Of a DNA stretch of 64,000 nucleotides, positions 1-64,000 are shown one piece after another. The notes beneath the pieces were generated by a model. That model had not been told where the DNA came from. It saw nothing but the letters and a program-made list of their open reading frames with translations, and searched no databases. How positions within the stretch are numbered: position 1 is the first letter of the stretch; every line of letters begins with the position of its first letter. The position numbers and the translations under genes were made by a program. This DNA comes from Patiria pectinifera (taxonomy: Eukaryota; Echinodermata; Asteroidea; Valvatida; Asterinidae), in NCBI GenBank assembly GCA_029964075.1, contig CM057147.1, positions 16,017,513 to 16,081,512 on the forward strand. The letters run 5' to 3'.

Positions 1-90
1 AATGTACGTGTAGCTGATTTATAATAGCGGAAAAAAATCTGGAAAGGCTACAGTTTATCCCTAAAGGCCGGAAACTAAGTGAAGAGAATT

Positions 91-233
91 TCATGACTTC
101 AACCCTTTGAGTATCGTTGTGACGTTCGCCATTTCTCTAACATATTCGCTTCGTAAATCGCAAGAAGTATATAAACCAGTCTTGAATCTTTTAGATCCTT
201 CAGAATCCATCTTAAGATTTGGAGACGGTTCTG
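91..233 (-). CDS. possible terminal coding exon of an unidentified gene
   Basis: On the minus strand a pyrimidine-rich tract (ccttcctcgattcag) precedes an open segment ending in TGA at 91-93. The frame reads EPSPNLKMDSEGSKRF, then ends with LRSEYVREMANVTTILKGLKS-like charged, non-repetitive sequence, with ordinary codon use and no similarity to the repeats nearby. I do not recognise the family. If real it would need a phase-1 upstream exon. It could be the last exon of the minus-strand gene whose first exon lies at 26178-26292, but no intervening exon was found, so the link is only a guess. It could also be chance open sequence. Confidence 0.2.
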
Positions 234-323
234 CTGAATCGAGGAAGGTACACCCAACTGCCTTTACTTGACTTGGCTTGATGGAAGTCAACCATTTACC
301 TTCCAACATCCTTCAAAATCCAT

Positions 324-950
324 CATGAGGCTTGATCAGATGCCCGATGGACGTTAACCCTAACCCTCCCTTGAAGGCTCTTCAAATTCAGCTGAAAGGC
401 TTTGGGTCATCTTGCAAGATAATCATAGGAGGGTTAGCTACCGGTAATTAGGGAAGGTAAATGTAGGTTCCCCCCTTCCCACAATAGACCAATCCAGTAA
501 GCTGGGGAATGATGCATACGTTGAGCCAAGCCACCGTTAGTTAACATGAGGCTTGATCAGATGCCCGATGGACGTTAACCCTTACCCTCCCCTGAAGGCT
601 CTTCAAAATCAGCTGAAAGGCTTTGGGTCATTTTGCAAGATAATCATAGGAGGGTTTATTAGGGAAGGTACTGGTAAATGTAGGTTCCCCCCTTCCCACA
701 ATAGACCAATCCAGCAAGCTGGGGAATTATGCATACGTTGAGCCAAGCCACCGTTAGTTAACATGAGGCTTGATCAGATGCCCGATGGACGTTAACCCTT
801 ACCCTCCCCTGAAGGCTCTTCAAAATCAGCTGAAAGGCTTTGGGTCATGTTGCCAGATAAATAGGAGGGTTAGCTAATTAGGGAAGGTACCGGTACATGT
901 AAATGTAGATCCCCCTTCCCACAATAGACCGATCCAGTAAGCTCCGCCCC
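324..950. repeat. three-copy tandem repeat, unit about 221-227 bp
   Basis: The phrase catgaggcttgatcagatgc starts at 324, 545 and 772, and each copy continues through the same landmarks (gacgttaaccct, gctgaaaggctttgggtca, cccttcccacaatagacc). The third copy diverges after about 940. Small indels separate the units. No coding potential is evident: the one open frame crossing unit 2 is not kept in the others. Confidence 0.85.
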
Positions 951-1847
951 AAGGTGTTTGACCAATCAGACCCGTGACTGATGCCCGACATGCTTGCATA
1001 AAGTCCAACATTCACACAAGTGCGTATGACGCCTGCGGCTGTAACATGCAGCGTGGCTATGGGGAGGTGCACATTTTGTTGACTAAATACGCAGTGGGTC
1101 AGGCCTAGGACTGGTGCCGCCGACATTATAGTGGAGGATTTTGGAAGACTCAGAAACTTTCCTTGCAAAAAAAGGCTTGATACTAAGATGATTTTTCATA
1201 ATTCACATAAACCTTAAGTGGCTAAAGGAAGACAAATGAAATGGACATGTTGTGCCTAAGTCATAACTCATTCAAAGATTCAAACATAAAAATCAATATT
1301 TGTGACACAACTTGAACCCCAGCAACAAATGTAATCGGTGAAAAGTAAAATTCAGTGAAATTATTACAATATCACATACATGTTCAATGTATTCACAACA
1401 TGCCTGCTACAAAAAATGTATGTACACGTCCCACAGGACTACACGTACATGTACATGTATGCACTGATGCATGTAGGCCGATGCAGTGGAGCATGAAGTA
1501 CATGTAAGAAATGTAATGTAATGTCAAACCTATTACCTGGCTAACACCTTTGCTGCATACAAACCAACCAAACCATGACATTGTTGAAAACAACATTATA
1601 TCAGGGATTAAAGGCTTTGGCACTGCGGACAATACAAATTCAATAATGCGGAAAGCCTGTTAAAAAAACTGCCCGAGGCATTTTTTTTTATGCCAACTGC
1701 CAAATTGAAAAAATCATGTTGAACACAACATGAGAATCGATGTACCGGTACTGATGGTTGAATTTTTAGGAGAAATCTGTAACATTATTATTCCAGAATT
1801 TGTTTCCTAAAGTTTGAGAATATTAAGGCCCAATTTTATAACCTTTT
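951..1847. other. spacer, nothing identified
   Basis: AT-rich spacer with scattered TACATGTA-type palindromes (around 1445-1460). Short open frames occur on the minus strand but show no recognisable domain or splice structure. Confidence 0.5.
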
Positions 1848-2275
1848 AACCTTAAAACTCCCTAGGCATTTTAGCTAGGACGCAACCTCAATCCTGCAAA
1901 ATCCTTTAATTGCCTCCATGGATGCAAATATTGCATACAGCCTCAATCCTGCAAAAAATCATGCATCCGTTATTTCTTGAATGTGGTCCTTTGATGAGGG
2001 GTGACCACTGCCTCAATCCTGCAATACCCTCCGGCAATGAGGCAGAGCCAGTGACATCCTGGAGCAGTGCGGAGAATTTTAAGTGTAATCTAGACCTACA
2101 TGTACAATGTATACATGCACGGCAGAGCATAAACAACACAAGGTCTGGCTTAAGATCTTGACACAGTGCATCCTCCAAAATCAGCCACACATTTTTGCCA
2201 TATATAGCCTCAATTCTGCAAAATCCTCCATTTTAAAAACAGCATTTTGGAGGATTTGGGAAGGTGAAGGTTAGA
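1848..2275 (+). mobile_element. element A copy 1 (MITE with iterated internal motif)
   Basis: Starts near ctccctaggcattttagc and ends near gggaaggtgaaggttag. It contains repeated variants of CCTCAATCCTGCAAAATCCTCC (about 1888, 1940, 2010, 2209), plus the family landmarks TTATTTCTTGAATGTGGTCC, CAGTGACATCCTGGAGCAGTG and TCAGCCACACATTTTTGCCA. The same order is seen in five other places in this window. Non-coding; probably a short non-autonomous DNA element. Confidence 0.8.
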
Positions 2276-2289
2276 TCACAACAATTTTG

Positions 2290-3292
2290 CCTGGACGTCC
2301 AGCAATCACTGTCAGTATGTTGAGGCAGTGCCAGTGACATCCTGGAGCAGGGCGGAGGATTTCAGTATAATCTAGGCCTAAATTTATGCACAGCTGAGCA
2401 TACACAACACAAGGTCTGGCCTAAGACCTTGACACAATTAATGCATCCACCATGTCCACCAAAATCAGCCACACATTTTAGTCTGGTTCCCCGACCTGAC
2501 AATTTCCCCCGACGTCTACACGTCTAAATTGTAGGTCAGGCAGCCTCCGTGGCTAAAAATAAGCATGACGACATTGACGGCCCTTTTTCAAAGCTCGACT
2601 TCGTTTCCGAATTCGCTTTATCACATAAAGCTTTTAATGTTCCGATAATTTTTTTAAAAATAAATCACTGCTTCATATACCATACAGTTATGATATACAG
2701 TTTAATACTTCTGTAAAAAAACATTGACTAATTTTAACCTGGAATCTTCAAAGTTGGACACCCAAACAGCACTGTTAGCAGGCGGAGCCGAATTGAGACC
2801 ACGCCGCGTTTTGGAAAATGCCGGTAACGGTCGTCAAATTCAAACTAGTGCATGACGCAGCAAAAAGTTCGCCCCTCGTATACGATCCGAGTGCAAAATT
2901 GTCGTTGAATCTCAAGTTTTTTAAATAAAAGCAATGGATATTAATTATCAACTAGTTTTTTAAAGTTTTTAATAAGCAATTAGCAGTTAATAAAACCTAT
3001 ATTATACTCGGAAATACTCGGACACTATCCGATTGTCGACGAAATGAATTCGCCAAACTTCGGACAGTTTCGGAAAAAGGAGGAATTCCTCCCGTTTTAG
3101 TCACGTGATGTAAATTGTAATACATTGTATTACCGGAGGCTACCTGACCTAAGATTCATCAGGAATAGTCAGAATCTTTTGGTCTGGGAACCAGACTACC
3201 ACACATTTGTGCCATGTACATGTACATGGTGCAATAACCTCAATCCTGCAAAATCCTCCTTTTTGCAATGAGGATTTTGGAAGGTTTTAACC
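2290..3292 (+). mobile_element. element A copy 2 (partial), split by a later insertion
   Basis: Family landmarks run from CAGCAATCACTGTCAGTATG to TCAGCCACACATTT at 2478. They resume at 3199 with ccacacatttgtgccatg and the final CCTCAATCCTGCAAAATCCTCC, ending near 3292. The 720 bp between are a separate element. The 5' half of the family is missing here. Confidence 0.8.
2479..3198. mobile_element. 720-bp terminal-inverted-repeat element inserted in element A
   Basis: The ends are TAGTCTGGTTCCCCGACC and, in inverse, TAGTCTGGTTCCCAGACC. Subterminal inverted pairs (GGTCAGGCAGCCTCCG against GGTCAGGTAGCCTCCG) reinforce the pairing. The flanks CCACACATTT (2469-2478 and 3199-3208) are a 10-bp direct duplication of a sequence found once in uninterrupted element A copies. 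No transposase frame is visible, so it is a non-autonomous DNA transposon. hAT would give 8 bp, so the superfamily is open. Confidence 0.8.
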
Positions 3293-4624
3293 CAGCATAT
3301 ACTTTTTGGGTGTATTCTCCAATGACCCCATTGTAGCATTGGGTGCTTGGGCGGTTTGGACACTACAGGGAGTAATGGGCAGGGCGGTTTGGGGCAGTAC
3401 AGTGACTAAGGGGTTAACATAATGAAAAGAATGAAATGTTGAATTTGCAAAACCAACAATGCAGGCACAGGCATAAGGCAGATAACAAAGTATAATTTAA
3501 AAAATGTATATTTAGAAAGTTTCTTATGAGGAGAATGGGTTGGATGGTTTATTTTTTGTTCGTTTGTTTGTTTGCTTTGCTTTGCTTAAGAGATACCCTT
3601 TGCACAATCCTTTTTGGGTTTGTTTTTTTTGGGGGGTGAGGAGTTTTGATTTCCTTATTTTGTCATCGATATAACCAATTTTATTTTTACTTTTAAATTA
3701 CGTTAAAAGTACATCTTCCGGTATCACTGTGCATTTTTTTTCAATTAAAGAAACAAAACTGCTCTAAATCTTAACGGTGCACAGCAACTACATGTACATG
3801 TACAAGTACCGGTACCCCATTGAAGTTGTAGCTCTTGAAAAAAATGTACGCACAAATTTTGAGGTCTCATAACTGGAGTCTGTTGTTAATACACGTTAAA
3901 AAAATGTGACCACGGGCACACTTTTTTAAAAGTACCTTCAATTATTGGGGGTTTTTTTTCTCGAATGATACCATTTTAGGCAGAAAATATGTAATTTCAC
4001 ATGGTGGTACCAGTCACGTCCTTTTAGTGCATAACGTCAAAGACCTTTTAGTGCAAAACATCAAAGACCTTTTAGTGCATGTACCGTTACATCTTATTCC
4101 CATTCTGGGGTCAAAGGTTATGCACACTTTGAGGGTTCGCTGATTGACAACAGCCCTATATATCAAAGGTTACATGTACCAGGGCAACGAGCCAATCATT
4201 ACCCTCTACTACATGTAGAGCAGATTTCAAGTGAATGGGACGGTTCAAATGGTGTCAAGTTCAGCCCTCTATAGTGGAAGTGACTTCATTTATGCCTTGA
4301 TCTTGAGGAAAGGGCGAGAAGTATTGGTAGTCTTGCCAGACCAAAATACTCTATGCTGACAATCTTGGCAGGATCCCACCCATTTTTGACGGAAGATAGC
4401 ACCGATAATCTGGGTGTAAAACATTTTTTTATTTACCCACAAAATATCTGATATTCTTTGTTATCAGTTTTGAAAATATTGAGTAAATAAATTCATAGAT
4501 TGCATTCAAGAATTTCACTACCAGGCGTGTTACCCAGTACCTGTATTAAATGTTCAATGTAGGCGTGCCTCTAAGTACGTTTATTAACTTGTATGCGGGG
4601 TGGGCTCTGCTGCATTATGTTCTA
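3293..4624. other. spacer with no gene found
   Basis: T-rich and A-rich spacer. A short phrase, cctttta gtgca, recurs three times around 4020-4085 as a small local direct repeat (cttttagtgcataacgtcaa type). A TACATGTACATGTACA palindrome run is at about 3787-3803. No exon-like frame was seen. Confidence 0.4.
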
Positions 4625-5132
4625 CAGGGTGAGTAAAAAAATAACGAAACCCAAATGTCGGGATTATTGTTTTACTGAAGTTCTGCATGTAGCACTTTCA
4701 AAATCTAGGACATGCAAGCCCAATTCATAAGCTTTCTTTTAGTACAAAAATCATTCAAATCACTAATGTACTTTTCAAGTTACAGAATTTTAAACACAAC
4801 CACCGTTTTAAAGTTCTGTCCATGGATCACAAAAAAAGTGTGCGTTCTTTCAGCAAAACGAAAACAATTCACACACATCCTTTTGTGATTTGTTTTCGTT
4901 TTGCTGAAAGAACACGGAACTTTTTTGTGATCCGTGGACAGAACCTTAAAACGGTGGTTGCGTTTAAAATTCTGCAACTTGAAAGGTACACGAGTGATTT
5001 GAATGATTCTTGTACTAAAAAAAAGCATATGAATTGGGCTTTCATATGTTAGATTTTGAAAGTGCTACATGCAGAACTTCACTAAAAACAATGGTCCAAA
5101 CATTTGGGCTTCGATTTTTTTTTACTCACCCC
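4625..5132. mobile_element. element B copy 1: long foldback palindrome
   Basis: The left end CAGGGTGAGTAAAAAAATAA is mirrored by TTTTTTTTACTCACCCCG at the right. Most of the roughly 240 bp arms are inverted copies of each other: GAAGTTCTGCATGTAGCACT pairs with AGTGCTACATGCAGAACTTC, and TTCTTTCAGCAAAACGAAAA pairs with its mirror across the centre near 4868. Nearly the whole element could fold into one hairpin. Long open frames on both strands here are mirror images of each other and not genes. Confidence 0.9.
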
Positions 5133-5544
5133 GTTTTGTCTCATCATCATCATCATTGGGCGGCCGCAGCCGAAATGGATGAAACCAAACTCTTCCAGAC
5201 TCTCTTGTCATGGCGTTTTGTCTAGTCAGAAGCCATAAACCTGTATGTTCCATGTAAGCCAGGGATTACACCCAATAACGACGTCGCAATGCAAGCAACA
5301 TTAGCAATGTTAGAAACCCGGGAACTACATGTACATGTATGTATGTGGTTTCTTTGAAAAAATGTGATATCAATTACATTTACATGTATGAAAGGATTTA
5401 TGTACCGACCGGTACAGGATGTTTTTCTCCGGATGTGTACTCTGTACCTGTTCCATTTTTTTCTTTTCCACTGCATTGCCTCATTTTAGCAAAACAAATA
5501 AACGTTGAATAATTTGAGCACTTTTTCCAGCTTGGTCATGCTTG

Positions 5545-5737
5545 TCTGACAGCGTTTGTTTATGGTATAAAACAAGGACACACACGTGCATCAGAATCGA
5601 GGACAGGAACCAAATCGAGGATGACCTCGATTAGAAAACCTGTACAAACCCAATGAGAGCTGTTGCGAAAAAGTTACAAACAAAGGAAAAGGGAAGAGGA
5701 ACAAAAGAAAATCCTCGATTTACACCATAAACAAATG
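5545..5737. mobile_element. small inverted-repeat element
   Basis: GTTTGTTTATGGTATAAA on the left is mirrored by TTTACACCATAAACAAAT on the right, about 190 bp apart, with AATCGAGGA motifs inside both arms. Non-coding. Only one copy seen, so the call rests on the inverted ends alone. Confidence 0.5.
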
Positions 5738-7965
5738 TGCAAGTACCGATGTGTGCCACTTTCTGAATCTCATGCTACCAGTACATGTAGGCCACGTATG
5801 ACTGCGCATTGTCGCCTGGTGTGTACTACATGTACATAATACACTTTCTTTTTTTTTATCCTAGATGGTTTAAATTCACCATAAATGCCTATTAAACACA
5901 CACAACTTTGTGGGAGGACACTGTGGCGCGTTTTTAGAAATAATGTACGCACAAATCAATGAGCGTGTTTACATTCACGCGACAAAGTCGTGCGACTTAT
6001 CGCGCGACTAAAAACATCGCATACATGTACCGGTATGTACGTATTTCACATGGAACCTATGCCTGAACTGATCGGTTGTAAAAGATGGACCCCCAAATCA
6101 CGCGGCATACCCTGTACTGACCAGTGGACACACTCGAGTCTGTGACATTGCTGCGGGGAAAAGTCATTGCGACAAAATCGCGCATGTGTACAAATAGGCC
6201 TTGAGGTCTTGGAAGATTTTGTTAGGATGATGGCATCAGGCAGAGCCCAGCCTCTCTCACTGTACATGGAAGTTGATGCTCCTTAAAAGATAAATTTTAA
6301 AAAAAGGTGCTAAATTTGTATTAGAGTGGAGTCCCCGAACTTGGCACATTTTGATATGTTCCTCAAGCCATACAGTGTCGCCATTTACTTAATACTGCTT
6401 GCTGGTGAACCTTTATGAGCAATATCAGTGTCATGAAATTTAATCCAGGAATTCGGCACGAACTTGGTTAAGTGCTTCCTAGCGTGGCACACTTGAACAA
6501 ATCTCGGAAATTCCCCAGTGAACATTTAAGAATTTTGTTAAAGTTGAAAATCTGATAAACCATTAATTGATATCTCCACTCATTATATACAATTAAACGT
6601 TTGTCAGAAAATCATTTTCTTAATTTTTGGGTACATTTTAATGGGTTCGCTACGCACTTAAAATCGGAAAATCATGCGTAAGTAAAATACCGTATCTCTC
6701 TTAACTTTGTAGCAGGGAGGTAAACTCATGGTTTATGAATAAGAATGTTTAGAGCTTTATGAAATTTCACTTATACTGTGAAATTTGAGGTAAAACCTTT
6801 GCTGTAGCTGGGCACTAGGAACAACAAATCACCGCATTAAGGGCCACGCCACATACGGGGGCATCAACAATACCGAGTCGAGGTTTGCGGATTGAGAGAA
6901 GTTACTGGCTTTTTAACTGACAAAGTTCATGTGCTCAAAGATGCATGTGAATTTTCAATTTGTGTGTTTTGTTTCAACGAAAAACAAAAACTAACTTCAT
7001 TCCAATTGTGGGCGTCTGCAACCATCTGAAATAGGAATTTCATTTTGCGCACAAATGAACTTGCCCTGCGCATAATATGAGCGCCGGTTTATTGTTTGGC
7101 AGCCAATAATTCAATTTTTGTGAAGAAATAATTCAATAACTAAATGTCAGTGGAATATTTTCATTGTATGTCTCATTCAAAAGTGAATAAGTTTTATATT
7201 TCGAGGAAAATAGAAATTGGAAAAAAAAAAAAAAAACCTTTTTGATGTGATAACTCGAAAATAGCACTGGGGAATATCTTTATAACCCAAATGAAGCGCC
7301 TTTTTATTGGGGGGCAAGGAACCTCCCTGAATCTTCCCAAATCAATGAAACATTTGTTGGAAACCAAATGCAAATTCTTTCAAGCAATTCCACCGGGCTT
7401 TCCCTCGACCTTATTCCAGCAAAATCTTTCAAAACCTCCTAGAATATAAAGGATCCTGGAGGATATGGTTTCATAATCATATGGTACATACATGTATGTG
7501 AAATTATGTAGTAGATGGCTAGCTACATGTAGCTGGTGTGGAAAACATCAATTTAAACCCAAAATTGTATACTTATTGGATAGATTATGGTAGGTTTTAT
7601 TGGAAAAGTAAGAACTACAGCTAGCCTTGCATGTATGTTCATGTACATGTAGGTGTATTTATTTTTATTTTAATTATTTCATATTCCGGGATATTACAAA
7701 CAGTGAATCATAGTCAAAACAATTACATACGTGTACATGTACAAATAACACTGAGAAATAAACATAACAGAAAACAACACCCAAAAAGCTCCCGCAGAAT
7801 TACCCAAAGGAAACAAGTTTCTGTCGAGGGGCTCTCCAAACTAATTGGGTAGAGCTTGATGAGAGGTGTAACTGTATAGGGCCTTCTTCCCCAACTTTCT
7901 GGTAAAACTTAGAAATTCTCTTCTGACTGTATTATCTTTATTACAGGATGCGGCTAAAAAAGAAA
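5738..7965. other. spacer, nothing identified
   Basis: AT-rich spacer. TACATGTACCGGTATGTACG at about 6024 is one of the window's compound palindromes. I saw no conserved coding segment, no tandem array and no clear inverted-repeat element. Confidence 0.4.
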
Positions 7966-8214
7966 AAGTAGTTCTGCTTCCACGATTACATGCCTTTCAA
8001 AAATAGGGTTTATGTAGGTCGAACATTTCTTTCCTTTTTTGCCAACTTTTTGTGTGTGTATGATCATATGGATGTGTCTGCATGTAGTCAAGGGTAAAAG
8101 GTAGTAATTGATGATTTTCGGGTTTTTCTCTCTCTCATTTTTCCCAAAAATAAATTAGTGAAGGGGCTGTCAACAAAAGGTAGGTAGGATAACCGGAAGC
8201 AGAACTATTATTTT
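7966..8214 (-). mobile_element. element G copy 1 (inverted-repeat MITE)
   Basis: The ends AGTAGTTCTGCTTCC and GGAAGCAGAACTATTA are inverted copies. The interior (read on the minus strand: tagttctgcttccggtta, attactaccttttaccct, ccatatgatca) matches the copy at 23682-23946. Non-coding. Confidence 0.75.
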
Positions 8215-8526
8215 TTTTGGCCAGATATGAGGATACAGGTACTGGTACTAGTCGGTACTTGTCACAATAACGTGACAATGGCCGCACGAGTGTTTACACA
8301 CACCACACAACACAAAGCCCAATAGCATGAGCTGGACTGCTGGGGTCAAGAGGCCCTCACCAAGGGGCATCTGAACTTGAACTACAAACATACGACTCAG
8401 TTTTCACTTACTTGCATGCCTGATTTATAAAAATGTGCTCATTGGGATTTTACAGACATGCAAACCAGGATATACGGCAGCACATGTAGGAACATGTACC
8501 ATGTAACAAACTGAAAAGGCACATAC

Positions 8527-8955
8527 TAACCCTAACTCCCTAGAATGTTTGCTAGGATGCAACCTCAATCCTGCAAATTCCTCCAACTGCCTCCATGTAA
8601 AATGTCCATACAGAGGCCTCAATCCTCCAAAATCATCTGTTATTTCTTGAATGTGGTCCTTGGAGGGGTGACCACTGCCTCGATCCTGTAAAATTCTGTG
8701 GCAATAACCATCAATATGTTGAGGCAGAGCCAGTGACATCCTGGAGCAGTACGGAGGATTTCAAACATAATATACCGGTAGGCCTAAATTTATGCGCGGC
8801 TGAGCATAAACAACACAAGGTCCGGGCTAAAGACTTTGACACAGTGCATCCTCCGAAATCAGCCACACATTTTTGCCATATATTTAGCCTAAATCCTGCA
8901 AAATCCTCCATTTTGCAAAGAGGATTTGGGAAGATTGGGGAAGGTTACAGGGTTG
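8527..8955 (+). mobile_element. element A copy 3
   Basis: Begins TAACCCTAACTCCCTAG and ends near GGGGAAGGTTACAGGGTT, with all the internal landmarks of the family. Five variants of the CTCAATCCTGCAAAATCCTCC motif are spaced 50-150 bp apart. One copy of a palindromic TACATGTACATGTA run follows directly. Confidence 0.8.
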
Positions 8956-10310
8956 AAGTACATGTACATGTACTTCAAGGCATTATCCTCTGTCTAGTCT
9001 CAATTCTCGATAACCTTACAAAACATTTAACCCAGACATATTTACATGTAGACATGTACCGGGTATTGGGAGACACCTTTCATTACCTTTTGTTTTATTT
9101 TTTAATACTTTGAAAAAATCTCTAAAACAAGTTGAATATTACACATGAGTTTCACAAAGTTGGAAAGAATATTCTACACTAAATGTACTGGATATGCTCA
9201 TGCCAATACCAATACCAATCAACAGTCAAGGAGCCCGAGAATGACGAAAATGAATCACCTTCTACATGTAGTTCTATTGCTTTAAAATACATCTGTCATT
9301 CATTTTATAACACACGATGCATGAACGTACGTACCGGGAAATTCATCTGACGAAAATAATTAAATACGTGGACAGACAAAAACAAACATCTGTGAAATGT
9401 TTTCATTGACGTCAGTTGCCTTCATTAAAATGAAAAAAAAAAATTCTGCGGAACAACAGGAGTCACAAACTTACCAAGTGACGTTAGCCAAGGAGTTGAT
9501 GATTGCATGTATGTACATATGGACGCGTGGGCTGCCCTTTTCAGAGTCTGCATACATGCATACACCTTGCGTTAGGCCTCTGCATGTGTGACAGCACGCA
9601 GCCCTATGAGGTATGTTCTCATCCTGGACACACACATGACATAATGCACGTTCACCTACAAATGTTCGTCCTTGTACAGGGAAGGACAGGGGTGATGTTG
9701 TCTTGCGGGCAGAATCATGTGGCAAGCATAACAAGGCAACCGGCTAGCAAAGTACGGGGGATGACACTCCATTTAACAAAACAAAACAAAATGTGCGGCT
9801 TGTGTGTGCTTAAACTGGGGTGGGTGCCCCAGTGCATCAGTACAAATCCTCTGCATAATCACCCTCATATAATGCCGAGCTGTGTTTGCTGGTTGGCAAC
9901 CTGACCGACCGAACGAACGCCCACACACATACTGGGCAAGCCTCAAGTTCACAGGGTAAAAAAAAAAAAAATCCTGTTATCAATGCACTGTGAAAATACA
10001 CAGTGACAGTCATGTACTTGCAGTGCACTTATAATGAAGGGGCAACCTTGAAATATATCTTCTTTCAGGAGTTCATATTTCATGAAGTTTTAAGGACTTA
10101 CATGTAAAAAAAATTAATTGTCGAACGTTTGGAAAACAAACTCAGTAGATATAATGTAATCACAATTACTGAGGCGAATATATACAAATGTATAATGCGT
10201 GTAAATTTATATGTACGCAGAGCATGCAAATGTAAAGTCTTTCGTGGCTCTGTTTACTATAAATAATAGAAGACTCCTCGTTAGGAGGGAACTCTGTGCT
10301 AACAGTAAGC
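8956..10310. other. spacer, nothing identified
   Basis: No exon with conserved product seen. A 133-residue open frame on the plus strand (9503-9904) is cysteine- and histidine-rich by composition only and overlaps other open frames on the opposite strand. Confidence 0.4.
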
Positions 10311-10881
10311 TTAAAGCTAGAGTCCATCATTTGCAGCTATCCAAAAAGTAACTGGCGTAATTAGTGTTGAAAAGCATACATGTACTTGGTTGAAAGATAG
10401 TAAGGGGACTAAACTCCCTGTGAAATTATTCTTTCTGGCAAGCTGTCATTTTTAAGAAATCAACGAAAGAAGGCCTTTCCAACGAACGGTGCTTCTTAAG
10501 AAGCACCGTTTTGGAAATTTCTGTTAGTACGTGTAGTTCGTTTTTTTTATTCAGCGAAGCGCTTGCAAGCGTTGACACGACTCACACGCACGCGGTTGCT
10601 AAAATTCGTCGGATCAGTGTGCGACATCGCGTATAGCTGCAACCAGCTCAGTGAGAATGTGTCTTGGACTCTGAATTCAGGGCCCAATTCAAAACATGAT
10701 TCAGCAACTTTTGATTTGAAATCAAGATCCTAGAATGTTGTTTCCTCAAAATATACAGCTGAAGCTGAGCTGAAACTTCATCAGGTTAGTTGTTCAGCAC
10801 CCTTCTTTAGATTTTTTGATCACTTTTGTTGCTTCAAACGAACAAAATGCACAAATTACAAATGATGGACTACACCTTTAA
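10311..10881 (+). mobile_element. element C copy 1 (TTAA-bounded MITE)
   Basis: The left end is TTAAAGCTAGAGTCCATCAT. The right end, in inverse, is TTAAAGGTGTAGTCCATCAT. Both ends therefore start with TTAAAG and share GTCCATCATTTG. The interior has TTCTTTCTGGCAAGCTGTCA, ATTTGAAATCAAGATCCTAG and ACAGCTGAAGCTGAGCTGAA, shared with three other copies. The TTAA borders suit a piggyBac- or Kolobok-type target site (family knowledge; no transposase here). Confidence 0.85.
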
Positions 10882-11104
10882 TGTGTATGTTGTGTCCCAG
10901 GTCTTAGGCACATGCATACAATACCGGTATGTACATGTATACAAGTATAACTTCATGTACATGTATGTGACCTACATGTACATAGCTGTCACCACTAAAT
11001 TAACTTAATAGTCGAAAATTGCCATAATTTTGCAGTACAGTGGGGCAAAGCCAAAATTTGAAACGGGTGGTCAATTTTTTTTGTTTTCAGGTAAACCTTA
11101 ATGT

Positions 11105-12035
11105 GTACATGCATGTTTCGACTTTAGCGGTAGCCAGCTACCGGTAGCTAAATGCTAGTCAAAACAGCGGCGGGCTAGTCAAACTATTCCTTCAGTAGCC
11201 CGGCTGGCGAGTCAAACATTATTGGGCTACGGCAAAGATGAAAGGACAGGAAGAAAGAAATCATTAAATTCAGAAAGCAAACCTGAATTTGTGTCTCATT
11301 TTATTAACTGTTTAGGGCTAAATTATTAGATCTGTTTATTAAAAACACTGACAAGATTGCCGCAGGATACCCGTTTTACAATTGTATTCGCATTGTTGCT
11401 TATAAGACGCTCAACAAAAGAAAGACATGCGGGCTAGTGAAAATGCCCGCGGGCTAGTTAAAGCTATAACAGTCCATCATTTGCAGCCATCCGAAAAGTA
11501 ACTGGCGTATTATTGTTGAAAAACATACTTGGTTGAAAGATAGTATATGTAAGTGGACTAAACTCCCTGTGAAATTAATCTTTCTGGCAAGCTATCATTT
11601 TGAAGTAATCAATGAAAGAAGGCCTTAAGACGCACCGTAGGAAAATTGAAATTAGTAGTTTGTTTTATTATTCGGCGCAGCGCGCGCAAGCATTGGCACG
11701 ACGCACAGGCGCGCGCGGTTGCTATACTTTGTCGGATCAGTGCGCGACATCGCGTATACACTGTAGCTGCAATTCAAAACAATTCAAAACATGATTCAGC
11801 AACTTTTGATTTGAAATTGAGATCCTAGAATGCTGTTTTTCTCGGAATATACAGCTGAAGCTGAGCTGAAACTTCATCAGGTTAGTTGTTCAGTATCCTG
11901 CATTAGATTTTGAACACTTTTGTTGCTTCAAACGAACAAAATGCACAAATTACAAATGATGGACTATATCTTTAAGAATCTGTTTCAGTAGCCCGTCTGG
12001 CTAGTGAAAAAAAAGTTAAGGTCGAACCCTGACAT
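11105..12035. mobile_element. older repeat rich in GGGCTAGT, host of element C copy 2
   Basis: Both flanks of element C copy 2 carry the same vocabulary: GGGCTAGTCAAA and CAGTAGCCCGGCTGGCGAG on the left, CAGTAGCCCGTCTGGCTAGTG on the right. The outer ends CATGTTTCGACTTTAGCGG and (inverse) CATGTCAGGGTTCGACCTTA are loosely inverted. I read this as an older element into which C2 inserted. Family unknown. Confidence 0.5.
11458..11975 (+). mobile_element. element C copy 2
   Basis: TTAAAGCTATAACAGTCCAT on the left and an inverse TTAAAGATATAGTCCATCAT on the right, with the full family interior but a shortened middle. It is about 580 bp downstream of copy 1 in the same orientation. Confidence 0.85.
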
Positions 12036-13451
12036 GTACATTTGTACACGTACTATGTACATGTAAGTCCTGAGCTACCTTTCTCTAATTTTTTGTTCCG
12101 TCAAACATCTTTGAAACCTACATTGTACATATGTACATGTATTTTATCCTGTCTATTATATTGTATTCATTCACTGTATACTGCAACACAACTGAAGGAT
12201 TGTTAAACGCCATTGATGATTTTCTCAAAAATCAGTTTTACAACTTGAAGTAAGTTGGTGATCTATTTGTCTGTTACTGAACTTACCCCTTAATACTCTA
12301 TACCATTGGAAAACTCTTGTTCTGCAGAATCCAGATACAAATAATCATCTCAATTCTTAAAAAGTCTGACTTTAACCTCATTTTGTGATGAAAGGGGCAA
12401 CATACAATTTCTGTGTTTACAGTCACACTGCCAACTGTAAGCACAAAATAGTGGTATGAGCACAACATTTTACCTAGTGATTGATTTTTTTTTTCATCGG
12501 GTTGTTGGGGTGGGGTTTTTGTTGTTTGTTGTTTGCTTTTCATTTGTTTGTTTAATAATAAATATAACCAACCTTGTTCTTAACTTTATGTAAACTTTAT
12601 GTATGCCATTCAGCTTGGAGAACCCCTAGACAGAAACAATGTTTCTTTTGGGCAATCCTTCGGGAGCTCAATGGTATTTTGTTTTTGTTTGTTTGTTTTT
12701 GTATCTAAAGCTTTCGTTTATGTGTTCATTGTAACTTTGGTCATTTGTGTATGTATGTATTTGTTGAAAATTCCCGAGAAAAATGTACATGTAAGTAGAG
12801 CAATGAAATTGAGACCAAAGGATCAGGATCCATGTACTTAAATTGTCCTCTTTCCCCCTTTTTAAGTCTAAACAGATACTTTTACTAAAACATTCCATCT
12901 AGACCCTTCAGAAAACCTTGAAAATCTCCTAATACAAATTGTGCATGCCAATCTGCCATGCAATTCACGCACATGCAATAAGTTAATTCACCGAAATTTT
13001 AGTGCCAATATCAGACAGTACACAATTCTGCATATGTACATTGAAAGGCGTTCTCAATAATATACTGCACAATCCCAAAGTGAACTGATGTATGTACATG
13101 TTTACGTGTACGTGCAGTATGCTGAATATTTTCCAATGTCGATCTGACAAAAAGCTTGTAATTTTTATCCCCACTGATAACAGTTCAGTTACGGATCAAA
13201 GCGCACTGAACTCCTATGATAGGTTCACGTTATCTTTATGCACATGTGCATCAAGTTGCCGACATGGGTATGCACACGTATTTCCACTGTTTGTGGTGAA
13301 TGAAAGGGCAAGGGTTCGATTTGGGGTCAAGGTTGGGCATGGAGCTAATTTTAGAAAATGACGCTCTATGAAAATAATTATGGCTCCTGATACGAGCTCT
13401 GTAACTCAAGTCCCAAAAAGGAATCTTCTATTTACATGTACTTATGATCCT
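12036..13451. other. spacer, nothing identified
   Basis: Contains T/G-rich low-complexity stretches (about 12485-12560 and 12675-12705) and TACATGTA palindromes. Open frames are short and compositionally biased; none is exon-like. Confidence 0.4.
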
Positions 13452-13869
13452 CAAGAGGCATTTTTGCTATAGGATACAACTTCAATCCTGCAAAATCCTC
13501 CAACTGCCTCCATGTAAAAATACAGCCTCAATTTCTGCAAAATCCTCTGTCATTTCTTGAAAGTTGAATGTGGTCCTTGGAGGGGTGACCACTGCCTCAA
13601 TCCTGCAAAATCCTCCAGCAATCACTGTCAATATGTTGAGGCACAGCCAGTGACATCCAGGCCTGGAGCAGTGTCCAGGATTTTAAGCATAAACTAGGCT
13701 TAAATTTATGCATGGCTGAGCATCAACAACACAAGGTCCGGCCCAAGACCTTGACACAGTGCATCCTGCAAAATCAGCCACACATTTTTTGCCATGTATA
13801 GCCTCAATCCTGCAAAATCCTCCATTTTGCAAAGAGGATTTTGCAGGATCTGGGAAGGTCAGGGTTAAT
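13452..13869 (+). mobile_element. element A copy 4
   Basis: Family landmarks in full order from GGCATTTTTGCTATAGGA to GGGAAGGTCAGGGTTAA. Internal CTCAATCCTGCAAAATCCTCC variants occur at about 13480, 13526, 13596 and 13801. An extra 'ccaggcctggagcag' duplication distinguishes this copy. Confidence 0.8.
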
Positions 13870-14053
13870 AATTGTAAAGGTACCGGTTACACCCTAATGA
13901 TGTAAGGGCACTAAAAAGGCTTTTCCACAAGTGCTCAGTTATGAGGAAACTTTCAAATGCCTGGTATTAACAGCACAGAGTTGACCGAAGATCCCTTCCG
14001 AATGTTATGTGCTTAACCCAGGTAATGAAGGTAAACATACGTACGGTACCATA

Positions 14054-14310
14054 GCCCTTTTCACACTAGACAAAACTTGGGGGTGGCCCGGGGGCGACGC
14101 AGGGGTGAAAATAAGCCACAGTTCACACTTCAAATTCTCACCCCCGCACCACCCCCAGCGACACCCCCATGCCACATCTGAGATTGCTCTTTTCCCGGGG
14201 CGAGTTTAACCCTGCTCGGGACCAGGGTTGAAAATCTTTGAGACACTTTCCCCCCGGGGCGAGAGCTGTAGTGTGAAATGAGCGGGGGTGAGCTCACTCT
14301 GGGGCGGGCA
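14054..14310. mobile_element. element E copy 1 (CCTTTTCACACTAGACAAA family)
   Basis: Begins CCCTTTTCACACTAGACAAA and runs through GC-rich CCCCGGG/ACCCTG sequence to a mirrored AGTGTGAA near 14275. A relative at 37926-38200 has the same outer words. GC content is far above the local background. Confidence 0.6.
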
Positions 14311-14984
14311 TCAGAGGGTTAAAATAGACTCCGAAGCTTGATATGTATAATTGCAACAATTCATCAGAAAAAAAACGACACATTGTGTACAATGTGCTCT
14401 TTATTTGTGGCTTTGCGACCGACACAAATCAAACCAACAGTTCGTAATATTGGAAAGTATGTTAAGTACAAATGTAAGAAAAGAGTAAAATTTACCTTAA
14501 TTTTTGACATGAAAACGCACACAGGGTTTTACTACTTTCGTTTCTTATTTGGATAAGTAATAGTGAAATATATATTCAGCCTCATTCCCATTTTCTCTGC
14601 ATCAGAGACCACAAACATCACGTGAAATTCATCGTAACGATGAATAAAAATACATCCTTATTGATTTTTTGATATGCTTTCCAGTGCCAGCACTACATAC
14701 ATGTTTTTGTAGGAAGTTATTGTTTCCACAGTGAGGATATTTTACTATCACTTTAAACGAAACAATGCAATAAAATAAAAATTTAAAAAATGGAAAATTT
14801 GTCAAATTGAAATTGCGAAACTAATATCTGGATGCTTTTAAAAATGTTCCATGCTACATTCGGTTGATTATAAGTTTGATGATGTCATGTTTCAGCACGC
14901 ACGACGCACACGTGTGAAAATAGGGCCAGGAGCCCAGGATTCCACATGCATTCATGTATTTTTTATGCAAGTCCACTTAAAGGT

Positions 14985-15472
14985 ACCGGTAGTATGTCAA
15001 TGTCACACTTTTGCTGTAATTTTCAGATATGGATGGATTTGCGGTTAGTATTTTATAGCAAATATTTTTACACTGACCTGTTTAAAGTTCTGTGTTCTTA
15101 AATACTGGAAAAACCAAGAAAAAATGCTGTTCTTGTAGTCTGGTTCCCTGACCCTACTTCAGACGAAACAGAGCAATTTATAGACACCGGGGAATTGTCC
15201 GGACAGGAACCAGACTAGCTGGCTTGCAAATTGAAAACCAAATGTACACTAACTAAATTTGGTAAATTGGGGGCAGTATTTAAAAAAAAGTCAGTTTTTT
15301 CAACGATGGTTGGTCGACCATCATTGAAAATTTTGCTTTTCTTGAAAATGACAGCACATCAGGTGCCAGGATTTCACATGATACTAGAGAATATTATTCA
15401 CTTACAGTCAAGTAAAGTATTTCATAATAATTTGGCAGTTTTGTGTTTTGATGTTTACAAATATTGTATTAC
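14985..15472 (+). mobile_element. element D copy 1, with two internal hairpins
   Basis: Shares its order of landmarks with 49575-50085 and, reversed, with 43325-43608. The landmarks are CTTTTGCTGTAATTTTCAG, CTGGAAAAACCAAGAAAAA, an 82-bp hairpin bounded by TAGTCTGGTTCCCTGACC, then GGTAAATTGGGGGCAGTA, a second hairpin around GATGGTTGGTCGACCATC, and GTAAAGTATTTCATAA. Non-coding. Its right end abuts element A copy 5 directly. Confidence 0.75.
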
Positions 15473-15474
15473 CT

Positions 15475-15822
15475 TTAACCCTAACCTTCCCAAATCCTCC
15501 AAAATAAAGTTGCAAAATGAAGGGTTTTGCAGGATTGAAGCTACCGTACGTGTATATGGCAAAAATGTGTGGGTGATTTCGGAGGCTGCACTGTGTCAAG
15601 GCCTTATGATGTCACTGGCTCTGCCTCAACATATTGGCAGTGATTGCCAGAGGATTTTGCAGGATTGAGGCAGTGGTCATCCCTCCAAAGACCACATTCA
15701 AGAAATAACGAAGGATTTTGGAGGATTGAGGCTGTGTGCCATTTTTACAAGGAGGCAGTTGGAGGATTTTGCAGGATTGAGGTTATATCCTAGCAAAAAT
15801 GCCTAGGGAGTATTAGGGCTAA
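15475..15822 (-). mobile_element. element A copy 5 (inverted orientation)
   Basis: The best-preserved ends of the family: TTAACCCTAACCTTCCCAAA at one side and, in inverse, TTAGCCCTAATACTCCCTAG at the other. This shows the family ends share TTARCCCTAA. Internal motifs appear as GGAGGATTTTGCAGGATTGAG. Confidence 0.85.
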
Positions 15823-16330
15823 ACCAAAAACTCAAGTTTTGATCTTTGGGCAGAAAGAAGTAATTTCAAGTTGCATTTAAATTTATTGTACACACCAGTA
15901 CTGATTGTGACTTGTGTCTGATATCAAAGTCACGTAAAAATTGATGTGCAATACACGTTACCAGTTTGTGTGCGTTGAGTTCAAGGAAAGTCTCCCACTT
16001 GTAGACAGTTTACTGTACTTGTACTGTACATTATTTATGTACAGGTAGTCAAATATACCGATGTACCGTACGTGTTAAAATGTGTCTGACCTGAACATGA
16101 GTTGGATAATAACTGGAATTGGAAAGGAGGTTAAGCACGTTATTCCTTTACAAGACTCCAACAAGCTCACAAGTTTTACCCAAGGGAATAACAATGATTT
16201 TGGCAGATAGACTCTAACAAGCTCCATGCTTTAACAAACACAGCAGCATTCAAATGAGCCGACAAGAAAATTGATCGCATTTTTTCTTCTTGAGAAGTTC
16301 CAAATTGGACAAGAAGCTCGCAATGGCCAG
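15823..16330. other. spacer, nothing identified
   Basis: No feature beyond TACCGTACGTG-type palindromes near 16060 could be supported. Confidence 0.4.
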
Positions 16331-16630
16331 TAGACCTTATTCATGAGCCATTTTTGATCATGTTCCCTGACTGTATTTGTTTTAATTGTAACCTGTTGAA
16401 TGGGATGGTGCCAGACTATTTAAGCCTCAATTTCAAGTTTTCTTTTAATGTGGTTTAAAACATTAGGATATATGTCTAATCACAAATTTGAAATTATTCA
16501 TCAGAGCCGACTGTTATTGATTTGTAATTAACTTTATTTCATTGCTTTCATTTCTATTCGCGAGTTCCGAACTTGAAGATTTTACCTCGCTTTCACTTTA
16601 ACATGGCTGCCTTTCACTGAATAAAGCCTG
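16331..16630 (+). mobile_element. element F copy 1 (CTTATTCACGAG family), diverged
   Basis: Begins GACCTTATTCATGAGCCATT, then TTGATCATGTTCCCTGAC, AACCTGTTGAATGGGATGGT and GCCAGACTATTTA. It ends GGCTGCCTTTCACTGAATAA. The same order occurs at 44617-44922 and reversed at 45381-45685. More diverged than those two. Confidence 0.7.
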
Positions 16631-17859
16631 TTGATGGCCTCCTGAATGTTATACCATAATGACCCTCAATAACAGGATTTCGAAAATGTGAACTCAACAT
16701 CTGAACATCATTGTAAAAACCCCCCAATAAAGTTCATGTACAATTAAGCAAACAGAATGACATCAAAATGTCATTCAGACTTGATTGAGCAAAAAAACAA
16801 ACTCACCATAGAACGTACATGTACCGGTACAGTATACAATGTTCACCAGCAGAATCCAAGCATGGAAAGTATCAATTTACTGCCCGATTTGAGATTTTTG
16901 TCTAGAACTTACGATCTCCTAATTCCACGGATGGAAAAGCCGCCCGGATAATGAAAGCCAATCTGCAGGCAGTGACTGGCCTAATTCTCCTACTGAATAA
17001 TTACATGCACAGGTACCGTAGCATACCGGGTAGCTGCATAGGAAGTGTGTAAGGTGACTCCCGACCTCATTGCCAGGATGTGCAGCACGTGGAATTCAAG
17101 TTAACACGGATTTTCCTCCTTGTCAAAAGTGTGCATTGATAACACTTTCAGTTTTGAGTCAGACGCTCGATGTGACATGTACAAACAATTCTGCCCATTT
17201 GGCCAACAATATCCTGCATGTTAAAGAGCATGAAACTGGAGGAGGAGGGGCCATCGAGTGACGAAAAATTTTGAAACTCGTTACATGCATAGAGCAACTC
17301 ATCATGAACATACCCAAGAAATTTCATGACTATAGGTCAAAGGGTTTTGGAATTATGGCTAATTAATTATTGATATTAACGAATGGTAATTCTGCTCTGT
17401 GTTTCAGTAATTAATAAAAAAAAATTTCTACTTCTTTAACGCTGGTCCACAAAATTTGTTCCACAACAACCCGTGGTCCAATTTTTTTGTTTTAAAGTCA
17501 AAACATCAAGGCTAAAAGGTACGACAGTGTCAGGGATTTAAGAGTTTTTTTTTTTTTTAAGGCTATCATGCAGTGCTGGAGAACTTGGGGAGGAAAAAAG
17601 GGGAGGATGGGGAAGGGGGAAAATAAATTACTACACTTAACAATTGCCGTTTTTAACCCTCAAGGCGCATAGCACCCTCGGCGCCCCTCAGGTGAACAAT
17701 TGTTTTGTTGTATCGTGCCAATAACTCAAAAAGATAAATGGTTGTAACTTACTGTGTGAGAAATAAATTAAATCACTGTGATGTGAACTTTGATAACTGA
17801 AGGTTTTGATGTCCTGCCGGACATGAGACTGAGCGTTTGAAGTACAGGCGTCATATCTA
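16631..17859. other. spacer, nothing identified
   Basis: An open frame at 17070-17261 is short and has no recognisable domain. A-rich and G-rich low-complexity occurs near 17540-17620. Confidence 0.4.
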
Positions 17860-18215
17860 TGCATTTTGGAAATTTTGTCCCAGTTCGTTTTTAATTTGGC
17901 GTCGTGCGTGCATAAGCATTGACACAACGCACACGGGCACGCAGTTGCAATAATTTGTCGGTTCAGCACGTGACATCACGTAGAGCTCTGCAATTGGCTG
18001 AATGCGAACGTGTCCCGGACGCTGATATCATGCGCAATTCAAAACACGCCTCGGCAACTTTTGAATTGAAATCGAGATCCTAGAATATTGTTTTCTCGGA
18101 ATATACAGCATTCACAGAGCTAATACTTCATCAGATTAGTTGTTACGCACCCTTGTTTACATTTTGAGCACTTTTGTTGCTTCAAACGGAAAAAATGCAC
18201 AAATGACAAATTCTG
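17860..18215 (+). mobile_element. element C copy 3, truncated
   Basis: Only the right two thirds of the family is present: GGAAATTTTGTCCCAGTTCG, CAACTTTTGAATTGAAATCG, GATCCTAGAATATTGTTTTC and CACTTTTGTTGCTTCAAACG. The terminal TTAA borders are not recognisable. It is the most diverged of the four copies. Confidence 0.65.
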
Positions 18216-18969
18216 CCTTACATGTAAATGTTATAAATGTATTACAATTATGTACTCATTGTATAACAATTGCATACATTGAAAATCATTAATTTCACCT
18301 CAGCAAGTCTTCAAAATTTCCATTTCATACTTCAATACTCCGCCATATAATTCCAGAGTGACAATTATGATGACATTTCGACAAAAGCAATTGCAATGTG
18401 TGACATACATGTACTGTACCGCTACTGTGCAAGAACTCCTTTATGACCCGGGCCTCATCTTGTCTTGTGGACAGACAACCTGGCAAGGCAGTACTGCTCA
18501 CGCCCGGGAAAGCTGTCAAGTGAGCTCCGTGTGACGCAAATACACATGAAGAAAAAAAAAGACTATTGGAAAACATGGCAGTTGAATCTCCATTTCTAAT
18601 TATATACCCGTACACATACATGTGCTGTACATGTAAAGTAAATAGTCATTCAATGATCAAAACAAGCCGATTTCAAATATTTGCAATGCGCAGTGCGAAA
18701 TTGTCTCTAGAGTTTCTATTTTCCACACACACCCAGTGTTTTTCATAAGTTCAAATGTTAAAGGTTAGAATGTGAACAAACAAAATTTGCTCTTACATTT
18801 TGTACCCTACAATACCGGTACGTACATTGTACATGTATACAGTCATCTCTCAGCGAATTTCAATGTCTAACAGCAGATCCATGCAGCTGAACAGACAATG
18901 ATGCTTAGCAAAATACATGTACATGTATGCACTTAGCAAACAAATTAAGCTTAGAACTACTTGTCAGGT

Positions 18970-19460
18970 TAACGAGGCCAAACCGACCTGAGACAAATAT
19001 TTTATAATCCGAACTGAAACCGAAATGGACTACTTAAAACTGACCCAACCCCACCCGACATCAATTTGAAGAAAACCGACCCGAACCGACCCGAAACCGA
19101 AGCGACCTGAAAAAACCTGAATATCTGACTTTGGCAAATGTGTCCGTTTTTTGCTCCTGAACTGACCCGCTTCTCGTAAAAAAAAAGTGTCAGCTTTCAG
19201 TAACTGAATCATGCCGTGCGGCACTCACAACGTGACCTACTGGTGGGCCAACATGTAGACCGATCGAGACAGACCGCAAACCATTTTTATTCGCACCGCA
19301 CACAGTGAACTCTGCACTAAATAGTGCACCATGTGAATTTCCATTCTGTTTCAGTTCATTTTGGATTATTTCGGTTCATTTCGGGTTTTTCCAAAATGGC
19401 TTAACTGACCCGACTTGACTAAAATGATGGACAATCCGACCCGACCCGACCCAATCCAAC
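18970..19460. repeat. degenerate ACCGACCCGA-rich repeat with mirrored halves
   Basis: The left half is studded with AACCGACCTGA, CCGACCCGAACCGACCCGAA and similar. The right half has the mirrored words TTTCGGTTCATTTCGGGTT and then GACCCGACCCGACCCAATCC. The arrangement suggests a decayed foldback or low-complexity ended element; no family assigned. Confidence 0.45.
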
Positions 19461-19479
19461 ACTGCTAACGAAAGAATTC

Positions 19480-19735
19480 CACACTTACGCTAACCATTCT
19501 ACACTTACGCTCACCATTCTGTGCTAACAGCGCTAGCAGACAAATTATGCGCTAACCCAATAAGCACAGAATCCTTAGTTACGGCATGAACGCATGCGCA
19601 GAAGCCAAAGTTCCTTGCTAACCAATGAAATATGCTTACCGTAAGCACGGAACGGTCCGCTACAGTAAGCAAGGACTTTCGCTTACGGTAAGCAGAACTA
19701 TGAAATTGTGCCCCAGACTGTTTCGCAATATACCG
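19480..19735. mobile_element. repeat rich in GCTTACCGTAAGC palindromes
   Basis: Multiple small inverted words (GCTTACCGTAAGC, CTTACGGTAAGC, CACTTACGCTAACC) over about 250 bp, ending TTTCATAGTTCTGCTTA in inverse. It looks like the end of an interspersed element. No second copy in the window. Confidence 0.35.
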
Positions 19736-20279
19736 TTTCAAGGATAGCACCATCTTTATGATCATGTGGTTATCTATGGCGACCATTTTATAGAAAACAG
19801 TGTCTCATCATGCTCAAGATGCAATGGCATGATATTTTCAGTGAAATGCCCCAAAGATTACACTTGATCAAAAAGATGGCGGTGTCCTTGAAACTGTCTA
19901 TTCTGACGCGAAAGTGACCACAGCTGGAAAGTGGAAATTGTATGAAATCTTCCAAACTACGAGCGTCACAACATCACATGTGGTGTCAAATTAAAGGGGA
20001 CAACAAGATCTTTCATTTGAGTGGTGTGCTGATGAGGTGGAATGTACCGGTAATTAAGTGTGATTTTGGGCCAAAAAAACTTGGTGTTTTTTTTGCTAAA
20101 ATCATGGATTTTTGGTAGATATTTTGGCACCTTATTTTAACATGCAAAATGTGACTGTTATTGTGAGTTTTTGTGTTTAAGGCAGAGAGAAAGATTCATA
20201 ATATAAGAAAAGAGTTTCACTATGTTGCAGTTCATCACACTCAGATTTTATGCCGTGCTGTAGAAACCATGAAGTGGAA

Positions 20280-20695
20280 ATAACGTGAGTGACCTAACGT
20301 GAGTGATTGACGGTACCTCCCTGTATAAATCTAATGTCCCTTGCATCTAAAATACACACTGATTTGATTCAAAAGGCTTTTTTATATCTAGCAATAGGTT
20401 GAATGAAAGGTAAAATAATGTTACTTCTGTGTTGCAGACTACAGTTTGAGGAGACTGTAACAACAAAATTGCAAGACAATTTTTTCATGTCCTTTTTTGT
20501 AACGTGAGTGACGACCAACAATACACATGTTTTCAAGGAGTGAATGAATGGATTGAATTTTTATCTCCATGTTTGAGCACCCCTTACCCCAAGGTTGTTG
20601 TATGGCTGGTTGGATTCAGCTTGATCAAATACTTTTGAAGCAGTGAGAGGTCAAAGTAGCCTCATGGCTTATAAATGTAACGTGAGTGACGGTGG
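20280..20695. repeat. dispersed TAACGTGAGTGAC motif, four copies
   Basis: The 12-13 nt word (C/T)AACGTGAGTGA(C/T) occurs at about 20281, 20293, 20501 and 20679 in otherwise unrelated sequence. No TIRs or coding sequence nearby. ACGTGA resembles half of a CRE/E-box site, but no gene is close. Confidence 0.5.
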
Positions 20696-20699
20696 AATT

Positions 20700-22079
20700 G
20701 CCCCTAGATACATTTAGCTCCAAACTACATCTACACAGGTGTACAAATGTAATGCCAGAAAGCTGTAATTAAAACCACCAAGCACTCGACCCTACTAATT
20801 CAACAAGGGCCCTGCTCCTAGTCAAGCCGGACATTTTTAGAACATCGCATCTCGACCAGCAAGGTAGGCGAGCCAGCTGAAGGAACATTTAGTTGGAGGG
20901 AAGAATACTCCACAATTAACCAACTCTGACCTAGGGAATACTTTAATCATTCCGAGACTCTATGGCACGCAGGCCCCTACCCACTCAATCTGAGCTTGGA
21001 GACAGCAACTGAAGTACCCCACACAACTCCTCATGTTTATTCCAGAATATTTTAAAGGTACATAGTTCTTTTTGTTTTCACTCCCCCCCCCCCCTCCCAA
21101 GGTGCCTAAAGATCATACAATTTAACCCTAACCCCCTATGGTGTGTGGAAAATCATAAATTGGCGATTAAGGACTGTTATGGTTAACGGCAGTTGTTTTG
21201 TATATTAATGAAGCCAGGGTGAATACATGTAAGATTGTAAATTGTTATGGATATATGCTGAAAATGAAAAGGTCAGTTTCAGATAATGTATTACACGGAG
21301 ATCAAATCAGAAGCAAAAGTTGTTTTTGTTTGGGTGATGAATTTGACATTCCACTTTCATTATGACTACATGTAGTACCTACGTTAGTCGTGAGGGACTG
21401 CCATTTGCATCTCATGTTTGACTTGAATAATTGGCACAATGCCTGCAAGTTTTTAATATTTTTACCAAGAAAAACTGTCATTTCATTGGACCAAAGGTAG
21501 CGCCAACTTTGTAACAGTAAACTTTTAACAACTTCTGTAAATTATTGCACCAATTTATTCACACAACAAAATAAAATGTCACAGCATTAATATTAGCAAA
21601 TTTTGAGTTTGTTTATCATGCATTGTGCATCTACAATATACATGTATGTACATCCTTCAAAAGAACAGCCTTGTCTGGCTATATTTAATGCATGAGCTTC
21701 TCAAATCCGCCTCTTAAGAAACATGTATTCCGTATTTATGATTGATGCTGGACTTACCATTAAATTGTTCTTGGATTTCAATCTTCACAAGACAATCTGC
21801 ATGTGTATGATTATAATTTTGAACAAGCTTATCTGTACATTCAAGTACACTTTTAAAGTACTAATATACACATGGAATAATTTGTTGAGCACAAAATGTT
21901 ACTTTTTTTTTCTTTTTTAGAAGTACAGTACAAACGGATACAAGCCAAGTTATTAATTAATTTCTTTTTTAATCCAAGTTCATTTCTATCCATTGGAATA
22001 GTTAGTGGAAAAGATTTCACTACCAAAAGAACAAAAATATGTAATTTGAAAGGCATGTCAACTGAAACTTGCCGTAAGT
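20700..22079. other. spacer, nothing identified
   Basis: Contains a 14-nt C run at about 21084. 20720-21040 has a more balanced composition than its surroundings but no open frame with a recognised product. Confidence 0.4.
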
Positions 22080-22496
22080 TGGAGGCATTTTGGCTGGGAT
22101 GCAACCTCAATCCTGCAAAATCCTCCATCTGCCTCAATGTAAAAATTGCATACCGCCTCAACCCTGCAAAATCCTCCGTTATTTCTTGAATGTGGTCCTT
22201 GGAGGGGTGACCACTGCCTCAATCCTGCAAAATCCTCCAGCAATCACTGTCAATATGTTGAGGCAAGCCAGTGACATGTTGGAGCAGTGCAGAAAATTTC
22301 AAGTATAATCTAGACCTACAGGTAAATATATGCACGGCTGAGCATAAAGCTAATTAAACAAATTTAAGGTACGGCCCAAGATCTTGACACAGTGCATCCT
22401 CCAAAATCAGCCACACATCTTTGCCATATAGCCTCATTTCTGCATATATAGCCTCATTTCTGCAAATCCTCCATTTTGAAAGAAAAGGATTTCGGA
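22080..22496 (+). mobile_element. element A copy 6
   Basis: From GGAGGCATTTTGGCTGGGAT through the standard landmarks, including TTATTTCTTGAATGTGGTCC and CAGTGCATCCTCCAAAATCA, to GAAAAGGATTTCGGAG. The phrase ATATAGCCTCATTTCTGCA is locally duplicated near 22430-22460. Confidence 0.8.
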
Positions 22497-22684
22497 GAAC
22501 TTTAAGACGGTGGTTGTGTTTAAAATTCCGTGACTTGAAAAGAACATGAGTGATTTGAATGATTCTTGGACCAAAAGAAAGCTTATGAATTGGGCTTTCA
22601 TATCCTAGATTTTGAAAGTGCTACATGCAGAACTTCACTAAAACAATGGTCCCGACATTTGGGTGTTTTTTTTTTACTCACCCT
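22497..22684 (+). mobile_element. element B copy 2, right half only
   Basis: CTTTAAGACGGTGGTTGTGT through AGTGCTACATGCAGAACTTC to TTTTTTACTCACCCTGG matches the right arm of the foldback at 4625-5132. The left arm is missing, replaced by element A copy 6. Confidence 0.75.
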
Positions 22685-23681
22685 GGAGAAAAATAACAAT
22701 TTAGAAACGGAATCAATTTTGTGGGGGGGGGGGATGAAACTGAAAAATAGCACGGGAATACATCTGTACAACCCATTTCTTAAATCTTTCTTTTTGAATA
22801 TTTATTATTCATTTTTGTTTCATAGTGTTTGTTTGTTCGTGCCACAATATGCAACAAACAGTTTTACAGTGACTGAGCAAAAATGATACTTTGCATCAGA
22901 TTGAACAGTTTCAACAGAGGGCGCTCTTTGCTCAATGTGGGCACAGCAGAATTTTTGAAGCCATGGCCTCACACAGCAACAGCACCCTACATGCCCTAGG
23001 GTATTTGAATAAGGAAATGGCATGGACATTGTAAATTGTTTTTAAAAAGCAAAGAATTGCACTAAATTGAAGTCAAACTGCATGTAAACTGCCCTTAGCT
23101 TTAGTTTTATCAATGAATAAGATTTTGGGTACATGTACCGTACATGTACATGTAGGTGAATATTGCAGTATTATGTATCGTCTTTACACAAATTTGGCTT
23201 ACATGTAGTATGAAATCCAATTTTCTTGACCAATTACAGGTATAGTAGAAATGATCTAATAAATCCAATTCAAATTTTTCGGCATTCACTCATACCGATA
23301 CATGTATTTAACAATGAAAAATTTCATTTCCAATTCAAGCGTTTTCTTATGTTTCCCCCCTTTAAAAAAATACCAACTGCATGTGTGCATGTTGGCTGGA
23401 ATAAATTTACTTTTTTTAAAAATATTTCCTTACATGTATATTAGCATACCGGTAACATTTCTGTTTGGATAGGCACACAGAACTGTCAATGCTTTGTCTA
23501 GGATTAATAAGGCATCACTCTATTGTGTACATGTACATTTTCAAACATGACACTCAAAGTCCATGCAGAAAAGGAAATCAAGTAACTATGAAATTTTATG
23601 ATGATAAGGCACAACTCATACATTTTCAAACATGATACTTAAAAAGTCCATGCACACTGCAGATTAGGCCAACAAAAATAT
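22685..23681. other. spacer, nothing identified
   Basis: Contains a G run near 22722 and the compound palindrome GTACATGTACCGTACATGTA near 23131. No exon seen. Confidence 0.4.
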
Positions 23682-23946
23682 AATAGTTCTGCTTCCGGTT
23701 ACACTACATGTACAATGTACATGTACCTACCCTATTTTGACAACCCCTACCCTAATTCTTTTGGGGGGAAAAAAACAAAACAAAACACCAATTACTACCT
23801 TTTACCCTTTACTACACGCAGACACCTCCATATGATCGTACACAACAAAAAATGCCCTCCCAAAAAAATCCCTACAATCTACCTGTACCTACCCTATTTT
23901 CAAATGCCATGTACAAATGTAATCAGAGACAGAAGTATATATTTTT
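23682..23946 (+). mobile_element. element G copy 2
   Basis: Starts ATAGTTCTGCTTCCGGTTAC; interior ATTACTACCTTTTACCCTTT and CACCTCCATATGATCGTACA match 7966-8214 in inverse. A local direct repeat of ACCTACCCTATTTT (about 23725 and 23886) is specific to this copy. Confidence 0.7.
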
Positions 23947-25384
23947 TTGGGCCTTACTTAATCCAGAACCTTCCCAACTCCATCCAAATGCATCCCTCCA
24001 TTTTGGGGAGTTTAGTAGGCAAGTTATGAGTACCAAGTGAAGTCCATCAAAATCCAGTAGTAGTGGTCTTGTGGGGGGGGGGGGATTTCAGTGGATAATG
24101 CATTAGGTGAAGCAGGGTCAGTGATGGATTTGGCGGACTTGGTCCAATACTAGTTAGGGTTCAGGAATTCAAGCAAAATTTACGATGATTATTAATTGCC
24201 GAGGGAAATGGGTATTGAGTTACTAATAGGATTCTTAGTTACAATCAAATCAAATCATCATTGAAATGAGCAGGCGGGACCCAGCCGGGGTTTGAAAAAC
24301 AGGACACGTCACACGACACAACACGCACACACACGACCCGTGTGGTACGGTTTTCTTGAAAGCCACCGTAATCATCAATATTTCTCATAATTTAGTCACT
24401 TTTGCTCTGTTTCAAGTCGATCATTAGCTTCGTGAAATTTAGAGGGAAAATGGACCTTTTTTGTGATGCACTGGGGATACAATCATGATGATGCAGGGTC
24501 CTGTTTTTAGGGACCCTTACGATCTAGTTTCTGTAATGTAGTTTTAGCTCCAGCTCTATGTCAAATTCCTGATGTGATGAGCATGGTAAAGAAAAAATGT
24601 TGCAACCTGACGCCACTTTTTTCTTCATAGGCCTATATCATCTCAATGAAGGTCGGTCACTGCAAAAATGACGATAAGACATGAATCCGGGACTGAGACA
24701 CATTTCCAATTTTGTTTGGAAATACTTACAAATGTTCTTGACTCTCCATAGACTTTGTACACAGCCGCTGAAGTGGAGTCAGGTTGCAACATTTTTCCCC
24801 ATTGGAGCTGGAGTTACTCGCTAACTCAGTAACTGGCTTTATACGTAAAGCGTATGATTCCACCTGGTTTTGTTTATTAGGTTGAACCACCGCCATGGAC
24901 ATTGCCATTGGTGGCGCTATTTTCATGCCCAAAATGACCTACATTGTAATTTTTTGTGACCGCCTTTTTTGAAAAGGTTTGACATAGAGTATCACATAAA
25001 ATGTAGGCCTACAGGTATACTTTCGCTCAACTCCAAACATCAGTAAAAGAGAATTGCAGGGTGTAGTTGACCTTAGAAAGTTTGGTTTGTTATTAAATCA
25101 CATTGCTAAAAAATGTTGTGGATTCCCCAAACAGCGATGCCCTTATTTGTGTGTAAATTTCCCATATGTTTGTACACATAATCAACTGACGAGGTCACAT
25201 TTATTTCAGCCAAATCGAGCATCATTTTAGGCAAAAAAATCAACTTTAAAATTGCAATAATGTCAGAACTGCTTGCCCTATGAGTATGAGTATGACGTTA
25301 GGACTAGGAGACCATTTGTTCAATTGTGTTTTGAAAGCTCTTTATTCATCATGTTCATGTTATTGCCATCATCCATGTTAAGTT
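23947..25384. other. spacer with a loose inverted-repeat pair, no gene found
   Basis: TGTTGCAACCTGACGCCACT (about 24598) is mirrored by AGTGGAGTCAGGTTGCAACA (about 24772), and TAGCTCCAGCTC by GAGCTGGAG nearby. A decayed foldback element is likely. The minus-strand open frame over 24726-24932 lies inside this mirrored stretch and is not accepted as an exon. Confidence 0.45.
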
Positions 25385-25953
25385 AAGGCAGTGTATATTT
25401 TGCCGGAGACGGCAAACCTTTATTAAACGTTAGTTTGCCGGATATGCACTGAACATGCGCAGTTACTGTTTTTTTGTACTTAAACATTTTCCAGTGACAA
25501 GTTTTAGTCTGGCTCCATGCCAAAATTATCGTTGTTACCTCGTATTCACAAGATGGGATTCAGACCATTTTATAATTTCGGACTTTATTTCCCTTTTAAA
25601 AAAAAATCCTCCAGAGCCACAAATCTGAAAAAGAAAATGTAATACTCTGCAAAAAATGTTTGAGACATGTTAAAATAATAAAAGAAGAATATTCTTATTT
25701 ATTTGGGGATGAGAAAAAAAACTTTAAAATGTGGTGCGGTCGGAATCGAACGCGAGTCATCCCGCATACTAGAGCCTTTGCTTAACCATTACACCAAACG
25801 TGCTACACAACTTTTGGTGGGAATTTAATACATGTTATAATTCAGCCCTATCTTAAAGAGTACAGCGCCCTCTGTTGATATGGATTGCCGCCGGCAAACC
25901 TTTAGTAAACGTTAGTTTGCCGGCGTTACCTCCGGCAAAATATACACTACCTT
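25385..25953. mobile_element. MITE with nested terminal hairpins and an internal tRNA-like segment
   Basis: The left end AAGGCAGTGTATATTTTGCC and the inverse of the right end AAGGTAGTGTATATTTTGCC match over about 24 bp. Each end is followed by its own palindrome (GGCAAACCTTTATTAAACG against CGTTTAGTTTGCC-type words), so each terminus can also fold alone. The interior is AT-rich with a tRNA-like segment at 25738-25808. No transposase frame. Confidence 0.8.
25738..25808 (-). other. tRNA-like segment (probably SINE- or MITE-borne)
   Basis: The minus strand reads a box A-like TGGTGTAATGGTTA and, about 35 nt on, a box B-like GCGTTCGATTCC, as in tRNAs. The would-be acceptor arms do not pair, so a working tRNA gene is unlikely. 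Its position inside a MITE suggests a captured or inserted tRNA-derived fragment. Confidence 0.5.
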
Positions 25954-26177
25954 TCTATAAAGTAAATTCTACGACTATCAAATCAACTTTGAAATTTGAT
26001 GATTCTACCTATTTATATTTTTAATTATGCATATAAATGATGATGTTCAGTTGTACTTCTGTAGCCATAAAAAAAATGAATTTGTACCAATCCATGCGAC
26101 CTTCAGCATGTTCAGATCACCGCCGGGCCGGCCGCCGAATGTTTTAAAAAATATAAAAAATATAGAATTTCACCCAC

Positions 26178-26292
26178 CTTGTTCCGGGTCCGTGTATAGT
26201 GTGTGGCACTCTTTCAAGATCCTCTCGTTCACTGAAACACTAGCAGAATCCGTGGGATTTGCTGAACTTCTTTGCTTGACTTTACCCGACAT
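26178..26292 (-). CDS. first coding exon of an unidentified minus-strand gene
   Basis: On the minus strand, ACTACAAGGATGTCGGGTAA gives a start in good context. Thirty-eight codons follow, beginning MSGKVKQRSS and ending VNERILKECHTLYTDPEQ, then a consensus donor G|gtgggtg in phase 1. Composition is ordinary, codons are balanced, and the segment is not part of any repeat seen here. I do not recognise the family: the charged tail looks like the start of a helix. Later exons must lie to the left, within the repeat-filled 26 kb, and were not found apart from a weak candidate at 91-233. It lies head to head with ASL. Confidence 0.55.
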
Positions 26293-26701
26293 CCTTGTAG
26301 TTTTTTCACGCTGTTTCCTTCTTGCCTCGTCAACTGAAAATTGACAACGTCATTCACTTGTGCGCAAACGTCCTTCGACAGTTCGAGAAAATATAAACGT
26401 GTAATATCACACATGGCAATACGACAGACACCCAGACTTCTTTTCACTGACTCGCAACTTCGTTTAATTCAAGTTTGACGTTTCGCAAGGAACCATGCAT
26501 AAGGGGGGGGGGGGAGAATCGAGTGGACTCTGAACGGCAGAGGGCGGTAGTGAGAGCAGACGATTGTCGCGTCGTCTGCCATTTTCTGTCATCTGTGTGA
26601 ATCATTTTGCTGAAGTGACAGATTTTACCTAGATTGCACATTTTACATCGTCCTTTCTCCACTTTGGAACAGCTGGTATTGAGGGAACTGTTTGTACAGT
26701 C
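26293..26701. promoter_or_regulatory. likely bidirectional promoter between the minus-strand gene and ASL
   Basis: The two ATG codons (26292 minus, 26702 plus) are 409 bp apart. The interval is richer in CpG than its surroundings (gattgtcgcgtcgtctgcc) and has a YY1-like GCCATTTTC at about 26577, but no clear TATA box. These are features of housekeeping divergent promoters. A 12-nt G run sits at about 26502. The promoter call is an inference. Confidence 0.45.
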
Positions 26702-38834
<12,133 letters not shown>

Positions 38835-39500
38835 AGCCAATAATCAGCCAATGAGAATCCATGTTCTTGGACAATACCGGTAGGGCAGGGTAGCACAAAG
38901 GATTGATGTTAGGATTTTAAAAAGTACCTTTTTCAGTTTTATAAAATATAGCTGACTTAGGTGTCAGAATTGCATGAATTTAAACTGAAGGTGCTTTTAA
39001 AACCAGTATTTCCCAAGTAAAAATGTGTACACAATGTGACACAGATTCTTGAACACCTTGAAATTATAAACTGAAATTTTAAAGAACTTTAAAGTACCGG
39101 TAGTCTTCCCGAAAAAAAAAATGTCTAAAAATGTTCATCCTTTAATAGATTGTTTTTACAATCTTATTTCAAGGGCTGCATCACTTGATTTCCACATGTC
39201 TTACATGTACATGTACATCTGATTTGTTATCTCTTTGTATTTTCTGCACCGAATTTTGAGCCAAACTGTCAACAAGACTGCGGCAAAAAGGCCATGGGAA
39301 AATTTAATGTCAGATATCAGGTCCCATGCTGTACTCACATGGTGATCCTAGACCACATGAAGAATTTTTTGAAAAGAAACTTGTGTGACTGCATGGAATG
39401 ACAACTAGCACTTTGACAGCTCAATTTTTGAGGATCACAATTTTGTGCCCTGAAATTCCTTCGCGCAAAGTTAATAAACAAAGATTCAAGGTATAGTTGT
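38835..39500 (+). other. ASL: ASL 3' untranslated region with candidate poly(A) signal
   Basis: AT-rich sequence follows the TAG stop. The first clear AATAAA is at 39473-39478 (gttaataaacaaag). A later AATAAA at 40590-40595 would give a longer 3' UTR that crosses a MITE. Confidence 0.5.
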
Positions 39501-40138
39501 GTGAATGTTCATATCCTACTTTTTAACAATCATTCCGACTGTTATCATTTGATGGTAATCACATTTTCAAGCCCAAATGGGTATGATTTAATAATAGAAG
39601 CAATAACAAGTATTTAAAAAAAAAATTTTGCTGGACTGATTAGAATGAGGCTTTGCGGGTATAATGTCACAATTTATTCCCCTTTTAGAAAGGGTGTTTA
39701 TTATGTGGTTGTGGTAATGAGTAACGTGTGAGCAATCCTATCATGTGAAAATCCCTTTAGAAAGGGTTTGTTCATTGTGTGGTTGTGGTTAATTGTTTTA
39801 ACTAACATGATTATATGTGGTACATAGGTGCTTGCTAAAGTCAAGATATAAGTATATGTATTTTTCATTGATTATGATGTTCTTAGATATGAGATGCTTG
39901 TGTATTTTGGTCGTGAACACAGGACTGGAATAGTGTAACTAAAGTGGGGGGGATAATGGGGGCATGCCCCTCCCCACTCTGGGCTTGTGTTGCACCGCCT
40001 TGTTAATGTTATGGCGGGGATAGCAGTGATTTATGAAATGTATTATTAATGAGTTCTTTGGTGATGTCTCTGTATCTCCATGACGGAACTTCTTTGCCAT
40101 TTCAAGTTCAGAGGGTGGAAATTATATTTGTAAAGTTC

Positions 40139-40398
40139 AGTTAGGGCCCGTCTCAATTCACATCCGGGACGAGTTCCGAACAGGTTGCTGACATTGTATC
40201 GGGTATAAGTTGCAGGATTCTGAACCACTTCCCCCCAATTTTCTCGCAATGAAGTTATCAGTATTGGTGAGTCAAGCAGTTGCTCATGAAAGTTTCCCCG
40301 GAACATGTCCGGGACAAAATGCAGAGCTTCTTCTGGACAACGTGAATGATCCTACCAGAACTCATCCCGGAATTTGAGCCGAGACGGGGCCCTAAAAA
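40139..40398. mobile_element. MITE with TTAGGGCCCGTCTC ends
   Basis: The left end TTAGGGCCCGTCTCAATTCA and the inverse right end TTAGGGCCCCGTCTCGGCTC share TTAGGGCCC(C)GTCTC. Inner words (CCGGGACGAGTTCC against CCGGGATGAGTTCT) are also inverted. About 260 bp, non-coding, lying between the convergent 3' ends of ASL and ZCCHC8. Confidence 0.8.
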
Positions 40399-41230
40399 TA
40401 ATCAGGGAAGAAATATCAGAAATATCAGGAAGTTGTAATTATGAGTATTCTTATAAAGCAGACTGTTCAAAAATTATGTATTTGTACTGAGTATTCACGT
40501 AGTGGAATTATGGTCTTTTCAGTGCGAGCAATGGCTGTTGTTATTAGACATGGCCTTGGCATGCTTTCAATTATTACGGAAGTAACATGAATAAAATGAC
40601 ACGGACTAACAAAATTTGGATTAATCCTTTCTTCAAAATTCATTGCTCGAGCTTTCTGAACAGTCCTAAAAAAGTCTACAAATATACACAGTCAAGATAA
40701 TGTTACAAGTTTGAAAAAACAGTTTGAGATACAGCAATAAAAAAATTGTGGGGGGGAGTAATTTTTTACCCTTTTTCTAGGCATGGTTGGAACAATCCAT
40801 TGGTATAATGGGGACAGATATAGCAAAAACAAGAAAATAATAAAAAAATATTTGGAAAACGCTTAAAAAAGGGCAGAAAAACAAGAATTGGCATCTGTCT
40901 CTATACAAATTTCACTATGGAAAAAATGATGAATTTTGTCAACGGTGTGACCATAACTTCACATGGCAAAGCCAAAGTTTGGTCCACAGAATAAAACCTT
41001 TTGCTTTAAGACAGTAAAAAAAAAATTGTGTTAAACAAATACCACTACAGACATGCTGATGTCACCAAAACAATCCAATTGAAATACATAAGCTCTCCAC
41101 GACAGAAGTACACAGGGACAAACAAAGGTACACATGATTGCAACTGAAGGACTATTTTTATTAGCAATTTGAACATTGCTCTTTCTTGGGCTTGCCTTGT
41201 GCCTTTGGATTTTCTTTTTAAGACAGGTCC
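40399..41230. other. intergenic spacer between convergent genes
   Basis: AT-rich. On the minus strand, AATAAA at about 41157-41162 is the first candidate ZCCHC8 poly(A) signal; if used, the whole of element C copy 4 would be inside the ZCCHC8 3' UTR. No other gene seen. Confidence 0.4.
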
Positions 41231-42153
41231 TTAAAGCTACAGTCCATCATTTGCAGCTATCCAAAAAGTAACCGACGTAATTATTGTTGAAAAACATACT
41301 TGGTTGAAAGATAGGGGACTTAACTCCCTGTGAAATTATTCTTTCTGGCATGCTGTCATTTTGAAGAAATCAACTAAAGAAGGTCTTTCCAATGATGCGT
41401 CTTGGGAATTTCCTTTAGTAGTTCATTTTTTGTATTCATACACGCGCACGGTTGCTATAATTTGTCAGATCAGTGCAAAGCGCAAAGCTGCAATCGGCTC
41501 AGTGAGAATGTTCCTCGGACACTGAATTCAGGCCCAATTCGGGCGATTCACAATGCAGTGCGCCACCAAGAATTTGCCACGGAGAGTTCATTTTTCCCAG
41601 TGCATCATGGGAAATGGTCAACAAATTCGCAGCGCGGGACATTTGAAACTGTTAGGTTTTCCGGTCAGCAGTTTCGTAAGCGTATGATTCCAGTATATGC
41701 TTGCCCTTTTCTTTTCTTTAATGATTTTTTTGTAAGGTGGCAGAACGCAATGCCGAAGTCTATAACATATTTAATATTTCAGGTCCATCCAGTCAGTAAG
41801 CAGTTTGCAGCAGTCTTACTTTTTTTCAAGTCTATAACAAATTAGCTCAAGTTGTCTACTGATGCTCATTCAAATGGGCCATGTTTTGTCGTTCTTAAAT
41901 TTGAAAAATGGACTCTCCATGGCAAAATCTTGGTGGCGCTATGCATTGTGAATCGCCCGAATTCGAACATGATTCAGCAACTTTTGATTTGAAATCAAGA
42001 TCCAAGAATGTTGTTTTTCTCGAAATATACAGCTGAAGCTGAGCTGAAACTTAATCAGGTTAGTTGTTCAGCACCCTTCTTTGGATTTTGAGCACCTTTG
42101 TGATTTCAAACAAACAAAATGCACAAATTACAAATGATGGACTGTACCTTTAA
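41231..42153 (+). mobile_element. element C copy 4, interrupted by a second MITE
   Basis: TTAAAGCTACAGTCCATCAT at the left and the inverse TTAAAGGTACAGTCCATCAT at the right are the best terminal inverted repeats of the family. The interior order is as in copies 1 and 2, apart from a 420-bp insertion at 41540-41959. It starts 72 bp downstream of the ZCCHC8 stop codon. Confidence 0.9.
41540..41959. mobile_element. 420-bp MITE nested in element C copy 4
   Basis: The left end CGGGCGATTCACAATGCAGT and inverse right end CGGGCGATTCACAATGCATA continue together through GCGCCACCAAGA and TTTGCCAYGGAGAGT, a terminal inverted repeat of about 47 bp. AATT flanks both sides (41536-41539, 41960-41963), and the uninterrupted copy at about 10684 has a single cccaattcaaaac. 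So a 4-bp AATT target duplication is likely. The 147-codon frame across it is not a gene. Confidence 0.88.
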
Positions 42154-42225
42154 AAAAACGGTTTCATGATCAAGTCTTTGGGAGAGGATCTCTACTGTTC
42201 ATTACATCCCATGCACGGGTCTGCC

Positions 42226-45200
42226 TCAGCTTGAAGGCTTGTCTTTTTTCCTCTTGAAGATGCTCATGATTCGCCTCAGCATCCCCGTCGATTCAGACAT
42301 GTTCTCGTTCTCGTGGGGAGAGATCCCCACGGCAAACTTGCTGATATGTGGCACCCCGGATCGGTTGGGGGTCGCGTCCAGGCTGCTGTCGGCTATTTCT
42401 CCCGGCTCCAAACCGCCGTCGGCCGTTTCTCCTGGCTCCAGATCATCGCTGCTTCCTGCTGCTTCAGAAGTCGGCTGCTCTGCGCTTGCATTCACCGCTT
42501 CACCTGCGGTGTCGTCAGATGTCTTTACGTCGTTTTCTTTCTCAGTTGGTACCGGTAGGTGACCTTGTTCGTCATCTTCAAGTGTTCTTGGCTCACTTTC
42601 CTCCGTGATTTTCAACACATTGGGGACATCATCATTTATTTGAACAGCTCCTTCTGGGGTTTCATCGACATCGTCATCTGACACGGACTCCACGATGAAC
42701 TCCTCCCCGTCCACCACAAACCGGTCGCTGGCGTCGGTGTCAGACGGCACGCTGCTTCCGTCGTCGGCCGCTGCCTGCATCAGGGCCTCACGCAGCCGGC
42801 TCTGCATGAGCTGAAGGTCGTCTATAGAGGGCGACATTGATCGCGGCGTGGACGAGGACTGGCTTGGGCTGTCCACAGGGGGAAACTCGCTCGGTGTGTC
42901 TGCGGATGTCAACCTTGGCGTGTTACCGGGTGTGGCTGGGGGAGTGGAGGTTGGCAAAGGGGGCGGAGTCTCAGGTATTGGAGTGGGGGGTAACGGGGGC
43001 TTGAAGGCTGAAGTACCTTCGAGGGAACCACCATTCCTGGCATCTGATATTGAGAAAATATATCTCGGTCAAAATAGAAAAACACTATTCTTCAGAAGGG
43101 ATATCAGGTGTCAAGGAATTACCCTTCCATGCAAAAATACCTCCGTTTCAGAGTAGCCGTAGTCGTAACTCGAATTGTTCCCACGATATTAGCAACTGGA
43201 AAAATCGTCACCGAAAACTTCACTAGAAACAATTGCAAATGCGAATGCAAACGGGGTAATTTGAAACAGATGTGGTCAGTACTTGAAGTGAGTGTTAAAG
43301 TTATTATGAAATGCATGTACATTACTGTATATCCTGTAAAATCATGGCACCTTGTGTGCTGTCGTTTTGAACAAGAGTAGTAGTTTTGTATCAATGTCCA
43401 ACGCTGGTCGGCCAGCATTGGAAAAAAAACTGGCTTTTTTTCAAATACTGCCCCCAATTTACCATATTTAGTTAGATCACATTTTTTTGCAATCGATTAC
43501 ACACCTATGAACGGGTACAAGCCAGCTAGACTGGTTCCCTGACCTTACAATTCCCTGATGTCTATTAATTGCTCTGTTTCATCTTGGGGTCAGGGAACCA
43601 AACTACAGGAACACGATTAGCTCGGCGGTCGAGTGGTAAGACATCTGCACTTGAAAACAGGAGATCGTGGGTTGAAGTCCCACCCGAGTGATTTTTCCAA
43701 CTTTCACTCGGGAGGTAACACACCGAGTATACAGTGTTTATACGTCGGTGAAGGGCAAAACCTAATTTGGTTTACATCAACCCGACGCAAAAATCCCATC
43801 TTACGAAAAGCTCACACTTTTTGTATATTGACTGCGAAGTCTATACTAGCCTGCCTTACTTCATAAAGCTCAGCCTTTGCATATTCGGGATCCAACACTT
43901 GGGGCCTTTTTGGGGTTAATGAATAAAGTACCGATACCTGGTGTTTCCAAGTCCATGTCAATGTCCTCTCTGTCCGATCGTGGTCGCTTCTTGCTGGGGT
44001 CTTCCGCAAAGTCCTTGCCTCTCCTCTTGCGCCCGTTGTCAGATGACTCCGCCCTGGGCGGAGTCATGAACATTTGGTAGGCGTCTTTGCTGTGGGCAGG
44101 GTGCATTGGGGGCACGCCGTGGGGCTGTGGGGAGGGGGGGGGGAACATGCAGACAGAATTAAGAACTCGTCATCTCTGTGATTTAAACTTGGTGGGTTGC
44201 AATATAAAATGGAATAATTAAAAAAGCAAAAACTCAACAGGATTAAAGATATAAGATTTGAGGCTTTACATGGTGGGGTATCAGTATCGTTTCGGTTTGC
44301 GGTAACACCATGTGGTAATAACTACTGCTTAGAAGATATTAGTTCTGAGAAGAACTTGTCCTGCTTATTATCAACTTTGCTAAGTAGTTTTTTGTTCTGT
44401 TTAGAACAGTCCTGCTGTAAGTTCTAAAAGAACTTGTCTTTGGTCTCAACGTTTCGACTAGCCTGCTCTAGTCATCGTTAGGAGACTGAAGACAGTTGGA
44501 GATGCTACTCCTTAAGTAGGATTTGTTAGGATTAGGAGTGCTTGCTGGGCATGCCCTGCTCGCTCGGGTGTGTCAGTTGGTTGTGAGCCATGGGCATTGT
44601 GTTGGATTAAAGATATGGGCCTTATTCACGTGTTGGCCATTTTTGATGAGTTCCCTGAATGTTTTTTCATTAATTGTTAACTGTTGAATGGGATGGCGCC
44701 AGACTATTTATTGCAGGCACAATGCAGCCTTATTTAACTGTCATTTTTTTTTTAATCTGGCTTTAAACATTAGGGAATGTTTAATTCCACATTTTTAATT
44801 ATTCATTGAAGCAGACTGGAATTTAATATAAATCAACTTGCTTTCATTTCGCTGCGCAAGTTCCCAAAATAAGATTTTACCTAACTTTCAATTCAATATG
44901 GCCGACTCGTGAGTAAGGCCCATAACCCGTGCTCTTCAAAACATGGAATTTTTTTCCGCCTATCAAATTGTATGCACATGCTCTGCAATACATGCACACA
45001 CATGTACACGCAATACGCGTGTTGTACAGTGTACATACAGTGTGTGCGCATTGTTATACGGCACTGAAGTGGAACGCGCGCTGAAGTGTACCTTGTCGGG
45101 CATCTGGAAAGACGTAAACTAAGTGATTTTTGTTACCTTTTTTTTTTAAGATACCGACTTAAAGCAATTCCGACTTGAGTCAAGTCTAGAGGATGATAGG

Positions 45201-48200
45201 CTTTCCCTTGAGCCCAGCAAAAACAAATTCCTAGAAAAATTCCTACAAATGACAACACAAAGCCCAACCTTCAAAGGAAACGGGACACAAAGGTGTATTT
45301 TAAGGATTGCAAAAAATTATATTACATGGGCTATTCAAAATGTTTACTTGGGCCCATTTAAACCATGGTATAAGACTAATGGGCCTTATTCACGAGTCGG
45401 CCATATTGAATTGAAAGTTAGGTAAAATCTTGAATTTTGGAACTTGCGAAGAGAAACGAAAGCAAGTTAATTTATAATAAATGCCAGTCTGCTTCAAGGA
45501 ATAATTTAAAATTTGTATTATTAAACATTCCCTGATGTTTAAAGCCATATTTTAAAAAAATGACAGTAAAATAAGACTGCATTGTGCCTGCATAAGAAGT
45601 CTGGCACCATCCTATTCAACAGTTAACAATTAATGAAATACGTTCAGGGAGCTCGACAAAAATGGTCAACTCGTGAATAAGGCCTATGGTACATGTTATG
45701 GTCCCAGTTGTACATACGTCTCTGACGCCTTCTGGTAGTGCTACATTGAAGCCTGGGTATTCAATCAGCTTGGAAGGATCGTAACTCGGCCGGGCGTCAG
45801 TCTCACCCGATTCGATCTGTCCAGGTTCATCTCCATCTTTAGAATGAAAAATCAATTATTTTCGACTTGCAATTTGTTTTGATATTTTTACAAAACTACA
45901 TTCTACCATGAAAGGAACAACGATTAAAAACAAAAACAAGAACACTACATCGTTTGGACCGTCGGCACAATTTTTCTAGGAAACTTTTCAAATCTGGGCA
46001 ATTCCAGCGTGATGGACATTATAAATCTTGTACTTTAAGAGCTCAGTGAATAAACCTCAGAAAGGGGTTTTCAAGTCTTATGCGTCCATCATCTAGTAAT
46101 GGTCAAGAAGATTAAAGACTACGAGTTTTGGATGATTTCTATGAGTCGTTATTTTGGGTTCTGTCATGAACATAACATGAATATTTTCTTTCATAATGCT
46201 GGAGTATCCCGTCTGCTCTTACCTTTCATGTCATACACCGTTAGTCCAGACTTCAGCACCTCGGCATGTTTGAGGTAGCCAGGTGGGTAACCTAGCACCC
46301 GCATCTGGTAGATGTAAGGAGGAATGCTGTCCTGGTCCAGGCCCAAGGCTTCTCGAAGATTGTCACTTTGTAGTAGAGGGGGTCGGAGGAGACAAATGGA
46401 AATAATCTCACTCACAATTGTTCAACACAAAGTTTAAAAAAGTTCTGCAAATCATCTTTAAACAATTCACACCCATCCCTATGTGATTGATTTTTCATTG
46501 TGCTGACAGAACACTTACCTTTTTTGTGATCTGTGGACAAACTTTAAAACCGCGTTTGTGTTAAAATTCCGTAACTTGAGTACATGAGTGATTTGAATGA
46601 TTCTTGTACTAAAAGAAAGCTTATGAATTGGGCTTTCATAACCGAGATTTTGAAAGTGCTACATGCAGAACTTCACTAAAACAATGGCCCCGACATTTGG
46701 GTTTCGTTTTTTTTACTCACCCTGTATTGACATTCTTCTGTTTTACCAGTTAAACCCTCCTGCCCCACTGCCCCACCCCTTGGTTTAGTCCACTAGGCCA
46801 TCAGCCTGGGGGTTTGGTCAGTATCAAATCAGGGCATAAATGATTATAGTGCGCATGCGCAAAGTAAACCGCCCCTAGAGTGGTTACAAGTACTTGATGG
46901 ACATTTTTTTTAAACAGGGTGACACCACCCAAAAAGCTGCCACCGCTGCAATGCTATCACATATTTTCCAACTCTGGATGTGTATCCCTTGCCAAAAATT
47001 GCTACATGTATGACGATAAGTCCCCTCATTTGATACTGGCGGCCAAAATTTTGGACCGAGGCTGATGGCCTTCACTGGGTAGGGAGTGCCTCACCTGATC
47101 TGACCCGGTTTGAAATGGTTGAATCGATGGTCCCGGCCTCCCTCCTCACCATCGTGATGGTATCGCTGTTGCAGCGAGAGGTTCACAGGGCCCTTATCCA
47201 TAAACTCTTTCCTGGCCATGCTGATCTTGGAAGGATCTCTCGGCTGATTCAATGATCCAACAAAAAAACAAAAATACAAAACATTACAAAAACTAGAAAT
47301 CACTCAGAGAGTGCACACCTCCGCCAAGGCTTAATAATTCCATGCCATATTGTCAGTACACCCAAAAGAAATACTCGCATAATTGGTGAAGAATCCTTTT
47401 AATAAACAATCCTGGATCCAGACCCAGGTCCGGATCACTTCCAAAATCGAATTGATTTGTACTTGTACCAAGGACCACCCCTAAAAAGATGTTCATGCAA
47501 ATCCGTCCATAACTTTTTGAGTTATCTTGTTAAACAGACAAACCAACCAACCAAACAACAAACATAACCTCCTTGGCGGAGGAAACAAGACTAGTTTCCC
47601 CCCTTATTAGGAGGCATATCAAGAGTAGCATTTTCACGATCATAACAAGAAGCTTGTTTAGATTTTGTTTACTGGTTGAGCCTTTTCACAACATCGCTTC
47701 TACTAATAAAGGGCCCGTGCAATGTAATTTTTTAATGCAATCCTTGAAAATGGACCTTTTGTGTCCCCTTTAATTTTATTTTCAATATTTGCTGTGCCAT
47801 TTTAAATGGTATTTTGGGGCCTTTTGGGTTTTTATGCTTATGGAAATTCCATATTCATGAGCAAAACTGTGATGTCATTCTGAGCACAAACCTCAATGTT
47901 ACAGCTATTTCAGCACAAAAAGTTGCTAGAATTGTGGATATTTTGCTGTCGTATATTTCCTTTTCTTAAGTGATTCGTTGTTGTGTCAGTACAAGGCAGT
48001 AAGCCAATGAGCAACCCTTTCTCACAAATGTTTCCAATGAGCAAATTTTGGGTTCACAATTTGAACAGAAAAGCCCTAAACTGAACAGTCTTCCAGGAAT
48101 GACAACACAGCAACGGTACATTGCAAGTTAAAGCACAAAGACTATGAGGGTTTTGAGCAAAAGTGACTACATTTAGAGAGATGAAATATCTGGACTATTC

Positions 48201-50739
48201 TGTGATAACTTACGTAGGGACAATCCCGTAGTGAATGGTCTTCTTTGCCACAGTTCCAGCAGGTTGCTTTACTGCGTTTTCTTGATAAGGCAAAAAAAAA
48301 ATACAGAGAGGTTTTGTAAATCATTTTCATATAACAGCCAAGTTCAAAACAAAGTTATAAATTTTGGTGAAATGTTCAAAGAATAGCCCTGTTTGAGTAA
48401 TGATGCTGAACATGGTCCTGGAATACATATTTACATACAGACAACACAATATCTAAATCATTTTATGTCATTGCATTGCATTGTCATTTGATATACATGT
48501 ATATATGTAACACAACATGTACAATTTGCTTGGTACATTTTGCTTTGTAGTAAACAAACTTCTTTTTTAAGTATTGAGTCAGCAAGCAGTCGTGGTAAAA
48601 AATATTGTTTATGGAGTCAAACTCAGTGTCAAGAATACCAAACTTTTAACAGGGATCATGGTACTTGTGTTCTTGGGCAAGGTACTTTACTTCGATTGCC
48701 TCTCTATAATAACCGCATACATATGAGGATTTGAATAATAGATTTCACTGATCTAAAATTCTCGAGGCCAAAAAAACCCTGAACTTATTGCCCGCTAACA
48801 TGGCTAAACCCAGAGAATTAATTACAAAACAGAGCATACCGTACTGTTACAAACGTCGAGTTAAACCAACAGGTTCTTCTCAAAATCACACAACTCACTA
48901 AGAGATGCCATTCACATGGTTTACCCCAAACCTCCCATTCATTAATTAAAATTACTTGAAGACATATTCACATGATGCACATCACTAAAGATACACAGAA
49001 AATGGTATTCATATGGCACCTTCTAATGGGTAAACTTGGATACCTTTTTGGTGGTACATTGTACAATAAATATTTACAGAAATGTAGTGGAGGATTAAAA
49101 CTGGTCCATCTAATAATACTTACCCTCGATTCTGATTTGGTTTCTCAGTTTCATCAATTGGAAGCGCCTCATGGAATATCACAGGATAACTGCAAGATTT
49201 TGAGGAAAATGGAACTAATGGATGCAAATATTACCCAAATTTTGTCTGCACACGACTTTCTCATTCAATCTCAAAAGCAAGTAATATTTTTTTTCGTGAA
49301 CATAGATACGAAACGGAAGGCAATGCCCTACATTGAACGCGTACAGTGAAATGACCCAAACAATAGTTTGGCTATTCTTTTGCCCCCACCCCCCTCCAGC
49401 ATGTTTGAATTGTTGCAATTATGAATGTAAAAGAAAAACATCACAACAGAATGACAAATATACAGTGCTAAATCTTTACGCAACTGTACTTTTTATTAGA
49501 ATCCAGGAGGGTGATGAAACTTGATTAGTACCGTAGTACACCACACTGTCTTGCAGTTGAGTTCTTTCTTAAAGGGAATGTACATCATTGGCTTTTGCTG
49601 TAATTTTCAGCAATGAACTATTTGAGGGGTAAGTATAATAGATCAAATATTGTTACACTGATATGTTTGAAATTTTGTGTTCGAAAATGCTGGAAAAACC
49701 AAGAAAAACAAAAATGTTCAAGTATTCTGGTTCCCTGACCCAACTTAAGATAAAATGGATCACTTTATAGATGCCAGAAAATTGTAAGGTAAGGGAACCA
49801 GTCTAGCTGCTCTGCACCCGTTAATGTAACATGTAACAAATAGCAAACAAAATTTGGACTGAAAAAAAAGGTAAATTTGGAGCAGTAGTTGAAAAATAGT
49901 TGGGTTTTTCCAATGGTGGTCGGCTGACCACCGTTGGAAATGTATACAAAAATAAATTTTTCTTTAAAATGACTTCACACCTGGTGCCATAATTTTACAG
50001 GATGCTTTAGACTGTCATTTACCAACATTCTAGTAAAGTATTTCGTAAAAAGTTGGTAGTTTTATTTTTCGATGTTTGCAAATGTTGTATATATATAAGA
50101 CTACAACTACAGTAACAGAACAGGTGCATTAGAACAGTAGTACACCTACATGTACATGTGTATGTATTATCAAGTCGTCATGAGAGCATGAGAGCAATTG
50201 ACCTATCGCCGTTTGCGAGTAAGCCACGCCCCTTAGACGACCCTATGGAGTTTTTGTACACTTAGTTTTGTTTGTCTCAGATTTTGCGCGTTCCGCGTCC
50301 ATTTGTATATCATGTAATTGGACAATATTTCACAAGCTGCGTTGACGCGTCCTAACGCGATTCTACCGCGATAAGTCAATTACAGATAAAGTACTGGAGT
50401 ATGAGTACCGGTACATACAGACTGCAACAAGCATAATAAACCTTGGTTCCGTTTTTTACCGTTTTTTTTTAACATGTACATGTAATAATATAAAAGGACC
50501 AATACTACTTTGAAAGTTACATTGGAAACAATATTGGACATGTCTCCGTAAAAGTGAGAACCATGGAAAGGATACGATGGTACGTCCCATCCTGCAGTGA
50601 GCTGTGGGTTGCCATCCACCAATGGCCTACCCAGGTTGTCGAGGCAGAACCTCTGGTAGTATTGCACATTGCCGGTCACCGTGAAAGCTTCCTCAGACTT
50701 GCTGCCTATCAAGTCCTTCCGCAAAATTCTGGATGATCT
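42226..50739 (-). CDS. ZCCHC8: zinc finger CCHC domain-containing protein 8 (NEXT complex scaffold), N-terminus not found
   Basis: Scaffold of the nuclear exosome targeting complex, joining the helicase MTR4 and the RNA-binding protein RBM7 to send non-coding transcripts to the exosome. Exons in transcript order: 50739-50521 (or to 50509), then 48280-48214, 47243-47095, 46365-46223, 45836-45718, 44124-43938, 43043-42226. From the CCHC exon to the stop all borders are GT-AG and phases agree. Visible parts are CLDNLGRPLVDGNPQL; the knuckle CWNCGKEDHSLRDC (CX2CX4HX4C); the PSP domain from FKPGQISDNLREALG through YIYQMRVLGYPPGYLKHAEV; YDPSKLIEYPGFN; a KKRPR basic stretch; proline/threonine-rich PLPPTPIPETPPPLP; and the C-terminal ISKFAVGISPHENENMSEST, matching the human MTR4-activating tail. 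A phase mismatch (0 to 2) between the first two exons implies a small missing exon. About 180 N-terminal residues (coiled coil in human) were not found. Confidence 0.9.
43325..43608 (-). mobile_element. element D copy 2 (ZCCHC8 intron)
   Basis: Reverse order of the family landmarks, with the second hairpin CAACGCTGGTCGGCCAGCAT and the first hairpin TAGACTGGTTCCCTGACCTT to GGTCAGGGAACCAAACTA. The outer part beyond the first hairpin is missing; family S1 SINE copy 2 follows immediately. Confidence 0.7.
43612..43802 (+). repeat. tRNA-type SINE, family S1, copy 2 (ZCCHC8 intron)
   Basis: Head TTAGCTCGGCGGTCGAGTGG (box A) and GTGGGTTGAAGTCCCACC (box B), then CCAACTTTCACTCGGGAGGT and GTCGGTGAAGGGCAAAACCT. 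This head keeps the full spacing of a tRNA (an anticodon-arm-like stretch is present), while copy 1 lacks about 15 nt here. It is antisense to ZCCHC8. Confidence 0.82.
44330..44600 (-). mobile_element. Penelope-like element relic with hammerhead-like core
   Basis: On the minus strand about 44441-44490 reads a stem GACTAG/CTAGTC with a short AGCAGG loop followed by CGAAACGTTGAGACC, as in the hammerhead ribozymes carried in Penelope-like retroelement terminal repeats. No reverse transcriptase part is seen. The relic is short, broken and looks old. Boundaries are approximate; it sits in a ZCCHC8 intron. Confidence 0.5.
44617..44922 (+). mobile_element. element F copy 2 (ZCCHC8 intron)
   Basis: Ends GGGCCTTATTCACGTGTTGG and inverse GGGCCTTACTCACGAGTCGG are terminal inverted repeats. 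The interior AACTGTTGAATGGGATGGCG and GCCAGACTATTTATTGCAGG matches copies 1 and 3. Confidence 0.85.
45381..45685 (-). mobile_element. element F copy 3 (ZCCHC8 intron)
   Basis: GGGCCTTATTCACGAGTCGG at the left and the inverse AGGCCTTATTCACGAGTTGA at the right. It is opposite in orientation to copy 2 and 460 bp away. Its right end is only 33 bp from the donor of the ZCCHC8 exon ending at 45718. The two opposite copies could pair in the pre-mRNA. Confidence 0.85.
46431..46733 (+). mobile_element. element B copy 3, partial (ZCCHC8 intron)
   Basis: CAATTCACACCCATCCCTAT, AAACCGCGTTTGTGTTAAAA, AGTGCTACATGCAGAACTTC and the end TTTTTTTACTCACCCTGTAT match the right arm and part of the centre of the foldback at 4625-5132. 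The left arm is missing. It lies about 65 bp upstream (in transcript sense) of the PSP exon. Confidence 0.75.
47311..47583. repeat. interspersed repeat ending CCTTGGCGGAGG (ZCCHC8 intron)
   Basis: CCTCCGCCAAGGCTTAATAA at the left and CCTTGGCGGAGG at the right are inverted. Inside are GGATCCAGACCCAGGTCCGG and CCGTCCATAACTTTTTGAGT, then AAACCAACCAACC. I recall this phrase as a very widespread metazoan repeat, possibly the tail of an RTE-type LINE; the family assignment is from memory. Confidence 0.55.
48595..48735 (+). repeat. SINE-like repeat, family S2, copy 2 (diverged)
   Basis: Core GTTCTTGGGCAAGGTACTTT then GATTGCCTCTCTATAATAAC, matching the core at about 30985. Both ends are unclear. Confidence 0.4.
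49575..50085 (+). mobile_element. element D copy 3 (ZCCHC8 intron)
   Basis: Landmarks in order: CTTTTGCTGTAATTTTCAGC, GCTGGAAAAACCAAGAAAAA, first hairpin TTCTGGTTCCCTGACCC to GGGAACCAGTCTA, second hairpin CAATGGTGGTCGGCTGACCA, CACACCTGGTGCCATAATTT, GTAAAGTATTTCGTAAAAAG. It lies in the large intron of the gene where a small exon is still missing. Confidence 0.75.
50195..50384. mobile_element. 190-bp MITE with AATTGACYTATCGC ends
   Basis: Left AATTGACCTATCGCCGTTTG and inverse right AATTGACTTATCGCGGTAGA. The interior is GC-rich (TTGCGCGTTCCGCGTCC, GTTGACGCGTCCTAACGCG). It lies about 125 bp downstream of the first recognised ZCCHC8 exon in transcript sense. Confidence 0.7.
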
Positions 50740-50884
50740 CTGAGGAAAAAAAAAAAACAGGGTGGAGAAACCAATGGAAACTTTGCATTGGACGATTGTA
50801 AATTTAATAGACACCTTATAAGGGTATACAAGGTGCTGCGGCGCATATTGCAGCCACTGCCAGAAACACCGGGGCAAACCCCTT

Positions 50885-51180
50885 CTCTCAGCGATATGTG
50901 TTACTGGGTTCTTTAGCGTGCATTACACAACACACGGGACCTGCGGCTTTACGTCCCATCCGAAGGACGAAGCAATGATGGTAAAGTGCCTTGCTCAAGA
51001 GCACAAGCACCATGTTCCCACAGTCAGGATTGGAACTCATGTACCACGGCACACAAATCGAAAAACCGTAACCATTGGACCACAGCACCCCACACATTTG
51101 CATTTTGGGAGTCAAATTTCCGTGACACGCATCGGCTGTGCCATCGTTGTAGCCGCGTCCTTTGCAATTCAGCATACCAG
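50885..51180 (-). repeat. SINE-like repeat, family S2-related, copy 3
   Basis: Minus strand carries GAGTTCCAATCCTGACTGTG, GCTCTTGAGCAAGGCACTTT, TTCGTCCTTCGGATGGGACG and GCCGCAGGTCCCGTGTGTTG. The TCCTTCGGATGGGACGT phrase and the 'gagcaaggcactt' core resemble tRNA-derived SINE bodies of marine invertebrates (recollection). Adjacent ATT microsatellite at about 51218-51233. Confidence 0.5.
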
Positions 51181-51547
51181 CTGCGAGTAAGGATGATTAA
51201 CCTCCCAAATTATAATTATTATTATTATTATTATTTCAAAGAAATATCGAGTATAAACATGCACGCATGTTAAAAACATTTTGCACACTGCGTGCACAAG
51301 CACCTGATGGCGTTGAATACACAAAACTTTGTTATTTTCCTACCAAGATGGCGTCCTTTGAGAGGGGTCTATATGTGACCCAATCCAACAAAATGCATTT
51401 CAAGTGCCTTTTTTCTTTATCAGTTTTCACTTATAAAGAATATAACGTGATCCTCATTTGATCACTCGGGCCGACACCTTTGCATTATATAGATATGAGG
51501 TGGGTGGGTCAACTGTTCCTATAGATTTCAATGGGTAAGTTTGGTTA

Positions 51548-51924
51548 GGCCAAAAAAAAAAGTCTCCGGTTTCTGGTATGGAGCTTGCCCCAAAGTGGTG
51601 CGGCGACGCGGCTTTTTTTTTTTTTTTTACCTTTTTTTTTTTTTTTTGGCTTCAAATGTCGGCTGATGACTGCAAATGGTGCCCGACTAAACTTAGTGCA
51701 AATATATGGGAGTCCAGAGAGGCCACATAAAGCTTATTCTCGATCATAACCCCATCTAAAAACACGTTAAAATTGTGCAGCAGCAGGATTCCAGTCAAAC
51801 CAGTGAGTTTGGCGGTTTTGAGACACCATTTTGTATTGAAAAAAAACCCTTTTTCATTTTGCCGACGCGCATGGCTACGGCGACGCGCGCGCATACCAGA
51901 AACCGGAGACTTTTTTTTTTGGCC
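51548..51924. mobile_element. 377-bp MITE with GGCCAAAAAAAAAAGTCTCC ends
   Basis: Left GGCCAAAAAAAAAAGTCTCC then GGTTTCTGGTATG is matched exactly by the inverse of the right end over about 33 bp. TTA lies at both borders (51545-51547 and 51925-51927), as for PIF/Harbinger-type insertions. The interior has mirrored GCGGCGACGCG and T tracts. Frames on the minus strand are not convincing. Confidence 0.85.
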
Positions 51925-52156
51925 TTAGCATACAAGCACGGAAAACCCTGACGACAGTCAAAGGATAATGCCGTGACGAACTCAATTCGCTGAATCAATG
52001 GTTCTAAACGCCGTTCCATCAACGTGCCGAATTAGAAAAATTTAAATTATTGAGTTCGGTACGGAAGTAGCATAGGATGACCTAGTAGGTAAGCCTTGGT
52101 CTTCGACAATAGTGTCCGATGATCGATGGTTGACTGCTAATTAGCTGCACTAATTG

Positions 52157-53130
52157 TCTAAGCGGGAACAGTGACGCTATACTGCCATACTGAAACCCAT
52201 TCCACGGAACCCAAGGACTAGCATTTTAATGGACTTGCACTTTAATACATTCATGACCATTGCCATTAATTTTTAAATTAAATAAAGACCGCATTAAACT
52301 TTCAAAAGCGCACTTTGCTAAATACACTGAAAGAATCTATTGACAGCAATTTCTTTGTTGATGAGGTACATGAACTGTAGCAGCAGTGCGCGAGTACCAG
52401 TCTTAAAAAAGAAACACGTACAAATGTTGTCTAAGCGGGAACAGCGACCCTATACTGCTACACTGAAACCCATTCCACGGAACCGAAGGACTTGCATTTT
52501 AATGGACTTGCACTTTAATACATTCATGACCATTGCCATTAATTTTTAAATTATTTAAAGACCGCATTAAACTTTCAAAAGCGCACTTTGCTAAATACAC
52601 TGAAAGAATTTATTGACAGCAATTTCTTTGTTGATGAGGTACATGTACATGTACTGTAGCAGCAGTGCGCGAGTACCAGTCTTAAAAAAGAAACACGTAC
52701 AAATATTGTCTAAGCGGGAACAGCGACCCTATACTGCCATACTGAAACCCATTCCACGGAACCGAAGGACAGCAACTTCTTTGTTGGATTAGGTACATGT
52801 AGCAGCAGTGCGCGAGTACCAGTCTTAAAACAGAAACACGTACAAGTGTTGTCTAAGCGCGAACAGCGACCCTATACTGCTTACACTGAAACCCATTCCA
52901 CAGAACCGAAGGACTCGCATTTTAATGGACTTGCACTTTAATACATTCATGACCATTGCCATTAATTTTTAAATTATTTAAAGACCGCATTAAACTTTCA
53001 AAAGCGCACTTTGCTAAATACACTGAAAGAATTTATTGACAGCAATTTCTTTGTTTGATTAGGTAAATACCCCGGTATGTGGCAGCAGTGCGCGAGTATC
53101 AGTCTTAAAAAAGAAACACGTACAAGTATA
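52157..53130 (+). repeat. four-copy tandem array upstream of lectin 1, unit about 275 bp
   Basis: GTCTAAGCGGGAACAG starts units at 52157, 52430 and 52709, and GTCTAAGCGCGAACAG a fourth at 52850. Each carries CCCATTCCACGGAACC, TTGCACTTTAATACATTCAT, CTTTCAAAAGCGCACTTTGC and GCAGCAGTGCGCGAGTACCA. Unit 3 lacks about 130 bp of its middle. One diverged unit tail is found in the matching place upstream of lectin 3 (about 60300-60480). Confidence 0.9.
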
Positions 53131-53324
53131 CATGTAGTTGGAACTATGACAATATGTATGAGCGGTCTCTAGTTTCAATACATGCTGCCACTTTCAGCTG
53201 CTCAACTGCACTGGCCTAATGAAAAGCTAAATCAACTAAAAGTCATACCTGTTGAACCGTGTGTGCAATTTGACTCATTAACATTTACCTCAAGGCGAAC
53301 GCTAATTAACTACCATGCTCGTCC

Positions 53325-53360
53325 ATCAGACAGTCTTTGGATTCAGGGGTAAAGCAGTGT
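53325..53360 (+). promoter_or_regulatory. conserved lectin-upstream block
   Basis: ATCAGACAGTCTTTGGATTC followed by AGGGGTAAAGCAGTG is kept about 75-110 bp before the ATG of L1, L2 (55798-55830) and L3 (60660-60695), while the sequence between it and the ATG varies. It may be core promoter or the 5' UTR. No TATA box placed. Confidence 0.45.
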
Positions 53361-53431
53361 AAACAATATACATATACATGTACATGTACAACAAAGCAGT
53401 CTTGAAATTCAGTCGTGCAGTTCTGAAAAAA

Positions 53432-53944
53432 ATGCAGACAGGAAAGAGTTGGCAGATTCTCCTGCTTGTAATTGCGGTCACAGACCACAATTTATTCACT
53501 GAGGGCCGATGCCGACAACTCCCCAGGTACACATTCTACGACTGCCAACCGCCGTGGCAAATGTTTGGATACAACTGCTACTGGTACGTGACTGTGACAA
53601 AGAACTACAACTCTGCCGAGCAACACTGCCAGACTAACTCCCAGCCTGGCAGACTGGCCCACCTGGCGTCCGTACTCAGTGACGAAGAGAACCAGTTCAT
53701 CAACAACTTGACTGGAGGGGCGAGCGCCTGGATTGGATTCAACGACAAGGCCGCGGAAGGAGTCTACACCTGGTTGGATGGAAGTCCCGTTGACTACACC
53801 AACTGGAAGCCTGGCTGTCCTGTCGGTGATCGCTATGGGAATCAGGACTGCATGCAATTGTTTGGAGGGCCTCAATGGAAGGATTACTTCTGCGGGAATG
53901 CTCTGAAATCTGTCTGTAAGATGCCCAGATATGCTTTGGCCTAA
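53432..53944 (+). CDS. secreted C-type lectin-like protein L1
   Basis: Intronless 170-residue protein. A short hydrophobic signal (ILLLVIAV, residues 9-16) precedes a single long-form C-type lectin domain. Cysteines are at 27, 38, 49, 66, 129, 140, 154 and 162. The canonical pairs would be 38-49, 66-162 and 140-154, leaving 27 and 129 as an extra pair. WIGFND (100-105) is the domain's WIGL-type core. The usual sugar- and calcium-site motifs (EPN/QPD and WND) are replaced by KPG (126-128) and WKD (149-151), so classical calcium-dependent mannose or galactose binding is doubtful. The ATG at 53432 was chosen over upstream in-frame ATGs because it is shared by all paralogues and begins the signal. 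Likely a defence or extracellular matrix lectin (inference). Confidence 0.88.
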   Translation: MQTGKSWQILLLVIAVTDHNLFTEGRCRQLPRYTFYDCQPPWQMFGYNCYWYVTVTKNYNSAEQHCQTNSQPGRLAHLASVLSDEENQFINNLTGGASAWIGFNDKAAEGVYTWLDGSPVDYTNWKPGCPVGDRYGNQDCMQLFGGPQWKDYFCGNALKSVCKMPRYALA

Positions 53945-54240
53945 CCACCATGACCACCTTGATTACGTATGTCGTCATTAAAGGTAAACTTGTCACATTC
54001 CATATTTTAAAATCAAAATTATACTTTGTAAAATATATTTCCACCATGTCTGACCTGATGAATCTGATGAACATTGCACCAATTCCTTTTCCACGTGCTC
54101 AAGAAAGAGCCCTTCACTTTGATGTTCACATAGTTCGTTCTGAACCATATTTGACAGGTATTGTTGATATACAGTGTGCAAAATTTTGTTTAATGAACTC
54201 AAAAGAAGGTCAGGCAAATTCAACTCATCAGTTTTGTTAA
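53945..54240 (+). other. lectin 3' flank, shared by L1 and L3
   Basis: Nearly identical to 61282-61560, with a shorter diverged match after L2 (about 56437-56530). The open frame here is not kept between copies, so this is read as 3' UTR or flank. Confidence 0.5.
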
Positions 54241-54584
54241 CGCTGGGTCACATATTGTAGGGTACTGCTCTGGCATATTCTTTGTACTCTTCTCAGCTTT
54301 TCCCCAATACTCTCTCCGGAAAGCCAAAACGTTATCAAGATATTTTGGAATATATAGCAAATTTTTCCCACAAAAAACAGCCTTGCACTTTCGAATTCTA
54401 TACTTCGCTCTCAAATCAGTAAATTAACACGTACAACTCTGTCAAATTTCTTTAAATGGTCAACGGATAACAAAGTTCTTCACTGATTCTAGTCAAACAA
54501 AAACGAGTTGATTTTTTTGTTTCAAGCAAAGACCACAGTGAAGAAAAGACTGGTACCAAATACCCTCGCCAAAAAATGTATCAT

Positions 54585-54735
54585 TCCTTGTGTACACATG
54601 CCTTGGTCTTGTGTAGTTGGAAGTTGTGACAGGAACACTTCCAAAAACCAAGACTTTCTTCCAGTTTCAGCGCGACAAAACACTAGACTTATGCCAGGAT
54701 GAATTCAGTTTGTTTATACATCGAGAGATGATTTC
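54585..54735 (+). pseudogene. THAP-like domain remnant, copy 1
   Basis: The strand reads a CX4C pair in CVVGSCDRNTSKNQDF followed by an FQFxRD-like phrase in another frame, reminiscent of the zinc-binding start of THAP domains (C2CH; found in P-element-type transposases and host factors). The duplicate at 62490-62630 keeps the stretch in a single frame. No W, second C or H can be placed with confidence. Probably a fragment of a DNA transposon, carried along by the segmental duplication. Confidence 0.35.
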
Positions 54736-55797
54736 AAATGTGCCCACGCTTGGTCCTAATGTATGTAATGGACCGTGGAGAAGAGCCATGGTCTATGATA
54801 TGTGAGCAGATTTGCTGATTAATTATCCAAAATAACAGTCTCTTGACCTCTAAATTTTGGCCAATCAGCAGATGTTATTAGGTCTTCGGTCATTCACCCT
54901 TTGTCGCGCCATAAATATGGCAGGGGGGGGGGGAACCGAGGAATTTTACTACAGTCAAGATTTGCACACAGTGTACATGTACCGGTACATGTATGTACAA
55001 GATAATTATGCTTGAACAAAACCAGCACCAACTCCACAGTGCAGTGTATTCCCCAAATGAATTTGGAACCGGGAACTAACCGTGTACAGTAGACTAACCA
55101 CTGTACCGGTACATGTATTTACTGACATCTCAAAATATCCAGTTGTCAATGTTCTTGGTGACGGCCAACACGTACATTTCCAATAGCATGTGTTTCTATG
55201 CAGACATATTTTCATATTCAATCGTCCAGAAGCATTGAATGGCTGCTGCACCTCATATTTTCAATAAGCAGTTTTTTTCTAGAACTGCATGCTCAAATTA
55301 ATTTTCCTGAGATCTTAATAAACAACATAAATGTCACATCCTGAGTACGACACAGGCTTGTTTGCTCTACCCACACCATCAATACAGCCCTTCTTTTTTC
55401 CTGCATACTCCCTTGGCAAACAAAATCAGCCAGACTGCCAATCATTTCCATTTTTTAAAGCGAGCAGACCAAATCAATAATGGCAATTTCAGGTAATGGT
55501 TTAATTACCAGACTGACTCCGTCATGCAGACTAATGTATGTGCAAAAGACTAGGAGGATGCTTCATTGAGTACATGTATGTAACCATCCATAATACAGGT
55601 CGATTCCTTCTGCAAAACCTGTTTCATTGCTTTGAGTCTCTGGTATAGCGTCCAAAACTACACGTACATGTAGCATCGTTGGGCAATCTTGTTAGAGCCT
55701 AGTGGCATTATGCTGAGAAAGTCTGCGTTAATCATGTTTAAGGAACTGCATTACTGATCTTCATTTTAGCTGTTCTGCAGAGCATTTCCTGACATGA
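54736..55797 (+). other. remaining lectin 3' flank between L1 and L2
   Basis: Contains a G run (about 54912), the compound palindrome GTACATGTACCGGTACATGT at about 54972, and the end of duplication block 1. No gene recognised. Confidence 0.5.
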
Positions 55798-55905
55798 ACA
55801 GACAGTCTTTGGATTCAGGGGTAAAGCAGTGAAAACAATTTTTGTGACCACGTTTACATGTACAACAAAGCAGTCTTGAAATTCAGTCGTGGAGTTCTCC
55901 AAAAA

Positions 55906-56418
55906 ATGCAGACAGGAAAGAGTTGGCAGATTCTCCTGCTTGTAATTGCTGTCACAGACCATAATTTATTCACTGAGGGCCGATGCCGACGACTCCCCAG
56001 ATACACATTCTACGACTGCCAACCGCCGTGGCAAATGTTTGGAGACAACTGCTACTGGTACGTGGCTGCGCCAAAGAGTTACGACTCTGCCGAGCAACAC
56101 TGCCAGACTAACTCCCAGCCCGGCAGACCTGCCCACCTGGCGTCCGTACTCGGTGACGAAGAGGCCCAGTTCATCAACGACTTGACTGGTGGCGGGCACG
56201 CCTGGATTGGATTCAACGACTTGGCCGTAGAAGGAGTTTACACCTGGTTGGATGGAAGTCCCGTTGACTACACCAACTGGAGGGCAGGTTTTCCTGTTGG
56301 CGATGCCTATGGGAATTAGGACTGCATCCATACGTTGGAAGACGCAGAATGGAAGGAATACTTCTGCTGGAATAATGTGAATTCCGTCTGCAAGATGCCC
56401 AGATATGCTTTGGCCTAA
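55906..56418 (+). pseudogene. C-type lectin paralogue L2 with one in-frame nonsense codon
   Basis: The same 171-codon frame as L1, with no indels, but codon 138 (CAG in L1 and L3) is TAG at 56317-56319. The frame then continues to the shared ending KMPRYALA and TAA at 56416. About 30 residues differ from L3, including the loss of the extra cysteine 129 (GCP to GFP), KPG to RAG and WKD to WKE. The truncated product would lack cysteines 140, 154 and 162 and could not close the domain. Either a young pseudogene or an individual/assembly variant. The conserved upstream block and 5' leader are intact. Confidence 0.82.
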
Positions 56419-56819
56419 CTGCCTTGACTGCCTCAATATTACTACGTCATCATTAAGGTAAATTCGTCACATTCCATATTTTTAATTAGTCAATGTTAGT
56501 ACTTTTGCAAAAAAATATTTCCACAATATGTGCCCTCATCCCACAAAACGAGTCTTAAGGACATTCCACTAATTCGCTTCCAGTATGCTTGGACAGAGCT
56601 CTTCATTTTGATATGACAAAGTCAGACATTCCCCCCCCCCTCCCCGCCCCTGCCAAGGTCATGTGGAGGGAGTCTAGTAGCAAATAAAACCCATAGAGGC
56701 TCTACTGATGCATATTTCCGTAGAGGGCACACTCATTCGCTACAACAGTTCACACGATAGCCTACCCACCATGCCCCTTCGTGTACCCGCCATGTTCTTT
56801 CTCTTTTCTCGAGAGCCAG

Positions 56820-57080
56820 CAAGTAAGGATCTGTAGGGAGCAGGTAAGGATCTGTAGGGAGCAGGTAAGGATCTGCAGGGAGCAGGTAAGGATCTGTAGG
56901 GAGCAGGTAAGGATCTGCAGGGAGCAGGTAAGGATCTGTAGGGAGCACGTAAGGATGTGTAGGGAGCAGGTAAGGATCTGTAGGGATCAGGTAAGGATCT
57001 GTAGGGAGCAGGTTAGGATCTGTAGGGAGTAGGTAAGGATCTGTAGGGAGCAGATACATGTAAGGATCTGTTGGGAGCCG
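56820..57080. repeat. 21-bp minisatellite, about 12 units
   Basis: Units of AGGTAAGGATCTGTAGGGAG(C), very uniform, open in several frames because 21 is a multiple of 3 (REQVRIC-type on plus, LLPTDPY-type on minus). Each unit contains a splice-donor-like AG|GTAAGGAT. Confidence 0.95.
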
Positions 57081-57099
57081 TCAGTTGGGAGGGAGGGAG

Positions 57100-57182
57100 G
57101 GATGCTCTACGGTTAAGTATTCACTCCCTCCACACAACTGTGGGGAAAAGTCCACTGCACTCTACTTAAACCGTAGAGCAAC
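57100..57182. repeat. 83-bp hairpin
   Basis: TGCTCTACGGTTAAGTATTC pairs with the mirrored CTACTTAAACCGTAGAGCA across about 40 bp. Directly follows the minisatellite. Possibly a tiny MITE; single copy here. Confidence 0.6.
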
Positions 57183-57598
57183 TACAGGGATGAGATTGCC
57201 CATCTTAAAAAAGTCTGAAAATCGAATGAAAGGTCTGAAAGATGCATTTCCTTCTATACTGATAATGTCTTCCTCTCAGATTCAAAAAGTCTGTACTCAG
57301 ACAAAAGTCTGAAAAATCTCATGCCTGCCACTACTAATGCAGACTGGCACCGTTAACAGGAGGTGCGTTGCAAGATTCTACTGTGTGTATACAGGATGGG
57401 ACAAGAAAATAGGTTATGCTCATTGTAATGTGTGGAAGAAAATGTAATGAACAGTTAAGATATATGCGTAAACCAAATACCAAAGGGTAGAAATTGCCCC
57501 CTGATGCAAATCCCACTTAATGGGTATGCTGAGAGGAAGATTCGCATGCAGCAGATGATCTAGCTTCCAGCAAGACCATTCTTCCTGTCCGTCCTTCC

Positions 57599-58092
57599 CA
57601 TAGAGCTATATTAAATTACTAGAGCGCTAACTCGTCATTCTGCGCGCGGAGACGCTTTGAAGCCGTCCTGGGCGCAGACATTTTGAATTCATGTGCGTGT
57701 TTGTAGAACATAATGAAATTAGATGGATTGAATTTTGAAAGTGTACTCTACATGCAACGCGCAAGTAGAACATACGCAAACAACTTAAGCGCGTCATTGA
57801 CGGTTCAAAAAAACTTGATGGCATGAAGCATCTGCAGCGAATACGCGCACGCGTTGCGCTGTTTGCATAGAGCAAAATGACACGCTCATTTGCTGATCGT
57901 GCGTTTCGGTTTTGGGCGTATTGGCTTCGATAACGCACCGGTATGGAATACAAACGCAGATATGCAAATAGCCGTACAAAAGCCGTACAAAATTTCTAGG
58001 TCTCCATAGGTTTGTGCACAAACATGGATGCGCCCAGCAGGCATTACTTTGTACACGAAGTTAGCGCTCTAGTAATTTAATATAGCTCTATG
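57599..58092. mobile_element. 494-bp hAT-like MITE with perfect 8-bp target duplication
   Basis: CATAGAGCTATATTAAATTA then CTAGAGCGCTAACT is mirrored exactly at the right end (about 34 bp). GTCCTTCC stands at 57591-57598 and again at 58093-58100. Eight-base duplications are typical of hAT elements. The interior is unusually rich in GCGC/CGCG words (tgcgcgcggagacg, aatacgcgcacgcgttgcg). No transposase frame. Confidence 0.92.
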
Positions 58093-58100
58093 GTCCTTCC

Positions 58101-58799
58101 GCTTGGAGGACGTCTCAGAAATAGCGAGTTGTGAAGGGTTTTGAGATTTCCAACATGCTGCTTGGACAATGTCAACATGTGATACACCCTTGAAGTAGGC
58201 CCACGATGTTGTCACTGCTCGTGAGCATGGATATTTGATTCATCCGGCACACTTGGCCACTGTTTTTTGCTGATCGGATGGCAGTCACAATGAAGCTGGT
58301 CGATATAGAGGGACTGAAGTGATAAATGGTTGAGGACACTTCCCCCGGAGTGGTTCACTTCTGCTGATGTACCACTTCAAGGCCCTCACTGGACACACTT
58401 TCCTATCCTCTGGAATGGATGATTCTGAATGTATTTCGGGGATAAATATGTCCGGAGGTGGAAAAGATGCTGATCGATTCTTGGTAAGAAACTAAATGTA
58501 CTCATTCCAATATCAATGCCAGCCGAGGGCCCTTCGAATCTTCTGGCCAAACATCATTGGTAAAGAATGTTGCAGTGTTCATTTGGTTGGACAATGTTGT
58601 CTTTGCCTGGATTATGTGTGGCTAGTATCAATGAAATGGCAAAGTTGTCCCTACCAAGTGCCTCCCTCGCGATTGATGTATGAAACAACTGTGGTGTTGT
58701 TGTATATGATAAAGACCACCTGATCTTTGAATACTTGGTGGGAAATGTTTAAGTGCACTAAAAGTCCACCCTTTCTAATCTTACCCTTGGATCAATATT
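58101..58799. other. spacer left of the retroelement relic
   Basis: More balanced composition than most spacers and may be the decayed 5' part of the element that follows, but no recognisable domain could be placed. Confidence 0.35.
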
Positions 58800-59850
58800 G
58801 TACCAGAGTACATCCAATCTGTGGATGAGATGGAAATTGTTTGACAAGCGGGCAAGTTCGTATTTTCGCTTTTCTGCGAAAGATTTTGTAAGCTACCGGT
58901 ACTTGTCCGTCCCTACGTTTCCTGACTCCGCCAAAGATAAGCTGACTGCAGACGGAACAGGATCATGTTCCACAGAAGGACTATTTGCCAACTGAACCAG
59001 AGGTTCAGGAGTTGATGAAGGCAGCAACTACACTCATTGAGGCCACTGATCAAATCAACCTGCGCAAGCCCGTTCTAAGTCAGGGTCAGACTCGAAAAAG
59101 ACCGGAAAATCAATGGCGATCTTCCAAGTTCTCCAAGGACACCCCACACAGAATATCAAGGAAGGACCCAAGATAGATACCGGTATGCCAACTACCGGTA
59201 CTTCCCAAACAACCAAGTGGTAATACCAAAATCAATCCTCCAAGCTGAACTTCATGGCCTCCCGTTTTTGTGGTGGACGGCGAAATGACTTCCTACCATT
59301 ATGGCAGGCCCCATAGCTGAATATGTGGGGAGCCGCCTTCAAAACTTTACAGGGTCCTGGTCGAAGGTCGTCTCTGATCAGTGGGTGCTGAAAACAACAG
59401 AACAAGACTATACAATAGAACCCCTCCCCATCGGAGACGATGGTTCACAAAACACAGACTCCATCCGATCAAACCAAAGGCATTGCTCTTGAGGTAGAGA
59501 TCAAGTCTCTTCTTTCAAAGAATGCGGTTCGAATAGTTGATCCACAGGAAGAATCACCAGGTTTCCAATCAACTTTTTTCCCCACAGCAAAGAAAGGAAC
59601 AGGAATATGGCGACCAATTTTAAATCTTGAAACGGATTCGCTCATCCAAAAAGATTTGCTTGGACTCCCTACGAGCAGTTCTGGACTCAATTCCAATACC
59701 AGCATGGGCTGCTTCCCTGGATGTCCAAGATGCTTACCTGCATGCTCCAATTCTTCCTTGTCATTATCAATATTTGCAATTCCTCTACAAAAAAGTGATG
59801 GTTTACAGCCCTTTGCGACAGTAAAATTTTGCCGTACCACTGTGTGTACA
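58800..59850 (+). mobile_element. DIRS-like retroelement relic (broken)
   Basis: The left part resembles the tail of the first protein of DIRS-type (tyrosine-recombinase) retrotransposons. From about 59300 on there are pieces of the linker and the N-terminal half of a reverse transcriptase, including a SLDVQDAYLHAPI-type palm motif. RNase H, tyrosine recombinase and terminal repeats are not seen. The copy is incomplete and carries several breaks, so it is inactive. Age looks moderate: motifs are still readable. Confidence 0.65.
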
Positions 59851-60274
59851 TAGTACAAATCCCCCAGTGTACGTGCGTTGCACAAAAGGAACAGTGCGTG
59901 TCAACCAGCTGAATGTCCCACCCAGGGGACGTCGTTGCTAGGTAAAAGGGCGATCTCTTTCGTTGGCGCACGGAGCCCATATCTAATTTATAGGCCTAAG
60001 TGCCAATCCCATGCGACCCTATATCTAATATATAGGCCTAAGTGCCAACATCATTTATAATGTACCAGTATTGCTGGTTTTACTGAAACCAATGAGACCG
60101 CAACTAATGGACTCCCAAGGACGACCTCGGGTTATATGCAATTACAGTAACAAGCTTCACATGAAATCTAACAATATCTACAGTAAATGTGTAACACGTC
60201 GAGTGAAAAAAAATATTGAAAGTAAGTACTGATGTGGTACCACATTCCATGCGTGCTTTCCACTCATACTTAAA
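59851..60274. other. spacer, with a short local duplication
   Basis: CATATCTAATTTATAGGCCTAAGTGCC at about 59976 is echoed by ATATCTAATATATAGGCCTA at about 60021, a 45-bp local repeat. No gene. Confidence 0.4.
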
Positions 60275-60765
60275 AGTTCAGGCACATGGCAAATTTGATA
60301 ACCATTGAATTTGTGTGTTACCATATTACTGAAAGATCAAATTAAACTTTTAGCAACTCACTTACCGGTACCAGTAAGGTGCATTTGCTACTCTGAAATA
60401 ATTCATTTGAAGGCAATTTTGTTGGGTAATGCATTGCGCAAGTGCCAATCTTAAGAGAGAAAAATACACGTATATAAATATAGTTTGGAATTATTAACAG
60501 CCTCAAAGTTTCAATACGTGCTGCCGCATTCAGCTCAGCTGCTTAACTGAACTAGCCTAATGGAAATGCTTAATCAATTACCAGTCATACCTGTTGAACT
60601 GTGTGTTGCAAAATTTGCCACAAGGTGAACGCTAACCGACTACTACCGTATATTAGTCCATCAGACAGTCTTTGTAGTTCAGGGGTAAAGCAGTGAAAAT
60701 AATTTGGGTGACACATACCGGTACACCAAAGCATCTAGAAATTCAGTCGTGGAGATCTGAAAAAA

Positions 60766-61281
60766 ATGCAGAGAGGCAAGCGTTTGCAGATTCTCCTGCT
60801 TGTAATTGTGGTCATCACAGACCACAATTTATTCACTGAGGGCCGATGCCGACGACTCCCCAGGTACACATTCTACGACTGCCAACCGCCGTGGCAAATG
60901 TTTGGATACAACTGCTACTGGTACGTGGCTGTGTCAAAGAACTACAACTCTGCCGAGCAACACTGCCAGACTAACTCCCAGCCTGGAAGACTGGCCCACC
61001 TGGCGTCCGTACTCAGTGACGAAGAGAACCAGTTCATCAACAACTTGACTGGAGGGGCGAGCGCCTGGATTGGATTCAACGACAAGGCCGCGGAAGGAGT
61101 CTACACCTGGTTGGATGGAAGTCCTGTTGATTACACCAACTGGAAGCCTGGCTGTCCTGTGGGTGATCGCTATGGGAATCAGGACTGCATGCAATTGTTT
61201 GGAGGGCCTCAATGGAAGGATTACTTCTGCGGGAATGCTCTGAAATCCGTCTGTAAGATGCCCAGATATGCTTTGGCCTAA
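60766..61281 (+). CDS. secreted C-type lectin-like protein L3
   Basis: 171 residues, same organisation as L1 with one extra residue in the signal segment (LQILLLVIVVITDHN). The mature part differs from L1 at only three sites (Q to R just after the first cysteine; T to A and T to S in the YWYV..K stretch). It keeps all eight cysteines and the KPG and WKD variants. The frame is intact and intronless. The near-identity with L1 within a block whose flanks differ more suggests gene conversion or selection on the coding part. Expected to be secreted; function inferred only from the fold. Confidence 0.88.
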   Translation: MQRGKRLQILLLVIVVITDHNLFTEGRCRRLPRYTFYDCQPPWQMFGYNCYWYVAVSKNYNSAEQHCQTNSQPGRLAHLASVLSDEENQFINNLTGGASAWIGFNDKAAEGVYTWLDGSPVDYTNWKPGCPVGDRYGNQDCMQLFGGPQWKDYFCGNALKSVCKMPRYALA

Positions 61282-61690
61282 CCACCATGACCACCTTGAT
61301 TACCTTGGTATGTATGTCGTCATTAAAGGTAAACTTGTCGCACTCCATATTTTAAAATCAAAATTATACTTTGTAAAATATATTTCCACCATGTCTGACC
61401 TGATGAATCTAATGAACATTGCACCAATTCCTTTTCCACGTGCTCAAGAAAGAGCCCTTCACTTTGATGTTCACATATTTCGTTCTGAACCATATTTGAT
61501 AGGTATTGAGTGTGCAAAATGTTGTTTAATGAACTCAAAAGAAGGTCAGGCATTTTTCAACTCATCAGTTTTGTAAACGCTGGGTCACATTCTGTTGTGT
61601 ACTGCTCTGGTATATTCTTTGTACTCTTCTTGGCTTTTTCCCCAATACTCTTTCCGGAAAGCCAAAATGCTATCAAGGTATTTTGGATTA

Positions 61691-62049
61691 TATAACCGAC
61701 ATGCAGATCCTTGTCATTTGATTGGTGGAACTCACATCACGTGACATTCGTTATTGCTCCCATTCACGCCGCGGGTCAAAAAGTACTATCCGCTCATGGG
61801 GAATGGGAAATACTATTGAACAGTTAGGTTCATGACGCAATATTTGTGTGCTAATGCATGCTGGTGTGCGCGTTCAGAGTTGCGTGTAGCGCGTATTGTT
61901 CCAAAGAGCCAGCGCTACAGCATTGGGTTCAAACATTTTCGTGAAGGGGTGGTTTGGAAGAGAGAAATACATTTTCCTTCAGTGTTGTGTTGAAATAAAA
62001 GATCAAATATATCAAATGACAAGGATCAGACATGTATATGTCAGTTATA
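61691..62049. mobile_element. 359-bp MITE with TATAACYGACAT ends inserted in block 2
   Basis: Left TATAACCGACATGCAGATCC TTGTCATTTGAT; inverse right TATAACTGACATATACATGT then CTGATCCTTGTCATTTGAT. The sequence is absent from the matching place in block 1 (about 54350), which gives the empty site ggaatatatagc. It inserted after the duplication or was lost from block 1. Confidence 0.75.
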
Positions 62050-62052
62050 TGA

Positions 62053-62219
62053 ACAAATATTAAATGGCTTTTAAGTTGTGAAATGGGAGGAATATTATCG
62101 CTCAGTAAAATCTGGACTTTTCCAGTTCACTCGGCTTCTCCTCGTGAAATGGAAAAGTCCAGATTTTACCTTGCGATAATATTCCTCCCATTCCACGCTG
62201 AGCCACTCAATATTTGTAT
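62053..62219. mobile_element. foldback hairpin family H, copy 2
   Basis: GAAATGGGAGGAATATTATC GCTCAGTAAAATCTGGACTT pairs along almost its whole length with the mirrored right arm. The loop is CACTCGGCTTCTCCTCGTG. Arms of about 75 bp are near-perfect, implying a recent origin or snapback synthesis. It lies right beside the MITE at 61691-62049 and is also absent from block 1. Confidence 0.85.
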
Positions 62220-62489
62220 AATATATAGCAAAATGTACTTTCGGAATTGTTCCCATATTCCCCACAAAAAAAACAGCCTTGCACTTTCTAATTCTATACT
62301 TCGCTCTCAAATCAGTAAATTAACACAACTCTGTCAAATTTCTTTAAATGGTCAACGGATAACAAAGTTCTTCACTGATTCTAGTCAAACAAAAATAAGT
62401 TGATATATTTTTGTTTCAAGCAAGACCACAGTGAAGAAAAGACTGGTACAAATACCCTCGCCAAAAAGTGTATCATTCCTCATGTACAC

Positions 62490-62635
62490 ATGCCTTGGTC
62501 TTATGTAGTTGGAAGTTGTGACAGGAACACTTCCAAAAACCAAGACTTCTTCCAGTTTCAGCGCGACGAAACACTAGACTCATGCCAGGATGAATTCAGT
62601 TTGTTTATACATCCAAGAGTAGATTTCAAATGTAC
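62490..62635 (+). pseudogene. THAP-like domain remnant, copy 2
   Basis: One frame reads VVGSCDRNTSKNQDFFQFQR with the CX4C position changed to YX4C. It is the duplicate of 54585-54735. Short, isolated and without a start or partner exon; probably a transposon fragment. Confidence 0.35.
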
Positions 62636-63713
62636 CCACGCTTGGTCCTAATCTATTTAATATGGACTGTGGAGAAGAGCCATGGTCTATGATATGTGAG
62701 CAGATTTGCTGATTAATTATCCAAAATAACCATCTCTTGACCTCTAAATTGTGACCAATCAGCAGATGCTATTGGGTCTTCGGTCATTCACCCTTTGTCG
62801 CGCCATAAATATGGCAGGGGGGGGGGGGGAACCGAGGAATTCTACTACAGTCAAGATTTGCGCAGAGTGTACATGTACCGGTACATGATGTATAAGAGAA
62901 TTATGCTTGAACAAAACCAGCACTAACTCCACAGTGTAGTGTATCCCAAAATGAATTTGGAACCGGGAACTAACTGTGTACAGTGGACTAACCACTGTAC
63001 AGGTACCGGTACATGTACGTTACTGACATCTCAAAATATCCAGTTGTCAATGTTCTTGGTGACGGCCAACATGTACATTTCCAATAGCATGTGTTTCTCT
63101 GCAGACATATTTTCATATTCAATCGTCCAGAAGCATTGAATGGCTGCTGCACCTCATATTTTCAATAAGCAGTTTTTTTCTTGAACTGCATGCCCAAATT
63201 AATTTTCCTGAGACATAAATGTCACATCCTGAGTACGGCACAGGCTTGTTTGCTCTATACCCACACCATCAATACAGCCCTTCTTTTTTCCTGCATATAT
63301 ACTCCCCTGGCAAACAAAGTCAGCCAGTTTGCCAATCATTTCCATTTCTCAAAGCGAGCAGACCAAATCAATAATGGCAATTTCAGGTACTGGTTTAATT
63401 ACCAGACTGACTCCTCATGCGGATTAATGACTTGGCTACATGTATGTGCAGCATACACACTAGGAGGGTGCTTCATTGAGTACGTAACTGATCCATAATA
63501 TCGGCCGATTCCTTCTGCAAAACCTGTTTCATTGTTTTGAGTCTTTGGTATAAGCGTCCAAAACTACACGTACATGTACATGTAGCATCGTTGGGCAATC
63601 TTGTTAGAGCCTGGTGGCATTATGCTGAGTAAGTCTGCGTTAATCATGTTTAAGGAACTGCATTACTGATCTTCATTTTAGCTGTTCTGCAGAGCATTTC
63701 CTGACATGAACTT

Positions 63714-63953
63714 CATACATTTTTGTAGGTAAACGCATTATATGACTAAATAATGAAGGGTTTGCGGAAACACCATGTGCGAATAGTTTCTCAACTAAGA
63801 GAATGGTTCTGAAGAGAACCAGAGGCATTATATGACAACTGCACCAATTCGAAGGCAACATATGTTTGGATTATTATATTTACCACATTTGCAGACAGAT
63901 ATCCAAACGTATGACATCAAGAGAGTTGTGAAATTGTTGTGGATTCTTAAAAG
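63714..63953 (+). other. upstream region of the edge gene
   Basis: New sequence after the end of duplication block 2. It contains an inverted-repeat pair GTTCTCTTCAGAACCATTCTC and GAGAATGGTTCTGAAGAG-type around 63790-63820. Presumed promoter/5' UTR of the gene that starts at 63954. Confidence 0.35.
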
Positions 63954-64000
63954 ATGAGAAACGTTTGGCAGGTCCTGTTGGTCTTGTTTGCCATCCTTAA
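63954..64000 (+). CDS. start of a further secreted protein gene, probably a fourth lectin (cut by window edge)
   Basis: ATG followed by RNVWQVLLVLFAIL, a typical signal segment of the same layout as the lectins (MQTGKSWQILLLVIAV): a basic residue, a tryptophan-glutamine and then an aliphatic run. It stands where a fourth gene of the cluster would be expected, directly after duplication block 2, as L2 does after block 1. Only 15 codons are visible, so the lectin identity is inferred. Confidence 0.55.
   Translation, partial: MRNVWQVLLVLFAIL

Follow-up and report, generated by a model that had tools for sequence, protein, structure and literature searches.

A probable non-autonomous piggyBac-superfamily transposon of Patiria pectinifera with an iterated, putative transposase-binding word

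In a 64,000-nucleotide stretch of Patiria pectinifera DNA (the window) we analyzed a family of short repeats, MITE-A, that carries several copies of a 21-nt word in each element. We conclude that MITE-A is very probably a non-autonomous transposon of the piggyBac superfamily and that its word is a putative subterminal transposase-binding site. The earlier note on this DNA had likened the word to transposase-binding subterminal repeats; this likeness is supported by piggyBac elements of the same genome that have both the tips and the motif array of MITE-A, and further by the fact that between lineages the motif outlives the linkers, and on this sequence evidence we consider a transposase-binding subterminal repeat to be the best reading.

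Ends, target site and motif array of MITE-A

MITE-A (~410 bp) has the layout TTAA-CCCTAACTCCC...GGTTAGGG-TTAA. CCCTAAC stands at both ends, in agreement with the rule that piggyBac ends start with CC(C/T)T next to TTAA (PMC2872659), and the exact inverted match between the two tips is short, TTAACCCTAAC. Ends of the type TTARCCCTAA had been proposed previously. Five exact matches to this string occur in the window, two of which form the termini of copy 15479-15818 and three of which lie away from the MITE-A copies; the remaining window copies have decayed ends. The proposed boundary also shifts, since the TTAA is target-site duplication and the element proper begins with CCCTAAC. Among 30 copies, TTAA was found at the left flank in 23, at the right in 11 and on both sides in 8, and a paralogous empty site has a single TTAA and agrees over the junction at 135 of 166 positions. 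MITE-A thereby shows the TTAA target-site duplication of the piggyBac superfamily. It is short, has terminal inverted repeats and is present in high copy number, as is typical of MITEs, and its ~410 bp are too short to hold an 800-aa transposase. In the genome, 387 places match the pattern of perfect-ended copies (TTAACCCTAACTCCC-N360..390-GGTTAGGGTTAA), a count that takes in copies amplified on contig C1, and the reversed control of this pattern has 0 matches; left ends with up to 3 mismatches number 2235. The sampled copies have a median divergence of 6.5% from their own consensus.

When up to 3 mismatches are allowed, the 21-nt word, CTCAATCCTGCAAAATCCTCC, matches the window at 17 places, all at 1887-22238, and each of 100 shuffles at 0. 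Genome-wide (613.5 Mb) it has 1791 + 1815 = 3606 exact matches and its reverse has 0, which confirms that the element contains a repeated word. Its 18-nt core (up to 3 mismatches) was counted in 30 copies drawn from 29 loci elsewhere, a sample that is biased because the copies were chosen as the top similarity matches to the window copy at 8530: three cores were found in 2 copies, four in 9, five in 18 and six in 1. No core with up to 4 mismatches occurred in 600 mononucleotide-shuffled elements. The consensus, 416 bp counting both TTAA, has the core on the plus strand at 43, 94, 155 and 354 and on the minus strand at 381, the last being the "inverse" of the earlier note; an additional degenerate core lies at 313. 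Distances between core starts range from 27 to 158 bp, and the linkers are homologous from copy to copy. The irregular spacing and common linkers described before are thus borne out, and neither random motif number and spacing nor non-homologous linkers, which the note had named as grounds for abandoning its proposal, were encountered.

Six copies lie in the window. Copy 1 (1850..2273, plus strand) is whole and decayed, with TTAA at 1846-1849 and motifs at 1887, 1942 (partial), 2012 and 2209. Copy 2 (2285..3288, plus) has no left end, starting just past the third motif, and its last motif is at 3239; blastn recovers it as two pieces, 2302-2479 and 3235-3286. Into it is nested another element (2480..3198, strand unassigned) that is not part of MITE-A and has inverted ends TAGTCTGGTTCCCC, with arms at 2479-2496 and 3181-3198. 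The region 1850-3288 is therefore to be read, in correction of the earlier description, as a whole copy 1 fused to a left-truncated copy 2 that carries a nested insertion. Copy 3 (8530..8952, plus) is whole, with a degenerate duplication, CTAA/TTGA, and motifs at 8564, 8618 and 8889. Copy 4 (13451..13864, plus) has lost its left tip and retains the right TTAA (13865-13868), with motifs at 13481, 13596 and 13803. Copy 5 (15479..15818, minus) is internally shortened with both ends kept, is flanked by TTAA (15475-15478) and CTAA (15819-15822), and has motifs at 15519, 15649, 15710 and 15761. Both tips of copy 6 (22087..22496, plus; motifs at 22106, 22157 and 22218) are decayed, and blastn with the consensus found no MITE-A copy in the window past 22.5 kb.

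Gene-bearing relatives and conservation of the motif

The search that had been suggested, for an autonomous partner sharing ends and motif, turned up two autonomous relatives, piggyBac elements with intact reading frames and MITE-A tips, L067 (3463 bp, 811 aa) and L074 (3519 bp, 822 aa). L067 has nine cores (up to 4 mismatches) at 43, 93, 139 and 3228-3428, that is, in both end regions, and its motif positions match those of MITE-A. The two proteins match PF13843 (E 2e-66 and 3.5e-62, respectively), so that MITE-A ends occur in a related autonomous element together with a DDE_Tnp_1_7 transposase. The zinc domain PF13842 scores just above cut-off in both, giving each the C-terminal cysteine-rich domain (CRD); among the five proteins scanned it is also above cut-off in L066, below it in L069 and without a match in L070. 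The best solved relatives are piggyBat 9c0f (phmmer, E 1.3e-29, the alignment taking in the C-terminal domain) and piggyBac 6x67 (E 1.5e-25). L067 and L074 are identical at 44 of 50 CRD and 273 of 370 DDE positions, with a dN/dS of 0.10 and saturated synonymous sites over the two domains. L092, which is 553 bp long and has no gene, combines a left tip resembling that of MITE-A with right linkers resembling those of L067. The motif matches at L086 were set aside, as they come from a MITE-A copy adjoining an unrelated piggyBac frame, and the stretches examined for L072 and L080 do not include their TTAACCCTAAC-like tips.

The proposal that motif and linker conservation be compared gave a divided answer. 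Among inserted MITE-A copies the two are alike (0.962 vs 0.951, p=0.45), and no selection on the motif after insertion was detected there; the motif stands out between lineages only. At the left end, MITE-A and L067 are identical at 51 of 54 motif positions versus 57 of 100 linker positions (p=3e-7), and at the right end at 47 of 54 versus 19 of 43. Between L067 and L092 the left-end motif excess was non-significant (p=0.11). By sequence, MITE-A and L067, whose linkers are only 44-57% alike, are not one family. Given this low linker identity, MITE-A may have been moved by a transposase other than that of L067, one belonging to another, perhaps lost, relative.

Half-site layout and candidate binders

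Five piggyBac families of this genome (F1-F5) have the tip TTAACCCTAAC in common and differ in their subterminal word. Four of these families, including one known from a single end, build the word from two half-sites in direct orientation at a distance of 10 bp: the direct 4-mer signal at this distance in F1-F4 was equaled by 0 of 500 random sequences, whereas the best inverted classes were equaled by 13, 7, 1 and 23 of 500 for F1 to F4, respectively. A palindromic CRD site of the piggyBac or piggyBat type was accordingly rejected for these families, the inverted signal being weaker than the direct one. F5 (L068, one end seen) has the tip and no 10-bp half-site signal. Outside the clade, L059 shows an inverted-repeat signal at distance 8 (equaled by 0 of 500), and neither a direct nor an inverted signal is clear in L071 and L082, although L082 has a weak excess of direct repeats at 10 bp (equaled by 14 of 500). 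Since F1 and F2 each repeat a single word almost unchanged, their 10-bp pitch could by itself stem from a single chance event that was then multiplied; this cannot be true of F3, which has nine perfect sites with nine different spacers. By the strict half-site scan, on which this result rests, all sites of F1, F2 and F3 lie within the outer 300 bp at both ends and none in mid-element, while a scan with up to 3 mismatches, too permissive for F1 and F2, gives F1 additional scores at periods 7 and 13 as well as in mid-element.

We infer the identity of the binder, the number of protomers and the need for an array as follows. MITE-A, which has three direct sites at the left end and, at the right, one good and one degenerate direct site followed by an inverted site beside the tip, would have derived from an L067/L074-like element by loss of the gene. 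The transposase core would bind the tip, and its C-terminal cysteine-rich domains the subterminal sites, each read as a directly oriented pair of half-sites, TCCTSC-N4-TCCTCC, that would lie one helical turn from each other on one face of the DNA. The array would collect enough transposase to synapse two unlike ends, with cut and paste into TTAA to follow.

It is improbable that tandem duplication or satellite formation left the motif copies behind as passive relics with no role in transposition, even though motif and linker decay alike after insertion and 21 of 58 sampled copies share one flank pair on C1, where they were amplified together within a larger unit. Within one element the flanks of motif copies are 0.30-0.37 alike, barely above chance (0.26), which means that the copies are not copies of longer duplicated segments, and tandem duplication was rejected as their origin. 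The conservation of motif but not linker between lineages, and an identical layout with other words in other families, also count against such relics. Among the matches listed, copies are scattered over each of contigs C1-C21 rather than gathered in long head-to-tail arrays, which leaves the suggested resemblance to satellite-forming MITEs unsupported for the family.

Some transposases are aided by host factors, and a zinc-finger, HMG or silencing protein of the host could in principle read the motif; we regard this as unlikely, if slightly less so than passive relics. Sister piggyBac families of one genome differ in word yet keep layout and tip, as expected if each word is read by the family's own protein, and the strict sites of F1-F3 are confined to the outer 300 bp at both ends. 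Kolobok and Sola3 are also TTAA-inserting superfamilies, so that the duplication alone does not discriminate, and TTAA appears with Kolobok in the literature; but an origin of MITE-A from either, with piggyBac-like ends by chance, is hardly credible when elements encoding a PF13843 transposase carry its tips and motif array.

Comparison with known systems and implications

L067 shares with piggyBat of Myotis lucifugus a PF13843-type core, an alignable C-terminal zinc domain, TTAA and unlike ends. The left end of piggyBat has three motifs (bp 11-16, 55-60 and 99-104) at a 44-bp pitch, close to spacings of 41-53 bp here; a dimer of C-terminal domains binds these imperfectly palindromic sites, which the piggyBat right end lacks (PMC11707139, PMC13405395). 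The sites described here, in contrast, are direct half-sites 10 bp apart with a different word in each family, and both ends carry them, with nine in L067. Trichoplusia ni piggyBac likewise has a TTAA target and asymmetric ends, and its C-terminal cysteine-rich domain reads internal repeats, with one 19-bp palindromic repeat per minimal end, but its tip and motif sequences differ from ours (PMC7351741). Candidate sites repeated in both ends are also found in human and invertebrate piggyBac-like elements and MITEs (MER75, MER85, Looper), where they are inverted or palindromic rather than direct (PMC12324416). CMITE of Acropora corals is, like MITE-A, a piggyBac-type MITE with TTAA duplications; its length is ~100 bp, and its internal region, 75 bp of unknown origin, is more conserved between families than the TIRs, the reverse of the situation here, where the tip stays constant and the inner word changes from family to family (PMC2872659). 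In the search listings and the passages of the open literature that we consulted, we met no description of direct half-sites at piggyBac ends.

Tentatively, and with somewhat less than even confidence, we propose that this piggyBac clade replaced a palindromic docking site with a tandem one, spelled in family-private words, and that L067 and L074 reflect exchange of gene bodies. Pairs of like half-sites, directly oriented and set exactly one helical turn from each other, would be read head-to-tail by C-terminal domains and iterated at ~44-bp steps at both ends; the tip TTAACCCTAAC would stay fixed and each family would spell the half-site word in its own way, creating private addresses within one genome. 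L067 and L074, with near-identical ends, a conserved CRD and transposase bodies saturated at synonymous sites, might then be gene-body exchanges between elements of one address.

The two matched piggyBac-type transposases of solved structure read palindromes; if the clade reads direct half-sites in long arrays, a different pairing of C-terminal domains would be needed. Such docking sites would account for the iterated words in MITEs of the MITE-A type, and their pitch and orientation would provide a rule for locating sites in unannotated piggyBac elements. Because sister families combine one tip with differing docking words, they provide ready material for studying the evolution of end recognition, and the same genome is suited to a test of whether subterminal words block cross-mobilisation between families.

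MITE-A copies and their insertion sites

The earlier note described a MITE with ends of the TTARCCCTAA type, present in six copies and carrying a 21-nt motif, CTCAATCCTGCAAAATCCTCC, four to six times inside each; we call it MITE-A, a non-autonomous piggyBac-type element of about 410 bp. The copies proved real: they lie at 1850-2273, 8530-8952, 13451-13864, 15479-15818 (minus strand) and 22087-22496, and a left-truncated second copy with a nested insertion stands beside the first at 2285-3288. The proposed ends were found exactly at both ends of the copy at 15479-15818, but the other three of the five exact matches in the window fell elsewhere. With up to three mismatches the motif has 17 matches, all between 1887 and 22238 (0 in each of 100 shuffles), and no MITE-A copy was found in the remaining 41 kb of the window beyond 22496. 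The six or seven copies in about 21 kb (window 1-22500) exceed the genome-wide density of 4969 candidate matches in 613.5 Mb.

Across the genome (613.5 Mb, 1020 contigs) the motif has 3606 exact copies and the reversed word none. A consensus was derived from 30 copies at 29 loci outside the window that were the best similarity matches to the window copy at 8530, taken from 40 scored of the 4969 candidates. It is 416 bp long with both TTAA counted, TTAA-CCCTAACTCCCTAGGCATTTTTGC ... GGATTTGGGAAGGTTAGGG-TTAA, and carries the 18-nt core of the motif, AATCCTGCAAAATCCTCC, at 43, 94, 155 and 354, inverted at 381 and in degenerate form at 313. With up to three mismatches the core occurs three, four, five and six times in 2, 9, 18 and 1 of the 30 copies, respectively. 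Median divergence from the consensus is 6.5%, a low value because the sample was chosen from the best matches. Both exact ends flanked by TTAA occur at 387 places, and the left end with up to three mismatches has 2235 matches. Among the first 100 of the 387 places the left end distinguishes at least three subfamilies: that of the window copies, one marked by TGGGCATTTTTGCGATGATG and concentrated on contig C1, and one marked by TAGGCCTTTTTGCTAGGATGTAGCC, homogeneous as judged from 80 bases per copy.

TTAA is present at the left of 23, at the right of 11 and at both sides of 8 of the 30 copies, counts that are lowered by decayed or unparsed ends. The repeat around one copy (L040) has an unfilled paralogue (L018 and others), in which a single TTAA marks the junction; the two align without a gap there and are identical at 135 of 166 positions. 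Together, the flanks and the unfilled paralogue are compatible with cut-and-paste insertion into TTAA.

An amplified stretch at C1:0.03-3.0 Mb (L001-L025) contains an endophilin-like exon, HHRKKLQGRRLDFDYKKKKQAK (E 7e-7 against PDB endophilin), adjoining a MITE-A copy; of 1135 candidate matches to its 301-bp flank and exon, the 40 that were scored show 98-100% identity and lie mostly on C1, with the others on C20 and small contigs. The insertion nested in the second window copy is an element at 2480-3198 with TAGTCTGGTTCC..GGAACCAGACTA ends; a short element with such ends was seen by eye at about 15136-15220, where the repeat search gave no inverted pair reaching 18 nt. A long inverted repeat occupies 4624-5134 (204-nt arms 90% complementary, 10-nt loop, outer 50-nt arms), and an apparent single arm of it, seen by eye at about 22500-22690, abuts the right end of the sixth MITE-A copy.

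Gene-bearing relatives and retention of the motif

Autonomous relatives of MITE-A with like tips and the motif were found twice. A PF13843 profile search of the genome gave 110 matches, and among the 30 loci cut out and inspected were two whole elements with MITE-A-like tips and motif, L067 (619-4081, 811 aa) and L074 (15-3533, 822 aa), together with pieces of another such element (L088) and a MITE-A copy adjoining an unrelated frame (L086). The L067 and L074 transposases score against PF13843 (E 2e-66 and 3.5e-62, respectively) and, at 24.6 and 25 bits with the cut-off at 24, against the zinc domain PF13842; the nearest solved structures are piggyBat, whose alignment runs through the C-terminal domain, and T. 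ni piggyBac. With up to four mismatches, L067 has nine cores, on the left at 43, 93 and 139 and on the right at 3228, 3271, 3315, 3358 and 3401, with an inverted one at 3428; the three left positions and the inverted core beside the right tip are common to MITE-A. A geneless 553-bp element, L092, has a left tip of MITE-A type and L067-like right linkers. MITE-A is a piggyBac-derived MITE.

The L067 and L074 genes differ with dN/dS 0.10 at a dS of 1.7, which is near saturation. Both end regions are 92-94% identical and the first 120 codons 94-99%, against about 61-73% in the remaining gene. This pattern marks the pair as a chimera, in which recombination appears to have placed different gene bodies between similar ends; the frames are open in both.

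Among the 30 MITE-A copies, motif and linker (the sequence between motif copies) do not differ in identity to the consensus (0.962 versus 0.951, p=0.45), so no selection for the motif is seen in single inserted copies. Between MITE-A and L067, the motif is identical at 51/54 positions and the linker at 57/100 in the left end (p=3e-7), and at 47/54 and 19/43 in the right end (p=9e-6). Motif identity likewise exceeds linker identity between MITE-A and L092 (p=0.001 and 0.0002) and in the right ends of L067 and L092 (p=0.0006); the difference in their left ends is not significant (p=0.11). Judged from these alignments, the motif is what mobile lineages retain. Recent duplication of longer segments was considered as the source of the motif copies and is rejected because their surroundings inside one element are only 0.30-0.37 alike (chance 0.26).

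Repeated words in sister piggyBac families

Other piggyBac elements of the genome have the same TTAACCCTAAC start and different repeated words near their ends. Alongside the L067/L074/MITE-A type (F1), we distinguish F2 (L066, TGCATT-CTGT-TGCATT), F3 (L070/L073/L076, TACTA-N5-TACTA), F4 (L069, GCATCA-AACT-GCATCA, one end seen) and F5 (L068, one end seen). Of 18 transposases placed in a tree, the seven that have this tip cluster together, with support of 91/92 (short of the program's star) and as one group in 96% of 200 bootstrap trees; their sisters are L072 and L080. Three head-to-tail units of about 217-223 bp at window 324-943 each carry TTAACCCTAACCCTCCC or a close variant, which resembles the F4 tip.

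Identical 4-mers 10 bp apart number 18, 23, 26 and 9 in F1 to F4 (random about 3, 3, 3 and 1), a level that none of 300 and none of 500 first-order random sequences attained; F5, with one end seen, gave no such signal. A strict half-site scan of F1, F2 and F3 covered periods 5 to 16 in the left 300 bp, the right 300 bp and the middle. At period 10, TCCTCC twice with up to one mismatch occurs 3, 5 and 0 times (left, right, middle) in F1, TGCATT with up to one mismatch 4, 3 and 0 times in F2, and perfect TACTA 6, 3 and 0 times in F3, where the nine sites have nine different spacers. In the F1 ends, sites occur at period 10 alone, those of the middle having periods 6, 9, 12 and 15; at other periods F2 has a single site (period 7) and F3 two (one each at 7 and 13). 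Allowing one mismatch in F3 gives 12 sites at period 7 and a further 8 at period 13, which we explain by the three-base repeat of the half-site itself, TACTAC. For F4 the evidence comprises two or three sites. Inverted repeats are weaker in F1-F4, whose best classes were reached in 13, 7, 1 and 23, respectively, of the 500 random sequences. Outside the clade, no clear 10-bp signal came from three piggyBac elements (L082 weak, 14/500 random as high); L059 has inverted repeats at distance 8 (0/500).

Larger spacings of 41-53 bp are prominent in the clade, comparable to the 44-bp pitch of three motifs in the piggyBat left end, as given in PMC11707139. Outside the clade, L059 and L071 have spacings of 43 and 44 (0/300 random as high) and L082 a peak at 31 with a lesser one at 44 (1/300). 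The F2 word TCTGTTGCATTTAGCAGG occurs exactly eight times at C14:41866500-41866862, in steps of 42-47 bp plus one of 84, an unusually long putative docking-site array.

A candidate reader of the word

Cysteine-rich C-terminal domains (CRDs) of piggyBac and piggyBat bind internal or subterminal palindromes, according to PMC7351741, PMC11707139 and PMC13405395. In the same-motif pair L067-L074 the CRD is identical at 44/50 residues and the catalytic domain at 273/370, with synonymous sites saturated in both alike. In five different-motif pairs this CRD excess is reversed or levelled: L067-L068 (CRD 25/50, catalytic 206/322), L066-L069 (27/49, 259/383), L067-L069 (22/50, 194/369), L067-L070 (19/46, 175/370) and L067-L066 (26/49, 196/370). 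Retention in the same-motif pair but not in the others is consistent with the CRD reading the word, few families being compared.

Iterated subterminal sites are already known in piggyBac elements. The literature searched, as far as its text was accessible, held no description of direct half-sites 10 bp apart, of nine sites per element or of reworded sites under a constant tip. The iterated word is most likely a transposase docking site; the array of such words would be bound by the transposase, may serve synapsis and may be needed.
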